Origin: Agathobaculum sp. Marseille-P7918
GTDB lineage: Bacteria; Bacillota; Clostridia; Oscillospirales; Butyricicoccaceae
DNA: 64,000 bases
NCBI RefSeq assembly: GCF_900625105.1
Contig: NZ_UYYD01000009.1
Location: forward strand, 1 to 64,000
Direction: 5' to 3'
Below the pieces are notes generated by a model. It searched no databases. It was not told the origin of the DNA and was given only the letters and a program-made list of their open reading frames with translations. The position numbers were made by a program, and so were the translations under genes. This document shows, piece after piece, positions 1 to 64,000 of this stretch; the stretch's first letter is position 1; every line of letters begins with the position of its first letter.

Positions 1-109
<109 letters not shown>

Positions 110-113
110 CACT

Positions 114-143
114 AACGCCGGTTCTTTGGAACCGGCGTTTTTC
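114..143 (+). terminator. Intrinsic terminator of rRNA operon
   Basis: An 11-bp perfect stem (AACGCCGGTTC, loop TTTG, GAACCGGCGTT) runs into a T-rich tail. It ends the rRNA transcription unit before the HAD phosphatase gene. Confidence 0.9.
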
Positions 144-186
144 TTATCTTATTGAAAATCCACTCTTGTTCGGAGGACATTCGAAA

Positions 187-834
187 ATGTATCAATATAT
201 CCTGTTTGATCTGGACGGCACATTAACCGACCCGCGGGAGGGCATCACCAAGTCCGTGCAGTACGCACTGAGCAAATTCGGCATCGACGAGCCGGATCTT
301 ACGTCCTTGGAGCACTTTATTGGCCCTCCGCTGTATGATGAGTTCAGACGCTGCTATGGTTTTGATGATGCGCAGGCAAAACAGGGGGTAGCGGCCTACC
401 GGGAACGGTTTGACCGGATTGGCTGGAAAGAAAATCTCCTGTTTGATGGCGTTCCGGCGCTTCTGGCCGCCTTGCGGTCCGCAGGACGGAAAATCGCGAT
501 CGCTTCTTCCAAGCCGACGGTTTTTGTGGACAGAATTTTGCAGTGGTTTGAAATCGCACCGTATTTTGACGCCATTTCGGGCGCCACGCTGGACGGCACC
601 ATCAGCACCAAAGCGCAGGTAGTGGAACAGGCGCTCAACATGCTGTCGGTCCCGGATCGCAGTAACGCGGTTTTGGTGGGGGATCGCTTTCATGATGTGG
701 AAGGCGCGCGGCAGTGCTCCATCGACTGTATTGGCCTGACGATGGGCTTCGGCGGCTATGAGGAATTGCAGCAGGCTGGCGCGCGGTACATTGTGCAGGA
801 TCTTGCTGCATTGCAGAGCCTGCTGATCGGCTGA
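187..834 (+). CDS. HAD-family phosphatase, phosphoglycolate phosphatase-like
   Basis: This is a 215-residue haloacid-dehalogenase-type hydrolase. Motif I is FDLDGTLTD near the N-terminus, with the nucleophile and acid/base aspartates in DxD. Motif II is the serine in IASSKP and motif IV is VGDRFHDVEGA. The cap lies between motifs I and II, as in the Gph/PgmB group, so a small phosphorylated metabolite is the likely substrate, but which one cannot be read from the sequence. The ATG at 187 was chosen because GGAGG sits 10 bases upstream; an in-frame TTG at 166 has no ribosome binding site. It stands alone between the rRNA terminator and the next promoter. Confidence 0.85.
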   Translation: MYQYILFDLDGTLTDPREGITKSVQYALSKFGIDEPDLTSLEHFIGPPLYDEFRRCYGFDDAQAKQGVAAYRERFDRIGWKENLLFDGVPALLAALRSAGRKIAIASSKPTVFVDRILQWFEIAPYFDAISGATLDGTISTKAQVVEQALNMLSVPDRSNAVLVGDRFHDVEGARQCSIDCIGLTMGFGGYEELQQAGARYIVQDLAALQSLLIG

Positions 835-934
835 GCTGCTCTGCGTAGGCGAATAGAAGAAGCTTGTCAAATTCTGCGCGAAGAAGTCCAAGTATTTTTG
901 TGGGTTTCGACAGTGCAAAGCGAATCGTCAATTC

Positions 935-963
935 TTTACCGTTTGCATCAACTGTGATAAAAT
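935..963 (+). promoter_or_regulatory. Sigma-A-type promoter before VOC gene
   Basis: TTTACC at 935-940 and TAAAAT at 958-963 are separated by 17 bases. The site lies about 100 bases upstream of the VOC gene, in the only sizeable gap before the five-gene run 1060-4185. Confidence 0.5.
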
Positions 964-1059
964 ATGAATGAATATATATAAATCTGCCTTTTGCGGACGG
1001 GATTCCGGAACGCACAGGCAAATATATATGTTGATTCGGATTGTGACGGAGGGAAAACA

Positions 1060-1533
1060 ATGATCCAATATCGGTTGCCCGTACTGGCGGTACGGAATGT
1101 GGAGATTTCAAAAAAGTTTTATCATGATTTGTTTGACCAGACGGTTGCGTTGGATCTTGGCAAAAACGTCACTTTTTCCGGAGGCTTTGCCATTCAGGAG
1201 GATTTTGATTCGCTGGTGGATATCCCGAAGTGTACAGTTCTGCACCAGTCCAATAACATGGAATTATATTTCGAGGTGGACGATTTCGACGCGTTTCTGG
1301 AGAAACTGCGCGATTGCCTCGATGTGGAGCTGGTGCACCCGCCCAAAGTGGAAGAATGGCATCAACGGGTTGTGCGGTTATATGACCCGGATTGGCATAT
1401 GGTAGAAGTCGGGGAGTCGATGGAAGTCGTGGCGCGCCGCTTTTTGCAGGAAGGGTACGATGTCCAGCAGACGGCGCAGCTGATCCAGCACCCGATTGAA
1501 TTTGTAGAACGATGCAGGAAAGGTATGGAATAG
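1060..1533 (+). CDS. VOC (glyoxalase/bleomycin resistance) family protein
   Basis: A 157-residue protein. Its first half shows the beta-alpha-beta pattern of a vicinal-oxygen-chelate fold: LPVLAVRNVEISKKFYHDLF, then a strand region around MELYFEVDD and the closing YDPDWHMVEVGE segment, where metal-ligand glutamates usually sit. The C-terminal 35 residues form an extra helical tail. The start at 1060 is preceded by GGAGGG at 1048-1053; a longer frame from 991 lacks a site. The hydrolase gene starts four bases after its stop, so the two are probably co-transcribed. The substrate is unknown; such proteins range from lyases to antibiotic-binding proteins. Confidence 0.8.
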   Translation: MIQYRLPVLAVRNVEISKKFYHDLFDQTVALDLGKNVTFSGGFAIQEDFDSLVDIPKCTVLHQSNNMELYFEVDDFDAFLEKLRDCLDVELVHPPKVEEWHQRVVRLYDPDWHMVEVGESMEVVARRFLQEGYDVQQTAQLIQHPIEFVERCRKGME

Positions 1534-1536
1534 ATT

Positions 1537-2259
1537 ATGTTTGAATTTCAGCCGGAGTTTGTCAACTGCGGCGATGCGCGCATTGCATATTATGATGCAG
1601 GTCGCGGCAGGCCGCTGGTGTTGCTGCATGGCAATGGCGAGGATAGCTCCTATTGGAAAGCGCAGATCCCGGAATTCACTCGCTTTTTCCGTGTGATCGC
1701 GGTGGACAGCCGCGGCCACGGCGCTTCGGAAGCCGGCACGCGCGGCTTGTCGTTCGAGCTGATGGCGCAGGATCTGAAAACGGTTTTGGATTCGCTCGGC
1801 ATCAAAAAGGCGCATATTCTGGGCTTTTCGGACGGAGGCAATCTGGCGATCAAGTTTGCGCTGATGTTTCCTTCGTATGTGGACCGGCTGATCCTGAACG
1901 GCGCCAACGTGGAAATGTTTGCCGGCATGAAGCCGCATTTCCAGCTGCCGGTCTGTGCCGCGTACGGTGCGCTGCGCGTGCTGGGGCGGTTCAGTCACCA
2001 TGCGGCGCGCAAACGCGACGTGTTCGGGCTGATGGTGTACCCGTACGGCGTCGTGATGGACGATCTGAAAAAGCTGACCATGCGGACGCTCATCATTGTC
2101 GGCGAACACGATATCGTGCGCGACAGCCAGACTAGGGAAATGGCGGCGCATATCCCGCATTGCCGGGTGGAGACCTTCCGCGATGGCGATCATTTTGTCG
2201 CGGCCAAACAGCCGTCTCGCTTTAACCGGACGGTCGTAGAATTTTTGTTGGGGAGATAA
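1537..2259 (+). CDS. Alpha/beta hydrolase
   Basis: A 240-residue single-domain alpha/beta hydrolase. The oxyanion-hole region is LLHGNGEDSSYW near residues 28-39, and DSRGHGASE follows. The nucleophile elbow is GFSDGGN near residue 96. A late aspartate in VGEHDIV and a histidine in DGDHFV complete a plausible Ser-Asp-His triad. No signal peptide is visible, so it is cytoplasmic. It lies three bases after the VOC gene and five before the aminotransferase, inside one apparent operon. The family includes esterases, haloperoxidase-like enzymes and C-C hydrolases; the substrate cannot be assigned. Confidence 0.85.
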   Translation: MFEFQPEFVNCGDARIAYYDAGRGRPLVLLHGNGEDSSYWKAQIPEFTRFFRVIAVDSRGHGASEAGTRGLSFELMAQDLKTVLDSLGIKKAHILGFSDGGNLAIKFALMFPSYVDRLILNGANVEMFAGMKPHFQLPVCAAYGALRVLGRFSHHAARKRDVFGLMVYPYGVVMDDLKKLTMRTLIIVGEHDIVRDSQTREMAAHIPHCRVETFRDGDHFVAAKQPSRFNRTVVEFLLGR

Positions 2260-2264
2260 GGACA

Positions 2265-3431
2265 ATGCAGTTTATCAAAGCGGGAGACGCCGCGGAAAGC
2301 AATATTTTTAACCGGCTGGATGAGAGAAAACGCGCATTGATTGCCGGCGGCGCGGATGTCATCAATCTGTCGATCGGCACGCCGGATTTTCAGCCGGACG
2401 AGCATGTGATGCAGGCGGTCAGCCGTGCCGCGCTCGATCCGGATCAGTATAAATACTCGCTGACCGAGACGCCGGCGCTGATCTCAGCGGTGCAGGACTG
2501 GTACCGCCGCCGCTATGACGTTGCGCTCGAGGCGGACGAGATCATGGCGGTCTGCGGCTCGCAGGAGGGCATTGCGCATGTGTGTTTTGCCTTCGCCGGA
2601 CACAATGACCTGATCCTTGCGCCCGATCCGGGCTATCCGATCTTCTCGTTCGGTCCGATGATGACCGGCGCGACCGTCGGCCTGTATCCGCTGCGCGCGG
2701 AAAACAACTGGCAGCTGGATTTTGCGGACATTCCGGAGGATATCGCCGAGCGCGCCAAGGCGATGGTGGTTTCCTATCCGAACAACCCGACCACCGCGGT
2801 TGCGGATCGTGCATTTTATGAGAAGCTGGTGCTCTTTGCGCGCGAGCACAACATCATCGTGCTGCATGACAATGCGTATTCCGATCTGATGCTCAACGGC
2901 AAGCAGGGGCTTTCCTTCCTGTCCATCCCGGGCGCGAAGGAGGTCGGCATTGAGTTCAATTCGCTCAGCAAGACCTATAACCTGACCGGCATGCGCGTGT
3001 CGTTCGCGGTGGGCAACCGCGAGGTGATTGAGCGCTTCCGTGCGTTCCGTTCGCAGATCGACTATGGTATGTTTTACCCGATTCAGGCGGGCGCGGTTGC
3101 CGCGCTGACCGGGCCGCAGGATATCGTTCAGCGCAACCGGGAAGGCTATATGGCGCGGCGCGATGCGCTGTGCGGCGGCCTGCGCCGCATCGGCTGGGAT
3201 GTGCCGGATGCACAGGGCACGATGTTCGTCTGGGCGAAGATCCCGGCGCGGTTTACTTCGTCCGTGGATTTTGTGCTCGAACTGATGGAAAAAACCGGCG
3301 TGATCTGCGTGCCGGGCAGCTCGTTCGGCGCGCACGGCGAGGGCTATGTGCGTTTTGCGCTGGTTGTGCCGCCTGAGCGGATGGAAGAAGCGGTGCGCCG
3401 CATCGACGCAAGCGGAATTTTGAAAGGATAA
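2265..3431 (+). CDS. Class I/II aminotransferase, LL-diaminopimelate aminotransferase-like
   Basis: A 388-residue PLP-dependent fold-type I enzyme. It has the N-terminal substrate loop [13 protein letters not shown], an SYPNNPT motif near residue 168, the HDNAYSDL aspartate/tyrosine pair that holds the PLP ring, and the Schiff-base lysine in [13 protein letters not shown] near residue 235. The [10 protein letters not shown] sequence and length resemble DapL-like and related aminotransferases of Firmicutes, but paralogues act on other amino acids, so the substrate is inferred. It is followed four bases later by exonuclease III. The strong start has GGGGAGATAAGGAC just upstream. Confidence 0.85.
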
Positions 3432-3435
3432 CCGG

Positions 3436-4185
3436 ATGAAGCTGATTTCTTGGAATGTAAACGGCCTGCGCGCCTGCGTGGGCAAAGGCTTTTTTGAATT
3501 TCTGGCCGCCGAGCAGCCGGACATGATGTGTTTGCAGGAAACCAAGCTGCAGCCCGAGCAGGCGCCGCAGGTGGAGGGCTATCATGAATACTGGAACTCG
3601 GCCGAGAAGAAGGGCTATTCGGGCGTGGCGCTGTTCAGCAAGAACGAGCCGCAGGCGGTGACCTTTGGCCTTGGCATCGATGAGCACGACCACGAGGGCC
3701 GCGTCATCACCGCGGATTACGGCGAGTTTTATCTGGTGACCGTCTACACGCCCAATTCGCAGGATGAGCTCAAGCGGCTGGACTACCGCATGCAGTGGGA
3801 CGACGATTTCCGTGCGTACCTGCAAAAGCTGGATGCGGAAAAGCCGGTTATCGTCTGCGGGGATATGAACGTCGCGCACAAAGAGATCGACCTGAAAAAC
3901 CCCAAGACCAACCGCCGCAACGCGGGCTTTACCGATGAGGAGCGCCAGAAGATGACCGACCTGCTCGCAGCGGGCTTTACGGATACCTTCCGCCATTTTT
4001 ACCCCGAGGTGACCGGCGCGTATTCGTGGTGGAGCTATCGCTTCAAGGCGCGGGAAAAGAACGCGGGATGGCGCATCGACTATTTCCTGGTGTCCAACCG
4101 CTTTGTGGACCGCGTCAAGGACGCGCGGATTTTAAGCGACGTCTATGGTTCGGATCACTGCCCGGTGCTGATCGAGATCGCATAA
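3436..4185 (+). CDS. xth: Exodeoxyribonuclease III (AP endonuclease)
   Basis: A 249-residue member of the exonuclease-endonuclease-phosphatase family, about the usual length for ExoIII/ExoA. Visible active-site motifs are [10 protein letters not shown] at the start (metal-binding Asn), CLQETKLQ (catalytic Glu), [19 protein letters not shown] (Asp/Asn) and the closing [11 protein letters not shown] (catalytic Asp-His). It cleaves the backbone at abasic sites and degrades 3' ends during base excision repair. It is the last gene of the run that starts at 1060 and is closed by a terminator. Confidence 0.95.
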
Positions 4186-4192
4186 AAAGAAA

Positions 4193-4225
4193 AACAGACT
4201 GCGAAAAAACGCAGTCTGTTTTTTT
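4193..4225. terminator. Bidirectional terminator between xth and AEC transporter
   Basis: An 11-bp stem AACAGACTGCG / CGCAGTCTGTT has a poly-A loop, with T-rich tails on both strands. It separates the convergent xth (plus) and AEC transporter (minus) genes. Confidence 0.9.
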
Positions 4226-4240
4226 GATTGTCTCCATGCA

Positions 4241-5176
4241 TCAGCCGCCGATCAGGCCGCTCAGCGCGATCAGAAAAGGAATGGTGACCGCGGATAAAAT
4301 AGTCGATACTGCAACCGCGCGCGTGGAGAACAGGTAATCCGTGCCATATACCTGACCGAACATGGAGCAGACCATGGCGACCGGCGCGGCGGCGCTGATG
4401 ACCATGGAGTCGCGCAGAACACTGTCCAGCGGCAGCAGCAGAAAGACCGCCAGCGTCAATAGCGGCAGGATCAGCAGGCGAAGCGCGGTGACAAAATACA
4501 CCTGCCGGTCGCGAAAGCAGGAGCGCAGATCGCACTGGGCGAGGAATGCGCCCAGAACAATCATCGCGAGCGGCGTGTTGAGCGAGGCAAGATAGGAGAC
4601 ACAGGTGGCGGGGATCTGCGGCAGGTTGAGCGGCGTCAGGAAAAAGACAAGGCCGATGGCCAGCGAGACCGTGCCGGGGTTGAGCACCGCGTTGCGGATT
4701 TTCTGCGCGCGCGGGGCGTCGCGGCAAAGCTGGGAGACACCGTAGCTCCACAGCAGCACGTTGTTGACCGCAATGAAGGCCGAGCCCAGAAACAGGCCGT
4801 AAGACCCGTACAGCGCATCCAGCAGCGGCAGCGCCATGAACCCGCAGTTGGTGAACACCACGCACATGCGCTTGTCTGCAAAGTTTGCATGCGGCCCGTT
4901 TGCGCGGAACAGAAATTGGCTGACTACGATGGACAGCCCCATGGCGAACGCGGCACAGCCGGCCGCGACAAGCAGGTCGATGCTGAGCGCGGGATCAAAT
5001 TCCCGCTGAAAGGAATCAATGATGACACTCGGTGCGACAATGCGCGTCAGGACGAGCGACAGCTGTCCCGCACCGTTGTTGTCGAGATAGTGCAGGCGGA
5101 AGCAGACAAAGCCGACGCCCATCAGCAAAAACATCACAAGGATCTGTGAGACCAAAATTTGAATATTTTCCAGCAA
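4241..5176 (-). CDS. AEC (auxin efflux carrier) family transporter
   Basis: A very hydrophobic protein of 311 residues with about ten membrane segments. The first follows the N-terminus (ILVSQILVMFLLMGVGFVCF). It has the inverted-repeat layout of the AEC/bile-acid-type carriers, including LSLVLTRIVAPSVII in the first half and the matching FLIALSGLIGG end. The start chosen is TTG at 5176, because GGAGGGG lies six bases upstream; the open frame runs on to 5383, but that part overlaps the upstream gene's control region. Family members export organic acids such as malate, or auxin-like compounds; the substrate here is unknown. Confidence 0.8.
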   Translation of the reverse strand: MLENIQILVSQILVMFLLMGVGFVCFRLHYLDNNGAGQLSLVLTRIVAPSVIIDSFQREFDPALSIDLLVAAGCAAFAMGLSIVVSQFLFRANGPHANFADKRMCVVFTNCGFMALPLLDALYGSYGLFLGSAFIAVNNVLLWSYGVSQLCRDAPRAQKIRNAVLNPGTVSLAIGLVFFLTPLNLPQIPATCVSYLASLNTPLAMIVLGAFLAQCDLRSCFRDRQVYFVTALRLLILPLLTLAVFLLLPLDSVLRDSMVISAAAPVAMVCSMFGQVYGTDYLFSTRAVAVSTILSAVTIPFLIALSGLIGG

Positions 5177-5294
5177 AACAATACCCCTCCGATTTCCAAC
5201 TGTATTATCATAAAACAGTCCGCGCGTGTTTGTCAATGAAAAAGGCATGCCTATCCTGCGCCCTGCATAGGATAGAGCGAAAGGGTGGTTGGCT

Positions 5295-6431
5295 GTGAAA
5301 AAAATGATCTGCGCCGCCATGCTGGGCGGCATGCTGCTGGTGCAGGCGGCAGCGCTGCCGGAAATGGGGGCGCTGAACGCCAAATCCGCCGCGCTGTATG
5401 CGGCAAACGGGCAGGAACTGTATTCTTATAACGCCGATGAGCAGCTGCAGCCGGCGTCGGTGACCAAAATCATGACCATGCTGCTGACCATGGAGGCGCT
5501 CGAGCGCGGCGAGGTGACGCTCGATACCATGATCACCGGCAGCGAATATGCCTGCTCGATGGGCGGCACACAGGTCTGGCTGGAACCGGGGGAACAGATG
5601 TCGCTCAACGATATGCTCAAGGCGATCGCGGTGGGGTCGGCAAACGACTGCGCCGTGGCGGTGGCGGAGCATCTGGCCGGCACCGAAGCGGCCTTTGTCG
5701 AGCGCATGAACCAGCGCGCCGCGGAACTGGGCTGCACCAATACGCAGTTTATCAATGCCAACGGGCTGGACGGCATGGGGCAGAAAACGCTCACGTCGGC
5801 GCACGATCTGGCGCTGATCTCCTGCGAGCTGCTCAAGCATCCCAAAATTTTGGAGTACACCGGCATTTGGATGGACAGCATCCGGGGCGGGAAATTTTCG
5901 CTGGCCAACACCAATAAGATGCTCAAAAGCTATCCCGGCCTGACCGGCCTCAAAACAGGATACATTTCTGAGGCAGGCTTTTGCATTTCGGCCAGCGCCG
6001 AGCGGGACGGCCTGAGCCTGGTTGCGGTGGTGATGGCGGCGCCGACCAAGGAGACCCGTATGGCGGATGCGTCCGCGCTGCTCAATTACGGCTTTGCCAA
6101 CTTCACGGTGTACACACCGCCGGCCGATCTGCTGCAGCCGGTCCCGGTGCAGCTGGGAAACGCGGACAGTGTGCAGCCGGTTTTGCAGGACAGCCAGTCC
6201 TTTGTGGTGGAAAAGGAAAAGGCGTCGCAGCTGGAAACCCATCTGGAGCTGCCGGATACATTGCAGGCGCCGGTCGAGGCCGGCCAGCAGATCGGGGAGC
6301 TGACCGTGTCGAGCGGGGGCGAAACGCTGCTGACCCTTCCGATCACGGCGGCGGAAGCGGTCGAAATGACCACAATCCCGGATTTGCTGCTGGAATTCTT
6401 GGGGAAATTGGCAGGCGGCAGCCCGGCGTAA
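5295..6431 (+). CDS. D-alanyl-D-alanine carboxypeptidase (PBP5/DacF type)
   Basis: A 378-residue secreted low-molecular-weight penicillin-binding protein. The N-terminus is a signal peptide (two lysines, then a hydrophobic run to about residue 22). The three serine-peptidase motifs are present: SVTK near residue 54, SAND near 111 and KTG near 215 in LTGLKTGYISEAGF. The C-terminal part from about 260 fits the PBP5 beta domain. The enzyme trims pentapeptides of peptidoglycan outside the membrane. GTG at 5295 is preferred because AAGGGTGG lies at the right distance; a TTG at 5289 would sit on the ribosome binding site. The C-terminus lacks an obvious amphipathic anchor, although the tail LLLEFLGKLAG could serve as one. 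Confidence 0.92.
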   Translation: MKKMICAAMLGGMLLVQAAALPEMGALNAKSAALYAANGQELYSYNADEQLQPASVTKIMTMLLTMEALERGEVTLDTMITGSEYACSMGGTQVWLEPGEQMSLNDMLKAIAVGSANDCAVAVAEHLAGTEAAFVERMNQRAAELGCTNTQFINANGLDGMGQKTLTSAHDLALISCELLKHPKILEYTGIWMDSIRGGKFSLANTNKMLKSYPGLTGLKTGYISEAGFCISASAERDGLSLVAVVMAAPTKETRMADASALLNYGFANFTVYTPPADLLQPVPVQLGNADSVQPVLQDSQSFVVEKEKASQLETHLELPDTLQAPVEAGQQIGELTVSSGGETLLTLPITAAEAVEMTTIPDLLLEFLGKLAGGSPA

Positions 6432-6466
6432 TATGGACAAAATGACGGAAAGTTTACAAATCAGGC

Positions 6467-6495
6467 TTGAGGTTTCGGGTAAACTATGGTACACT
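6467..6495 (+). promoter_or_regulatory. Promoter of the small P-loop gene
   Basis: TTGAGG at 6467-6472 and TACACT at 6490-6495 are spaced by 17 bases. The site is about 35 bases upstream of the start at 6530, which has GGGAGG before it. Confidence 0.65.
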
Positions 6496-6529
6496 AAAAG
6501 CAACCTCAAAGGTTGGGAGGATATAAACT

Positions 6530-6940
6530 ATGGTAAAACTGATTATTGGCGGTACTGGCTCTGGTAAGACCAAGGAATTGATCGATCAGGTCAACACCGC
6601 GGTACAAGAAGAAAAGGGAAGCGTGGTTTGCATTTCGCGCGGCAATAAGCTGACTTTCGATATCTCGCATGATGCGCGCCTGATCGATGCAACCGATTAC
6701 CCGATCAAGGATTATGCAAGCCTGCTTGGATTCCTGTGCGGCATTCACGCCGGCAACTATGATATCACGCGTGTGTTCATCGACGGCCTGTACAAGATCA
6801 CCGGGATCAAGGACGTTGCCAAGGCAGAGGAGTTCCTCAACGTGCTCGACCAGTTCTCTTCGAAGCACAGCGTTAACTTTACGGTTTCCCTGAGCGAGGA
6901 ACCGTCCGCCGCGACCGAGGGTATGAAGCGCTTCCTGTAA
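6530..6940 (+). CDS. Small P-loop NTPase-like protein of unknown function
   Basis: A 136-residue protein starting with a perfect Walker A motif, IIGGTGSGKTKEL, at residues 5-17. A Walker B-like strand, TRVFIDGLYKI, lies near residue 82. It is too short for a PilT, kinase or ABC ATPase but has the P-loop at the extreme N-terminus, as in many minimal nucleotide-binding proteins. The rest is soluble and shows no membrane segment. It is a single-gene unit with its own promoter and terminator. No function can be assigned from sequence alone. Confidence 0.8.
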   Translation: MVKLIIGGTGSGKTKELIDQVNTAVQEEKGSVVCISRGNKLTFDISHDARLIDATDYPIKDYASLLGFLCGIHAGNYDITRVFIDGLYKITGIKDVAKAEEFLNVLDQFSSKHSVNFTVSLSEEPSAATEGMKRFL

Positions 6941-6970
6941 GCGGATACTTAGCGGTTATAGCAGCATGAT

Positions 6971-7008
6971 AAAAAAGCAGCGATTCAATCGCTGCTTTTT
7001 TCTTTTTG
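6971..7008 (+). terminator. Intrinsic terminator after P-loop gene
   Basis: The stem AAAAAAGCAGCGA / TCGCTGCTTTTTT has a four-base loop and a long T tail. Confidence 0.9.
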
Positions 7009-7185
7009 TATACAAGATGAGACTGGTCTGGAATGGGCATAGTATGGTGCTGTTTTTGTTACAAAAATGGTACATTATCGGTGGAAATTCGGTTGGTGTG
7101 AATAAGATGTTGGTAAATTTTTGTCTGAAATGCATAATGAATCGACGAAGGGCGAAAATATTTTAGAAATTTATGATAAAAAGTG

Positions 7186-7214
7186 TTTCACTTTTTGATT
7201 AGGTTAGGTATAAT
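7186..7214 (+). promoter_or_regulatory. Promoter of the ATP synthase operon
   Basis: TTTCAC (7186-7191) and the perfect TATAAT (7209-7214) are 17 bases apart. This is the last promoter-like site before a run of ten tightly spaced atp genes. The 200 bases before it (7009-7185) are AT-rich and show no gene. Confidence 0.65.
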
Positions 7215-7301
7215 AAAAACTGATATGTGGGATGGGGCAGTTCGGCCTTTTTTGGCACGGCTCTGCTCGTGATATCAAATCGACTTTATGGGGGAATGCG
7301 G

Positions 7302-7559
7302 TTGAGTCAAAAAAAGGATCATTGGAATGTGCTGCGTTACCTGATCTATTTCAGTCAGGTTGGATTCACGGTCGTCACGCCGCCGGTGCTATGCTGTTTC
7401 GGAGCCATTTGGCTGCGCAACAAGTTTGGATGGGGCAACGGAGTCGTGATCGTCGGAATCCTGCTCGGTATTGCGGTTGCAGCCTGCGGACTGCGGGATT
7501 TCCTGCGGTTTACCGAGCGAAAAGCCAGAGAAAGCGAAAGAAAGGAGAAGCTGCCGTGA
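7302..7559 (+). CDS. AtpZ/AtpI-like small membrane protein, first gene of atp operon
   Basis: An 85-residue protein with two membrane helices (around YLIYFSQVGFTVVTPPVLCCFGAIW and GVVIVGILLGIAVAACG) and a basic tail. This matches the small AtpZ-type partner of AtpI, proposed to help ion supply or c-ring assembly. TTG at 7302 lies six bases after GGGGGA; ATG at 7296 is an equally possible start but sits only one base from it. Its stop overlaps the atpI start (GTGA at 7556-7559), indicating translational coupling. Confidence 0.75.
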   Translation: MSQKKDHWNVLRYLIYFSQVGFTVVTPPVLCCFGAIWLRNKFGWGNGVVIVGILLGIAVAACGLRDFLRFTERKARESERKEKLP

Positions 7560-7939
7560 CGGGAAAGCAAATCGTGCGGGAAGAATCGGCGCGTATGCTG
7601 CGCGGGATGGCGCCGCTGACGCTCATTGCCTTCGGCATTTTTGTGCTGACCGGCTGTGAAGCGTGGCGGGCGGGTATCAGCCTTTTGCTGGGCGCAGGCT
7701 ATTCGCTGGTTTTGTTCCGTATGATCGGCAACAATGTTGCCAAAGCCGCCCTGTTCCCGCCGGAACAGGCCACCCGCATTGTGCGGCGCGGTTACTTTTT
7801 CCGCTATGTGCTGACCGGCCTTGCGGTGTTTGCGGCGATCAAAGCGCCGTTTATCCACCCGCTGGCTGCGGTCCTGCCGCTCTTCTTTCCCAAAATGATT
7901 TTGCTCTGGTGCAATGTAGTTCAGAGGAAAGGAGGTTAG
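7556..7939 (+). CDS. atpI: ATP synthase protein I (AtpI-like)
   Basis: A 127-residue protein with four predicted membrane helices arranged as in AtpI: LTLIAFGIFVLTG, AGISLLLGAGYSLVLF, YVLTGLAVFAAI and a last helix near LFFPKMILLW. AtpI assists c-ring assembly and is not part of the finished enzyme. GTG at 7556 overlaps the previous stop and is preceded by AAAGGAG. The gene lies three bases before atpB. Sequence similarity in this family is low, so the assignment rests on size, helices and position. Confidence 0.75.
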   Translation: MTGKQIVREESARMLRGMAPLTLIAFGIFVLTGCEAWRAGISLLLGAGYSLVLFRMIGNNVAKAALFPPEQATRIVRRGYFFRYVLTGLAVFAAIKAPFIHPLAAVLPLFFPKMILLWCNVVQRKGG

Positions 7940-7942
7940 ACG

Positions 7943-8996
<1,054 letters not shown>

Positions 8997-9055
8997 TCAG
9001 TTCCGGTTGCATAGGATGAACGGATTTATCTTCCGTTTGGGAAGGAGGTAAAACA

Positions 9056-9559
9056 GTGTCGGAAGCGATATACCAATCCTTTGTCAGCATCGGCTGGTGG
9101 GAGATTCTGGTGACGATGTGCAACACGCTCATTACGTTTGCCATCATTAAGAAGTTCCTGTTTAAGCCCGTGCGCAAGATGCTTGCTGCGCGCGAAGAAG
9201 AAGTGCAGGCCATGTACGGAAACGCGGAAAAGGCGCAGACCGAGGCCGAGCAGATGCGCAGCGAATACACCGAGCGTCTGGCCAAGGCCAAGGAGGAAGC
9301 CGCCGAGATCGTCGGTTCCGCCACCCGCCGCGCGACCGTGCGCAGCGAGGAAATCCTCAAGGAGTCCTCGCAGCAGGCCGCTGCCATGATGAAGAAGGCT
9401 GAAAACACCATCGAACAGGAGCGCAAGAAGGCCATGAACGAACTCAAGGACGAGGTCGCCAGCCTTTCTGTCATGATCGCCTCCAAGGTCGTCGAGCGCG
9501 ACGTCAAGGAAGCCGATCACGAGCGCTTCATCGAAGACTTCATCGACAAGGTGGGGTGA
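9056..9559 (+). CDS. atpF: F-type ATP synthase subunit b
   Basis: A 167-residue peripheral-stalk subunit. One N-terminal membrane helix (around VTMCNTLITFAIIKKFLF) is followed by a long charged, alanine-rich coiled coil. The motif FKPVRKML after the membrane helix is typical of the family. The GTG start at 9056 has GGAAGGAGG upstream. Confidence 0.95.
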   Translation: MSEAIYQSFVSIGWWEILVTMCNTLITFAIIKKFLFKPVRKMLAAREEEVQAMYGNAEKAQTEAEQMRSEYTERLAKAKEEAAEIVGSATRRATVRSEEILKESSQQAAAMMKKAENTIEQERKKAMNELKDEVASLSVMIASKVVERDVKEADHERFIEDFIDKVG

Positions 9560-9565
9560 GCGCAG

Positions 9566-11630
<2,065 letters not shown>

Positions 11631-11651
11631 AGCGGGAAGGGGGACTGAACA

Positions 11652-13945
<2,294 letters not shown>

Positions 13946-13946
13946 T

Positions 13947-14348
13947 ATGGCTACCTTTCATCTCAAGGTGATGACGGTTGACCGGTGCTTCTATGACGAC
14001 GAGGTGGATCAGATCGTTGTCCGCACCACGCAGGGCGACGTCGGCATCCTGCCGCATCATGTGCCGTATACCGCGGCGCTCGGCATCGGCGGCCTGACCA
14101 TTTTCCAGAATGGCCAGTCCCGCGTGGCCGCGATTGCAGGCGGGTTTGTGGACGTGTCTGGCGAGCAGACGGTCGTCCTTGCCCGCACCTGCGAATGGGC
14201 GGACGAGATTGACATCAACCGCGCCCGCGAGGCGGCGGAGCGTGCCCGCGCGATCCTGCAGCAGAAGGAGAGCGACCATGAGCACGACATCGCACAGGTC
14301 AAACTGAAAAAGGCAATCAACCGCATGCGCATTGCGGGGGATAAGTAA
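13947..14348 (+). CDS. atpC: F-type ATP synthase subunit epsilon
   Basis: A 133-residue subunit with the N-terminal beta sandwich (VVRTTQGDVGILPHHVPY) and a C-terminal pair of helices ending in KKAINRMRIA. It completes the atp operon. The ATG at 13947 follows the atpD stop by one base and is preceded by AAGGGGG. A terminator lies just after it. Confidence 0.95.
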   Translation: MATFHLKVMTVDRCFYDDEVDQIVVRTTQGDVGILPHHVPYTAALGIGGLTIFQNGQSRVAAIAGGFVDVSGEQTVVLARTCEWADEIDINRAREAAERARAILQQKESDHEHDIAQVKLKKAINRMRIAGDK

Positions 14349-14353
14349 AGGAA

Positions 14354-14389
14354 AAAACCGTCCGTTGTTGAAACGGACGGTTTTTTTTG
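14354..14389 (+). terminator. Terminator of the ATP synthase operon
   Basis: The stem AAACCGTCCGTT / AACGGACGGTTT variant with a short loop is followed by eight T residues. Confidence 0.92.
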
Positions 14390-14427
14390 CTATACTGGGA
14401 AGCACATGAAGGAAATGGGGAATAAAA

Positions 14428-15117
14428 ATGCAACAGACAAAAGGACAAATGTCCGAATCGCTGCTTTTGGGCGCGCTGCTTGCAATTGCGGGCGGCTTTT
14501 TTGACGCCTACACCTATCTGTGCCGCGGCGGCGTGTTCGCCAATGCGCAGACCGGCAACATTGTCTTGTTCGGCCTGAATCTGGCCGAGCAGCAGTGGCA
14601 GCGCGCGCTTTCCTATCTGCTGCCCATCCTTGCGTTTGCGCTCGGCGTGGTGGCGGCGGAGTTCGTCAAGCGGCGCGGCAAGAGCCGTAAAAAGAAGCAC
14701 ACGGTGCTGCACTGGCGGCAGGTGATTGTGTTGGCGGAAATCATTCTGCTGGCGATCGTCGCGCTGCAGCCGCAGCGGATGAATGCGGTTGTCAACATCG
14801 TGATCTCCTTTGTCTGCGCGATGCAGGTGGAGAGCTTCCGCAAGGTGCGCGGCAGCGCGTTTGCCACAACCATGTGCACGGGCAATCTGCGTTCGGGCAC
14901 CGAACAGCTGCTGATCTGGCAGCATACGGGCGATCAGAACGCGGCGCGCAAAGCGCGGCATTATTATGTGATCATCCTTTTCTTTATCCTGGGCGGGGCG
15001 CTGGGTGCGCTCCTGACCGACGCCTTGGGCGAGCGCGCGCTGCTGCTGACCTGCGCGCCGCTGCTGGTGGTGTTTGCCCTGATGTTTCGGGAAGAGGAGG
15101 CCCACACCTTCCGATGA
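14428..15117 (+). CDS. YoaK-type DUF1275 membrane protein
   Basis: A 229-residue protein with six predicted membrane helices. The family pattern is clear: AIAGGFFDAYTYLCRGGVFANAQTGN at the N-terminus, a basic cytoplasmic loop at KRRGKSRKKKH, and the central MQVESFRKVRGSAFATTMCTGNLR. DUF1275 proteins are widespread, with no firmly established function; a transport role is usually assumed. It is a single-gene unit between two terminators. Confidence 0.85.
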   Translation: MQQTKGQMSESLLLGALLAIAGGFFDAYTYLCRGGVFANAQTGNIVLFGLNLAEQQWQRALSYLLPILAFALGVVAAEFVKRRGKSRKKKHTVLHWRQVIVLAEIILLAIVALQPQRMNAVVNIVISFVCAMQVESFRKVRGSAFATTMCTGNLRSGTEQLLIWQHTGDQNAARKARHYYVIILFFILGGALGALLTDALGERALLLTCAPLLVVFALMFREEEAHTFR

Positions 15118-15120
15118 CGA

Positions 15121-15150
15121 AAAAGCGCGCCTGACGGGCGCGCTTTTTGT
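15121..15150 (+). terminator. Terminator after DUF1275 gene
   Basis: The stem AAAAGCGCGCC / GGGCGCGCTTTT has a short TGAC loop and a T tail. Confidence 0.9.
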
Positions 15151-15256
15151 ATCATTTGAAGGGTGGCACGGACCCTCTGCTTGGTTGACATTTGCTAACC
15201 GCCATTTTATAATAAAACAGGATGTGGCCTATTTTATCAGGCATCGGGGGAAAACT

Positions 15257-15487
15257 ATGAAAACTCTTAATAATCTCAAGCCGGGGCAGAGCGGCGTGGT
15301 CGAATCCATAACGGCCGAGGGCGCACTGAAACGGCATTTTCTTGATATGGGCATCACCAAAGGCGTGGTGATCACCATGGAACGCATCGCACCGTTCGGC
15401 GATCCCGTGGCGGTGCGTCTGCGCGGGTACAGCCTGTCGCTGCGCCGCGCGGAAGCGAAAAAAATTGTGCTGGAGGAACATGCATGA
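15257..15487 (+). CDS. feoA: FeoA, SH3-like ferrous iron transport accessory protein
   Basis: A 76-residue protein with the FeoA pattern: LKPGQSGVVESI, then HFLDMGITKGVVITMERIAPFGDPVAVRLRGYSLSLRRAEA. This small beta-barrel protein binds and helps FeoB. The ATG at 15257 has GGGGG upstream; the frame is open to 15185, but no site supports an earlier start. Its last four bases overlap feoB, so the two are translationally coupled. Confidence 0.93.
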   Translation: MKTLNNLKPGQSGVVESITAEGALKRHFLDMGITKGVVITMERIAPFGDPVAVRLRGYSLSLRRAEAKKIVLEEHA

Positions 15488-17508
15488 GCAGCAAAAAGAC
15501 CATTGCCATCATCGGCAATCCGAACAGCGGCAAAACCACGCTGTTCAACCGGCTCACTGGCTCCAACCAGCATGTCGGCAACTGGCCGGGCGTGACGGTT
15601 GACCGCAAGACCGGTCACATCTGTCACGACGGCGTGGGCATCGATATCGTCGATCTGCCCGGCATTTATTCTTTGTCACCTTATACGCAGGAGGAAATCA
15701 TCGCGCGTGAGTTCGTCCTGTCGGACGAGCTGGACGGTATTTTGAATATCGTGGACGCTGCCAACATCGAGCGAAACCTGTATCTGACGCTGCAGCTGAT
15801 TGCGCTGGGGCTGCCGATGGTGGTGGCGCTCGGCTTTATGGACGATGTACGCGCACAGGGAATCGAAATCGACTGCGACGCCCTGTCCGAGCGGCTGGGC
15901 GTGCCAGTGGTGCCGATCTCGGCCAAAAAGGGCGAAAATATGCACAACCTGCTCGATGGGCTGGCCCATCACATGCGCGCGCCGGACAAGCAGCCGCCGT
16001 ATCTGCACGGCGTGGGCGCGGCGATCCGTCGCGCGGCCGAGCAGCTGTCGCCGCTGCCGCTGCGGCAGTGCAGCCTGCCGTTTTATGCGGCAAAGCTGCT
16101 GGAAGGCGACTCGGTCATGTGGAAGCAGATGGACAAGCTCAATATGCCTCAAAAGATGCGGGACGAAATCAATTCGATCGCGGCCGGCATGCAGAGTCAT
16201 GCCAACTTGACCGATAAGGAAATGGTGCTGGCGGACGCGCTGTATGACTATATCGAAGAGGTTGTGCGCGCGGCTTACAAGCGGCCCAAAGTACATAAGG
16301 CGACGCTGACCGAGCGCATCGACAAGATCGTGCTGCACCGGGTTTGGGCGCTGCCGATCTTTGCGTTCTTTATGTTTTTGATGTTCTGGTGCACGTTCGG
16401 TCCGATCGGCTCGTTCTTAGGCAACGGGATGGAATACCTGATCCAGAGCATCATTTCGCCCGCCATCCGCGGCGGACTGACCGCAGCCCATACGCAGGAT
16501 TGGCTGATCGGCCTGATCTGTGACGGCGCGATTGGCGGCGTGGGCGGCGTGCTGAGCTTTTTGCCGCAGATCGTCATCCTGTTTTTCTTCCTGTCGGTTT
16601 TGGAGGATACCGGGTATCTCGCGCGTGTTGCGTTCATCATGGACACGCTGCTGCGCCGCATCGGCCTGTCGGGCAAGTCGTTTGTGCCGATGCTGATGGG
16701 CTTCGGCTGCACCACGCCTGCGGTTATGGCCGCGCGCACGATGGAAAACGACGCCGACCGCCGCATGACCATCATGCTGACGCCCTTTATGTCCTGCGGC
16801 GCCAAGCTGCCGGTGTATGCGCTGGTGGCGGGCGCGCTGTTCGGCGCGCATCAGGGTCTGGTTGTCATCAGCCTGTATGTGCTGGGCATCCTGATGGGCA
16901 TTCTCGCGGGCTTCATCTTGAAAAAGACGATTTTCAAGGAAGGTTCTTCGGGCTTCGTGCTCGAGCTGCCGACCTACCGCATGCCGTCCTTCAAGGGGAC
17001 CGTGCTCAACATGTGGCAGAAGGCAAAGGACTTCATCACGCGCGCCGGCACGCTCATTTTCCTGATGAGCGTGGTCATCTGGCTGCTGCAAAACTTTACG
17101 CTCGATTTCTCGGTCGCCACAAGCGCGGAGAACAGCATCCTCGGCGTGATCGGCACGTTCATTGCGCCGATCTTTCAGCCGCTCGGCTTCGGCCAGTGGC
17201 AGGAATCGGTGTCCCTGCTGACCGGACTGGTCGCCAAGGAGGCGGTGGTATCCACGATGAGCGTGCTGTACGGCGCGGGCGGCGACAGCGCGATGCTGTC
17301 CGGCATGCTGGGCACGGTATTCACGCCGCTGGCGGGCTACTCGTTCCTGGTGTTCACTCTGCTGTACATGCCCTGTATGTCCGCCTTTGCCACGATCAAG
17401 CGGGAAATGGGCGGCTGGCGCTGGGCGTTCGGCGCGGCGGCATTCCAGACGGTGCTGGCGTACCTTGCCGCTATGGTGATCTATCAGGTGGGCAGCCTGT
17501 TCCTGTAA
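15484..17508 (+). CDS. feoB: Ferrous iron transporter FeoB
   Basis: A 674-residue inner-membrane Fe(II) transporter. The cytosolic G domain has G1 GNPNSGKT near residue 11, the G2 threonine in WPGVTVDRKTG, and G3 DLPGIYSLSPY. The fourth guanine-binding motif (normally NxMD) reads LGFMDD, an unusual form. After a helical spacer, the membrane domain begins near residue 280 and contains two Gate-type repeats (VLEDTGYLARVAFIMD and the SGLVAKEAVVSTMS-like segment TGLVAKEAVVSTM). It ends in a membrane helix without a long C-terminal cytosolic tail. Confidence 0.95.
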   Translation: MSSKKTIAIIGNPNSGKTTLFNRLTGSNQHVGNWPGVTVDRKTGHICHDGVGIDIVDLPGIYSLSPYTQEEIIAREFVLSDELDGILNIVDAANIERNLYLTLQLIALGLPMVVALGFMDDVRAQGIEIDCDALSERLGVPVVPISAKKGENMHNLLDGLAHHMRAPDKQPPYLHGVGAAIRRAAEQLSPLPLRQCSLPFYAAKLLEGDSVMWKQMDKLNMPQKMRDEINSIAAGMQSHANLTDKEMVLADALYDYIEEVVRAAYKRPKVHKATLTERIDKIVLHRVWALPIFAFFMFLMFWCTFGPIGSFLGNGMEYLIQSIISPAIRGGLTAAHTQDWLIGLICDGAIGGVGGVLSFLPQIVILFFFLSVLEDTGYLARVAFIMDTLLRRIGLSGKSFVPMLMGFGCTTPAVMAARTMENDADRRMTIMLTPFMSCGAKLPVYALVAGALFGAHQGLVVISLYVLGILMGILAGFILKKTIFKEGSSGFVLELPTYRMPSFKGTVLNMWQKAKDFITRAGTLIFLMSVVIWLLQNFTLDFSVATSAENSILGVIGTFIAPIFQPLGFGQWQESVSLLTGLVAKEAVVSTMSVLYGAGGDSAMLSGMLGTVFTPLAGYSFLVFTLLYMPCMSAFATIKREMGGWRWAFGAAAFQTVLAYLAAMVIYQVGSLFL

Positions 17509-17557
17509 GGCAAAAGACGCGTTTCCTGTCCATCGATGGAAAGGATATTGGATTGTT

Positions 17558-18364
17558 ATGTCGATCAAACTGATTGCCGCGGATATGGACGGCACGCTGC
17601 TGGACAGCCGCAAGCAGCTGCCGGCGGGTCTGTTTCCGCTCATCCATGCGCTACGGGCGCGTGGGGTGCGGTTCGCGCCCGCGTCCGGCCGGCAATATTA
17701 TACGCTCTATGACCAGTTCGGCGAGATTGCGGATGAGTTGGTTTACATCAGCGAGAACGGTTCGATGGTGTGTGATGGCGCGCGGGTGCTGTCGTTTGCG
17801 GCCATGCCGGCCGAGGAGGTCTGCCGCGCGGTCGAGACTGTGCGCGGTGTGCCCGGCGCCAACGCGATCGTGTCGGCGCGCGACGGTGGGTTTTACGAAA
17901 CCGCGGATGATCCGGATTTTCTGGAGAACATCGCGCATTACAGCGTGCGGCGCACTTTGGTGCCGGATCTGCTGGCGTTCTGCCGGCATGAGCCGGTGTG
18001 CAAGGTGGCGCTGTTCTGCAAGGGGCGCGCGGAAGAGCGGCTGCTGCCCGCGTTTCGCTCGTTTGAGGGGACGTCGCAGATCGCCCTGTCCGGCGCGGAC
18101 TGGGTGGATTTGATGCGGCCCGGCATGAACAAGGGGCGGGCGATCGGCGCGCTGTGCGACAGCCTGCATATCACGCCGGACGAATGCATGGCCTTCGGCG
18201 ATTATCTCAACGACCTCGAACTGCTGCAGGCGGTGGGGGAGTCGTACGCGATGGCAAATGGCCACGAAACCCTCAAAGCCGTGGCCAAGCACATCTGCCC
18301 GTCCAACGACGAGGACGGCGTGTGCCGGACCATCCGGCGTGTATTCGGTATTGACAAGCCGTAA
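17558..18364 (+). CDS. Cof-type HAD phosphatase
   Basis: A 268-residue class IIB HAD hydrolase. Motif I is AADMDGTLLDS at residues 6-16. The C-terminal motif is FGDYLNDLELLQAVG, with metal-binding aspartates, and the signature MNKGRAIGAL carries the motif III lysine. The large C2B cap sits between. Such enzymes dephosphorylate sugar phosphates, FMN or PLP; the substrate here is unknown. It starts 49 bases after feoB with GGAAAGGAT upstream and may be read through from it. The folT promoter overlaps its last codons. Confidence 0.85.
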   Translation: MSIKLIAADMDGTLLDSRKQLPAGLFPLIHALRARGVRFAPASGRQYYTLYDQFGEIADELVYISENGSMVCDGARVLSFAAMPAEEVCRAVETVRGVPGANAIVSARDGGFYETADDPDFLENIAHYSVRRTLVPDLLAFCRHEPVCKVALFCKGRAEERLLPAFRSFEGTSQIALSGADWVDLMRPGMNKGRAIGALCDSLHITPDECMAFGDYLNDLELLQAVGESYAMANGHETLKAVAKHICPSNDEDGVCRTIRRVFGIDKP

Positions 18365-18378
18365 AACCATGATACAAT
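18351..18378 (+). promoter_or_regulatory. Promoter of riboswitch-folT unit
   Basis: A consensus TTGACA (18351-18356) and TACAAT (18373-18378) are 16 bases apart. The -35 box lies inside the last codons of the phosphatase gene, and the start point falls just before the riboswitch. Confidence 0.8.
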
Positions 18379-18391
18379 AGAAAACGGAAAA

Positions 18392-18495
18392 AGCAGAGTA
18401 GACTGCAATGCGTTAAGTGCCGCTGAGACGGGGAGTTGTTCAGCGGACGAAAGGGACGAAAATCCCCTGCGGTGTTGTAGTCGCATCCCGCTGCT
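18392..18495 (+). promoter_or_regulatory. THF (tetrahydrofolate) riboswitch
   Basis: The RNA begins with GCAGAGTAGACTGCAATGCG and TTAAGTGCC, matching the class I THF riboswitch (GGAGAGUAGAUGAUUCGCGUUAAGUG pattern). A central hairpin GCCGCTGA...TCAGCGG follows, then the second conserved side and the closing GTCGCATCCCGCTGC strand that pairs with the 5' end. It stands directly between a promoter and folT. It is expected to lower folate transporter expression when reduced folates are abundant. The following AAATCG / CGATTTAGGAGG pairing could hide the ribosome binding site. Confidence 0.88.
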
Positions 18496-18564
18496 GCAAC
18501 TGTTTAGGCATTTCCTAAATCGCTGTGGCAACAGAATGAATCGATTTAGGAGGTGTCTTTTTCT

Positions 18565-19161
18565 ATGTCCAAAAAGGAAAATATCTTCGTTCGCTCCCTG
18601 AACGAACTCAAAAGCACGCGCTGCCTTGCGCTGACCGCGCTTCTGATCGCGATCAACATCGCGCTCGACCTGCTCGGGCTGACCATCAAGCTGCCGCCCA
18701 ACCTGCGCATCGGCTTCGGCTTTCTGTGCAACGCGGCGGTCGGCATGCTGTTCGGGCCGGCGGTTGGCATGATGGCGGGTGTGTGCACGGATGTGCTCGG
18801 CTATTTTGCCGGCAATCTGACCATGGGCGCTTATTTCCCCGGTTATACGCTCACCGCGATCACCGCGGGCCTGTTCTGGGGCCTGTGGCTGTATCCGCGC
18901 AAAGTGGCGATATGGCGTGCGCTGGGCGCCAAGGTGTGCGTCAACCTGTTCTGCAACATCGGCCTGAACACCCTGTGGCTGACGCTCACGGGCGGTGAGG
19001 CGATGGGCGTGCTGCTGGCGCCGCGCGCGGTGAAAAATCTGCTGCTGCTGCCGGTGGAGACTGTGCTGCTGTATTTTGGGATGAAGCTGGTGCTGCGGCT
19101 GTATCACGCGCTGCCGGGCACAGTGGAAGCGGCGCGCACCGCTGAAAAAAACACCTTGTGA
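18565..19161 (+). CDS. folT: ECF transporter S component for folate
   Basis: A 198-residue, six-helix membrane protein. Its pattern (ALTALLIAINIALDLLG, then LRIGFGFLCNAAVGMLFGP, then MMAGVCTDVLGYF and FPGYTLTAI) is that of FolT S components. These bind folate and pair with the shared EcfAA'T module, which is not encoded here. The ATG at 18565 is ten bases after AGGAGG. The THF riboswitch directly upstream supports the folate assignment. Confidence 0.92.
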   Translation: MSKKENIFVRSLNELKSTRCLALTALLIAINIALDLLGLTIKLPPNLRIGFGFLCNAAVGMLFGPAVGMMAGVCTDVLGYFAGNLTMGAYFPGYTLTAITAGLFWGLWLYPRKVAIWRALGAKVCVNLFCNIGLNTLWLTLTGGEAMGVLLAPRAVKNLLLLPVETVLLYFGMKLVLRLYHALPGTVEAARTAEKNTL

Positions 19162-19168
19162 CTGCTGT

Positions 19169-19203
19169 TTGGCCGTCCGGCAATGCCGGACGGCTTTTTT
19201 GTC
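19169..19203 (+). terminator. Terminator after folT
   Basis: The stem GCCGTCCGGCA / TGCCGGACGGC is followed by seven T residues. Confidence 0.92.
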
Positions 19204-19329
19204 AGGTTCTGTGTTTAGTTTTTGTAGAGTTTTCCGATTTTCCCTATGCAAAGCGGCAAAGTTTTGGTATACTATATACGATAGGGATGAACGGCGAAGT
19301 TCCGTTCACTGAAAGGAAGTGACTGCTTT

Positions 19330-20949
19330 ATGAAATTGACAAAAGAAAGCATCAAACATAACGCGTCCTGGAAGGGTTACCGCTTGCCGCAATACGATAT
19401 CGATGCGGTGCGGGAAGCCACCCGCAACGCGCCTACCTGGCTGCATTTCGGCGCAGGCAACCTGTTCCGGGCTTTTCCCGCTGTGCTGGCACAGCGTATG
19501 CTGACCGCAGGCCTGTCCGATACGGGCATCATCTGCTGCGACGGTTATGACGAAGAGCTGATCGACCGCTGCTACCGCGCCTGCGACCATCTGTCGCTGG
19601 TGGTAACGCTGTATTCCAACGGCACGATCAACAAAGAGGTGGTGGCTTCGGTCACCGAGAGCCTCAAGCTGAGCGAAGACGGCGCGCGCCTGAACGAGGT
19701 GTTCCTGGCGCCGAGCCTGCAGATGGTCAGCTTCACCCTGACCGAAAAGGGCTATGTCATTCAGGACGATGCGCATGAATTCCTGCCGGATTACGCGCAT
19801 GACCGCGACAACGGCCCGGAGGGCTGCCGCTCGTTCTTCGGCAAGCTCGCCTCGCTCAGTCTGGCGCGCTGCCGCGCGGGCATGCCGCCGCTGGCGCTGG
19901 TTTCCCTGGATAACTGCCAGGACAACGGTGTGCGTCTGGAGCGCGCGGTGCGCTACATGGCGCAGGCATGGCAGGAGAAGGGCTTTATCACCGAGGATGA
20001 GTACTTCTATCTGCTCAAGAAGAACACCTATCCGCTCTCCATGATCGATAAGATCACGCCGCATCCGGATACCCGCATCGCGGACAAGCTCACGGAGGAC
20101 GGTCTGGAAAATGCCCGCCCGTTCGTCACGGCCAAGGGCACCTATGCCGCCATCTATGTCAACTCCGAGAGCCCGCATTACCTGCTCATCGAAGATGCGT
20201 TCCCGAACGGTCATCCGCCGCTCGAGCAGTGCGGCGTCATCCTGACCCGCCGCGATATCGTCGAAAAGTCGGCGATGATGAAGGTCAGCACCTGCATGAA
20301 CCCGATGGATACCGCGCTGGGCGTTTACGGCTGCATGCTGGGCTATACCCAGATCAGCGCCGAGATGAAGGACAAGGAGCTGGTCAACCTCGTCACCCGC
20401 ATGAGCGAGCAGGAGGCTATGCCGATGGTCGCCGACCCGGGCGTCATCGACCCGGTCGCGTTCCTGCATGAGGTGCTGGGCGAGCGTTATCCCAACCCGT
20501 TCCTGCAGGACTCCCCGCAGCGCACCGCGACGGACACGTCGAGAAAGATCCCGCTGCGCTTTGGCGTGACGCTGTATGCTTACTATAACTCCACGCTGCC
20601 GGCGCACCGCGCCACCAAGCTGGTGTATATCCCGCTGGCACTGGCGGGCTGGCTGCGTTATCTGGTCGGCGTCAACGACCGCGGCGAGCCGTTTGAACTC
20701 AGCCCGGACACCAACCTCGACCATATCCGCTCGCTGATGGGCAATCCCAAGCTGGGCGACGAGGTCTCCGAGGAGCAGCTGTATCCGCTGCTGTCCAACC
20801 GGTATTACTTCGGCGTCAACCTGTTTGAGATCGGCGTAGGCGAGACGGTCGTGCGCATGTTCAACGAACTGAACAAGGGCCCGCGCGCCATCCGCGAGAC
20901 GCTGCGCCGTTACTGCGGCGAGGAAAAAACCGAAGAGTGGATTCTGTAA
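19330..20949 (+). CDS. Mannitol dehydrogenase-family oxidoreductase (UxuB-like)
   Basis: A 539-residue polyol-specific long-chain dehydrogenase. An N-terminal Rossmann region includes WLHFGAGNLFRAF (nucleotide loop), and the catalytic block near residue 235 includes YPLSMIDKITPHPD, with the K/N/H set of the family in the following helical domain. It most resembles D-mannonate oxidoreductases and related proteins of Clostridia, but no uxu or hexuronate genes are beside it, so the substrate is uncertain. The upstream promoter seems to be an extended -10 (TGGTATACT, 19265-19273), and GAAAGGAAG precedes the start. The gene stands alone. Confidence 0.8.
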   Translation: MKLTKESIKHNASWKGYRLPQYDIDAVREATRNAPTWLHFGAGNLFRAFPAVLAQRMLTAGLSDTGIICCDGYDEELIDRCYRACDHLSLVVTLYSNGTINKEVVASVTESLKLSEDGARLNEVFLAPSLQMVSFTLTEKGYVIQDDAHEFLPDYAHDRDNGPEGCRSFFGKLASLSLARCRAGMPPLALVSLDNCQDNGVRLERAVRYMAQAWQEKGFITEDEYFYLLKKNTYPLSMIDKITPHPDTRIADKLTEDGLENARPFVTAKGTYAAIYVNSESPHYLLIEDAFPNGHPPLEQCGVILTRRDIVEKSAMMKVSTCMNPMDTALGVYGCMLGYTQISAEMKDKELVNLVTRMSEQEAMPMVADPGVIDPVAFLHEVLGERYPNPFLQDSPQRTATDTSRKIPLRFGVTLYAYYNSTLPAHRATKLVYIPLALAGWLRYLVGVNDRGEPFELSPDTNLDHIRSLMGNPKLGDEVSEEQLYPLLSNRYYFGVNLFEIGVGETVVRMFNELNKGPRAIRETLRRYCGEEKTEEWIL

Positions 20950-20971
20950 CCGTATTTTTTCTGCGGTATGC

Positions 20972-21005
20972 AAAAAAGGGAGAACCGTTTGGTTCTCCCT
21001 TTTGT
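20972..21005. terminator. Bidirectional terminator between oxidoreductase and MATE gene
   Basis: The stem AAAAGGGAGAACC / GGTTCTCCCTTTT has a GTTT loop and T tracts on both strands. It separates two convergent genes. Confidence 0.92.
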
Positions 21006-21019
21006 TATGGTTTCATAGA

Positions 21020-22408
21020 TCAGTGCTTTTCGCCTTGCGCAACCAGCTGGAAGCCGGGCACGAAGCGCAGCCAGTGGCCGCTGACAAAGCGCGCGGTGAA
21101 CAGGATGCCGCGGCACAGCCAGTCGCCCACCATCGCGATCCAGATGCCGATGGCGCCCATCTGGAACATCACGGCCAGCACATAGCCGCTGCCCAGACGC
21201 AGCAGCATCATGGACGCGATCGAGCAGATCATGGGATAGCGCACGTCGTTGGCGGCGCGCAGCACGTTGGGCATGGTGAAGGACAGTGGCCAGATCAGCA
21301 TAGCACTGAAGTTGTGGATCAGGATGAGCGTCCGGCCGAGCGACAGCGCTTCGGGGGACAGGCTGTAAATCTTGAGCACAAGCGGCGTGACCAGAATGGT
21401 GGCCAGACAGCAGCTGGCGAGGATCAGGTAAGTAATTTTCAGCAGCTTTTTCGCCATGCGGCGCGCCTGCTCGATATCGCCCGCGCCGATGCATTGGCCG
21501 ACGACCGTGATGATCGCCAGGTTCATCGCCTGACCCGGGATGCACGCGACCGCGTCCAGGTTGTTCGCGACCGCGTTGGCTGCGATCTGCGTGGTGCCGA
21601 ACAGCGCGATCATGCTGACAACCAGAATACGCCCCAGCTGGAACAGGCTGTTTTCCAGTCCGTTGGGAATGCCGATCTGCAAAATGCGGCGGATGAGCGG
21701 GAAGTCCGGCCGCACATGGCCGCCGCGGCGCAGGCTGACGATATGTTCGGGGTTGAGCAGCAGGATGGTGATGACAACCGCGGCCACGCCGCGCGAAAAG
21801 ACCGAAGAAAGCGCCGCGCCGGCAACGCCCCATTGGAGCACAAAAATCAGGATGGAGTTGCCGATCAGGTTGACCACGTTAATCAGTCCCGCGATCAGCA
21901 TGGAGATGTGCGAGTTGCCCTGCGCGCGGAACAGGGCGGCGCCTGCGTTATAGATGGCGAGCACAGGGTAGGAGAACACGCTGACGGTCAAATAGGTCAG
22001 CGCACTGTCCATGACGTCCGGCTCGATCGAGCCGAACAGCAGCCGCAGCAGCGGCTCGCGCAGCAGCATGACCAGCACGCTCAGCGCGACCGCGATCACA
22101 GCCACGACCAAATATAGCTGGCGGGCGGCGTTGCAGGCGCGGCGGTTTTGCCGCGCGCCCAGCAGCTGCGCCACCACGACGGCGCCGCCGGTCGCGAGCG
22201 CGGCGAAGATGTTGATAATCAGCACATTGAGCATGTCAACCAGCGACACGCCCGAGACAGCCGCTTCGCCCACGGAGGATACCATGATGGTATCGGCAAG
22301 GCCGACCGTGATGGACAGCACCTGTTCGAGTACCAGCGGCCAGATCAGCTTTTTCAGCGCAGCATTGGGGAATAACTCCTTGCCGGTTGGGGATTGTTGT
22401 TTGCTCGT
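21020..22408 (-). CDS. MATE family efflux transporter, apparent ACG start
   Basis: A twelve-helix multidrug/toxin exporter. GLADTIMVSSVGEAAVSGVSLVDMLN and the mid-protein repeat are characteristic of the DinF/NorM superfamily. The first ordinary start codon (GTG at 22321) lies inside the first membrane helix. Homology-type sequence continues upstream (ELFPNAALKKLIWPLVLEQ), and an ACG at 22408-22406, ten bases after AAAGAGGG, would begin MSKQQSPTGKELF. I therefore place the start at 22408 (462 residues), though this is inference. It is the last gene of the minus-strand operon that begins with the thioesterase. Confidence 0.8.
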   Translation of the reverse strand, partial: TSKQQSPTGKELFPNAALKKLIWPLVLEQVLSITVGLADTIMVSSVGEAAVSGVSLVDMLNVLIINIFAALATGGAVVVAQLLGARQNRRACNAARQLYLVVAVIAVALSVLVMLLREPLLRLLFGSIEPDVMDSALTYLTVSVFSYPVLAIYNAGAALFRAQGNSHISMLIAGLINVVNLIGNSILIFVLQWGVAGAALSSVFSRGVAAVVITILLLNPEHIVSLRRGGHVRPDFPLIRRILQIGIPNGLENSLFQLGRILVVSMIALFGTTQIAANAVANNLDAVACIPGQAMNLAIITVVGQCIGAGDIEQARRMAKKLLKITYLILASCCLATILVTPLVLKIYSLSPEALSLGRTLILIHNFSAMLIWPLSFTMPNVLRAANDVRYPMICSIASMMLLRLGSGYVLAVMFQMGAIGIWIAMVGDWLCRGILFTARFVSGHWLRFVPGFQLVAQGEKH

Positions 22409-22426
22409 TGGCGATACGCCCTCTTT

Positions 22427-22912
22427 CTATAAAATCACGCGATAGGCTTCGATCAGCCGCTCGAGCGACCACGCGGCATTGGCCGGGCTGGTGGACGGCA
22501 GCTGCGTGATCGGGATGTGCAGCGTGGGTTCGATCAGTTTGCGATAGAGTTCGGCGGATTTGCCGCCGGTGGCGAAAATGCGGGTGATCTCGCTTTCGCG
22601 CACGAGTTTGCCGATGTCGTTCGGCACGGCGTTGCGGATGCTGGTGTCGGACGCGCCCGCGATATCGCAGCGGGCGATCGTGTCCCACAGCGCAATATGG
22701 TGCGTAAGGCACATCGCGCGTTTGGCCTCGATGGTCTGCGGCACTTCCTCGCCTAAAACGGCCGCCAGCACACGCCAGAAGCGGTTTTGCGGATGGCCAT
22801 AGAAAAAGCCGACTTCGCGCGATTTGGGACTGGGGATCGAGCCGAGCAGCAGCACGCGCGAGTGGCTGTCGTACAGCGGCGGGATGGTATGGACAACCGT
22901 TTGGAGATTCAT
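22427..22912 (-). CDS. DNA-deoxyinosine glycosylase, Mug/UDG superfamily
   Basis: A 161-residue protein of the uracil-DNA glycosylase fold. The first motif is LLLGSIPSPKSREVGFFYGHPQNRFW, and the second is the late PSTSPANAAW. A change from the usual GxDPY is normal for the hypoxanthine-DNA glycosylase (HDG, family 6) group. It removes deaminated bases in repair. Its start overlaps mutY by four bases, and the MATE ribosome binding site overlaps its stop codon. Confidence 0.85.
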   Translation of the reverse strand: MNLQTVVHTIPPLYDSHSRVLLLGSIPSPKSREVGFFYGHPQNRFWRVLAAVLGEEVPQTIEAKRAMCLTHHIALWDTIARCDIAGASDTSIRNAVPNDIGKLVRESEITRIFATGGKSAELYRKLIEPTLHIPITQLPSTSPANAAWSLERLIEAYRVIL

Positions 22913-23958
22913 GTTTCCTCCTCAATGACCGAAAGAAACGCACGGAACGCACTGGGCAGCGCGTATTCCGCACGCAGGGCGGAAGGGCTGACAAAGGTCA
23001 GCTCATCCGGCCGGTTTGCCAGTTCGATGTAATAGCCGTTCATGTGCCATTCGACGTGGGTGAACACATGCTTGGCCGGCCGCAGGGAGAGCAGCTTTGC
23101 CACTTGCCAGCCGCGTGCGGCAAGCGCTTGGCGCGTCTCGTCCGGCGACAGATGACCGTCCAGCGCGGGCAGTTCCCACAGCCCGGCCAGCAGGCCGGTT
23201 TTTGGCCGCCGGGTCAGGCCGACCAGCGTACCATACCGCAGCAGCAGGACCGTGCGGTTTTCGATGCGGCGCGCCTTTTTGGCCGCGCGCAGCGGCAGCA
23301 GCGCGGCGTTGCCATGGTGATAGCCCAGACACAGATGCTGCACCGGGCAGTCGCCGCACAGCGGCGCGCCGTTGGGCAGGCAGACCATCGCGCCCAGCTC
23401 CATCAGCGACTGGTTGAGGTCGCCGGGCCGGTCGGCCGGCATGAGCGCGGCAAACCGTTCGCGTGTGCGCTTTTTGAAGGCGGTGTCGGTGATCGGCGTC
23501 AGGTCGTTATCCAGCCGCGCGGCAACGCGCAGCACGTTGCCGTCCACGGCGGGCACGGGAATGCCGCAGGCGATCGACGCGATCGCCCCGGCGGTGTACT
23601 CTCCGATGCCGGGCAGCGAGAGCAGCGCGTCATAATCGGCGGGCAGTTCGCCGCTGTATTTTTCGCAGACCTCGACAGCGGCGCGGTGCAGGTTGCGCAC
23701 GCGGCTGTAATAGCCGAGACCTTCCCACAGTTTGAGATAGATCGCCTCGTCCGCCTTGGCGAGCGCGCGCACATCGGGCAGCGCTTCCATCCAGCGGGAG
23801 AAATAACCGAGCACGGCCTGCACGCGCGTCTGCTGGAGCATGATTTCGCTCACCCAGACGCGGTAGGGCGTAGGCTGCGCGCGCCACGGCAGGTCGCGGT
23901 GGCCTTCGTCATACCATTGCAGCAGCGGCGCAACGATCGCGGGGGAGACACCGCTCAA
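22909..23958 (-). CDS. mutY: A/G-specific adenine glycosylase MutY
   Basis: A 349-residue base-excision repair enzyme. The N-terminal HhH-GPD domain has EIMLQQTRVQAV and the helix-hairpin-helix LPGIGEYTAGAI followed by the catalytic aspartate in PAVDGN. The iron-sulfur loop is seen as C-x7-C-x2-C-x5-C around residues 194-211 (CLPNGAPLCGDCPVQHLC). The C-terminal third resembles the NUDIX-like domain that recognises 8-oxoguanine. It overlaps both neighbours by four bases, pairing two repair glycosylases in one operon. Confidence 0.95.
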   Translation of the reverse strand: MSGVSPAIVAPLLQWYDEGHRDLPWRAQPTPYRVWVSEIMLQQTRVQAVLGYFSRWMEALPDVRALAKADEAIYLKLWEGLGYYSRVRNLHRAAVEVCEKYSGELPADYDALLSLPGIGEYTAGAIASIACGIPVPAVDGNVLRVAARLDNDLTPITDTAFKKRTRERFAALMPADRPGDLNQSLMELGAMVCLPNGAPLCGDCPVQHLCLGYHHGNAALLPLRAAKKARRIENRTVLLLRYGTLVGLTRRPKTGLLAGLWELPALDGHLSPDETRQALAARGWQVAKLLSLRPAKHVFTHVEWHMNGYYIELANRPDELTFVSPSALRAEYALPSAFRAFLSVIEEET

Positions 23959-24377
23959 TGCTGCATGTCCTCAAACGTCTGGCCGGTGTAGAACATGGTG
24001 AAGATTGCGTCCGCGATGTGGCGGCAATCCTCGTCATGCACTTCGACGATATAGACCGCGGTTTTTTTGCCGCGCTTGCGTTCGTAGGCAACGGCGGTCA
24101 GCTTTTTGCCCAGACGGCCGGGGCGGTAATAGTGGATGTTGCTGTCCAGCGTGACAGCGACCAGTCCGTGCGAAGCGGCGGCAGAACCGGCTGCAATGTC
24201 GCACAGCGTGTAGATCGTGCCGCCGTGTGCCAGTCCGAGCGGGTTGAGCAATTCCTCGGTCAGGTCGAGTTCGACGGTGGCGCCGCCGTCTTTATCCAGC
24301 GTGATCACGTGCATATGCATCAGCTTGTTCAGGCCGCTGGCTTCCTGACGCATTTTCAAAATCTGTTCAATTGTCAT
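23955..24377 (-). CDS. PaaI-type hotdog thioesterase
   Basis: A 140-residue hotdog-fold protein. The motif NPLGLAHGGTIYTLCDIAAG (active-site HGG plus Asp) and the late strand VTLDSNIHYYRPGRLG match the PaaI/YbgC-related family of acyl-CoA thioesterases. The ATG at 24377 has AAAGGAG upstream; the frame is open to 24578, but without a site. It is the first gene of the minus-strand operon with mutY, the mug-like gene and the MATE exporter. Confidence 0.85.
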   Translation of the reverse strand: MTIEQILKMRQEASGLNKLMHMHVITLDKDGGATVELDLTEELLNPLGLAHGGTIYTLCDIAAGSAAASHGLVAVTLDSNIHYYRPGRLGKKLTAVAYERKRGKKTAVYIVEVHDEDCRHIADAIFTMFYTGQTFEDMQH

Positions 24378-24649
24378 ACACGAAACTCCTTTGGAACAGA
24401 CATGGTGCGGCAGGAAAAACGGCCGCACCATGCGATTTGTTTTCCTTTTTATTATATCGGCCGCTGACAGCGCCGTCAAGCGGAAACCAAGGGCGCTTTT
24501 GCATGGGATTGGGAAACGGTTTTTCATATTGCGAAACGGCCTAATACCATATATAGTCATAAAATTCAAATGCAGCAACTAAATCATGTAATTGCAGCAG
24601 AAAAAGCAAAATCGCAAAGAAAATCAGATGAAATGCAACTTTTTCGTTC

Positions 24650-24678
24650 TTTACAAGCGCGATTACAAGCTGTATAAT
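24650..24678 (+). promoter_or_regulatory. Promoter of XRE regulator gene
   Basis: TTTACA (24650-24655) and TATAAT (24673-24678) are spaced by 17 bases, about 30 bases before the start at 24710. Confidence 0.75.
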
Positions 24679-24709
24679 AGACATAGTTTTATGATGGGGT
24701 AGCAGAGAT

Positions 24710-25387
24710 ATGACCAGTGATTTTTCTCGCACGCTCGCGCTGTTGCGACGGGAAAAGAAAATAAGCCAACGAACCGCGGCGGCAGACCTTGGGGTCTCGC
24801 AAGCGTTGCTGAGCCATTATGAGAATGGTCTGCGCGAGCCGGGGTTGTCTTTTGTCGTGCGTGCGGCGGATTATTACGGCGTGTCCTGTGATTATCTGCT
24901 GGGCCGCTCGATGGCGCGGGACGGTTCTGCCGTACCGGCCGAGCGCATGGACGTGCAGGTACATACCGGCTGGGAGAAGAACGAGATCGTTCGGGCCGTG
25001 TCGCTGCTGATGGATTTGGCGGGGCAAATGGGAAGCACGCAGCTGCCGCATGAGGTGGAGGCGTATCTGTCGGTCGTGATCTATAAAGTGTACCGCTATT
25101 TGTACATGGCAGACCCTTCGAACGTGGAAGCGGTATTCCGCACCTCGCGGGATCAGTTTGAATACCTGTGCGACGCGCGCATGAAAGAGCATGAGCTGCG
25201 CATCCGCACGGCGGCGAAGGGCGAGGGCGGTTTTGGCCTGGAGCAGGAAGAACTGCACGGCGGTTCGATTTCGCCCAACGAAATCAGCAAACGTTATCCG
25301 GAACTTTCCGGCGCGTTTTTGACGGTTTTGCAGCAGGTTTCGGACTCGATCGACGCTTTCGGAAAAAATATAAAAATCGGAAAATAA
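24710..25387 (+). CDS. XRE-family transcriptional regulator
   Basis: A 225-residue protein with an N-terminal HTH_3 domain at residues 9-66 (LRREKKISQRTAAADLGVSQALLSHYENG), with the recognition helix around VSQALLSHYE. The rest is mainly helical and of unknown type; it shows no peptidase or ligand-binding motif. It lies upstream of a tRNA pair and has its own promoter. A weak ribosome binding site precedes it. Targets are not predictable. Confidence 0.8.
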   Translation: MTSDFSRTLALLRREKKISQRTAAADLGVSQALLSHYENGLREPGLSFVVRAADYYGVSCDYLLGRSMARDGSAVPAERMDVQVHTGWEKNEIVRAVSLLMDLAGQMGSTQLPHEVEAYLSVVIYKVYRYLYMADPSNVEAVFRTSRDQFEYLCDARMKEHELRIRTAAKGEGGFGLEQEELHGGSISPNEISKRYPELSGAFLTVLQQVSDSIDAFGKNIKIGK

Positions 25388-25402
25388 ATTTTGAAAAAAG
25401 TG

Positions 25403-25431
25403 TTGACAGCGGCGCAACCATATGATATTAT
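25403..25431 (+). promoter_or_regulatory. tRNA promoter
   Basis: TTGACA (25403-25408) and TATTAT (25426-25431) are spaced by 17 bases, about 30 bases before tRNA-Thr. Confidence 0.8.
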
Positions 25432-25465
25432 ATACAAGTCGCTGGGGCGAGCGAGCCGCTGAAAC

Positions 25466-25541
25466 GCTGGTGTAGCTCAGTTGGTAGAGCAGCTGATTTG
25501 TAATCAGCAGGTCGGGGGTTCAAGTCCGTCCACCAGCTCCA
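25466..25541 (+). tRNA. tRNA-Thr (anticodon TGT)
   Basis: A full cloverleaf is visible: acceptor GCTGGTG pairs with CACCAGC, the D-arm contains AGCTCAGTTGGTAGAGC, the anticodon loop is TTTGTAA and the T-loop is GGTTCAAGTCC. The 3' CCA is encoded. Confidence 0.95.
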
Positions 25542-25571
25542 CCTGTTTTCACAGGTTTGAAAATTACATAT

Positions 25572-25656
25572 GGGAGGTTTCCCGAGTGGCCAAAGGGAAC
25601 AGACTGTAAATCTGTCGTCTATGACTTCGGTGGTTCGAATCCACCACCTCCCACCA
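25572..25656 (+). tRNA. tRNA-Tyr (anticodon GTA)
   Basis: The acceptor GGGAGGT pairs with ACCTCCC. The anticodon stem-loop is ACAGACTGTAAATCTGT, there is a long variable arm as in class II tRNAs, the T-loop is GGTTCGAATCC, and the 3' CCA is encoded. The integrase gene of the phage-like element lies just downstream, so this tRNA may be its attachment target. Confidence 0.95.
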
Positions 25657-25662
25657 GTTACG

Positions 25663-25696
25663 AAAAGCACTCCAAACGGAGTGCTTTTCTTCTTTT
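25663..25696 (+). terminator. Terminator after tRNA pair
   Basis: The stem AAAAGCACTCC / GGAGTGCTTTT has an AAAC loop and a T-rich tail. Confidence 0.88.
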
Positions 25697-25790
25697 ATGC
25701 CGTAGTTTTGTTTAAAAAAGTTCATGTTTTGCGTTTTGACCTTTGACTGCACAAGACGCCGTAAAACACGAAAAATCGCGGCAAAATGGG

Positions 25791-26855
25791 TCAAATTTGG
25801 GTCATGGATTTTGTGCCGGAATAGGCGAGTTTGCTGGCCGCACGGCGCTGATCGTCCACGTTAATGTGGGTGTAAAGTTCGGTAACGCCGATAGACTGAT
25901 GACCCAAAATGGTCTGCACGGCGCGCAGCTCTGCGCCGCCGCGCACCAGATAGGTGGCGTAGGTGTGCCGTAGCTTGTGCGGGGAAAGCATGTGCACCGG
26001 CAGGCCGTCAAAGAAAGTTTCATACTGCCGGCGGAAGCTGCCCGGCGTCATGTATCCGCCGCGGACAGCCGGCACGACATAGATGCTCGTCTTTTGCGCC
26101 TGTTTGAGGCGTGCGGCGAGTTCATCGCCGTAGGGGATATGACGCACCTTGCCGTTCTTCGTGCGCTCTACGGGCGCATATTCGCCCTTTGCCACACGCG
26201 TGACAACCCGGCGCACGGTGATGACCTGTTCCTTCTGGTTGATGTCGCCCCAGCGCAGCCCCATGACTTCCTCCGAGCGCAGACCGGCAAGCAGCATGAG
26301 CGCGATCGCGGTGCCGAACGGCTTTTCCAGATGGCGGAGAATGGTCTGAATCTCGTCCAGAGAAAACACCTGTATTGCGCGCAGCGGCTCGTCCGCGGCC
26401 ACGTTGACCGCGTCGCATGGGTTCTTGCGGCATAGCTCGTTCTGCACGGCTGCTTTCATGATCTGGTTGATCGTGATGTAGATGTGGTGCCGGGCGCTCT
26501 TGCTCAGGTGGGAAGTGACGGCCAGCAGCTTTTCGATGTCGATCGGCTTGACCTGATCCAGCTGCTTTTTGCCCAGCGCGGGCTTGATGTGGAGGCGCCA
26601 GTAAAGTTCGTAATTCTGATAGGTGCGGTAGGACACCGAATCCCGTTTGATCTCGAGCCATTCCTCGCCCCAGACCGCGACGGTTTTCCGCTTTGTGATC
26701 TGCTCGGTCTTGTGCTGCATCCAGTCTTCGTAGGCGGCCTTTGCCAGCGTCTTGGTGCGGCGGCAGAAGGTCTTGCGCAGCCGCGTACCGTCCGGCAGTT
26801 CGGCCATGACGCGGAACTCCCAGCTGTCACCACGTTTTCGGAAAGTTCCTTCCAT
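25791..26855 (-). CDS. int: Phage-type tyrosine recombinase/integrase
   Basis: A 354-residue integrase. It has an N-terminal arm-binding region, a SAM-like core-binding domain (around residues 60-150) and a catalytic domain. The catalytic set is visible: Arg in LAGLRSEEVMGLRW near 200, His-x-x-Arg in HKLRHTYAT at about 293-296, His in LGHQS near 319 and the nucleophile Tyr in TELYTH near 328. It is transcribed toward tRNA-Tyr, the usual arrangement for an integrase adjacent to its attachment site. The start has GAAAGGGG upstream. Confidence 0.93.
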   Translation of the reverse strand: MEGTFRKRGDSWEFRVMAELPDGTRLRKTFCRRTKTLAKAAYEDWMQHKTEQITKRKTVAVWGEEWLEIKRDSVSYRTYQNYELYWRLHIKPALGKKQLDQVKPIDIEKLLAVTSHLSKSARHHIYITINQIMKAAVQNELCRKNPCDAVNVAADEPLRAIQVFSLDEIQTILRHLEKPFGTAIALMLLAGLRSEEVMGLRWGDINQKEQVITVRRVVTRVAKGEYAPVERTKNGKVRHIPYGDELAARLKQAQKTSIYVVPAVRGGYMTPGSFRRQYETFFDGLPVHMLSPHKLRHTYATYLVRGGAELRAVQTILGHQSIGVTELYTHINVDDQRRAASKLAYSGTKSMTQI

Positions 26856-26898
26856 AAAAAATAACCCCTTTCTTACCGGAAAAAAGTATGGTAAAATA

Positions 26899-26982
26899 GG
26901 GGTTGATGATTAGGTGTGGAAATTTAGTCATCAACCCCATGTCCCGCCTCTGTGTTGGTAGCGCAGAGGCGGGATTTTTTTT
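26899..26982 (+). ncRNA. Candidate small two-hairpin RNA beside the integrase gene
   Basis: Two perfect hairpins lie 5 bases apart on the plus strand: an 11-bp stem GGGGTTGATGA / TCATCAACCCC (26899-26938), and a 10-bp stem CCCGCCTCTG / CAGAGGCGGG (26943-26973) followed by eight T residues. The second is a good terminator, yet no plus-strand gene ends here. TATGGT at 26887-26892 would place a start at the foot of hairpin 1, though no clear -35 box is seen. Expression and function are unknown. An alternative is simply a terminator that insulates the integrase. Confidence 0.4.
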
Positions 26983-27337
26983 GTTTATTTTGACAATGCC
27001 TAAAAATTCAGATATTGGTCGAAATGATAAAAAGAAAAATGCACAGATAAGGTTTTCGAAAGTCGTATGAAAGCTTTGCAAGGTTTCGTACGGCGCGGTG
27101 AAGCGTCAAAATGCACAACTTAAACAGTTGAAAAATAGTCCGAAAACTTGATAATAGCGTAGCTTATTTGTAAATAAATTCTTCGTTTTGCCAATTTACA
27201 TGTGTTTTTCTACCGCGTATCATGGTTTCACCGGTTGAAAGAGTGCTCGCCCCGAAATGGGGAAATGGCATTGGAGTTATGCATGGCGGGGTATGCTCCC
27301 GCCGCTCCTTTCCACCCAACAGCGAAAGGACAATGCT
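26983..27337. other. Gene-free leader region before antirepressor
   Basis: No convincing gene is present. A promoter-like TTGATA (27148-27153), 17 bases, TAAATA (27171-27176) would give a leader of about 160 bases. This leader contains three small hairpins in a row: TTTCA-CCGG-TTGAAA near 27227-27241, a CCCC-GAAAT-GGGG near 27251-27264, and GGCGGGG-TATG-CTCCCGCC near 27284-27304. The last sits shortly before the antirepressor ribosome binding site and could influence translation. Confidence 0.4.
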
Positions 27338-28126
27338 ATGAGCAAAGAAATTCAGATTTTCAAAAACGAACAGTTTGGGCAGATCAGAGTGCTGATGAAG
27401 GACGGTGTACCGTGGTTCGTTGGCAAGGACGTTGCAGAAGTGCTTGGGTATACCAATCCAAGCAAAGCGCTGGCAGACCATGTTGATAAGGAAGATAAAC
27501 TCAATAACAATTCGTTATCGAGTTTGGGACAGCGTGGCGGATGGCTCATCAACGAATCCGGTCTGTACAGTCTGATCCTCTCCAGTAAACTTGAAACAGC
27601 AAAAGCGTTTAAACACTGGGTCACTGCCGAAGTCCTCCCGTCTATCCGCAAGCACGGCGAGTACGTCACGTCGCAGAAGGCGCAGCAACGTCTGGGTGAA
27701 GTCAACAGTGCAGCGCGTATCATTCGCCAGACTTTGAAAGAAGCCGGTATGGCGCCGCAGTTCGTAGCAGTGGCTATGAAAAGTCTGTATGCGCCGGTCG
27801 GCGTAGAAATCCCACTGGAGGGGATTACGGTAAACAAGCGCTTACTTGATGCAACGGCAATTGCAAAACGCCTTGGTGTGTTGTCTCGCTCCGGCAATCC
27901 GCACGCACAAGCTGTTTCGGCCATTATTGCACAGGTAGATGTGCTTCCGGATGAAAAAGAGATTGTCCCTTTTCAGAACATTGCAAGCGGCCACGCCGGA
28001 ACAAACGTACAATATACCGAATCCGTTGTCGCAAAAGTCAATCTGTGGTTGAATCGGCACGGGTATCCGGAAGAAATCAATTATAAAGGGAAGCAGTATG
28101 TCGTCCGATATGGATGCGTTGCTTGA
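27338..28126 (+). CDS. Phage antirepressor with BRO-N domain
   Basis: A 262-residue protein. Residues 1-110 form a BRO-N domain (IQIFKNEQFGQIRVLMKDG, then PWFVGKDVAEVLGYTNPSKAL and LINESGLYSLILSSKLETAK, ending in VTAEVLPSIRKHG), a DNA-binding module of phage antirepressors. The C-terminal half carries a second domain of unknown type. Start 27338 has GAAAGGA upstream. Such proteins switch prophages toward induction by binding repressors or operators. It lies next to, and facing, the CI-type repressor gene. Confidence 0.88.
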   Translation: MSKEIQIFKNEQFGQIRVLMKDGVPWFVGKDVAEVLGYTNPSKALADHVDKEDKLNNNSLSSLGQRGGWLINESGLYSLILSSKLETAKAFKHWVTAEVLPSIRKHGEYVTSQKAQQRLGEVNSAARIIRQTLKEAGMAPQFVAVAMKSLYAPVGVEIPLEGITVNKRLLDATAIAKRLGVLSRSGNPHAQAVSAIIAQVDVLPDEKEIVPFQNIASGHAGTNVQYTESVVAKVNLWLNRHGYPEEINYKGKQYVVRYGCVA

Positions 28127-28131
28127 TGGTT

Positions 28132-28171
28132 CCCGCTCTGGTGTTGTAACACCGGGGCGGGATTTTATTTT
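28132..28171 (+). terminator. Terminator of antirepressor gene
   Basis: A 12-bp stem CCCGCTCTGGTG / CACCGGGGCGGG (with G-U pairs in RNA) has a TTGTAA loop and the tail ATTTTATTTT. Confidence 0.8.
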
Positions 28172-28788
28172 AACACATGCGTATATGCAACTGCGCGGCC
28201 TACAATCCGGACACTGTTTATTTCGTCACCGACGAATACCATGGGCGCAATAGTTGGGTTTTCAGGGTTTAAAGTTACAGTATCTCCGATCCGGTAAAAT
28301 CGCTTGAGTGTAGCTTCATTATCGTCATTGACGATCACAGCAGCAATCTGTCCATTCTCAACCTCTGGCTGTTGCCGGATGTAGACGACATCGCCATCTT
28401 GTATACCTGCGCCAATCATACTGTCACCCTTGCAGGTAAGGGCATAGTCTGCTCTGATATGAGCGGGGAGGTCAACATAGTCTGTTATGTTTTCCTCCGC
28501 CAATATTGGTGTCCCACAGGCAATCTGGCCGACAAGCGGGACTTTGTTCATTTTTGGTAACAAAATAATGTTGTTTGGAAGCGACCTATCCATTTCTTCG
28601 TCCAAAATTTGAGATTTAGTCACTCCAAACGCCGCCGCAATCTTTTCTATTACACCCATGCGCGGTATTCGTGTTTCGTTTTCCCATGTAGAAACGGCTT
28701 TATCGGTTACTCCAAACATTTTTGCAAAGTCGACTTGCGACAATCCAGCTTTTTCTCTCAAAAACTTTATATTGTCTCCGATACTCAC
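28165..28788 (-). CDS. CI/LexA-like repressor with S24 peptidase domain
   Basis: A 207-residue repressor. Residues 3-60 are an HTH_3 domain (IKFLREKAGLSQVDFAKMFGVTDKAVSTWE). The C-terminal half is an S24 peptidase: cleavage-site-like VGQIACGTPILAEEN, the catalytic Ser in KGDSMIGAGIQDGD and Lys in EATLKRFYRIGD. It would maintain the integrated state and lose activity through RecA-stimulated self-cleavage on DNA damage. GTG at 28788 is preferred (AAGGGGG eight bases upstream) over GTG at 28797. It is divergent from the Cro-like gene across an operator region. Confidence 0.92.
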   Translation of the reverse strand: MSIGDNIKFLREKAGLSQVDFAKMFGVTDKAVSTWENETRIPRMGVIEKIAAAFGVTKSQILDEEMDRSLPNNIILLPKMNKVPLVGQIACGTPILAEENITDYVDLPAHIRADYALTCKGDSMIGAGIQDGDVVYIRQQPEVENGQIAAVIVNDDNEATLKRFYRIGDTVTLNPENPTIAPMVFVGDEINSVRIVGRAVAYTHVLK

Positions 28789-28882
28789 CAGTCGCACCCC
28801 CTTCTACAAAAATAGTGTAACACAAAGAGTAGAAATATACAAGAAAAATGTACAAGAAATTCTACATAAAGTTCTTGACTTC

Positions 28883-28895
28883 CTACTTAAAGTAG
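28883..28895. promoter_or_regulatory. Palindromic operator 1 of the lysogeny switch
   Basis: CTACTTAAAGTAG is a perfect 13-bp palindrome with one central base. It lies between the divergent repressor and Cro-like genes, directly after TTGACT (28875-28880). Related half sites (TTCTAC, GTAGAA) occur at 28802-28868. The position suggests binding by one or both regulators. Confidence 0.7.
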
Positions 28896-28936
28896 AGTAA
28901 CATATAATCACAGGTTGCGGGGCAGGAGGTGATAAA

Positions 28937-29137
28937 ATGCCGTACACCGTCAAACAAGCGCGCGTTCTTAGAGATTTTACGCAAGCAGAAATGGCCGAGA
29001 AGATGGGTATTTCACGTGGAACGTATCGAAAAATCGAAGATAATCCGGAAAGCGCTACGGTAAAACAGGCAAAACAGATTGCTGACATTACCCAAATTTC
29101 CATCAACGATATTTTTTTCTCCAATATATCTACTTAA
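28937..29137 (+). CDS. Cro-like XRE regulator
   Basis: A 66-residue protein that is essentially a single HTH domain: ARVLRDFTQAEMAEKMGISRGTYRKIEDNPE, recognition helix around SRGTYRKIE. CAGGAGGTGAT lies just before the ATG. The divergent position opposite the CI-type gene is that of a Cro repressor. Its last two codons and stop lie inside operator 2, so the coding sequence and a control site overlap. Confidence 0.85.
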   Translation: MPYTVKQARVLRDFTQAEMAEKMGISRGTYRKIEDNPESATVKQAKQIADITQISINDIFFSNIST

Positions 29138-29142
29138 AGTAG
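29130..29142. promoter_or_regulatory. Palindromic operator 2 overlapping the cro stop codon
   Basis: An identical copy of CTACTTAAAGTAG, here extended to 15 bp with flanking T and A. It covers the end of the Cro-like gene and precedes the next small regulator gene. Confidence 0.65.
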
Positions 29143-29174
29143 ATAGTGGCGAGAAGAAGGCAGGTGAAACAAAA

Positions 29175-29429
29175 ATGACCGTTTTACATGACAGAAACAG
29201 CCATAAAGTTGGAAGACCCAGAAATCTATCGGCTGAGATGGCCAGATACGGCGTAAAAAATTCAGATATTCAAAAACTGCTTTCTTGCACGGATAAAACT
29301 GTAAGAAACAAAATTGACGGTGTGACCGAGTTTTCTGTCGCAGAAGCCCTTAAAATTCGGAATGTATTTTTTCCTGGCCTACGGATTGAATATTTGTTTG
29401 CTATCACAGATGAAATTAGGAATAAATAA
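29175..29429 (+). CDS. Small phage protein with helix-turn-helix-like sequence
   Basis: An 84-residue basic protein. The centre (MARYGVKNSDIQKLLSCTDKTVRNKIDG, then SVAEALKIRNVFFPGLRIEYLF) has the spacing of an XRE-type HTH, with KTVRNKI as the likely recognition helix. AAGGCAGGTGA precedes the ATG at 29175. It sits in the early operon after the Cro-like gene. A hairpin with a partial T tail follows at 29432-29462. Confidence 0.65.
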   Translation: MTVLHDRNSHKVGRPRNLSAEMARYGVKNSDIQKLLSCTDKTVRNKIDGVTEFSVAEALKIRNVFFPGLRIEYLFAITDEIRNK

Positions 29430-29462
29430 ACAAAAACGCCTGTGGTGCTACACAGACGTTTT

Positions 29463-30136
29463 GCCCCCTAATTTTTCACCCGGATTCGGTTGCAGAAGCA
29501 GTAGAGCGAAATATGCAAATGCAAAACGGAATATGCACCCGCATCTGTTGGTTCGCGCTCCTGAACAGTCATTTTATTAGTGACGCTCATTACTCGCATA
29601 TACTGTCGGCATTGGCCCCATGCGCAGTAACGCACGAAAACTGCTTCACATGCAAAGCACCCATGTTTCTATGGCCGTTGTCTCATTTTACGGTTTGGGT
29701 TCCGCGAAAGAAGCCCTTCGCATCAACGATAAACTGATCTCCGCCATCAGCTTATCCCGGGAACGGGCAACTTCAAAATTTTGGTCAATTTGATGACCCC
29801 CTTATTGAAGCGTTGCCATAAAAGGCCGTTTCTATTTTAAGAAAAATTTTACATAAAGTCAACAAAAAATATTAAAATGCGCAATGCTATTACGCTGAAA
29901 AAGCTCTTGACGAGATTTATCCGTAGCTGCTGAAGTGGATAGGAGGTGACCATTTACGAAATACAGTAGCATTCACGACAATTCTCGCCTTGCTATACGA
30001 AATCCTGTATAACCAGACGGGTAGCAAACTCTATCGCGCGGCGAGAAAGATATTTACTATCGCCACCGCAATAGGCATCGTTATTGAAATTGCCAGATTG
30101 GCATAGGCGGTTAGGAGTATAGAAAGGAGGACACTC
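29463..30136 (+). other. Early region without a confident gene
   Basis: Two small frames are possible but unproven. One (29620-29793, ATG start, 57 codons) encodes a soluble peptide including VVSFYGLGSAKEALRINDKL but has no clear ribosome binding site. The other (29954-30106) follows a good AGGAGGTGA and encodes a basic, partly hydrophobic peptide ending in TIATAIGIVIEIARLA, but has no standard start codon. The rest shows nothing recognisable. Confidence 0.35.
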
Positions 30137-30328
30137 ATGTCCGAAACATATAAAGTCACGGACGCGGCCAAGCGCATGGGCATTGCGCCGGAGACGCTGC
30201 GCACCATGATGGTCCGCAAAGAGCTGCCGTTTGGCGCAACGCATCGCATGCCGAGCGGCAGGCGCATCTACATCATTCCGCGTGAGGCGTTCGACCGGTT
30301 TATGGCAGGAGAGGGGGCGAATCCGTGA
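30137..30328 (+). CDS. Excisionase/MerR-like helix-turn-helix protein
   Basis: A 63-residue protein with a winged-HTH pattern: YKVTDAAKRMGIAPETLRTMMVRKELPFG, then RRIYIIPREAFDRFM. This matches small excisionase or DNA-entry regulators of phages. AAAGGAGG precedes the ATG. The end overlaps the next gene (GTGA). Confidence 0.75.
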   Translation: MSETYKVTDAAKRMGIAPETLRTMMVRKELPFGATHRMPSGRRIYIIPREAFDRFMAGEGANP

Positions 30329-30540
30329 AACGCTACGCCCTTTGGCTGCTGATTCCGTTTGCGGTCGCAGCTGCGTCGGACTGCGGCGCGCCGGTCACTG
30401 TACTCGCATGGATCGCGCTGGGCTGGTGCATCGGCACGCTCGCATTGCTCGAGCGGTACCGCCGCCGCGCAGAGCAGGCACGGCAGCAGCGTCTGAGCCA
30501 CATGCGCCACGAAGCATGGGAGGATAACCATGCCTCATGA
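30325..30540 (+). CDS. Small membrane protein of the phage-like element
   Basis: A 71-residue protein with two hydrophobic segments (ALWLLIPFAVAAA and TVLAWIALGWCIGTLALL) and a basic, arginine-rich tail. The GTG start overlaps the previous stop, suggesting coupled translation. There is no recognised family. Confidence 0.6.
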   Translation: MKRYALWLLIPFAVAAASDCGAPVTVLAWIALGWCIGTLALLERYRRRAEQARQQRLSHMRHEAWEDNHAS

Positions 30541-30544
30541 AAAA

Positions 30545-30575
30545 GCCGCCTCGGAACGGCAATTCCAAAGGCGGC
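30545..30575 (+). repeat. Nested hairpin in leader of AbrB-like gene
   Basis: GCCGCCT pairs with AGGCGGC, and inside it GGAA pairs with TTCC around a six-base loop. There is no T tail, so it is not a standard terminator. It lies 50 bases before the AbrB-like gene. Confidence 0.45.
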
Positions 30576-30624
30576 AAAGCAAAATACTTCACTGATAGAA
30601 TACCACAAGGAGAGGATTTGTCAA

Positions 30625-30882
30625 ATGAAATCGACTGGAATTGTGCGTCGTGTGGACGAGCTGGGCCGCATCGTATTGCCCAAGGAGCTGCGCGACACCA
30701 TGGAAATACCGGAAAAGACGCCGCTTGCGATCTTCGTGGACGGTGAGGATATCATTCTGCGCAAGTACGGCCGCAGCTGCGTGTTCTGCGGCGGAGAGGA
30801 CGAGCTGTTCGACTTTTTCGACCGCCCGATCTGCGAGAAGTATGCGCATCAGATCGCGGCCGGGCTGAAAGGGGAGGCGTGA
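30625..30882 (+). CDS. AbrB-family regulator with Cys pairs
   Basis: An 85-residue protein. Residues 1-50 form the swapped-hairpin AbrB domain (TGIVRRVDELGRIVLPKELRDTMEI and IFVDGEDIILRKY). The following tail has CVFCGG and a later cysteine in PICEKY, a possible metal site. The start has AAGGAGAGG upstream. Similar regulators occur in prophages and in sporulation control; its targets are unknown. Confidence 0.85.
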   Translation: MKSTGIVRRVDELGRIVLPKELRDTMEIPEKTPLAIFVDGEDIILRKYGRSCVFCGGEDELFDFFDRPICEKYAHQIAAGLKGEA

Positions 30883-30883
30883 C

Positions 30884-32197
30884 ATGGACAAGCCTGTCAA
30901 AATCGCCCGGCTGGAGACCGAGAACATCAAGCGCGTCCGCGCGGTCGCGCTCGCGCCGGCGGAAACCGGTCTGACCATCATCGGCGGCGACAACAATCAG
31001 GGCAAGACTTCGGTGCTGGACGCGATCGCATGGGCGCTCGGCGGGGAGCGCTTCCGTCCGTCGCAGGCGGCGCGGGAAGGCTCGGCGGTTCCGCCCCATC
31101 TCAAGGTTACGCTGTCCAACGGCATCGTAGTCGAGCGCAAGGGCAAGAACAGCAGCCTGACGGTTGTTGATCCGTCTGGTAACCGGGCGGGACAGCAGTT
31201 GCTCAATGCGTTCGTCGAGCAGCTTGCGCTCGATCTGCCGCGCTTTTTGCAGATGAGTGACCGCGAAAAGGCGGACACGCTGCTGCAGATCATTGGCGTG
31301 GGGGAGCAGCTTGCTGTGCTCGAACAGAAGGAACGCGAGCTGTACAACCAGCGCCACGCGATTGGCCAGATCGCAGACCAGAAAGAGAAATACGCCAAGG
31401 AACAGACCTTCTGGCCGGACGCGCCCCGTGATTTGGTTTCGGCCAGCGACTTGATCGCCCGCCAGCAGGACATCCTCGCACGCAATGGGGAAAATCAGCA
31501 CAAGCGGGCGATGGCGGACATGCTCGCACAGCAGGTGGACACGCTCCAGCACAAGGTAACTGACCTTGCCGCACAGCTGCGTCAGGCGCAGGAGCTTCTT
31601 GCCGCCAAGTCTGCCGATCTTACGACCGCGCGCAAGACGGCGGAGCAGCTGCATGACGAATCGACCGAGGAACTTGAGCGCAGCATCCGCGAGATCGACA
31701 CGATCAACGCCAAGGTGCGCGACAACCTGAACCGTGAGAAGGCCGAGGAGGATGCCCTCGGCTACCGCGAGCAGTACGATCATCTGACGGACGATCTGGA
31801 GCAGACACGGCAGGCCAAACGCGACCTGCTTTCCGGCGCCAAGCTGCCGCTGGATGGCCTGAGCGTAGAGGATGGCGCGCTTACTTATCAGGGGCAGAAG
31901 TGGGACAACATGTCGGGCAGTGACCAGCTGCGCGTTGCGACCGCGATCGTGCGCTGTCTCAATCCGCAGTGCGGGTTCGTGCTGCTCGACAAGCTCGAGC
32001 AGATGGATTTGCACACGCTGCACGATTTCTGCGCATGGCTGGAAGCCGAGGGCTTGCAGGCGATCGCCACCCGCGTGTCTACTGGTGACGAGTGCTCGAT
32101 CATCATTGAGGATGGCTATGTCAAGGGTGCGGAGCGTCCGCTGCCGGACGCACCGATGCCCGCACAAAAAACGACTTGGAAATCAGGTGAATTTTAA
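30884..32197 (+). CDS. SMC/RecF-like AAA ATPase of phage replication block
   Basis: A 437-residue ATPase with split ABC-type motifs: Walker A GGDNNQGKTSVLDAI near residue 33, a central coiled coil (about residues 150-310, rich in Gln, Glu, Arg and Lys), a signature-like DNMSGSDQLRVATAIV near 345 and a degenerate Walker B in CGFVLLDKLEQMD. The usual catalytic glutamate after the Walker B Asp is replaced (LDKLE). It likely acts in recombination-dependent replication together with the Sak4-like and DUF669 proteins. Its stop overlaps the next start by one base. Confidence 0.82.
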   Translation: MDKPVKIARLETENIKRVRAVALAPAETGLTIIGGDNNQGKTSVLDAIAWALGGERFRPSQAAREGSAVPPHLKVTLSNGIVVERKGKNSSLTVVDPSGNRAGQQLLNAFVEQLALDLPRFLQMSDREKADTLLQIIGVGEQLAVLEQKERELYNQRHAIGQIADQKEKYAKEQTFWPDAPRDLVSASDLIARQQDILARNGENQHKRAMADMLAQQVDTLQHKVTDLAAQLRQAQELLAAKSADLTTARKTAEQLHDESTEELERSIREIDTINAKVRDNLNREKAEEDALGYREQYDHLTDDLEQTRQAKRDLLSGAKLPLDGLSVEDGALTYQGQKWDNMSGSDQLRVATAIVRCLNPQCGFVLLDKLEQMDLHTLHDFCAWLEAEGLQAIATRVSTGDECSIIIEDGYVKGAERPLPDAPMPAQKTTWKSGEF

Positions 32198-33243
32198 TGG
32201 AGATCATTCGAGGAAAATTGCCGGGTGCGCTCAAGGTCGTCGTGTACGGCCCGGAAGGAATCGGAAAATCCACTTTTGCATCGCAGTTCCCGGGTCCGCT
32301 GTTTATCGACACCGAGGGCAGCACGCGGCACATGGACGTTGCCCGCACTCCCAAGCCCACCAGCTGGCCGATTCTGCTCGGTCTGGTCGGCGAGGTGATC
32401 CGCGACCCGTCGCTGTGCCGCACGCTGGTGGTTGACACGATGGACTGGGCCGAACTGATGTGCACGCAATATGTCTGCGACAAATACCAGAAGAAGAGCA
32501 TCGAGGAATTTGGCTACGGCAAGGGCTATACCTATCTGTCCGAAGAATTCGGGCGGCTGCTCAACCAGTTGAGCGAAGCCGTGGAGCGCGGCGTGCACGT
32601 CGTCGTCACCGCGCACGCCAAGATGCGCAAATTCGAGCAGCCGGACGAGCTGGGCGCATACGACCGCTGGGAGATGAAGCTCTCGTCCAAGACCGCGCCG
32701 CTCGTCAAGGAGTGGGCGGACATGGTGCTGTTTGCGAATTACAAGACCTATGCCGTCAAGACCGAGGGCGGCAAGGTCAAGGGGCAGGGCGGGGAGCGCC
32801 GCATGTACACGGCGCACCACCCCTGCTGGGACGCGAAAAACCGCTTCGGCCTTGCGCCCGAACTGCCGTTTGCTTATGCAGAGATCGCGTCCGTCATCGG
32901 GGAAATGCCGTCGAATTCTGAACCTACGGCGCAGAATGAACCGAAACCGGTCAATTCTCCGGACAACCCGCCGCACAAAGTAGAGGGTGTTTGCGCGCCC
33001 CGGCAGGACGACGGCCTTGTGCTGGACATTCCGGACGGCATCCCGCAAGCACTCGCCGACCTGATGCGCGCAAACAACGTTACCGCAACCGACATCCAGA
33101 CCGCCGTTTCCGCCAAGGGGTATTTTCCGCTTGGCATGGAGATCACGGATTATCCCAAGGACTTCATTGACGGCTGTCTGATCGGCGCGTGGGATCAGTT
33201 GTATCAGGTCATCCTGCAGGAGCGCAAAAATATCCCGTTTTAA
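32197..33243 (+). CDS. Sak4-like RecA-fold ATPase (AAA_24)
   Basis: A 348-residue protein. Walker A is VVYGPEGIGKSTFA at residues 15-28, the Walker B-type strand is LVVDTMDWAE near 76, and VVVTAHAKMR matches the sensor strand. This is the phage nucleotide-binding family related to the Rad51/RecA-like Sak4 single-strand annealing proteins. A C-terminal part beyond residue 230 contains a small helical domain. DUF669 directly downstream, as often seen, supports an annealing or recombination role. Confidence 0.85.
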   Translation: MEIIRGKLPGALKVVVYGPEGIGKSTFASQFPGPLFIDTEGSTRHMDVARTPKPTSWPILLGLVGEVIRDPSLCRTLVVDTMDWAELMCTQYVCDKYQKKSIEEFGYGKGYTYLSEEFGRLLNQLSEAVERGVHVVVTAHAKMRKFEQPDELGAYDRWEMKLSSKTAPLVKEWADMVLFANYKTYAVKTEGGKVKGQGGERRMYTAHHPCWDAKNRFGLAPELPFAYAEIASVIGEMPSNSEPTAQNEPKPVNSPDNPPHKVEGVCAPRQDDGLVLDIPDGIPQALADLMRANNVTATDIQTAVSAKGYFPLGMEITDYPKDFIDGCLIGAWDQLYQVILQERKNIPF

Positions 33244-33261
33244 CAAAGGAGGAGTTTACCC

Positions 33262-33741
33262 ATGAATGACACCACAATGGAACGCGAACTCGGCTGGGAA
33301 GACGAGATCGAAAACGAAGGCAGCCCGCGCCGCGTGCTGGAAGCGGGAGAATATCCGTTTACCGTAGAGAGCTTTGAACGCGCCCGCTTTGGCGGTTCGG
33401 AAAAGGTGCCGCCCTGTCCGCAGGCGATCGTGCATCTGCGCATCGACACGCCGGAAGGTCCGGCGAACATCAACGTCAATCTGTTCCTGCATACCCGCTT
33501 CGAGTGGAAGCTGTGCCAGTTTTTCACCTGCCTCGGCCTACGCCAGCACGGGGAAAAGCTGCGCATGAACTGGCAGGCGGTGACTGGACGCACCGGCCGC
33601 TGCAAGGTGACCAAGCGTACTTATAAAGACCGTAACGGCGTTGATCGTGAGGCCAATGATGTAGACGAATTCCTCGACCCGGCGGGTGCGCCCGCTGTGT
33701 CGTCCGCACCGCAGAGCGGCTTTACACCGGGGGCGTTTTAA
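33262..33741 (+). CDS. DUF669 protein, probable phage ssDNA-binding protein
   Basis: A 159-residue protein with the DUF669 pattern: LEAGEYPFTVESFERARFGGSEK, then NINVNLFLHTRFEWKLCQFFTCLGL and RTGRCKVTKRTYKD. These proteins usually replace an SSB beside phage recombinases and helicases. The C-terminal tail after residue 135 is flexible and proline-rich. AAAGGAGG precedes the ATG. Confidence 0.85.
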   Translation: MNDTTMERELGWEDEIENEGSPRRVLEAGEYPFTVESFERARFGGSEKVPPCPQAIVHLRIDTPEGPANINVNLFLHTRFEWKLCQFFTCLGLRQHGEKLRMNWQAVTGRTGRCKVTKRTYKDRNGVDREANDVDEFLDPAGAPAVSSAPQSGFTPGAF

Positions 33742-35322
33742 TTGGAGCTTCGACCGTATCAACTGGAAGCGCGCGAGGCGGTCGAGCGGGAGTGGGAGCA
33801 GGGGCGTCACCGCACCCTGCTCGTGCTGCCCACGGGCTGCGGCAAGACGATTGTGTTCGCCAAAATCACCGAAGACCGGGTGCGCGCGGGCGACCGTGTG
33901 CTTATTCTGGCACACCGCGGGGAACTGCTGGAGCAGGCATCCGACAAGATCGGCAAAGCGACCGGCCTTGGCTGCGCGACCGAAAAGGCGGAGGAAAGCT
34001 GCCTCGGCAGCTGGTTCCGCGTGGTGGTCGGCTCGGTGCAGACACTCATGCGCCCGCAGCGGCTCGCGCAGTTCGACCCGCATTACTTTGATACCATCAT
34101 CATTGACGAAGCGCATCACGCAATTTCGGACAGCTACGGGCGTATCCTCGACCACTTCGGGGATGCCCGCGTGCTGGGCGTGACCGCGACGCCTGACCGC
34201 GGCGATATGCGCAACCTCGGCAGCGTGTTCGAATCGCTGGCTTATGAATACACACTGCCCAAGGCAATCCGCGAGGGCTATCTATCGCCCATTCAGGCGC
34301 TGACCATTCCGCTGGGGCTGGATCTGTCCGGGGTAGGGATGCAGTCGGGCGATTTCAAGGCGTCCGACCTCGGCAATGCCCTTGACCCGTACCTGTATCA
34401 GATCGCGGAGGAAATGGTGAAGCACTGCATGGATCGCAAAACTGTGGTTTTTCTGCCGCTCGTTAAGACCTCGCAGAAGTTCCGCGATATTCTGTGCGGC
34501 TTCGGGTTCCGTGCGGCCGAGGTCAACGGCGAAAGCCCGGATCGCGCCGAAACCCTTGCAGCCTTTGAGCGCGGGGACTATAACGTGCTGTGCAATTCAA
34601 TGCTGCTGACCGAGGGCTGGGACTGTCCAAGCGTGGACTGTATCGTTGTGCTGCGTCCGACCAAGGTGCGCAGCCTGTACAGCCAGATGGTCGGCCGCGG
34701 CACACGCCTGTTCCCGGGCAAGGAGCATTTGCTGCTGCTCGACTTCCTGTGGCATACCGAGCGGCACGAGCTGTGCCACCCGGCGCACCTGATCTGCGAA
34801 AACCAAGAGGTCGCCCAGCGCATGACCGAAAATATTGAGGCTGCCGGCGCGCCGGTGGACATTGAGGAAGCGGAACAGACCGCCAGTGAGGAAGTGGTCG
34901 CAGCGCGCGAGGAGGCGCTCGCCAAGCAGCTGCACCAAATGCGTAGCCGCAAGAGCCGTCTGGTCGATCCGCTGCAATTCGAGATGTCCATTCAGGCCGA
35001 GGATTTGTCCGGCTATGTGCCCGCATTCGGCTGGGAGATGGCGCCCGCAAGCGACAAGCAGCGCAGCGCGCTCGAAAAGTGGGGCATTCTGCCGGATGAG
35101 ATCGACAATGCCGGAAAAGCGGCCAAGCTGCTCGATCGGCTCAGCGCACGCCGAGCGGAAGGGCTGACCACCCCGAAACAGATCCGTTTTCTCGAGGGAC
35201 GCGGCTTCCAGCACGTCGGCACATGGCAGTTTGAAACGGCAAAGAACCTGATCGACCGCATTGCCGCCAATGGCTGGCGCATCCCGCATGACATCAATCC
35301 GAGTGAGTATATAGGAGCATAA
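33742..35322 (+). CDS. Superfamily 2 DEAD/DEAH-box helicase
   Basis: A 526-residue helicase. The motifs read in order: I LPTGCGKTIV near residue 31, Ia HRGELLEQA, II IIDEAHH near 122, III VTATPDRGD, V (GWDCPSVDCIV) and VI QMVGRGTRLFPGK near 320. The C-terminal 190 residues are not part of the helicase core and contain two repeated short segments (DEIDNAGKAAKLLDRLSARRAEG). TTG at 33742 follows the DUF669 stop directly and has GGGGG upstream. It fits an origin-opening or branch-migration role in phage replication. Confidence 0.9.
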   Translation: MELRPYQLEAREAVEREWEQGRHRTLLVLPTGCGKTIVFAKITEDRVRAGDRVLILAHRGELLEQASDKIGKATGLGCATEKAEESCLGSWFRVVVGSVQTLMRPQRLAQFDPHYFDTIIIDEAHHAISDSYGRILDHFGDARVLGVTATPDRGDMRNLGSVFESLAYEYTLPKAIREGYLSPIQALTIPLGLDLSGVGMQSGDFKASDLGNALDPYLYQIAEEMVKHCMDRKTVVFLPLVKTSQKFRDILCGFGFRAAEVNGESPDRAETLAAFERGDYNVLCNSMLLTEGWDCPSVDCIVVLRPTKVRSLYSQMVGRGTRLFPGKEHLLLLDFLWHTERHELCHPAHLICENQEVAQRMTENIEAAGAPVDIEEAEQTASEEVVAAREEALAKQLHQMRSRKSRLVDPLQFEMSIQAEDLSGYVPAFGWEMAPASDKQRSALEKWGILPDEIDNAGKAAKLLDRLSARRAEGLTTPKQIRFLEGRGFQHVGTWQFETAKNLIDRIAANGWRIPHDINPSEYIGA

Positions 35323-37569
35323 ATGGAACGAAATGAGCTGGACCTGAAACAGGCGCTCGCTTACATCGAGCCGATGAGCCTTTCTTATCAGGAGTGGATC
35401 GGTGTCGGCATGGGACTGAAGGAAGCAGGACTTCCGGTTTCCGTATGGGACGAATGGTCGAGACGGGACGCGCGCCGGTATCACGCCGGCGAGTGTGCCC
35501 GCAAATGGGAGACCTTTCGCGGGACAGGCAACCCGATCACGGCGGGTACGATCGTGCAGATGGCGCTTTCCAGAGGCTGGCGGCTGGAACGAGACGGCGG
35601 GCATGAACTGGGCTGGGAAGCGGAGATCGGCGCGAAGGACGACCCGTATCGAGTTGTTGATCCGCACTGGGTCGAGGGACGCGACCTTGCAGAACCGAAG
35701 GACTGGTATCCCGCGCAGCAGCTCATCACCTATCTGGAGACGCTGTTCGACTCGACCGAGACAGTCGGCTATGTGACGCGCAGCTTCGAGAAGGACGGCA
35801 AGTACATGCCGACCAAGGGCGATTGGTCGCGCACGGCGGGCAGGCTGATCGAAGAGCTGTCCCGCTGCAAGGATGACGTGGGCGCGGTGCTGGGCGATTA
35901 CAACCCGGCAGTCGGCGCGTGGATCCGCTTTAACCCGCTTGACGGCAAGGGCGTGCGCAACGAGAACGTGACCGATTTCCGGTATGCGCTGGTTGAGTGC
36001 GACGGCATGGAGCTCGAGCGGCAGAACGCGCTCATCCGGGAGCTGGAGCTGCCGGTGGCGTGTCTGGTGCACTCGGGCGGTAAAAGTCTGCACGCCATTG
36101 TCCATATCGACGCTGCGGACTACAACGAGTACCGCAGCCGGGTGGAATACTTGTATGCGGTCTGCCGCCGCAACGGGCTGGAACTCGACCAGCAGAACCG
36201 CAACCCCTCGCGCCTGTCCCGTATGCCGGGCGTGATGCGCGGCGGCAAAAAGCAGTACTTGATCGACGTCAATATCGGCAAGGCGAACTTTGTAGAGTGG
36301 AAGGATTGGATCGAGAGCGTGACCGACGATCTGCCCGACCCGGAGAGTATGTCCGAGGTGTGGGATCATCTGCCCGACCTTGCGCCGCCGCTGATCGAAG
36401 GCGTGCTGCGGCAGGGGCATAAGATGCTGCTTGCCGGACCGTCCAAAGCGGGCAAATCGTTCGGCCTGATTGAATTGGTCATTGCGCTGGCCGAAGGGCG
36501 CGACTGGCTGGGCTTTTCCTGCGCACAGGGGCGCGTGCTGTATGTCAATCTGGAACTCGACCGCGCGTCCTGTCTGCACCGCTTCCGCGACGTATACGAT
36601 AAGCTGGGCTGGCCGCCGCGGCACCTGTCCAATATCGACATCTGGAACCTGCGCGGCAAGGCGATCCCGATGGACAAGCTCGCACCCAAGCTGATCCGCC
36701 GCGCGCTCAAGAAGGAGTACATTGCGGTCGTGATCGACCCGATCTATAAGATCATCACGGGCGACGAGAACAGTGCCGACCAGATGGCGGCGTTCTGCAA
36801 CCAGTTCGACCTGGTCTGCACCGAGCTGGGCTGCGCGGTGATCTACTGTCACCACCATTCCAAGGGCAATCAGGGCGGCAAGCGCTCGATGGACCGTGCG
36901 AGTGGTTCGGGCGTGTTTGCCCGCGACCCGGACGCGCTGCTCGACCTCATTGAACTGGACATCAGCGACGACTTGCGCAAACAGCTGGAAAACAACGCGG
37001 TCTGCAAGGTGTGCGGTGCGGCGCTCGAAGCTGCAGGGCGGTCGGATGATGTGTCGCAGGATACGCTGTGCAGCCAGCGGGAGGCGCTGGACGCCTGCAA
37101 ACGGCTGCTGCCGGGCACGGCCTATAACGCGTTGCTGGACGCCGTCGCAGACACCCGGCGCGAGGTACAGGCGCGCACGGCATGGCGCATTGAGGGCACG
37201 CTGCGCGAGTTCCCGCGGTTCCCGCCGGTCAACCTCTGGTTCGAGTTCCCGCTGCATCGGCCGGATCATAGCGGTCTGCTGGCGGATATCAAGCCGGACA
37301 GCGACGCGCCTGCGTGGAAGCGCGGCAGCAAGGATCACAAGCCGGTCGATAAACGGCAGGAGCGGCTGAACAAACTGGAGAGTGCATTTGCCGCATGCGA
37401 TCTGGAAGGCAAGGGCGAAGTCAGCATTGCCGATCTGGCCGAATACTGTGGGCTGAGCCGCAACACCGTCAAGGCGCATGTGGACGAGCACCCCGGTTTT
37501 GCACGGCAAAAAGACGGTACAGTGCGCAGGGTGTCAGACTGTCAAAATCAAATTGACACCCCTTTTTGA
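35323..37569 (+). CDS. Phage primase-helicase (PriCT-2 domain plus RepA-like AAA ATPase)
   Basis: A 748-residue replication protein. Residues 1-70 match the PriCT-2 domain (LKQALAYIEPMSLSYQEWIGVGMGLK). The middle part has polymerase-type acidic motifs (YALVECDGMELE, then HSGGKSLHAIVHID). The helicase domain has Walker A LLAGPSKAGKSFGLIEL near residue 368, Walker B VVIDPIYK, and YCHHHSKG. A winged-helix segment near the C-terminus (SIADLAEYCGLSRNTVKAHV) may bind DNA. The last codons already lie in the TTGACACCC repeat array. It probably both primes and unwinds at the nearby origin. Confidence 0.88.
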   Translation: MERNELDLKQALAYIEPMSLSYQEWIGVGMGLKEAGLPVSVWDEWSRRDARRYHAGECARKWETFRGTGNPITAGTIVQMALSRGWRLERDGGHELGWEAEIGAKDDPYRVVDPHWVEGRDLAEPKDWYPAQQLITYLETLFDSTETVGYVTRSFEKDGKYMPTKGDWSRTAGRLIEELSRCKDDVGAVLGDYNPAVGAWIRFNPLDGKGVRNENVTDFRYALVECDGMELERQNALIRELELPVACLVHSGGKSLHAIVHIDAADYNEYRSRVEYLYAVCRRNGLELDQQNRNPSRLSRMPGVMRGGKKQYLIDVNIGKANFVEWKDWIESVTDDLPDPESMSEVWDHLPDLAPPLIEGVLRQGHKMLLAGPSKAGKSFGLIELVIALAEGRDWLGFSCAQGRVLYVNLELDRASCLHRFRDVYDKLGWPPRHLSNIDIWNLRGKAIPMDKLAPKLIRRALKKEYIAVVIDPIYKIITGDENSADQMAAFCNQFDLVCTELGCAVIYCHHHSKGNQGGKRSMDRASGSGVFARDPDALLDLIELDISDDLRKQLENNAVCKVCGAALEAAGRSDDVSQDTLCSQREALDACKRLLPGTAYNALLDAVADTRREVQARTAWRIEGTLREFPRFPPVNLWFEFPLHRPDHSGLLADIKPDSDAPAWKRGSKDHKPVDKRQERLNKLESAFAACDLEGKGEVSIADLAEYCGLSRNTVKAHVDEHPGFARQKDGTVRRVSDCQNQIDTPF

Positions 37570-37823
37570 CACCCTTTAGAGCGCGAAAACAGGGTGTCAA
37601 AAATGCGAAAATCGAAAATTGACACCCTTTAGAAACGAAAAAAGTGATATTTCGCAGAAAAGGCGAGTTGACACCGGCGAAATAGACAATAAATAGGGTG
37701 TCAAGTGGGTGTCAACTTGTACGAAATAACCTATAAAATGCGGCATGGATGGTGTCAAAAAACGGGGTGTCAAAACCCCCTATATATATAGGGGGTTTTG
37801 ACACACATCCGCTTTTGACACGC
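37529..37823. repeat. TTGACACCC-type repeat array, putative replication origin/control site
   Basis: At least twelve copies of TTGACACCC or its complement GGGTGTCAA (one or two mismatches) occur in both orientations in under 300 bases. They are near 37529, 37553, 37566, 37592, 37619, 37668, 37696, 37707, 37750, 37765, 37798 and 37815. The array starts inside the primase-helicase gene, overlapping its stop codon, and covers AT-rich DNA. Density and position suggest iteron-like binding sites for an origin-binding or regulatory protein. Confidence 0.75.
37767..37804. repeat. 38-bp perfect palindrome inside the repeat array
   Basis: GTGTCAAAACCCCC and its exact complement flank the self-complementary centre TATATATATA. 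Both arms end in the array's own repeat unit. The AT-rich centre would melt or extrude readily, as expected at an origin. Confidence 0.85.
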
Positions 37824-37915
37824 CACCATCGAACGCGCGAGGAAAGGAGCGTGCAGAAAAGGGGCCCGCTCATAAGGAAGTAATTTGATTGTCGCAGGGC
37901 GGCATGGCGGAAAGG

Positions 37916-39469
37916 TCATGCCGTCCTGCCTTTTCTTTGCCGTTCCACCGTCTGATTGTCGCTCGGCAGGTTGACTTCTCCGATAAAGTTCCAGACCAGT
38001 TCGATCTTCTGCCTGCGGTGGCCGCTGGACTTGTCCGGTGCATGGACGATTATCTTCTTTACAAACTCATTGACGATGGTGGGTGTCAGTTCCCGGATAC
38101 CCACATACTTCCGCACAATAGCTGCAAAGCTCGCAAAATCGGCTTGATCCTGCTCGAAGATTTCTACCGCTTCCCGCCATACCTTGACCTGCTCCGTCAG
38201 TTCTTTTTGCTCCGCTTCATAGTCGGCGGAGAGTTTCAAGAACCGTTCATGGCTGATTGCCCCGTTGATGTCATCCTCATAGATGCGCTTGAAAATCCGG
38301 TCAAGTTCAGCAATGCGCTTTTCCGCATGGGCGATTTCACGCCTGCGCTTCTTGGCGTCTTTCTCCGCTTCTTGAAAACGCTGCTTTCTCGCGGCTTCCT
38401 CAAATGCCATGGCATCGTCAAAGAACAATGCCGTCACATCGAAAATCCGCTGCAAAACGAACAGTTTCAGTGTTTCTTCCCGGATAAAGTGCATGGTACA
38501 ATCACCCGTGTTGCTCTTATACCGGGAACACCGATAGCAGTCTTGTTGCGGTGTCATGTTTTTGCCTGTGGCGAAATGCAGTTTGCTGCCACAGTCGGCG
38601 CAGTACAGCAGGCCAGAAAACAGCCCTTGCCGTTCGGCTTGCTTGGCCGGGCGGCGCTTGTTCTCCCGTAACTCCTGTACCCGCTCAAAGACTTGTTCGT
38701 CGATAATGGCGGGCTGGGTATTGGGAAAAATCCGCTGGTTCTCTGGGGCGTTATGCAGCCGTTTTTTCAGCTTGTGGGACTTGGAATAGGTCTTGAAGTT
38801 TACCGTGCAACCGGTGTACTCTGGCCGCTCCAAAATTCCCGCAACAGACTTGGGACTCCACTTGTAAGGCTTCTCCGGCAGCGGCTTTCCGTCCCGCTGG
38901 GCGTAGTGGGCCTTGACAGTCAGGACGTGTTGGGCAGTCAGCAGCTTTGCGATTTGCATGGGGCCTTTCCCCGCAATGCACAGGTCAAAAATCCGTTTGA
39001 CAATCTCGGCGGCTTCCTCGTCCACAATCCATTTCTTTTTATCCGCCGGGTCTTTCTGATACCCATAGGGTGGATTGGTGCAGAGGTGTTCCCCGGCGTT
39101 TCCTTTTGCCCGCATAACGGCCCGGATTTTCTTGCTGGTATCGCGGGCGTAGAAGTCGTTGAACAGATTGCGAAACGGGGTGAAATCATTGTCCCCTTTG
39201 TCGCTGTCCACGCCGTCATTGATGGCGATATACCGAATATCACGCTCAGCAAAAAAGCTCTCGGTATAATAGCCCACTTTCAGATAGTCCCGACCCATGC
39301 GGGACATATCCTTGACAATGACGGTTCTGACCTTTCCCGCCTCGGCCAGCCGGATCATCTCATTCCAGCCCGGACGGTCAAATGTTACCCCGGACACACC
39401 ATCGTCAATGAAGAAAGTTGGATTAGGGAAACTATTGTCGGTTGCGTACTTCAAAAGGATTTTCTTTTG
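37916..39469 (-). pseudogene. Large serine recombinase, C-terminal part (gene interrupted)
   Basis: About 517 codons encode the recombinase from residue 34 on. DDGVSGVTFDRPGW, DMSRMGRDYLKVG and the recombinase domain (WIVDEEAAEIVKRIF) are followed by the zinc ribbon CADCGSKLHFATG...CYRCSRY, a coiled coil and DUF4368-like end. The catalytic serine part is absent here: reading upstream past 39469, the next sequence is foreign and a stop TGA follows. The missing N-terminus is found intact at 59314-59415. Joining CAA at 59316-59314 to AAG at 39466-39464 gives a continuous frame of about 550 residues, the normal size. Confidence 0.9.
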
Positions 39470-39601
39470 AGATGGAATTTGTCAAGGGGCTTTTCTGCAA
39501 AACACAATGTTTCTGAAAATAGCGTTCAAAATATATGCAGAGCCGTTAGTCCGCAGAGGATGCGAATTATCGGCTCAATGGTTTTCTTTTATTTGTAATC
39601 A

Positions 39602-39964
39602 TTACTTTTCCAATTCCAGATATTCTTGTCCCATGAAGAAGATTTTCAATTCGTTTTGATCTACTTCTATCTCAAATTCTACACTACTATTTCCCTGTGT
39701 AACACAGATTATATCCGAGTAAGAAAAACTATAATATGCGTCACCGCAGGATAGACCCGAATCGGGCATATCTTTACTCACAGCAAGTTCCCCGTTTTCT
39801 TGAAAGGTAAATATCTCCTCAGCATTTGCATCCTTCCATGTGCCAATAATATCTTTTTCGTTCTGAATGCGATTTACTTTACCAACACATACAATGGCAA
39901 GTATAACTGCACCAACAGTCAAAGCAATGCCTGCAACTCTCTTTACCAGTTTCTTTTTACGCAA
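39602..39964 (-). CDS. Small membrane-anchored protein of ABC operon
   Basis: A 120-residue protein. A basic start and one hydrophobic segment (VAGIALTVGAVILAIVCVG) precede an extracellular domain rich in beta strands: IIGTWKDANAEEIFTFQENG, then YYSFSYSDIICVTQG. The IIGTWKD-type opening resembles lipocalin-like domains of unknown function. It is the last gene of the operon with the FtsX-type permease and may assist export or act in immunity; this is inference. Confidence 0.6.
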   Translation of the reverse strand: MRKKKLVKRVAGIALTVGAVILAIVCVGKVNRIQNEKDIIGTWKDANAEEIFTFQENGELAVSKDMPDSGLSCGDAYYSFSYSDIICVTQGNSSVEFEIEVDQNELKIFFMGQEYLELEK

Positions 39965-40006
39965 TTTCTATTACCTCTGTTTCAGTTGCTTTGTTAGATT
40001 GAATGA

Positions 40007-42511
40007 TTACATATTGCTCAATTTCAGTTCCTCTACAATTTCCACCTTTGATACGCTTCTAACAGCAAACAGCATAGCGATACATACCATAGCGCCGACA
40101 GCCATAACTGCAAGAGCATAAATACCGCCGTTCATATAAAAAGCAAATGGTGTCATACCCGACGATATGAAGTAGTAGATAGCACAATGAATCAAAAAGC
40201 TCACAGGCAACGCAAGAACCAATGCTTTTACGCCGTACAAAACAGCTTCGAGCAATAGCGTACATTTTAATCCTTTGGCAGTCATACCAACAGAACGCAG
40301 AACAGCAAATTCGCTTCTTCTCAAATGAATCGTATTCGAGATAGTGTTACAAACATTCAAGCTGATAATAACCGTCATCAGGATCGAGAACAGGCAGATT
40401 ACCAGTTTTGCAATCGTATATACCTGTCTGGAATTATTCGTTGCGGCTGCAATGTCCACAGTTTGCGGAAATCCTCTGTCAGCCAGACATTCCATTGCTT
40501 CTTTATGCTGTGCTGTCTGTATTCTCATTTCCACATAGGCGTTATCATCTATCAGCAAGTTAAAATAACTTAAAGGCACGATGAGGACAGCTCGATCTCT
40601 CACAAACATGGATTGGATATTTGCATTTTCTTCTGAAACGATTTCTTCCACGATAATCGGCAAGGCATCCTCGGATGCCCCCAGCGGAATGATTTCTGTT
40701 CCCGGTTCAATAAGAAACGGTGAGCCTGCAATTACCCGATTTTGTGCCGAATTATAGTATCCCATAGTCTGATTGAGCAAAATTCCATGATTGAAATTTG
40801 TCACATCCAGACTGAATCCATTTTCATCGCAAAAAGAGACAAAATGTTCTTCGTCCAATCCTACGACATATACCTCTGCTTTCGTACCATTGATAAAATA
40901 TCCTTGCATATCAGGATTGATTTGTTCCTGCGAAAATTCAGCGGTCATATATCGCTGAAAAGAATAGGAAACATCCGCAGTGATATTTTCATCCGATAAT
41001 GCCCCGATTGCGACAGGAATATCTTTGTATTGAATCATCGAAATCACATCAGTATAACAGGAACCGTCCTCCTTCATATCCAAGGATGTCTGATAAAGCA
41101 TAAAATCAGAGAAACTATATAAGGAAAGGGCAATTACCACCGACAAGAAAATAGAGCCGGTAATCGCTCGGAAGCGTTTTGGATTACGCTTAATATTTTT
41201 TGCTGCTAACGAACCATAAATGCCAAAAACCAAAGAAACGATTTTTCCGTCACGGAATTTCTTTCTTGATACCGCATTGTTAGACTGGCGGATCGCTTCA
41301 ATAACTGTAATTTTAGCTGCTTGCTTCACAGGCTTTCTACTTCCGAAGTACAAAGAAGCAATGCCGGATAATCCGCTGACGAGCAGGATCAATCCGTTTA
41401 CCTTCAAGGACAGTTCTACGATGCCAAAAGTGAATGTTTCTCCAAAAGCTGCCCTGACCACACTTAATAACAGAGCAGATAGCAGGATACCAACAACCAA
41501 TCCAAAGGGTATGCTCACCACTCCCAAAAGGAAGGCTTCTAAATATACGCTAAGGCGTTTTTGCCCTTTTGTGGCTCCAATACTGGATAGCATTCCCATC
41601 TGCTTAATTCGTTCCTGTAAGGAAATGGAGAGGGCGTTGCTGATCATTGAAGCAGATGCAGCCATCAAAAGACAAACGACCATGACCACCAAAGCAATCA
41701 GTTTTGCAGCTCCTTTACCCCCGGTAATTCCATGATAGACTAACAATTCCGAATGAAACTTTGCTACATGACTGTCTACTGCCGCAGCCACTTCTTCGGC
41801 TTCTGTATAGATCGAATTGGATAAATTCTTTGCCTTGACATACGCAGCAAAATCGGATGCCGTTTTGTCAACACCTGCAAAGGCATTATAGTTTGCTGCG
41901 ATTTTTGAGTCATTCACATCTGACAGAATACCAACAACTACATACGCTTTCTCTTTTGTTGGAACGAAGCTTTCTTCTTCGCCCCTATAATTTGTCAGCC
42001 CGGAAAGCTGGGCATTATATTCATCCCAAATTCTTGAACCAAGAGTTAAAGAAATCGTATCTCCAATCTCTGTATTCATGTTGTTTTTCTTCAAAAAAGA
42101 TTCTGAAATAACAATCTCATTTTCATCTTGCGGGAAACGCCCTGCAAGCAAATACTGATTTAACGAAAATCTTTGGGTAAAGTTCTCGTCAATCTCGCCA
42201 ACGGAGAGCATTGTACTGTTGGATTTCTCCCCGTAAAAACTGTTTCCGGCAAAGCGGAGAAGCGAAACTTCGCCTACATTGTTTTGACTATATAGCTCTT
42301 GAACCTGCTCCCAAGTCAAATCCTCCATGTAGTAGTCATAATCGCCACCATACACTTTTTCTTTCTCTTTCAAAAAATCAACCAACGACCATCCCCCACA
42401 GAGAATAGCGGTTATCATACTGATTGACAAAAGAATGGTTAAAAGTGTGAGTAGGGTACGCTTTTTATTCGACAACAGATTCCTGAGTGTAAGCATGAAA
42501 ATCATATTCAT
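40007..42511 (-). CDS. FtsX-type ABC transporter permease
   Basis: An 834-residue permease. It has an N-terminal membrane helix (TLLTILLSISMITAILCGG), a large extracellular region (about residues 45-270), three helices, and a second half repeating the helix/extracellular/three-helix pattern, with the FtsX signature in each part (IKQMGMLSSIGATKGQKRLSVYLEAFLLG and LRRSEFAVLRSVGMTAKGLKCTLLLEA). Such two-module permeases typically work with MacB/LolD-type ATPases in lipoprotein or antimicrobial-peptide handling. It overlaps the ATPase gene by one base. Base composition is clearly AT-richer than the host core, a sign of transfer. Confidence 0.88.
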   Translation of the reverse strand: MNMIFMLTLRNLLSNKKRTLLTLLTILLSISMITAILCGGWSLVDFLKEKEKVYGGDYDYYMEDLTWEQVQELYSQNNVGEVSLLRFAGNSFYGEKSNSTMLSVGEIDENFTQRFSLNQYLLAGRFPQDENEIVISESFLKKNNMNTEIGDTISLTLGSRIWDEYNAQLSGLTNYRGEEESFVPTKEKAYVVVGILSDVNDSKIAANYNAFAGVDKTASDFAAYVKAKNLSNSIYTEAEEVAAAVDSHVAKFHSELLVYHGITGGKGAAKLIALVVMVVCLLMAASASMISNALSISLQERIKQMGMLSSIGATKGQKRLSVYLEAFLLGVVSIPFGLVVGILLSALLLSVVRAAFGETFTFGIVELSLKVNGLILLVSGLSGIASLYFGSRKPVKQAAKITVIEAIRQSNNAVSRKKFRDGKIVSLVFGIYGSLAAKNIKRNPKRFRAITGSIFLSVVIALSLYSFSDFMLYQTSLDMKEDGSCYTDVISMIQYKDIPVAIGALSDENITADVSYSFQRYMTAEFSQEQINPDMQGYFINGTKAEVYVVGLDEEHFVSFCDENGFSLDVTNFNHGILLNQTMGYYNSAQNRVIAGSPFLIEPGTEIIPLGASEDALPIIVEEIVSEENANIQSMFVRDRAVLIVPLSYFNLLIDDNAYVEMRIQTAQHKEAMECLADRGFPQTVDIAAATNNSRQVYTIAKLVICLFSILMTVIISLNVCNTISNTIHLRRSEFAVLRSVGMTAKGLKCTLLLEAVLYGVKALVLALPVSFLIHCAIYYFISSGMTPFAFYMNGGIYALAVMAVGAMVCIAMLFAVRSVSKVEIVEELKLSNM

Positions 42512-43191
42512 CAGCGTATCACCTCATCCCTCACAAGTCTGCCATCCTGAATTTCCAGAATACGGTCTGCCTGCATTGCGATTTCACGGTCATGGGTAAT
42601 CAGGATCATTGTCTGGCGATAGACTTCATTGGATTCACGCAGAAGTTTCATAATATCCCTTGTGTTCTCCGTGTCCAGATTTCCCGTTGGCTCATCCGCA
42701 AGGATAATCGCAGGTGCGTTAATCAACGCTCGTCCGATTGCCACTCTTTGTTGTTGACCGCCGGATAACTGACTTGGCAGGTGCTTTCTACGCTTTACCA
42801 GTTTGAGTGTGGATAGCAGTTCTTTCAAACGCTCCTGATTGATTTTACGCCCATCCAATCGAATCGGCAGCGTGATATTTTCCTCGACAGTCAAAACCGG
42901 GATCAGATTATAAAACTGATAGACAAGCCCAACCTGCCTTCTTCTGAATACAGCCAATTCATCTTCATTTTGCTCATAAACATCCTGTCCATCCACAAAT
43001 ACTTTTCCCGAAGTCGGTCTGTCAACACCACCTAAAATGTGCAACAGGGTAGACTTGCCAGACCCAGATGCTCCAATGATTGCAACAAACTCTCCTTTAT
43101 CGACGGAAAAAGAAACATCTGACAAAGCATGGACAGGAGCATTGTCCATTTCATAGGTTTTGCAGATATTCTCTACTCTTAATATCTCCAT
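42511..43191 (-). CDS. ABC transporter ATPase (MacB/LolD type)
   Basis: A 226-residue ATPase with all motifs: Walker A GASGSGKSTLL near 42, Q-loop (QFYNLIPVLTVEEN), signature LSGGQQQRVAIGRAL near 143, Walker B ILADEPTGNLD and switch His in LITHDREIA. The ATG at 43191 has GGAGG upstream; a longer frame begins at 43218. It powers the FtsX-type permease. Confidence 0.95.
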   Translation of the reverse strand: MEILRVENICKTYEMDNAPVHALSDVSFSVDKGEFVAIIGASGSGKSTLLHILGGVDRPTSGKVFVDGQDVYEQNEDELAVFRRRQVGLVYQFYNLIPVLTVEENITLPIRLDGRKINQERLKELLSTLKLVKRRKHLPSQLSGGQQQRVAIGRALINAPAIILADEPTGNLDTENTRDIMKLLRESNEVYRQTMILITHDREIAMQADRILEIQDGRLVRDEVIR

Positions 43192-43291
43192 AAAAAGTTC
43201 CTCCATATATTTTTGCAATTCAGTATAGCAAAGCCAAGTGACTGCTTCATTACTTTTTCATTACAAAAATGTCACTTAAAAAGGGGCTGCA

Positions 43292-44299
43292 TTAAGCAGT
43301 CCCCCGATAAAAGCAGATTTCAAATTTTGCACCGCCTGACTCCCGATTTTTCGCTTGGATGACACCACCCTGATTGACAATGATCGTCTTTGCCAGAGCC
43401 AACCCCAAACCGGCATTACCGATTGTAGAGCCACTTCCTTGATAAAATCGGTCAAATAAATGGGGGATGTCTTTTTCCTGAAAACCTGTTCCGCTATCCT
43501 CTATAATGATCTGTGTCAAAAGAGGTCTTTCTATTGCCTTGATTTCGATAGTGCTGCCCTCTGGTGAATGTTCGATACAGTTTTTGATTACATTCCCCAA
43601 GGCTTCAGCAGTCCAATCAGTATCAAGAGATAGTTTTAATTCTGCCGGAATCACTTGCGTGATTGTCTGCATTTTTAATTCTGCCGCAATCTCCAGAGGA
43701 CGAATTGCTTTTTCTACCACATCTTTTAAGTATACCGCCTGTGGCTTTAGAGTAATCGTTCCTGCATCCAGCTTGGATATTTTCAGAAGTGTGGCTATCA
43801 GCCACTCCATTCTTGATAAGAGCATAGTCTGTTCGCGGATCAGCTCATACCTTTCTTCGTCAGTCAGTTCCTCATTACACAGAGAAGCATTTAAGATATT
43901 CAGCGATGTCAAAGGTGTTTTTAATTGATGTGAAATATCGGCTAAAGCATTTGCCAAATTACCTTTCTCCATTTTCAGAGCTTCTGCCTGTTCAATAAGC
44001 CGTCTTGTCATCTTGGATATTTCATCATGTAAAACAGATAACTCACCTTCTTGAAACTGCCCAAAAGAAATTTTTTCATCTCCATGTAACAGCCTATCAA
44101 TATGCAAACTAAAATCAGCAATTTTCTTGTATCTCTGATATGTGAAAAAGAGGGAAACTGCACTGGATGAAATGATAGCCGACAGAACAATCCACACAGC
44201 TTTGCTATCAACGATAATGCCAATGCCGCCCCAAAATAGAATAAGAATACTGCTGACAACAATTTGCCTTTTAACTTCTTTATTTCTGATAAAGTCCAT
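43292..44299 (-). CDS. Histidine kinase with short intramembrane-type sensor
   Basis: A 335-residue kinase. Two helices (VSSILILFWGGIGIIV and VWIVLSAIISSSAVSLFF) are separated by only a few residues, so there is hardly any extracellular sensor, as in kinases that sense peptides through a partner ABC transporter. HisKA has the phospho-acceptor in ADISHQLKTPLTSL. The ATP-binding domain has N-box NVIKNCIEHSP, and G boxes EDSGTGFQ and GNAGLGLAL. The ATG at 44299 has AAGGTGG upstream. It pairs with the response regulator just upstream in the operon. Confidence 0.9.
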   Translation of the reverse strand: MDFIRNKEVKRQIVVSSILILFWGGIGIIVDSKAVWIVLSAIISSSAVSLFFTYQRYKKIADFSLHIDRLLHGDEKISFGQFQEGELSVLHDEISKMTRRLIEQAEALKMEKGNLANALADISHQLKTPLTSLNILNASLCNEELTDEERYELIREQTMLLSRMEWLIATLLKISKLDAGTITLKPQAVYLKDVVEKAIRPLEIAAELKMQTITQVIPAELKLSLDTDWTAEALGNVIKNCIEHSPEGSTIEIKAIERPLLTQIIIEDSGTGFQEKDIPHLFDRFYQGSGSTIGNAGLGLALAKTIIVNQGGVIQAKNRESGGAKFEICFYRGTA

Positions 44300-44300
44300 A

Positions 44301-44969
44301 TCAACCCACCTTATAGCCAAGCCCACGAACGGTAATTATGATTTCCGGCTCCTGCGGATTGGTTTCAATTTTGTCACGTAGCCTTTTCATATAGACAGTC
44401 AATGTATTATCATTGATAAACTCCCCAGTAGTGTCCCATAAAAGCTCCAACAATCTTCTGCGAGAAAGGACAATACCTTTGTTACGCAAAAAGACTAACA
44501 GCAACTTATATTCCATAGCAGACAACAAAATCTCTTTCCCATTCTTTGATACGGTTGCTTGATTTGTGTCCACAACTAAGTCGAGGTAACTGATAATGTT
44601 TTGTGTGTTCTTAGTTCTCCTTAATACGCTGTTGATCCTTGAAAGCAGTTCTCTTGGTCTGAACGGTTTGCTGATATAATCGTCAGCCCCCATATCTAAC
44701 CCAGCCACAACACTATATTCATCATCAGAAGCCGTTAAGAAAATAACTGGCATAGTTCCTCTTTCTTTAATTGCAGAACAAACAGAAAAACCATTTCCGT
44801 TTGATAATTGAATGTCCACCAAGGCTATATCGTATTGGTCGCTATCCAATTTTTCTATTGCTTCTTTTTGACCGGGAGCATTTTCGATTTTGAACCCTTC
44901 ATTTCCTAAATAGTCTGATAATGAGGATACGATACTTTGGTCATCCTCCACTAATAACAATTTACTCAT
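44301..44969 (-). CDS. OmpR-family response regulator
   Basis: A 222-residue regulator. The receiver domain has LVEDDQSI, the phospho-acceptor Asp in IALVDIQLSNGNGF and the conserved Lys in DYISKPFRPREL. The C-terminal winged helix shows LSAMEYKLLLVFLRNKGIVLSR and ITVRGLGYKV. It likely controls the transporter operon. It overlaps the small HTH gene by four bases and is followed by the kinase. Confidence 0.94.
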   Translation of the reverse strand: MSKLLLVEDDQSIVSSLSDYLGNEGFKIENAPGQKEAIEKLDSDQYDIALVDIQLSNGNGFSVCSAIKERGTMPVIFLTASDDEYSVVAGLDMGADDYISKPFRPRELLSRINSVLRRTKNTQNIISYLDLVVDTNQATVSKNGKEILLSAMEYKLLLVFLRNKGIVLSRRRLLELLWDTTGEFINDNTLTVYMKRLRDKIETNPQEPEIIITVRGLGYKVG

Positions 44970-45178
44970 CGTGTGTTCTCCTTGTTGTCAGCTATAAATT
45001 CATTTTTATTTTGTTTATATCTTCCATCAGCCGGCTTTTGGGCATCTTGGGGAATTAGCCATGCACGAGGTAGCCGAACAATTCCATCAATGCGATTCTC
45101 CTCACACAGCTTTTGAACACGACGCACCGATATTCCCCAAAGTTTAGCCGCATCCTGTACTGTCATGTATTCAAACAT
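44966..45178 (-). CDS. Small helix-turn-helix DNA-binding protein
   Basis: A 70-residue protein with an excisionase-like HTH: YMTVQDAAKLWGISVRRVQKLCEENRIDGIVRLPRAWLIP. The basic C-terminal tail is disordered. It leads the two-component/ABC operon and is translationally coupled to the response regulator. It could bind the promoter in front of it. TCCG-GAGG-type Shine-Dalgarno (GGAGG) precedes the start. Confidence 0.7.
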   Translation of the reverse strand: MFEYMTVQDAAKLWGISVRRVQKLCEENRIDGIVRLPRAWLIPQDAQKPADGRYKQNKNEFIADNKENTR

Positions 45179-45208
45179 AGTTTACCTCCGCATCAAATAG
45201 TTATATAT

Positions 45209-45237
45209 ATTATATACGCACAAACGAACAATATCAA
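45209..45237 (-). promoter_or_regulatory. Promoter of two-component/ABC operon
   Basis: On the minus strand, TTGATA (45237-45232) and TATAAT (45214-45209) are spaced by 17 bases, about 30 bases before the HTH gene. Confidence 0.78.
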
Positions 45238-45579
45238 TGGGCTGTTTGTAAACACTTAAACACTAACTGTGTACGAATTAACTCGGCGCTAACAATTTCC
45301 GTCATCCTGTTTCGGATATTATTTATTTTTCCACCCAACCCATTCTGTCCGGGCAGCTACCTTTAATTTTTTGTTACGCCTCCTCTGCTGCGAGCAACTC
45401 TACCAAAACCGAAGGACCATATTTTCAGACTGCCGAGCGACCTCGACTGGTGCCAAACGATTTTGCTGAGGCGATAGAAAATAGAATTGCAATGTACTAT
45501 AATAAAGGTGTGAAATTTTCCCTCGCTTCTGTAAGATTGTCCGCCAGATCCATAGTACATAGGTGAGGAGGTGGATACC
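45238..45579 (+). other. Intergenic region with possible gene remnant and sigma-gene promoter
   Basis: No complete gene is seen. A plus-strand frame at about 45390-45564 encodes a protein-like stretch (PYFQTAERPRLVPNDFAEAI) that has no start and looks like the degraded end of a gene. TATAAT at 45500-45505 probably serves the sigma gene, though its -35 box is weak. Confidence 0.4.
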
Positions 45580-46140
45580 TTGTTAGAGGATGTGAAGATC
45601 ATTGAACTGTTCTTTGCTCGTACTGAGCAGGCAATAGCTGAACTTGCTGCAAAATACGGTTCAACTTGCAAAAGAATTGCAAACAACATTTTGAAATGCG
45701 AACCCGACGCAGAAGAATGTGTAAATGATACATACCTTGCTGCGTGGAATGCAATTCCTCCAGAAAGACCTGACCCACTCAGAACCTATATTTTTCGTAT
45801 TACCCGCAATATCGCTACCGCAAAATACCACGCAAATACTGCACTAAAGCGAAACAGTTACTATGATGTTGCACTTGATGAGTTGGAAGAGTGCCTAACT
45901 TCTGCATCTACTATTGAACAGGAAGTGGATGCAAAGGAGCTGTCACAGGAAATTGATCGTTTCCTTGACAGCTTGGATCAGGAAAGCAGGGTTATGTTTG
46001 TAGCAAGGTATTGGTACTCAGATAGCATTACAGAAATTGCAAAGAGGCTTCGTACAACAAATAACAATGTGTCTGTTCGCCTTTCCCGAATCAGAAGCAA
46101 ACTTAAAAATCATTTACAGAAAGCGGGGTATGATTTATGA
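45580..46140 (+). CDS. ECF-type RNA polymerase sigma factor
   Basis: A 186-residue sigma-70-family factor. Region 2 runs from FFARTEQAIAELAAKYGSTC to AEECVNDTYLAAWNAIPPERPDPLRTYIFRITRN, and region 4 is a clear HTH (LDQESRVMFVARYWYSDSITEIAKRLRTTNNNVSVRLSRIRSKLK). GTG at 45571 would overlap the ribosome binding site, so TTG at 45580, eight bases after GAGGAGG, is preferred. Its stop overlaps the next gene by four bases, as for sigma/anti-sigma pairs. Confidence 0.85.
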   Translation: MLEDVKIIELFFARTEQAIAELAAKYGSTCKRIANNILKCEPDAEECVNDTYLAAWNAIPPERPDPLRTYIFRITRNIATAKYHANTALKRNSYYDVALDELEECLTSASTIEQEVDAKELSQEIDRFLDSLDQESRVMFVARYWYSDSITEIAKRLRTTNNNVSVRLSRIRSKLKNHLQKAGYDL

Positions 46141-46805
46141 CACGAAAGAACATCTCTGACGCCGTTGGTGGCATTGGTAGCCGTCATATCGAAGAAACGG
46201 CGAGTTATCAGGCAAAGAAACAAAAAAGCATTTGGCTGAAATTTGGGGCAATTGCTGCGTGTCTCTGTCTAATCGTGGTGGGAGTGTTTAGTATGGGATT
46301 ATTCGGCAAAAGTACAGAAACAGCTACATTAGGTGATGGAACTACCATATCTTTCACTAAAGCAGATACGGTAGCCTCTGCTCTGAGTTTGAACTTGCAA
46401 GCACGAGCATTGACCAAAGATGAGGTTCAGACTATTTTCGGTGATCTTCCGATTTCCGGAGATGCCCTCTTTACCTTGGACGATGTAGCATTTGTTGGCT
46501 TTGATGGTCATTACAGCGATATGAAATTTGTTGTTTCGCTGTCTGGGAACAATCTTATGGATACTACCGTAATTGGCAAGGGAAATGTATCTATGGTTGG
46601 AGATACGCCAGTTAAAGCTGGCTACTTCGTTACAAATGCAAACAGCGAAGGAATTAAGACTGTGATCTATTACGCCTATATCACATTTGATAACTATTCC
46701 ATCTATATCGAAAATGCAGGCGGAGAAAGTGAAAGAGAGGCTGTTCGAGCGGAACTGATGGCAGCACTTGATAAGTTGTTGGAAAACTCTTTTGATTTTA
46801 AGTGA
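46137..46805 (+). CDS. Membrane-anchored protein, probable anti-sigma partner
   Basis: A 222-residue protein. About 32 cytoplasmic residues (including GSRHIEETASYQAKKQ) are followed by a membrane helix (WLKFGAIAACLCLIVVGVFSM) and an extracellular domain of about 165 residues. This topology and the translational coupling to the ECF sigma gene suggest an anti-sigma factor or sensor; no known anti-sigma motif is obvious, so this is inference from context. Confidence 0.65.
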   Translation: MTRKNISDAVGGIGSRHIEETASYQAKKQKSIWLKFGAIAACLCLIVVGVFSMGLFGKSTETATLGDGTTISFTKADTVASALSLNLQARALTKDEVQTIFGDLPISGDALFTLDDVAFVGFDGHYSDMKFVVSLSGNNLMDTTVIGKGNVSMVGDTPVKAGYFVTNANSEGIKTVIYYAYITFDNYSIYIENAGGESEREAVRAELMAALDKLLENSFDFK

Positions 46806-46826
46806 TAGAATTCGATTAAATATTGC

Positions 46827-46863
46827 AAGCACCGGTATGGAAAACCCATACCGGTGCTTATTT
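46827..46863 (+). terminator. Terminator after sigma/anti-sigma pair
   Basis: A 14-bp perfect stem AAGCACCGGTATGG / CCATACCGGTGCTT with an AAAAC loop is followed by ATTTT. Confidence 0.85.
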
Positions 46864-46938
46864 TACGCTTGACGTATAGGGATTATCTCCATCCCCCTAT
46901 GTCACAGACTTCACCTGAAGTTTCAACCTCCAGCACTT

Positions 46939-48636
46939 TTAACGTTCCATATCTCTGTTTTTCATCTTACGCTCAAGCCGCTCCGATCGCCGCCTTTGCC
47001 GCAGTTCTCGATCCATTGTCTTTTCCTGTGCATATTCGTCAAGATAGCCAGACACATCCCGTAGGCCACTCTCCATCAACCACCAACTGAACTTGTCGCC
47101 ATAAGCCGCTTCAATGCGTTGGGCTGCTGCTTTCTCTCTGTCAGGTCGAAGTGCCTTCCGCTCCAGATAAAGCTGCAAGGAATCAAAGCCGGAAGCTTGC
47201 TCTTTCAGCTCGGCATACTCAGACAATGCAGCCTCCAGCTCTCCGGCATACTTATTCTCCTGCGCCTCAAGCCGTTTGAGATTATCTTCATAGCGGTCAA
47301 TCTGGCGCTGGAAGATATCGCTTGTGGCGTCCTCTGGGTATTCCAGAGAATGAAGCAGCATAGCCTTTTCGCTTTTTAGCTCCTCTAACTTTTCCGTCAA
47401 CTCGGCTATTTTGGAGGCAAGCTCACGGTGCCTGACAAAGTGGATCGCAGGAAGGGATTTCTTTTCAGCCAGTAGGGACTTCCGTTCTTTGGTTGTTTCC
47501 TTTATCTGCTGCACAAGGGAGCGGTACTGTGCCAGATTTGGCTTCAGAATATTCAAGGCACCGGTCATCTGTTTCTTGCTGCTGCGGATATGCCCTAACT
47601 GATAGCAGAAGATCAGCATATTTTCCCGCAGCTTTTCCAACGCTTCTGCAATAGCGGGCAGCGTGTTCTTCACCGCCTCCGTAATTTTCTTGAACTGCGC
47701 CTTCAGTTCCCGCAGGAGCCTGTTGTCCGCCTTGATCTGACGGTTGAGTTCGCACCTGTCGGACACGATACCTTTCTGTTCCAAAGCACGGGCAATCACG
47801 CCCTCGTGGATGGTGGGCTGCTCGTCAATGCCTCGCTCGACAAAGCTGCGGTGGTCGATGCGCTCCTCATGACCGTATCGCTCCAAATATTTGTTTGTCA
47901 CATCTGCCCATGCTTTGCGCCAGATAAGGAGCTGTTCCTCGCTGTTCCAGCGTTCAGAAATGGGATTCTGTCTCCCGTATTTGGTGCTTTTGGGATACTT
48001 GCTGGCACGCTCATATCCATGTTCCTCAGCTGCGGATGGTGTCATATACACTTTCTTCCTGCCTACCTTGTACTGGTACTGTTTCTCCCATCCGTCAGCC
48101 TGTGCAGCCTTAAACTCGGCAGCGGTAAAGCCCCGTTCCTCACCGTCACGGCTGCAGAGATATTCCTTCTCCGTTTTGTATTGCCATTTGCCGCTTTCAT
48201 CAAGCGGGCGCACCGTCAAGAGAATGTGGGCATGTGGATTATGACCCGGTGGATCAGGATCGTGGATTGCCAGATCGGCGCACATCCCGTCTGCGACAAA
48301 TTGGTTTTGTACGAAGTCCGTCAACAGCGTCTGCCATTGCTCTAGGGACAACTCTATGGGCAGGGCTACCACAAACTCACGGGCTAAGCGGCTGTCCTTG
48401 GTTTTCTCGTTTTCCTCCACGGCGTTCCAGAGAACCTCTCGGTCTTGCCATGCGGGTGGGGCCATGTCCGGCAGGAATACCTCCTGCCACACAAGCCCCT
48501 GCTTTCGGGTGTAATCGTGCTGTACTCCGTCATAGTCATTGAGGATGTGGGAGCAGCTGAGATAAGCGGAGGCTGCACAGGCGGAGCGTCCGGCTCCCCG
48601 GCTGACCACCTTTGCCTCCAAGTGGTAAATTGCCAT
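46939..48636 (-). CDS. mobA: MobA/MobL (MobQ) family relaxase
   Basis: A 565-residue conjugative relaxase. The N-terminal catalytic domain begins with IYHLEAKVVSRGAGRSACAASAYLS, and the metal-binding triad is in HNPHAHILLTVRPL near residue 133. Catalytic tyrosines are near the N-terminus (motif I). From residue 300 on, the protein is a long coiled coil, typical for this family. It nicks the oriT found directly upstream at about 48985 and lets a helper conjugation system mobilise the element, since no type IV secretion genes are seen here. Confidence 0.93.
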   Translation of the reverse strand: MAIYHLEAKVVSRGAGRSACAASAYLSCSHILNDYDGVQHDYTRKQGLVWQEVFLPDMAPPAWQDREVLWNAVEENEKTKDSRLAREFVVALPIELSLEQWQTLLTDFVQNQFVADGMCADLAIHDPDPPGHNPHAHILLTVRPLDESGKWQYKTEKEYLCSRDGEERGFTAAEFKAAQADGWEKQYQYKVGRKKVYMTPSAAEEHGYERASKYPKSTKYGRQNPISERWNSEEQLLIWRKAWADVTNKYLERYGHEERIDHRSFVERGIDEQPTIHEGVIARALEQKGIVSDRCELNRQIKADNRLLRELKAQFKKITEAVKNTLPAIAEALEKLRENMLIFCYQLGHIRSSKKQMTGALNILKPNLAQYRSLVQQIKETTKERKSLLAEKKSLPAIHFVRHRELASKIAELTEKLEELKSEKAMLLHSLEYPEDATSDIFQRQIDRYEDNLKRLEAQENKYAGELEAALSEYAELKEQASGFDSLQLYLERKALRPDREKAAAQRIEAAYGDKFSWWLMESGLRDVSGYLDEYAQEKTMDRELRQRRRSERLERKMKNRDMER

Positions 48637-48946
48637 TTGCGTTCACCTCGATTCGTATTTTGTGAGGGGGTGGTAAAACGCCACCCCTTGGTTTCTGTTT
48701 CTCTTTGCAAAGAGAAAATGGGCTGCATTGCTGCCCATATCTGCGATAAAGCTGCCGGTGGCAGGTTTTCGCAGGCAGGAGGCGGGCAGAGTATCTGCCG
48801 GATTGGTGCGACAAGCAGCAATCTCTGCATCAGCAGAAGCGCCGACTGCACAGGGAATGCTGACTTGCGGCATTTCCTGCCCTCTCTGGAGAAGTGTCCG
48901 ATGGACAGTTCGTGAAGAGCGCACGAGCCCGACCAACGGAAGGGAT
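48637..48946. other. Gene-free region between relaxase and oriT
   Basis: No gene is supported. The stretch has several short inverted repeats, including GGTGG-TAAAACG-CCACC near 48667-48683 and TTTCTCTTTGCAAAGAGAAA near 48698-48717. It is likely part of the extended oriT/relaxase control region. Confidence 0.5.
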
Positions 48947-48985
48947 ACCACCGCCTGCTTCGCAGGTGGTGAGTAAGTGCGCCCT
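48947..48985 (-). other. oriT: Origin of transfer (oriT) with nic site
   Basis: A hairpin ACCACCGCCTGC-TTC-GCAGGTGGT at 48947-48970 precedes TAAGTGCGCCCT at 48974-48985. That sequence is the established nic-region core of pIP501/RSF1010-type MobQ origins. It lies upstream of the MobQ-type relaxase gene, as expected. The strand given is that of the relaxase gene; the nicked strand is inferred to carry TAAGTGCGCCCT. Confidence 0.85.
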
Positions 48986-49037
48986 TCGGGATAAAAAAGG
49001 AAGGGACGCCCCGGTTGCCCGGAACGCCCCTCGCAGA

Positions 49038-49244
49038 TTAGTGTAGCTTCTCATATAACAAGTCCTCTAATTTTTCAAGCTCCATTTGCTGAGCCTCTGG
49101 AAATACTTTCTCCAAAACAGCGCCCTCCTGAATCAAGCGTCTGGTACGGGCCTTTCGCTCTTTCGCCCGATCCCGCATTTGTGCCTCCTCCAATCGGTGC
49201 TTGGCCTGCAATTCTTCCTTGGTCATGATCTTTTTATTTGCCAT
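49038..49244 (-). CDS. DUF3847-like small charged protein beside oriT
   Basis: A 68-residue, highly charged helical protein (TKEELQAKHRLEEAQMRDRAKERKARTRRLIQEG). Proteins of this type (DUF3847) regularly sit between the relaxase gene and partition or replication genes in mobilizable elements of Firmicutes and may be relaxosome accessory factors. AAAGGAGCCAG precedes its start. Confidence 0.75.
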   Translation of the reverse strand: MANKKIMTKEELQAKHRLEEAQMRDRAKERKARTRRLIQEGAVLEKVFPEAQQMELEKLEDLLYEKLH

Positions 49245-49283
49245 ATCTGGCTCCTTTCTGCCGCTGGGCGGCTTCGTGATAGT

Positions 49284-49323
49284 AAAAAGCAGGGAACTGG
49301 TATCACACAGATACCAACTCCCT
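49284..49323 (-). terminator. Terminator of parMR operon
   Basis: On the minus strand, GGGAGTTGGTATC pairs with GATACCAGTTCCC around TGTGT, followed by TGCTTTTT. Confidence 0.75.
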
Positions 49324-49429
49324 GCAGAACTGATGGTAAATTGTTTTCCTCATTCTGAGAATTGCCAATTTGGTAGCAAAGACGGATTGTATTGCCACCA
49401 ACATAGTAGTAAAATCAAGAAAAGTAATT

Positions 49430-49804
49430 TCAAAAGCCGTCTGCAAAATCCAGCGCAGCTGAAATGTCCTCCTCGGTTTCCTCCGAAACAAGAGCAGCGG
49501 CAGGCTGTGCGCTCTGCATAAGCTGTAGGATACCGCCAAGGCTTACCGGCGTACAGCTCTGCAAGCTGCGTGAGATGGTATCCTCGATCCGGCTGAGGAA
49601 AGCGTCCTCCTTCTCCCGTGTTTCCAGATAGGGATCATCGGCAAGCTGCTTGCTACGGTCAAAGTAAGCGTTGACCGCCGAAACGACTGCCTTGCTGACT
49701 GAACGATATTCTCGCCTGTCAAGGCTCTGCAAATGCTCCCACGCCCTGCGGTCTGCTTCGTTCTCCAGATTCAGCCGAAGTGTTGTTGTGTAGATTTGCT
49801 TCAT
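49430..49804 (-). CDS. parR: ParR-like partition adaptor
   Basis: A 124-residue protein. The N-terminal half has a ribbon-helix-helix-like pattern (YTTTLRLNLENEADRRAWEHLQSLDRREYRSVSKAVVSAVNAYFD). The C-terminal half is acidic and probably flexible, as in ParR proteins whose tail contacts the filament. Its start overlaps parM by four bases, and it follows parM as in parMRC loci. The sequence alone would not identify ParR; the context does. Confidence 0.75.
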   Translation of the reverse strand: MKQIYTTTLRLNLENEADRRAWEHLQSLDRREYRSVSKAVVSAVNAYFDRSKQLADDPYLETREKEDAFLSRIEDTISRSLQSCTPVSLGGILQLMQSAQPAAALVSEETEEDISAALDFADGF

Positions 49805-50730
49805 ACAAGATCGCCTTTCTTTTGCATTTTCTGTGCAGACAGCAGCTCATAGCCCTTGGCTGTGGCGCAGATGTCATCATTGATCATCACCCGGCTGGCA
49901 TCATATTCTCCGAAATTCTTCACCATGCAGCTTCCACCGCCGACAACATAGAGCCTCATCAGTTCCGGGTCATACTCATGCTCACGCAGTCTGCGGAAGA
50001 TGCCTGCGGTGTAATCCCTCGCTGTGTTCTGGATAGCAGTTAGGTAGCGTTCGCTGATGTCTGCCGTCCCAAAGCGAATCACACGCTCCAGAATCGTATC
50101 ATCTACCGATGCGCCAAACTGCCGCATGAGATTTTCCCGGACAGCAATCATGCACTGGTTTGTCCCGTACTTCTCCGTGAAGCACTTCTGAGATAGCGGA
50201 CGGCGCTCGTTGATATACATGACATTCATCGTTCCGTTGCCAATGTCGCAAAGCATATTGATGCCCTTGAATCCCCGCAGTCTGTCCGCCACAGCGGAGA
50301 AGCCCTGCGGGAAGATGTCCGCTCCGGCAAACTCCACATGATAGCTGACACCACGGAAAATGAAATCCGCCATTTCATTCTGCAACAGGTACGCCTTGAA
50401 GCTATCCTTCTGTTCGCTGACCCAAGTAAGAGGGAGCCCCGCCGCCAAATGCACACGGGCAGAGGTCTGCTTGCGGATATTCAGCTCTCTTGCAATGGCA
50501 GCAAGGGTCAGAATATAGTAGTCACCGTCTGTCATTTTGTCAGAGATAAACTCCTTGTGACCTTCGCCCACGGTGTAATAGCTGCCGTTGTAGACAAGCA
50601 GATTGCTTTTGAAGGTCGGCTCCTTGTCAGAGATGATCACGCCCGTAGGAAAGCAGCAATGTGCAGTCTTGATATTCCCATAGCCGTGGTCGATGCCGAT
50701 GATTATAGGGTTATTGTTCATATAGTTCAT
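49801..50730 (-). CDS. parM: ParM-like actin homologue
   Basis: A 309-residue actin-fold ATPase. Phosphate 1 is IIGIDHGYGNIKTAHC near residue 10, phosphate 2 is MLCDIGNGTMNVMYI near 160, and the adenosine motif is LYVVGGGSCMV near 265. It polymerises into filaments that push replicated DNA copies apart. The ATG at 50730 has AAAGGAC upstream. Direct repeats likely to be the centromere lie just before it, and parR lies after it. Confidence 0.88.
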   Translation of the reverse strand: MNYMNNNPIIIGIDHGYGNIKTAHCCFPTGVIISDKEPTFKSNLLVYNGSYYTVGEGHKEFISDKMTDGDYYILTLAAIARELNIRKQTSARVHLAAGLPLTWVSEQKDSFKAYLLQNEMADFIFRGVSYHVEFAGADIFPQGFSAVADRLRGFKGINMLCDIGNGTMNVMYINERRPLSQKCFTEKYGTNQCMIAVRENLMRQFGASVDDTILERVIRFGTADISERYLTAIQNTARDYTAGIFRRLREHEYDPELMRLYVVGGGSCMVKNFGEYDASRVMINDDICATAKGYELLSAQKMQKKGDLV

Positions 50731-50776
50731 AGTTTGTCCTTTCTGCCGCTGTGCGGCCTTGAAAATAGATTGTTTG

Positions 50777-50993
50777 TGTACGGCTCTGTACGGTAAACGC
50801 CAGTGCTGTACGCCGCTGTACACCGATTGGTCTTTGGATTTTGCGTTTGCTTTGTCAAATCGCTGTTTATACCGCAAGAAAATGCGGTAATCGCAGCACA
50901 TTGCACATAAAGAACGCTGATTTTGCGGTAAAATAGCTTTTTGAAAACGGAGTTGAGAACTGCCGTACATCGTGTACGGCATGTACGGCAGTT
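50777..50993. promoter_or_regulatory. Centromere-like repeat region (parC) upstream of parM
   Basis: TGTACGG-type repeats start at 50777, 50787, 50807 and 50817, i.e. in steps of 10 or 20 bases, one helical turn. A second cluster has GCCGTACA (50962), TGTACGGC (50973) and TGTACGGC (50982) inside a perfect inverted repeat AACTGCCGTACAT / ATGTACGGCAGTT (50958-50993). Position directly before parM matches the parC site of type II partition systems. Confidence 0.72.
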
Positions 50994-51013
50994 TTGAAGT
51001 CCAGTTCTCATAT

Positions 51014-52339
51014 TTAATAAGGAAGCAAGTTCATCGCCTCCACTCCGATAAATCCACGCACCCGCTTTCCGGCTGCGTACACATTGTTGGTAGCCTCCAC
51101 ATTATAAAGCCGTTCATTCTGGGCCAGCTCTGAGCTGATACGATTTGCTGACATAGGCTTTTGTGCGTTGTCCTCGCACCAGCGGAGATAGGCTTCATAG
51201 ATAGCCTTGGAGCTGGCTTCGCTGTCGGCCTTAAAGCGGATATAGCCCTCGGATTGCAAAAACTCGATCACATTGTTGCTGCTGCGCTTTACTGTCTCCA
51301 TATTTTCTTTGGCTCTATCGCTGATGGTGAACTGATACTCGTTCCCAATCAACCGCCGCAGACCCTCCAGACACCACAAAAAGATGCCCTCACGCTCCTG
51401 TGTCAGCTTATCCACCAGAAATGGATCATCGGCTCGTCCTGCTGGCCTGTCCTTGGTGGTCAACACGATCTGCCTGCGGAAGAAGCCGTCTGACTTGTCG
51501 TGCAAAGCGGTTAAAGCGCCGTTGCCGAAGCAAAGAAAGCGGACATAAAGCTGGCTCTGATAGCTTTGAACACCCTTGCGTTCCATATCCATCTTGCACT
51601 CTGAGGTCACGATGGATTTGATATAGTTGGTCTTGGGCAGGGCACTCATATCCATATCGTCATCCACCATCAGCAGCTTGTTTTCCAGGTCTGCACGGCT
51701 GAAACGGTTGTTCTCTACCTTCTGGATGCTGGTGGTATTCATGTTATCTCCCAGCATGGAGCGCATTACAAGTCCGATTCGACTCTTTCCTTCGCCGCCC
51801 TTACCAATCATCAGGAGCATTTTCTGCCCCTTTGTGGTAGGCAATAGGCAGTAGCCCATATACTCCTGCAAGGTGGGAATGTCCTCCGGGACAAGCAGCT
51901 CGGATAAAAATTGCAGCCAGCGCACAGGCGGCGGTGCATCGGGGAGATAGGCCACACTCAGACGGTTGTTGCAATAGCTTTTGTCCTCGGTGAAACGCCC
52001 ATCCAGAAAGAGTGTCCCGTTTGCCACATGGATACGGTCAGTCTCGATGGGCAGGGGCGGCGAATAGGCTTGCAGCTTGATACTGGCCAGCAGATTTGCC
52101 ACCACCTTGGAAAGCCCGGAGGTCAGACAGCCGGAGATCTCCTCCAGAATGAGATTGCCGATTTGCGCCTCGTCCTCAATCAGTCCATCCACTGTGAACA
52201 GCCTTCCTCTGACACATTTCATGGGATGCTTTTTTAAGAACTGCTGACAAAACAGCACTTCGTTGATGCGTTTTCCATCATACCAATCGGGAATGCTTTC
52301 TTCAGGCGGCATAACCATTGGGGTATTCAATTCGTCCAT
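51014..52339 (-). CDS. P4-type primase/SF3 helicase (D5-like)
   Basis: A 441-residue protein. An N-terminal D5-type region precedes a superfamily 3 helicase domain with Walker A LMIGKGGEGKSRIGLV near residue 180, Walker B LLMVDDDMDM near 226 and motif C LYVRFLCFGNGALTAL. The C-terminus has a winged-helix domain. There is no priming active site, so the neighbouring CHC2 protein probably supplies primase activity. It overlaps that gene by 38 bases. Confidence 0.87.
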   Translation of the reverse strand: MDELNTPMVMPPEESIPDWYDGKRINEVLFCQQFLKKHPMKCVRGRLFTVDGLIEDEAQIGNLILEEISGCLTSGLSKVVANLLASIKLQAYSPPLPIETDRIHVANGTLFLDGRFTEDKSYCNNRLSVAYLPDAPPPVRWLQFLSELLVPEDIPTLQEYMGYCLLPTTKGQKMLLMIGKGGEGKSRIGLVMRSMLGDNMNTTSIQKVENNRFSRADLENKLLMVDDDMDMSALPKTNYIKSIVTSECKMDMERKGVQSYQSQLYVRFLCFGNGALTALHDKSDGFFRRQIVLTTKDRPAGRADDPFLVDKLTQEREGIFLWCLEGLRRLIGNEYQFTISDRAKENMETVKRSSNNVIEFLQSEGYIRFKADSEASSKAIYEAYLRWCEDNAQKPMSANRISSELAQNERLYNVEATNNVYAAGKRVRGFIGVEAMNLLPY

Positions 52340-52937
52340 AGGTTTCCTCCTTTCGCAGTTGTTCCAGACGCTCCTTTAGTGCTATGATTTCACCATCCGT
52401 CATCCAGTCCTGTACAATTTCCCGACGCTCATAGCTGTCACCAAAGGTGAGAATGTTCAGTTCATATTCAATCTGACTGAGCTTGTGGCAGGCTTCCACG
52501 AATAAATCATGGACTGGCTCATCCGGCGTTTGCGGCGCATAGTATGCTTTCCATTCCTCCAAGCAACGGTAATAGTCCGATAAAACAGAAAAGCACAGAC
52601 GCTCGTTTTCTTTGAGCTTCTGTGCTTCTGTTCGGATACGCTTTGCATTGAGTGCCGCTGCGCTGGGCGGCTTGTCCGGGTCAAGATGAAAGTCTATCAC
52701 CAGCTTCATGGCTGCGTCGTAGGGCTTGAGATCAAACAACCTTGCAGTGAAGTCAATGACATCTCCATGCTCTCCGCAGGTAAAGCAATAATAATGGTCG
52801 TTTGCCACATACAAGCTGGGGTGTCTGTCATTGTGAAAGGGGCAGAGCGCCTTGCCGTGCCGGTTGACCTCAAGGCCATACGCCTGTGCCGCTTCCCGCA
52901 GGCTGACGTTGTTTTTTACGGTTTCGAATAAATTCAT
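52302..52937 (-). CDS. CHC2 zinc-finger DNA primase-like protein
   Basis: A 211-residue protein with the CHC2 zinc finger of DnaG primases at residues 31-55 (CPFHNDRHPSLYVANDHYYCFTCGEHGD). The remaining part is helical and lacks the TOPRIM domain of a full primase. The ATG at 52937 has AAAGGAGG upstream. With the SF3 helicase it forms a two-gene replication module, suggesting that the excised element can replicate. Confidence 0.85.
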   Translation of the reverse strand: MNLFETVKNNVSLREAAQAYGLEVNRHGKALCPFHNDRHPSLYVANDHYYCFTCGEHGDVIDFTARLFDLKPYDAAMKLVIDFHLDPDKPPSAAALNAKRIRTEAQKLKENERLCFSVLSDYYRCLEEWKAYYAPQTPDEPVHDLFVEACHKLSQIEYELNILTFGDSYERREIVQDWMTDGEIIALKERLEQLRKEETYGRIEYPNGYAA

Positions 52938-52954
52938 GTGTCCTCCTTTGCGTA

Positions 52955-52992
52955 GAAAAAGCGGCTTGCCCTGATATAAGGCAAACCGCTTC
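52955..52992 (-). terminator. Terminator after serine recombinase gene
   Basis: On the minus strand, AAGCGGTTTGCC pairs with GGCAAGCCGCTT, followed by TTTC. It lies between the recombinase stop and the CHC2 gene. Confidence 0.75.
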
Positions 52993-53020
52993 CTCAAAAT
53001 TTATTGTTTTATTGGAAATA

Positions 53021-55069
53021 TTAAGCCGGAGAGGTAACTGTCTCCGCTGCCAGTTTTTCCTTCCTGTTCGCTGCATTGCGAACCCGCTGGCCTTTGATAT
53101 GCCCCTCATATCGGCACTCATCACTGCAATACTTGACATTGCTTCTTGTGGTGGAAAAGGTCTTACCGCAGTTTTCACAAGTGCAGTCACGCCGCCTGTT
53201 TTCTGCCGCTTCCTGCCGGTAGAACTTCGCCCGGCAATTCGGTCCGCAGAACATAGCAGCCGAGCTTTTGGATTCAAATCCCTGACCGCAGCACTTACAG
53301 GTTAGCTGAAAAGGCTGCCCAACGGTGTGCTTCCCGGCCTTAATCAACTGATAGCGCTCCCGGCTTTTGATGCGATGCTGGCGTAGCTGCTCCTGCCGCT
53401 TGATTTCCTCTGCTGTCAGCTCCGGGGCAGGAAGTTCAAACTTTCCGATGAATTTCAGGAAGATTTCTACCTCCTGCGTTCTGTCCCCGTCGATGCGCTC
53501 CGGGGCATGAACGATGATTTTATCAATAAATTCATTGATCATCGGTGTAGTCAGCTCGGAGAAATCGGTGTACTTTTCTGCCAAAGCAAGGAACTGCTCT
53601 ACACGGGCAGTATCTTCCTCATAGCTCGTCAGGCTTTCCTCCGTTTCTGCAATCTGTGCGGAAAGGTTTTTCTGTTCGACTTCGTACTCAGCAAGCAGGC
53701 TGTCAAAGCGTTCCTCAGAAATTCGGCCTACGGCAAAGGATTCATAGAGCTTTTTAATGATCGTATCCAGCTCACTGTGGCGCTTACGGTCTTTGTTCAG
53801 CTTTCGTTTGGCATCTTTGGCCGCCTCCACCTGCCTGACCTGTGAAGCGGCTCGTATCTTCTCGGTGAATTTTTCCCGATCTGCTATGGCAAGCTGGCTG
53901 ACAGTGCGGATTGTCTCTAAAATAAGGATACGCAGCGACTTAGTGGTAATATAGTGCCCGCAGCAGTCCTTTCCATGCTTCTGATGTGCCAGTGTATAAG
54001 AGGAGCAGTCAAAGAAATCCGACGGATACGGAGTGCCTTCTGTACCGCCTCTGGAACGATGATTATACATCTTTGCGCCGCAGTCCGCACAGTATAAAAG
54101 CCCGGTCAGGGGATTGGCTTCGCCTATGGTATCAATACGCCGTGGCGTTTTCCGCAGTTGCTGAGCAAGCTCCCATGTTTCCGGCTCGATAATGGCCTCA
54201 TGGGTGTTCTCGAAGATCAGCCAGTCCTCCTTGGGATTAGGAATAGAGGTCTTGTCCTTATATGACAGCTTGTGGGAACGGAAATTGACCGTATGCCCCA
54301 TATACTCAGGCTTAGACAATATCTGCCCCACAATATAGCCGCTCCAGTTATAAGGATATGCGAACTCGGTCTTACTTTTCCAAACGCCAATGCCTTTCCT
54401 TGCAAAATAGACCGCCGGAGCTTCTACCTTATCTTCAAAAAGGATTCTGGCAATGTCATAGGGGCCTTTTCCCTCGATGGTCAGACGGAAGATGCGCCGC
54501 ACAACGGCGGCGGCCTCCTCGTCAATCAACCAATGGTGCTTGTCGTTCGGGTCTTTCTTATAGCCGTAGATGGCACTGTTGGTGGTAGGCTTGCCTGATT
54601 CCCCCTTCACACGGATAGCGGTTTTCTGCTTGCGGCTCAGATCACGCAAGTACCACTCGTTCATGATGTTGAGGAACGGAGCAAATTCATTGCTGTTCTG
54701 GTCGTTGCTGTCCACGCTGTTGGCGATGGCAATAAAATGAATGCCATGCTGACGGAACATAACCTCCGTGTAAAAGCCGGTCTGCAAGTAGTCACGTCCG
54801 ATTCGGGACATATCCTTTACGATCACACGAGCCACCTTGCCAGCTTCAATGTCTGCCACCAGCTTTTTCCATGCCGGTCTTTCAAATGTGCCGCCTGAGA
54901 ATCCGTCGTCCGTGTAATGGGCAAAGTTTGTGTACCCCTGCTGTGCGCAATAGCCCTCCAAGTATTTCTTTTGATTCACAATGGAGTTGCTATCCCCAAT
55001 CTGGTCATCGTCACGGGAAAGTCGTTCGTATAAGGCGGTGATCTTGTCCTCAGTCTGAATGATGCTCAT
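53021..55069 (-). CDS. Large serine recombinase of the inner element
   Basis: A 682-residue recombinase. The resolvase domain has the nucleophile in ALYERLSRDDD near residue 18, with GFSGGTFERPAW, KDMSRIGRDYLQTG following. The recombinase domain (LIDEEAAAVVRRIF), zinc ribbon (CADCGAKMYNHRS), coiled coil and DUF4368 follow. The last 120 residues add two further Cys clusters (CKCCGQGFESKSSAAMFCGPNC and CENCGKTFSTTRSNVKYCSDEC), an unusual C-terminal extension. It most probably integrates and excises the 19.85-kb element at GA cores. Confidence 0.93.
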   Translation of the reverse strand: MSIIQTEDKITALYERLSRDDDQIGDSNSIVNQKKYLEGYCAQQGYTNFAHYTDDGFSGGTFERPAWKKLVADIEAGKVARVIVKDMSRIGRDYLQTGFYTEVMFRQHGIHFIAIANSVDSNDQNSNEFAPFLNIMNEWYLRDLSRKQKTAIRVKGESGKPTTNSAIYGYKKDPNDKHHWLIDEEAAAVVRRIFRLTIEGKGPYDIARILFEDKVEAPAVYFARKGIGVWKSKTEFAYPYNWSGYIVGQILSKPEYMGHTVNFRSHKLSYKDKTSIPNPKEDWLIFENTHEAIIEPETWELAQQLRKTPRRIDTIGEANPLTGLLYCADCGAKMYNHRSRGGTEGTPYPSDFFDCSSYTLAHQKHGKDCCGHYITTKSLRILILETIRTVSQLAIADREKFTEKIRAASQVRQVEAAKDAKRKLNKDRKRHSELDTIIKKLYESFAVGRISEERFDSLLAEYEVEQKNLSAQIAETEESLTSYEEDTARVEQFLALAEKYTDFSELTTPMINEFIDKIIVHAPERIDGDRTQEVEIFLKFIGKFELPAPELTAEEIKRQEQLRQHRIKSRERYQLIKAGKHTVGQPFQLTCKCCGQGFESKSSAAMFCGPNCRAKFYRQEAAENRRRDCTCENCGKTFSTTRSNVKYCSDECRYEGHIKGQRVRNAANRKEKLAAETVTSPA

Positions 55070-55275
55070 GATGCGCTCCTTTCAGACTGACGGCTCATTT
55101 GTGGTACACCAATTATATCACAAGTTCCGTCGTTTGTAACTACTTCGTTGCGTATCATTCGTAAAATTTTATCCTCCATTGTCTCTTTCCCACTTTCACT
55201 GAAAGCGACTCTCACCTTGTAGGTGGTGCCGCCAATACGTCTTATCATATACTGTGCCTGTTTGTTTTTATCCAT
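55066..55275 (-). CDS. tnpW: TnpW-like transposon protein
   Basis: A 69-residue protein with MIRRIGGTTYKVRVAFSESGKETMEDKILRMIRNE, the pattern of TnpW proteins that precede large serine recombinase genes. Its stop overlaps the recombinase start by four bases. The ATG at 55275 has AAGGAGG upstream. The function of TnpW is not established. Confidence 0.82.
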   Translation of the reverse strand: MDKNKQAQYMIRRIGGTTYKVRVAFSESGKETMEDKILRMIRNEVVTNDGTCDIIGVPQMSRQSERSAS

Positions 55276-55366
55276 AGCGTTCCTCCTTGAAAAATTCATG
55301 TTCGTTTGATATACTAATGGTGGTTCCGACTGATGTAAGTCGGTGGCATCTTGTGTCATGTTTCAT
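55268..55366 (-). CDS. Possible 32-residue leader peptide before tnpW
   Basis: A short frame with an ATG at 55366 ends eight bases inside tnpW, so that its translation would pass the tnpW ribosome binding site. AAAGGAGG lies upstream but at a long distance. This could be a coupling leader; it may equally be chance. Confidence 0.3.
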   Translation of the reverse strand: MKHDTRCHRLTSVGTTISISNEHEFFKEERYG

Positions 55367-55525
55367 AAAGCTACCGCAACTTGCGTCCTCCTTTCTCTTG
55401 ATACGGGTTGAAAAAGTAACCTAAATAACCGCTTATCAGATTACCCTCTCACTAATAGGAGAAATCCGGGGTGTAAATCGGAACTGTTTTTGAAAGAAAT
55501 TCAAAAAATTTTCGGAGGTGAGGTC

Positions 55526-56404
55526 ATGACAGATGAAAATAGAACATTTCTCCTGTTCCCGGATGACGGTGATGACCTAACCGAATGGGATGAAGCCTCC
55601 GATCTGACGATACAAAACGAGCAGTTAGAGGAAATCCTCTCCGAAGAACGAGCCTTAGAGCTGGAAAGAGAGCTGGAGCAGGACGAAAACCCAAGGGACT
55701 ACACCGTAGAACTGGAGGACGAAGAGGAAGAAGCTGCTCCTGTCAGCGAAAAACGCTTAAAGCGCCAGATACGGGCAGAGGCGTTGGCACGGCTGGAGGA
55801 TGCTGCAAGAACAGAGGACGACTTTCGATACGTTGTCAGCGAATGGGACAGGTTGGATCGGAATCGGGAACGACGGGAGCGTGACCATGAAAATCTCCGG
55901 GGAGATGTTCCGTTAGAATACATGGCAGTTCCCAATCCGAAGATGATTCCGCTGTATTTGAATCTGCCACGATACCGCCAGCTTGCCAGCGGCAATTTTC
56001 TGGATATCATTTTTTCTTGCCCCTATGAACTGCATGAGTTGGTTGCAAGCTCATTTATTTCTGAGCTGATACGCAGCCTTACCATTGATCAGAAGGAAGT
56101 GCTGTATTACCTGTCCATCCGGCAGTACAGCACCATACAGGTGGGTATGATACGGGGACAGACAGACCGAAACATTAGAAAGCTCCGAAAGAATATCCAC
56201 AAGAAGCTGCAAAGAGCGGTTTATGATTACCTTTTGGAAAAACAGAACGACTGTGGAAGCCTAACGCTGCGGGAACGGCAGTTCTTAGAGGAATATGGGC
56301 TTTTGCTGAAAGCCTATGGCAAGGACGCCGTTATCCTCCGGGAGAACAAATCAAAGCCGAGGAAAAAGAAAGCTGCCCTTGGCAGCAGCAAGGACAGCGA
56401 ATGA
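55526..56404 (+). CDS. Sigma-like regulator with C-terminal HTH
   Basis: A 292-residue protein. The first 100 residues are strongly acidic and coiled (LEEILSEERALELERELEQ). The C-terminal half contains a region resembling sigma region 4 (LTIDQKEVLYYLSIRQYSTIQVGMIRGQTDRNIRKLRKNIHKKLQ). A basic tail (SKPRKKKAALG) closes it. The ATG at 55526 has GGAGGTGAGG upstream. It is divergent from the recombinase operon and probably controls element genes. Confidence 0.7.
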   Translation: MTDENRTFLLFPDDGDDLTEWDEASDLTIQNEQLEEILSEERALELERELEQDENPRDYTVELEDEEEEAAPVSEKRLKRQIRAEALARLEDAARTEDDFRYVVSEWDRLDRNRERRERDHENLRGDVPLEYMAVPNPKMIPLYLNLPRYRQLASGNFLDIIFSCPYELHELVASSFISELIRSLTIDQKEVLYYLSIRQYSTIQVGMIRGQTDRNIRKLRKNIHKKLQRAVYDYLLEKQNDCGSLTLRERQFLEEYGLLLKAYGKDAVILRENKSKPRKKKAALGSSKDSE

Positions 56405-56451
56405 TCTGATTGAATTTGATAAGCAGATGACCGAAAGGAAGGATTTGCGTT

Positions 56452-57378
56452 ATGAATACATTTTTTGAGCAATCCCGTTCCCATTGGGTGCGGTATGAAC
56501 GCTATGAAATCAAAACAGGCAAGGACGGGAAGAAATACATCACCCCGGCAAAGGATGCCAGGCCGGATGTCTATAACCCACTCAAGGAAGCCCCGGACAT
56601 TGTGCTGGATGCTCTGAATGTGGGGATGCTGATGATGAACGGCAAGAAAAGCTCTGAGCCAGAGGTAGAAAAGGCAATCTTGGAATTTATTACCCACTAT
56701 GGGCTGCTGGGCCTGATGACGGCCCTGCCCACCACGCCGTCCTTTATGGATTATGAGGCGGTATATCTGCCAAAGAACCATTTTATCAAGGAAGAAACGA
56801 TGGAGACGGAGAAGTATCTGTCCCTGTTTTACCCCTTTGATAAGCTGGATGTGGTCAAGAACGGTGTGGAATCCAGTTGGAATGTGTCCAGCGACCGGGC
56901 AATGATTGCACTGACCATGACCTTTATGGACGAGCCGATGGCAAAGACCATGAGCTTCCAGCGGGCGTATGCAGAGCCTTACGATTGGGTGGCACAGCAA
57001 CTCAAGGATTGGGCATTTAATATGCTGACCTCTTTCTTCTATTATAATGACTATGATTCCATGGAGGAAGAAAGCCGGAATATGCTGCGTAAGTCTATGG
57101 CTGCATTTGGCGGCATTGCACCCACCTATCATATAGAGCTGTTGGATAGGCCAACGATCTATTGGGATTTCCATTCCCTGCTGTTGGGGATTCAGATGAT
57201 GTTCAGCTTCATGCTGGTGGACAGCACAAAGCCGTTGCGGATGTGCAAGCAGTGTCAGAAAGTGTTCCTGAGTAACCGGGCTAACTCCGCTTTTTGCAGT
57301 GCAAGGTGTAAAAATCAGTATAATGTTTATAAGAGCCGGGGAAAGAATAAATCAGAGGATGGTGATAATAATGCCTGA
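56452..57378 (+). CDS. DUF6076-type protein with C-terminal zinc ribbon
   Basis: A 308-residue protein. The body (including IMEDYEAVYLPKN-like segments such as SFMDYEAVYLPKNHFI) matches no enzyme I can name; the C-terminal CKQCQKVFLSNRANSAFCSARC is a clear treble-clef/CGNR-like zinc motif. This arrangement is typical of DUF6076 proteins on gut mobile elements. AAAGGAAGG precedes its start, and it overlaps the AlbA_2 gene by eight bases, so the two are coupled. Confidence 0.65.
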   Translation: MNTFFEQSRSHWVRYERYEIKTGKDGKKYITPAKDARPDVYNPLKEAPDIVLDALNVGMLMMNGKKSSEPEVEKAILEFITHYGLLGLMTALPTTPSFMDYEAVYLPKNHFIKEETMETEKYLSLFYPFDKLDVVKNGVESSWNVSSDRAMIALTMTFMDEPMAKTMSFQRAYAEPYDWVAQQLKDWAFNMLTSFFYYNDYDSMEEESRNMLRKSMAAFGGIAPTYHIELLDRPTIYWDFHSLLLGIQMMFSFMLVDSTKPLRMCKQCQKVFLSNRANSAFCSARCKNQYNVYKSRGKNKSEDGDNNA

Positions 57379-58738
57379 AAATCAGAACATAGAATGGAAA
57401 GCTAAGTGGAAGGATGACTATCTGGAATGGATTTGCGGCTTCGCCAATGCACAGGGCGGCAAGATTTATATTGGCTGTGACGATGATGGAAAAGTTATCG
57501 GCCTGCCCAATATCCGCAAGCTGCTGGAGGATGTTCCAAACAAAATCCGAAATGCCATGAGCATCGTGGTGGATGTCAATCAGCTGGAGCGTGACGGGAA
57601 AGAATATCTGGAAATCGTTGTTCCACCATATCCCGTTGCCATAAACTGCAAAGGTGTCTATTATTATAGAAGCGGCAGCACCATGCAGACCCTTTCTGGC
57701 CCAGAACTGGAGAGCTTCATTCTACGCAAACGTGGTGCTTCGTGGGATAATATGCCCTTGCCGGGATTTACGTTGGATGATATTGATGATGAGTTGGTCA
57801 AGAGATTCAAGACCCTTGCCGCCAAGAAGGGCCGGATCGACCAAAGCGTTTTAGACGAGGACAAAGCGGATTTAATGGAAAAGCTGCGTCTGACCAATGC
57901 CGGGTATTATACCAACGCAGCGATGCTGCTGTTCTGCAAAGACCCTGACCGCTGGCAGCTGGGCGCATACACAAAAATCGGCTTTTTCGAGAATGATGCC
58001 GATCTCCGTTATCAGGATGAAATTCACGGCTCCTTGTTGGAACAGATTGACAAGATCATTGAAGTCATCCATCTGAAATATATGAAAGCGAAAATCACTT
58101 ACGAAGGGATGCAGCGCATTGAGCGTTATTTTGTTCCCGACGCTGCCCTGCGTGAAGCCCTTCTTAACGCTCTATGCCACAAGCAATATGAAAGCGGCGT
58201 TCCGATTCAGATCAGCGTGTATGAGGATAAGCTGTATATCGCTAACTGTGGTAGGCTTCCAGACAACTGGACGGCAGACAGCCTGATGTCCAAACACGCA
58301 TCCCGCCCTTACAACACGGCGATTGCGAATGTGTATTATTTGGCCGGCTTCATCGAGAGCTGGGGACGTGGTATTGAGAAAATCTGTCAGGCTTGCAAGG
58401 AAGATGGAAGCCCGCTTCCTGCGTACACCGTGCATCCCGGCGATATTATGATTCAGTTTACAGCGTCAGAGGATCGGGTTATTCGATCTGCCACCTACAA
58501 GGTGACAGAAAAGGTAACAGAAAAGGTAACAGAAAAGGTAACAGAAACCTTGGATGAAAAATCCATGCAAATTCTGGCCCTGATTTCCGAAGATCCTGCA
58601 TACACATCTACCACCATAGCAGATAAGCTATCTATCAGCAGAAAAACAGTTTCTCAGCGTCTGAAGGAGCTGAAGGAAAAAGGAATCATCGAGCGCATCG
58701 GGTCTGACCGAAAAGGCTACTGGAATATAAAGAGCTAA
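57371..58738 (+). CDS. AlbA_2/Schlafen-type ATP-binding regulator
   Basis: A 455-residue protein. Residues 5-125 form the AlbA_2 DNA-binding domain (IEWKAKWKDDYLEWICGFANAQGGKIYIGCDDDG). Residues about 245-370 resemble an HATPase_c_4 domain (PDAALREALLNALCHKQY and FIESWGRGIEKICQACKE). A winged helix follows (STTIADKLSISRKTVSQRLKELKEKG). A linker of four VTEK repeats, encoded by 12-bp direct repeats at 58499-58546, joins the last two domains. The ATG at 57371 is close to GGTGATAATA. Confidence 0.82.
   Translation: MPENQNIEWKAKWKDDYLEWICGFANAQGGKIYIGCDDDGKVIGLPNIRKLLEDVPNKIRNAMSIVVDVNQLERDGKEYLEIVVPPYPVAINCKGVYYYRSGSTMQTLSGPELESFILRKRGASWDNMPLPGFTLDDIDDELVKRFKTLAAKKGRIDQSVLDEDKADLMEKLRLTNAGYYTNAAMLLFCKDPDRWQLGAYTKIGFFENDADLRYQDEIHGSLLEQIDKIIEVIHLKYMKAKITYEGMQRIERYFVPDAALREALLNALCHKQYESGVPIQISVYEDKLYIANCGRLPDNWTADSLMSKHASRPYNTAIANVYYLAGFIESWGRGIEKICQACKEDGSPLPAYTVHPGDIMIQFTASEDRVIRSATYKVTEKVTEKVTEKVTETLDEKSMQILALISEDPAYTSTTIADKLSISRKTVSQRLKELKEKGIIERIGSDRKGYWNIKS
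58499..58546 (+). repeat. Four tandem 12-bp repeats encoding KVTE
   Basis: The unit AAGGTAACAGAA occurs four times (the first with GTG for GTA). Since 12 bp is a multiple of 3, changes in copy number would lengthen or shorten the linker without breaking the frame. Confidence 0.9.
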
Positions 58739-58798
58739 GTGATACAGAATTAGCCCCACACCAGCGTTCATTCATGCTGATGCGGGGCTAACATGTGT

Positions 58799-59170
58799 TT
58801 AGCAATATACAAGCTCCGTCAGAACAATTTCCTCTGCACGGTTATGAATGTTGTTCATGCGCCGTACCCATTCCATTTGATCGGTAGCTTTAAGTGCCTC
58901 GGTCACACCTTCCAGTCGTGCCATAGCTTCGCACATGATCTCCATACGCTGATTGCAGGATTTGTCTATCTCTGCAAGATGTTCATGCAGGGTGCAGCTT
59001 GTTAGGTAGTGTGCATAAAGGACGGGACGATGCTCTTTCAAGTAGCGGCGGCGCATACGGCCATACTTACCGATCTGATATTCCTCGGTCTCCGGCAGCG
59101 CAAGGTCGGGGATATAGTAATCGCCAACCTTCGTATATGTGCCGCCCATTTCTTCAAAAATAGACTTCAT
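58799..59170 (-). CDS. tnpV: TnpV-like transposon protein
   Basis: A 123-residue protein with the TnpV pattern: GGTYTKVGDYYIPDL, then YGRMRRRYLKEHRPVLYAHYLTSCTLHEHLAEID. It lies at the right end of the inner element, as tnpV does in Tn4451-like elements. The second ATG (59170) is preferred over 59176 because GGGAG is then at a normal distance. No function is established. Confidence 0.82.
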   Translation of the reverse strand: MKSIFEEMGGTYTKVGDYYIPDLALPETEEYQIGKYGRMRRRYLKEHRPVLYAHYLTSCTLHEHLAEIDKSCNQRMEIMCEAMARLEGVTEALKATDQMEWVRRMNNIHNRAEEIVLTELVYC

Positions 59171-59313
59171 TTTCATGCTCCCTTCGTGCTAAAATGTCAG
59201 CAGTTATGCGGATTTTTTTCCTTTCCCACAACTGCCAGACCAATTCACCACAAATGAGCCGCCAGTCATGTAATAGTATTAGGCGGTAGAAACCACCCTC
59301 TACATATTACATC

Positions 59314-59415
59314 TTGATTGGCTATGCTGTTGCTCTCGCCATCCAGCGCGTCCTCTTGGGACAGGCGGGCGTATAAAGCGGTAATGTTGTCGGGATAATT
59401 GGTGTTTGCTGTCAT
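59314..59415 (-). pseudogene. Serine recombinase, N-terminal 34 codons (gene interrupted)
   Basis: The ATG at 59415 has GGAGGAATGA upstream and encodes MTANTNYPDNITALYARLS, with the catalytic serine at residue 19 (LYARLS), continuing to SNSIANQ at residue 34. At 59314 the inner element begins; reading on would add 15 foreign codons and end at TGA 59268-59266. The frame joins exactly to the C-terminal part at 39466. Confidence 0.88.
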
Positions 59416-59418
59416 GGT

Positions 59419-59676
59419 TCATTCCTCCTGTAATGAACGCCCGACAAACAGGTTGCTGTCTTTATTATACTGCGGTTCGTCCTCTTTGTCAGCAGATGCA
59501 GCAATGGCTTCCGAGCGAATGAGCCGCACCATTTTGTCATAGAGCGGTTCTGTACCGCCGCAGGAAGTATGTACTTCATAGACCGTTCCACCGAGCCTGT
59601 AACAGACAGTTTCTTGCAGCGGATTTCCCCATTTTGGCAAATAATCGCTCTCTTTGGTGCTTCGTTTCTTTTCCAT
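59419..59676 (-). CDS. tnpW: TnpW-like protein of outer element
   Basis: An 85-residue protein with ETVCYRLGGTVYEVHTSCGG and LYDKMVRLIRSEA, the same layout as the inner TnpW (GGTTYKV..., KILRMIRNE) but clearly diverged. It ends four bases before the start of the split recombinase gene. The ATG at 59676 has AAAGGA upstream; the frame is open to 59826 without a better site. Confidence 0.75.
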   Translation of the reverse strand: MEKKRSTKESDYLPKWGNPLQETVCYRLGGTVYEVHTSCGGTEPLYDKMVRLIRSEAIAASADKEDEPQYNKDSNLFVGRSLQEE

Positions 59677-59720
59677 CCCGTTCCCGTCCTTTCCGGGGAA
59701 GTCACAACAGAGCAAGCATA

Positions 59721-59783
59721 GGAAGTGTGGCCACACTTCCGCAAAATCTCCGTTTCCGGCCTGCTGCCGGAGCGGAGATTTTT
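59721..59783. repeat. 20-bp palindrome and adjacent long hairpin upstream of outer tnpW
   Basis: GGAAGTGTGGCCACACTTCC (59721-59740) is a perfect palindrome. It is followed by an inverted repeat AAAATCTCCG / CGGAGATTTT with an inner CCGG / CCGG stem (59743-59783). The second can act as a terminator in both directions; the first could be a regulator binding site. Confidence 0.7.
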
Positions 59784-59905
59784 GCTTGTTGGGAGCTTCC
59801 CAAACCCTTGTTTTTTGCTTCGCCAATAATACACTTGAAAGGGCGAAAACTACCCGCTAAATGAGCATTTTCAACGAACTAAATGATTTTGCAGTATATA
59901 GGTCA

Positions 59906-59934
59906 TTGACTTTATTGTGATGATAGTGTATAGT
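59906..59934 (+). promoter_or_regulatory. Promoter of GntR-ABC operon
   Basis: TTGACT (59906-59911) and TATAGT (59929-59934) are spaced by 17 bases. The overlapping TAGTGTATAGTGTGTATTATAGAAC region holds short direct repeats that a GntR regulator could bind. Confidence 0.7.
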
Positions 59935-59977
59935 GTGTATTATAGAACATCACACTAGAACAGGAGGTGATAGTCCT

Positions 59978-60352
59978 GTGAAGATCGTAATCTCAAATAC
60001 TTCTGATACCCCCCTATACCAGCAAATCAAAGATCAGATTAAAGATGCTATTTTGAAAGAGGAACTGGTAGAAGGCGATCCCCTTCCATCTATCCGCACC
60101 TTTGCAAATGACCTGTCGGTAAGCGTTCTAACAATACGACGGGTTTACGAAGAACTGGAGCAAGAGGGATTTGTAACCAGCCAAGTTGGTATAGGAACCT
60201 TCATATCAACAAGCAATCTGGAGTTGTTGCGGGATTCCAAACGCAGACTTGTTGAACAGAAGATGCAGGATATGATTCAAACAGCGAAATCACTTAAAAT
60301 CACAAAAGAAGAACTGAACATGATGATGGATATTTTGTATGAGGAGGTCTAA
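59978..60352 (+). CDS. GntR/YtrA-family transcriptional regulator
   Basis: A 124-residue protein. The N-terminal wHTH (PLYQQIKDQIKDAILKEELVEGDPLPSIRTFANDLSVSVLTIRRVYEELEQEGFV) is followed by a short two-helix C-terminus, the size of the YtrA subfamily. This group represses adjacent ABC transporter operons. The GTG at 59978 has AGGAGGTGAT upstream. The stop is two bases before the ATPase start. Confidence 0.9.
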   Translation: MKIVISNTSDTPLYQQIKDQIKDAILKEELVEGDPLPSIRTFANDLSVSVLTIRRVYEELEQEGFVTSQVGIGTFISTSNLELLRDSKRRLVEQKMQDMIQTAKSLKITKEELNMMMDILYEEV

Positions 60353-60353
60353 T

Positions 60354-61214
60354 ATGCAACCACTTTTAGAGGTGGAAGGTCTTAAAAAGACATATCCCGG
60401 TTTTCAGTTGAATGGAGTGTCCTTTTCAATTTATGAAGATTGTATCACGGGTTTTATCGGTGCAAACGGCGCTGGAAAAACCACTACCATACGCTCCATT
60501 CTTCACCTGATTTCACATGAGGCTGGCACCATAAAATTTAAGGGTAAAGACATATCAAAAACAGAAAAATCTTTCAAGGATTCTATTGGAGTTGTCTTTG
60601 ACGAGGGATTCTTCTATGATGAATTAACCTTGACCCAGATGAAGAACTTGATTGCTTCTTCCTACTCCCATTGGGACAACGGGGCATATACGCATTACTT
60701 AGATGCTTTTTCTCTTAGACCCGATCAAACCATTTCTTCTCTCTCTCGTGGCATGAAAATGAAGTTCTCATTGGCATTGGCGCTGTCCCACCATGCGGAG
60801 CTGCTGATTATGGACGAACCCACAAGTGGCCTTGACCCTCTGGTGAGAAAGCAATTCATTGAAATTTTGAAAGAATTCATGGATCAGGGCGGAAAGGCTG
60901 TATTCTATTCCACGCACAACACTTCTGATTTGGATAAAGCTGCGGATATGCTGGTGATGATCGACAACGGCAAAATTCTGTTCGAGGAAGATAAAGATAT
61001 GCTGTTGGAAGCCCATCGGCTCGTGAAAGGAAAGGGCCTGTTGCCCGCCGAAACCAAAAAGCTGTTCTTGAAAGTGGAGCAAACGAAATACGGTTTTACG
61101 GGAGTTACCAACCAAGTGGAAGAAGCAAGGAGGATATTCCCGGATGCTGTACTTGAACGAGTGACGGTCGAGGACATCATGCTTTCCTACATGAAGGAGG
61201 GTAAACCCGTATGA
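60354..61214 (+). CDS. ABC transporter ATPase (YtrB/CcmA-like)
   Basis: A 286-residue ATPase. Walker A is GANGAGKTTTIRS near residue 39, the signature is reduced to SSLSRGMKMKFSLALALSHH near 135, Walker B is LLIMDEPTSGLDPL and the switch His is in YSTHNTSDL. Together with the permease gene it forms a GntR-linked ABC-2 exporter, a type often induced by cell-wall antibiotics or peptides; the substrate is unknown. Confidence 0.92.
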   Translation: MQPLLEVEGLKKTYPGFQLNGVSFSIYEDCITGFIGANGAGKTTTIRSILHLISHEAGTIKFKGKDISKTEKSFKDSIGVVFDEGFFYDELTLTQMKNLIASSYSHWDNGAYTHYLDAFSLRPDQTISSLSRGMKMKFSLALALSHHAELLIMDEPTSGLDPLVRKQFIEILKEFMDQGGKAVFYSTHNTSDLDKAADMLVMIDNGKILFEEDKDMLLEAHRLVKGKGLLPAETKKLFLKVEQTKYGFTGVTNQVEEARRIFPDAVLERVTVEDIMLSYMKEGKPV

Positions 61215-61855
61215 TTTTACAACTGTTGAAGAAGGATTGCATTATTGCAAAGAACTATGTGACTGCGGTTATTCTCATTGGGGTGGGCCTGCCGGTGCTC
61301 TTGGTCTGGAAACAACCTCAAATGCTTGAAGTGTTTGCACTTCCGGGAGCTGTCTTTATTTCTTCTGTTGCGTTCAATCTTGCGGTTTCCGAAAAGGAAA
61401 ATATGTACCCTAAAGCAACGGCGCTGCTTTGTGCCACTCCTTATAACAGAGGGAAACTCGTAGAGGAAAAGTATCTGCTCTACTTTTTAATTTATCTTTA
61501 TTGCTGTGTGGCATTCCGGATTGAAATGGAAGTTATCCCCCAGCTTGCCGCTGTTGATTTCGTGCGGTCTGTTGTCATTGTTTTTTGGATTCAGGTTATT
61601 TGTATGGGCATATTCCTTCCCATTCAATACCGATTCGGATATGAAAAAACAAAGCTGTTGGCAATGCTGCTGGTCGTTGCTGGCCCTGTACTTATGAGCG
61701 TGGCTAATTCTGTCGTAGTACCGGCAACAGTTACCCAATCGTTCTCTGCCGTTCCCGGTGTAATGTATATCGTGCTCTGGGTGATTGGGGGCGCACTTTG
61801 GCTTTTCTCTATGTTTGTATCCAAAAAAATCTTTTCAAGTATTGATTTGTTTTGA
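61211..61855 (+). CDS. ABC-2 family permease
   Basis: A 214-residue membrane protein with six predicted helices (first YVTAVILIGVGLPVLLVW, last GVMYIVLWVIGGALWLFSMFV). The ENMYPKATALLCATPYNRGKLVEEKY loop between helices 2 and 3 matches ABC-2-type permeases of YtrB-linked systems. It overlaps the ATPase gene by four bases. Confidence 0.85.
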   Translation: MILQLLKKDCIIAKNYVTAVILIGVGLPVLLVWKQPQMLEVFALPGAVFISSVAFNLAVSEKENMYPKATALLCATPYNRGKLVEEKYLLYFLIYLYCCVAFRIEMEVIPQLAAVDFVRSVVIVFWIQVICMGIFLPIQYRFGYEKTKLLAMLLVVAGPVLMSVANSVVVPATVTQSFSAVPGVMYIVLWVIGGALWLFSMFVSKKIFSSIDLF

Positions 61856-61864
61856 GGGTTTGGC

Positions 61865-62053
61865 ATGGGTGAAACTCAATGGATTATGTGTCCCGTGTGT
61901 GGCAGTAAAACACGGCTGCGTATTCGATACGACACGGTGCTTGAACGGTTTCCGCTGTATTGTCCGAAATGTAAGCAGGAAACGCTAATCAGTGTACGAC
62001 AACAAAATATTTCAGTTATTAAAGAGCCAGACGCTAAGACGCAGAGCCGATAA
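61865..62053 (+). CDS. Cysteine-rich KTR protein
   Basis: A 62-residue protein with two zinc-binding pairs, CPVCGSKTRLRIR and YCPKCKQETLI. This KTR type is a common small passenger of Tn916-like and related conjugative elements; no function is established. The GTTT-GGC start region has only a weak site (TGAGGGT). Confidence 0.88.
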   Translation: MGETQWIMCPVCGSKTRLRIRYDTVLERFPLYCPKCKQETLISVRQQNISVIKEPDAKTQSR

Positions 62054-62091
62054 CACTGAGGTAAAACCTCGGATGCTATCGGCTCTGTTTT
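62042..62091 (+). terminator. Terminator after KTR gene
   Basis: CAGAGCCGATA pairs with TATCGGCTCTG, with a smaller inner hairpin GAGGTAAAACCTC, followed by TTTTACTTT. The stem begins inside the last codons. Confidence 0.8.
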
Positions 62092-62535
62092 ACTTTATAA
62101 CCAACAATAACAGCCTGCCCCGCCCGAGGGGGAAAAGAAAAAACCGTTGCGGGGCAGGTTGATTTCGTGCGCTCATTCTACAAATTCCAGCGGCGGTTTT
62201 GAGAAATCAAGGCTGCCGCTTTCCTCTTGCCCGGCGCAGGATCAGCGGCACGGAGGGAGCCGCCATGTTAATACGACTTGCTTTTCAACGGAATAACGTC
62301 TCAAAAAAAGCCTATACCCGACAGGGGGCAGCTCCGGCCAAAAATATGAACTATACCATGTAAGAAAACTTCATATCTCTTTCATTTCCACTCGGTCGGT
62401 CTACGACTTACCGGGCGAATTTTGTCGGTTCCTGCGGCCTTTCAGTGCGGGACGAAATTTCCGCAGCAACATAGACACAAGGGGCGGCGCAACCAGCCCC
62501 GACTTTTCACTCTCCCGCAGATCGGGGGTGAGGAA
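62092..62535 (+). other. Leader region before sigma gene, with possible small ORF
   Basis: No firm gene is present. An ATG at 62265 after GGAGGGAG could encode a 32-residue basic peptide to 62363. A GC-rich inverted repeat CCTGCCCCGC / GCGGGGCAGG lies near 62112-62159 and may end the upstream transcript. Confidence 0.4.
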
Positions 62536-62985
62536 ATGAAATACATCCCTGACGATTATGGAGAACGCTGTCGGTTTGATGCTTTTTGCAAAACTGTTCT
62601 CTGCAACGAGGCCAAAACCTATCTGCGGGATTTGGACCGCCAGCGGGGCCGGGAAACCCAGTTCAGCGCTTTGCCGCAACATGAAATGGACAAGCTGTTC
62701 ACGGTGGACGAATACCCAAGCGACAGCATCCTATTCACGGCCTATGGCTATACCCTGCATATCCGGGACGAGCTGGTTGCCGCTGCCTTTGCCAGTCTGC
62801 CGGAACAGGAGCAAAGCATTTTGATCCTGCACTGTGTTTTGGAGCTGGCAGACGGAGAGATCGGCGGTCTTGCGGGAATGTCCCGCAGCGCCGTCCAGCG
62901 CCACAAAGTAAAAACACTGAATGAACTGCGAAAAGACTTACAGTCCAAAGGAGTGAGAAACCAACATGAAGCAACCGACTTTTAA
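62536..62985 (+). CDS. Sigma-70 family factor of conjugative element
   Basis: A 149-residue protein with a region-4-like HTH at the C-terminus (SLPEQEQSILILHCVLELADGEIGGLAGMSRSAVQRHKVKTLNELRKDL) and a charged N-terminal half (FCKTVLCNEAKTYLRDLDRQRGRE). It is of the type found in Tn916-related elements beside a small HTH gene. The ATG at 62536 has GGGGGTGAGG upstream. The next gene overlaps its end by 20 bases. Confidence 0.82.
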   Translation: MKYIPDDYGERCRFDAFCKTVLCNEAKTYLRDLDRQRGRETQFSALPQHEMDKLFTVDEYPSDSILFTAYGYTLHIRDELVAAAFASLPEQEQSILILHCVLELADGEIGGLAGMSRSAVQRHKVKTLNELRKDLQSKGVRNQHEATDF

Positions 62986-63202
62986 CGGCAGAGTGCTTTT
63001 GCCAATGGACGTAATTGAGACCGCCCGCGCAGGCGATCCGTTGGCATTGGAGCGCGTCTTGCGGTATTACGACCGTTACATCAACAAGATTTGTACGCGA
63101 ACGCTTTATGACAAAGATGGTTTGCCGTACATAGGCGTGGACGAGTATATGAAGCAACGCTTGCAGGCAAAGCTGGTAGGAGCCATCGTAGTCAAGAAAT
63201 AG
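62966..63202 (+). CDS. Tn916-type small helix-turn-helix (HTH_16) protein
   Basis: A 78-residue protein with MDVIETARAGDPLALERVLRYYDRYINKICTRTLYD, the opening of sigma-region-2-like HTH_16 proteins, and a basic end (MKQRLQAKLVGAIVVKK). It always occurs beside the sigma gene in such elements. Translation is coupled to the sigma gene by overlap. Confidence 0.82.
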   Translation: MKQPTFNGRVLLPMDVIETARAGDPLALERVLRYYDRYINKICTRTLYDKDGLPYIGVDEYMKQRLQAKLVGAIVVKK

Positions 63203-63212
63203 CAAAACCAAA

Positions 63213-63261
63213 GGAAGCTGTCAAGGGTCAAGATGAACGCTTCGCGCCCTTGACGGCTTCC
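63213..63261 (+). repeat. Long inverted repeat after HTH gene
   Basis: GGAAGCTGTCAAGGG and CCCTTGACGGCTTCC pair in 14 of 15 positions around a 19-base loop. There is no T tail. It could be a transfer-related or transcript-processing structure; the rest of the gap up to 63526 contains only a weak terminator. Confidence 0.6.
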
Positions 63262-63356
63262 TCCGCCTTTGCTGTGTGGCAATCAAGCGGGCGCAAGCAG
63301 AAATCCGCTTGCACCCGTTGCTATTATGGTATCTGAACCTACGCACTTAAAGGTCG

Positions 63357-63384
63357 AAAAAGCCTGATATCACAGGCCTTTTTT
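63357..63384 (+). terminator. Short terminator-like hairpin
   Basis: GCCTG / CAGGC with an ATATCA loop is followed by CTTTTTT. It precedes the GHKL ATPase gene and could mark the end of element-type sequence. Confidence 0.55.
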
Positions 63385-63526
63385 GGTGTGATTGGATTGC
63401 GAAGAATATCTTATCATTCTTATGTTTGTAAATGCCGTTCTAAATGCGTAGAATATTGTATTGTACCGCTTCATTCTTGTATTTGTGACAGCATTGCACT
63501 ATAATAAATTTATTGGAGGTGATCCT

Positions 63527-64000
63527 ATGGCAGAAGTTTTGCAAGGTTCCAAGTTTGAAAAAGACTTTATCGAAAGAACGTATAGTAGTATTGTTTCTGA
63601 CATGTCTATCGCCTTCTCTGAATTAGTTGCAAATTCTTGGGATGCTGGTGCAACCCTTGTATCAATTACGCTTCCAGAGAAAAAAGGGCAATCAATTGTC
63701 ATTGAAGATAATGGCTCGGGAATGACCGATAAAGAGTTTCAACAAAGATGGATGACTATTGCCTACAATCGCGTTGCTCATCAGGGGCAGTACATAGAAT
63801 ACAACTCTTCTAACGGAAAGGCGAAGAGATTGGCATATGGCCGGAATGGTGTAGGACGTCATTCAATGTTATGCTTTGATAGTCAATATCAGGTTGAAAC
63901 ATGGCGAGATGGAAAATGCAACACTTATAAAATCAGCGTTGATGGCGGTGATTCGGCTTTTTCCATCCGGGAGCATTATACAAGTGATAAAACAGGTAGT
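63527..64000 (+). CDS. GHKL-type ATPase (Hsp90/MORC/MutL-like), cut by window end
   Basis: The first 158 codons are visible. The N-box is SIAFSELVANSWDAGA (E and N near residues 32-36), the G1 box is IEDNGSGMTDKEF and the G2 box is YGRNGVGRHSML near residue 113, giving a complete N-terminal part of the Bergerat ATP fold. GGAGGTGAT precedes the ATG. Such stand-alone GHKL ATPases on mobile DNA are often followed by nucleases or effectors in defence loci, but the downstream genes are outside the window, so this is only context. Confidence 0.85.
   Translation, partial: MAEVLQGSKFEKDFIERTYSSIVSDMSIAFSELVANSWDAGATLVSITLPEKKGQSIVIEDNGSGMTDKEFQQRWMTIAYNRVAHQGQYIEYNSSNGKAKRLAYGRNGVGRHSMLCFDSQYQVETWRDGKCNTYKISVDGGDSAFSIREHYTSDKTGS

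Follow-up and report, generated by a model that had tools for sequence, protein, structure and literature searches.

In this work, a mobilizable element was found lodged in the catalytic-domain codons of another element's large serine recombinase gene in the window, by which we mean the whole 64,000-nucleotide stretch of Agathobaculum sp. Marseille-P7918 DNA that was analysed. With a probability of about 0.86, we are dealing with a TnpX-type element, active now or until recently, that targets a dyad-like site with a CA core, encoded by a motif of serine recombinases. The anatomy of the insertion, a site common to different recombinases, the core and insertion in both orientations were all observed. 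The recombinase codon is the commonest landing site of the element family, and this preference for recombinase genes as landing sites is a stronger and better supported result than a switch-like dependency of the outer element on the inner one.

The split recombinase gene and its insert

The outer large serine recombinase is encoded on the minus strand and is interrupted after codon 34. Its N-terminal piece of 34 codons (59314..59415) starts with the ATG at 59415, contains the RLS catalytic serine motif and ends with ...GESNSIANQ at 59314, after which 15 element-encoded residues and a stop follow. The C piece (37916..39469, minus strand) opens with QKKILLKY at 39469 and runs through 517 open codons to the stop ending at 37916, encoding the rest of the Resolvase domain, the Recombinase domain, a Zn ribbon and DUF4368. 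Both pieces include the Gln codon, and the whole gene has 550 codons. The bases TTGA are shared by the left junction (39467..39470) and the right junction (59314..59317), with the core dinucleotide TG/CA at 39468-39469 and 59315-59316, respectively. The original prediction had placed 34 codons at 59415-59314 and about 517 codons at 39469-37916 in one recombinase, with TTGA at both junctions and a separation of 19,847 bp. It was borne out, as the pieces adjoin in natural records and the same distance was measured between equivalent bases of the two junctions.

A search of other genomes for a contiguous recombinase of about 550 residues gave uninterrupted relatives, in which the N and C pieces, searched separately, matched side by side. 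The Pusillibacter faecalis plasmid pMM59_01 (L106) has an annotated 1,653-bp CDS matching the N piece (5902-6002) at 93% and the C piece (6001-7553) at 87% DNA identity. In the faecal phage record MT835476 (L107), the N-piece match covers 93 of 102 bp (2911-3003) and adjoins the C piece at 3001-4552; in genome G123 (L010), it covers 84 of 102 bp (54-137) and adjoins the C piece at 135-1686. All three records stay homologous for about 45 bp beyond the stop codon and diverge at almost one and the same position, and on this basis one end of the outer element probably lies near 37,872 (approximately 37872..37916). The far end of the outer element was sought as well, without success; to the right there is a prophage. 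At E values of 0.001 or less, the outer recombinase has 14 matches in the window's own genome, counting itself and the inner tnpX, which indicates that recombinase targets are plentiful.

The insert occupies 39470..59314, with a period of 19,847 bp that includes the 2-bp core, and its ends are fixed by four near-identical copies at other sites. On the minus strand it encodes its predicted integrase, a TnpX-like large serine recombinase of 682 aa (53021..55069) assigned by Pfam and by a match to the TnpX structure PDB 2mhc (E 6.8e-45), together with a TnpW-like protein (55066..55359; PF14202), a TnpV-like protein (58799..59176; PF14198) and a MobA/MobL (MobQ) relaxase (46939..48636; PF03389, and NF041496 MobQ above its cut-off). 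Pfam also assigned, on this strand, an actin-like (ALP) protein (49801..50982) and, within 51014..52997, a DUF5906 protein (51014-52339) and a CHC2 zinc-finger primase-like protein (52302-52997). The cargo (40007..44969, minus strand) comprises, by profile matches, an FtsX/MacB-like permease, an ABC ATPase, a sensor kinase and a response regulator, and among the best 25 NCBIfam matches per protein none was above its cut-off. The plus strand encodes a sigma factor (Pfam) with a partner protein that has no Pfam match (45571..46805), and a protein with Schlafen/AlbA_2 and HATPase_c_4 domains (57299..58738; Pfam). No Pfam match to parts of a conjugation machinery was found among the 17 insert proteins scanned (20 proteins were scanned in all, small ORFs being left out). 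Judged by its gene content, with a predicted integrase and relaxase of its own and no match to conjugation machinery, the insert is classed as an integrative and mobilizable element and, by its TnpX-like recombinase with DUF4368, TnpW, TnpV and MobQ relaxase, as one of the Tn4451/TnpX type. TnpW is encoded by a gene of Tn4451. The core dinucleotide of Tn4451 is GA; because the core here is CA, the insert is filed as a TnpX-type relative and not as Tn4451 itself.

The serine of the Tyr-x-Arg-Leu-Ser (YxRLS) motif in the N piece is the nucleophile of the serine recombinase family, and this stretch aligns with TnpX (2mhc) and TP901-1 (3bvp). Since the nucleophilic serine is on the N piece, the long piece alone should not catalyse recombination; parted from this residue it is expected to be inactive, and the inner element probably disables the outer integrase gene. 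Precise excision should restore the gene, and the CA core would in principle make such an excision scarless.

Landing sites of the element family

The inner element was found in four other genomes at 99.85-99.96% identity over 16.3 kb, namely in Faecalibacterium hattorii (L029), Hominifimenecus microfluidus (L030), Faecalibacterium sp. I4-1-79 (L031) and Brotaphodocola catenula (L032). The left 1,531 bp of the element matched at 100%, after rounding, in all four copies. In each of them a different serine recombinase gene is interrupted at the same codon (5/5 with the window). In the order L029 to L032, the right ends follow the Gln codon of ...ESLSIRTQ, ...ESNSIVHQ, ...ESLSIENQ and ...ESNSISNQ, and the left ends abut recombinase C pieces beginning QKAMLMEY, QKQMLEDY, QKAILLEY and QKRILETY. 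Protein identity to the window's outer recombinase was 34-47% for the three of these four targets that were comparable. Among viral contigs no further copy of the element was found, MT838923 (L238) being without the right end.

A scan with the TnpX protein, covering one genome per species, gave 77 loci, many of which were without a recognisable end and were not scored. The end motifs (right, GANNTAATATGTA; left, GANNNNATTTGTCAAGG) were first read off ends in recombinase genes, but from the element side only. Ends were sought in the loci of the TnpX scan, in downstream stretches, and by pattern search of 394 and 391 genomes, of which 3 and 2 matched, the window's own being among them both times. 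Each element was counted once and was scoreable if it had at least one recognisable end, which gave 31 elements. Nineteen of the 31 have an end exactly at the SI..N-Q codon, before K (once before R), of a recombinase gene: the window, L029, L030, L031, L032, L033, L036, L039, L040, L044, L045, L047, L048, L082, L104, L114, L115, the second copy in G400 (L128/L129) and G824:C248 (L130/L131). The other 12 lie elsewhere (L034, L035, L038, L042, L050, L052, L053, L054, L057, L095, L116 and G827:C5), and three of these were assigned to a gene: L038 to a further serine recombinase gene, near its 3' end, L052 to a relaxase gene, inside it at its HNHFVVN motif, and L042 to a GH26 gene. Strict specificity for the recombinase codon was rejected because of these 12 elements; the preference of the clade is strong, not absolute. 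A 20th recombinase-site end (L221) came from a recombinase query and stands outside the 31. One-mismatch matches resembling left ends in L069, L071-L075, L077, L078 (second hit) and L094 come from other TnpX groups; these, and the match at 10701 of L129, were kept out of the count. Degenerate right-end matches in L056, L058, L068, L079, L080, L089, L093 and L136 (second hit) were treated as false.

Five elements (L039, L044, L047, L048 and G824:C248) are inserted in reversed orientation, with the C piece at the right end and the N piece at the left. At their right end TG replaces CA, which is what a core that determines the polarity of insertion would predict. The flanks of L033 and G824:C248 (L130/L131) are from two different genes, through either rearrangement or an assembly fault, and L114 showed no left end within 20 kb. 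Both ends were available for 13 recombinase insertions; an exactly matching uninterrupted peptide was present in another fetched locus for six of them (window, L030, L032, L039, L045 and L048), and none was found among the fetched loci for the other seven. In a TnpX tree built by a quick method from 42 rows, of which the frame-broken L079 has a very long branch and is to be ignored, the recombinase-site rows are spread over one 27-row clade (SH-aLRT 100), mixed with other-site rows. The reversed insertions L047, L048 and L233 group together, as do L039 and L044. The tree fits an old recombinase-site preference with occasional landings at other sites.

The core, the target site and the element's own gene

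A 2-bp core common to both ends, as in TnpX-type transposons, was found for this element type from L031 and L036. L031 has AAC-CAA on its N side and T-CAG on its C side, that is, the Gln codon is CAA or CAG and CA is preceded by C or T, and the N side of L036 reads CAT. Because of these differences between the flanks, only CA is common to both sides. L032 is the exception, with CAG on both sides, which a fixed element base does not predict.

When the half-sites were read towards the core, AT stood at -9,-8 in 18/18 N halves, and A stood at -9 in 13/13 C halves (followed at -8 by T in 10, G in 2 and A in 1). The background consisted of 55 recombinases, namely 60 regions less two that were too short (L209 and L189), one off register (L198), one TnpX-like (L218) and one interrupted (L221). 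AT was present in the N half of all 55, so that the AT of the N half alone could reflect protein conservation. The right-end CA-side flanks of elements away from the recombinase codon also had AT, in 8/8 cases, for which the local AT frequencies were 0.06-0.107 and their product 2.6e-9. These flanks support an AT half-site, since the recombinase motif does not force AT there. At the other sites, AT was found on 2/7 TG sides (3/8 with L057), and L053 has TA instead of AT on the CA side of its left end; the left ends of L053 and L057 belong to the 31 elements and were scored separately, outside the main half-site counts. Eleven sites have both halves, which match each other at position -9 in all 11, at -8 in 9 of them and at -12 in 7. 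The motif Ser-Ile-x-Asn-Gln-Lys-x-Ile/Met-Leu thus encodes a roughly symmetric site around CA.

The element's own tnpX gene differs at this site. Tyr (TAT/TAC) is present in 27/27 tnpX genes of the clade and its near neighbours (L056, L058 and L236) where the targets found here carry Ile, Met, Leu or Phe, and its codon puts TA in place of A at -9 of the C half, compared with 2/55 of the background recombinases. In more distantly related TnpX-like rows the Tyr position is occupied by Met, Leu or Ile. The 2mhc TnpX domain, which we take to be that of Tn4451, has the same NQKKYLE. Avoidance of self-insertion was kept only as a lead, given that 2mhc shares this sequence, that the 27 genes represent one or few origins and that Tyr is rare in the background anyway.

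Mechanism, alternatives and significance

We propose that the inner large serine recombinase would use a short dyad-like attachment site with a CA core, in which A nine bases and T eight bases away from the core would be the strongest positions on either side, often with A at twelve. Such a site would happen to be encoded by the Ser-Ile-x-Asn-Gln-Lys-x-Ile/Met-Leu stretch of other large serine recombinases. Strand exchange at CA would insert the element directly behind the catalytic domain's Gln codon and part the nucleophilic serine from the remainder of the enzyme, and the carrier's integrase would be disabled until the inner element leaves. The target gene family is typical of mobile elements and has many copies per genome, and would thus offer many safe, portable landing sites. 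Within this model we infer TnpX as the actor, precise excision, and a carrier that is immobilised and then released. The TA at the left end of L053 and the seven insertions whose exact uninterrupted peptide was not found among the fetched loci weigh slightly against the model.

The downstream piece is open in 7 of the 10 readable insertions (window 517, L029 471, L030 607, L031 at least 500, L039 506, L045 506 and L115 515 codons) and broken in three (L044 87, L047 26 and L048 73 codons), where excision could not restore the gene; in principle, some insertions would be reversible and others not. A circular joint was found neither in 7 genomes, where the pattern suits window-type ends and was a fair test in 5/7, nor in viral contigs, and assemblies rarely show such joints. 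The earlier claim that the inner element switches off the outer integrase and that excision restores it was therefore upheld in part: the exact split, the intact relatives and the parted catalytic serine favour it, whereas the lack of an excision product in these searches and the broken far pieces do not. It is doubtful, if conceivable, that regulated excision of the inner element releases the outer integrase in the manner of active lysogeny, with outer mobility dependent on the inner element. The precise split, a core permitting scarless excision, the separated serine and the seven open pieces all agree with such a switch, but no excision product was seen, three downstream pieces have decayed, the near-identity of the five copies may only mean too little time for decay, and the outer element is placed at one end only. 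The anatomy was the one feature of an active-lysogeny-type gene switch that was found. There is a slightly better than even chance that recombinase genes serve simply as an abundant, dispensable and mobile haven, where the insert in effect stays for good, with an outer element that is either dead or moved in trans. The decayed pieces and the 14 recombinase matches in the window's own genome point this way, as does the otherwise low specificity reported for Tn4451-type elements in the excerpts of PMC5704250, although the seven open pieces and the near-identical copies at different sites in different genera, which imply recent movement, count against it.

Chance is a very poor explanation. Nested elements do pile up, and TnpX-type examples are known (Tn6104-6106 in Tn6103; PMC3158075), but a single fall into an integrase gene does not account for the same codon in 19/31 elements and in 5/5 copies of the inner element, which looks like a parasite of other mobile elements and not like an accident. 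An assembly artefact joining unrelated contigs deserves equally little credence. The window's genome is a 36-contig draft and the relatives L033 and L130/L131 have mismatched flanks; however, in each of three intact natural relatives a single gene is matched by the two flanks of the window's insert, and L031 (NZ_CP094467.1, titled a complete chromosome) has the same arrangement at another recombinase. Moreover, recombinase pieces also lie against these element ends in four genomes that were assembled independently, which makes mis-assembly at the window junctions unlikely. A more far-reaching reading, in our view rather improbable, is that the clade has evolved to recognise the DNA of the recombinase catalytic motif and has mobile elements at large as its hosts, as a hyperparasite that locks its carriers and frees them on excision, while its own gene, without one half-site, escapes self-insertion.

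The preferred reading, a TnpX-type element directed to a CA-core site in recombinase genes, may be set beside known systems as these appear in excerpts of the sources. Tn4451/Tn4453 and Tn6104-Tn6106 likewise carry a TnpX-like recombinase, TnpV and a MobA/L relaxase (PMC3158075). Tn6104-6106 are nested in Tn6103 and have a 2-bp target; Tn6104 excises, and it carries a two-component system, an ABC transporter and sigma factors within a conjugative transposon, as here in kind (PMC3158075). Relatives of Tn4451 are described as low-specificity (PMC5704250), whereas the commonest target here is one codon of serine recombinase genes. In S. suis, IMEs with serine integrases are located in SNF2, PPI, traG and other ICE genes (PMC7168690), and the streptococcal IMEs in conserved ICE genes (SNF2, PPI/maff2, traG) also disrupt a gene of the larger element (PMC7168690, PMC5704250). 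The genes hit there are other conserved ones, belonging to particular ICE families, whereas here the integrase family itself is the target, in recombinases of differing sequence and just past the catalytic serine. An erm(B) element was reported in the serine integrase gene of an IME, with no excision detected (PMC7168690). The sigK skin elements and SpyCI in mutL, so far as the excerpts describe them, have the same split-gene anatomy restorable by precise excision; in contrast, the gene interrupted here belongs to another mobile element, and its restoration is predicted from anatomy alone. The DUF4368 multi-targeting large serine recombinases belong to the same broad TndX-like clade and have several target genes (Durrant et al. 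2022, PMC10083194); in the excerpts of that paper no recombinase-gene target is named, and its Pfam enrichment of target genes did not include the multi-targeting clade. Elements that sit within conserved genes of other elements are already known, as are TnpX-type IMEs lodged in another mobile element. In the open-licence literature, no report of recombinase genes as a preferred target of such elements was found among the matches listed.

The finding suggests that integrase genes, which rank with the most conserved components of many mobile elements, themselves act as an attachment site, and that one element could ride on and disable many unrelated mobile elements. The conflict between nested elements would be open to a direct PCR test in culturable commensals. 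If the preferred reading is true, a recombinase with a mapped multi-copy target motif would be on offer, some of the broken recombinase genes in annotated genomes would be accounted for, and the result would bear on which islands can move in gut Clostridia.

Surroundings and proteins of the insert

Repeated GTGTCAA-like words are clustered at 37540-37810 of the window, between the end of the outer element and the upstream operon, and prophage structural genes for terminase, portal, capsid and tail tape measure lie to the right of the window (contig 69171-83832; locus L134, 5171-19832). Two proteins of the insert, encoded at window positions 56452-57378 and 55490-56404, had no Pfam matches.

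Copies, single ends and mismatched flanks

In genome G400 (loci L114, L126, L128, L129, L230 and L232), related elements are present twice, with the ends of the two copies located in different recombinase genes, and there is also a third tnpX, which is partial. A recombinase C piece, the part of the gene 3' of the usual SI..N-Q codon insertion site, adjoins the left end of a related element in L221 (G036:C73:90290-90480), which was a chance find within the 60 background regions; neither tnpX nor a right end was recognised in the following 18 kb. In L033/L112 and L130/L131, the left and right element flanks come from different genes, which suggests recombination between copies or assembly faults.

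Other insertion sites

A further relative of the inner element was observed at a serine recombinase gene that looks complete, close to the gene's 3' end (L038, 5252-7180, and L120). The junction reads ...KQKCGI|..., and this is a second kind of insertion site inside recombinase genes. In L052 (5035-5860), a relaxase gene is interrupted at its HNHFVVN motif by a relative with a TnpX of about 68%, hinting that other conserved motifs of mobile elements are also targets of such elements.
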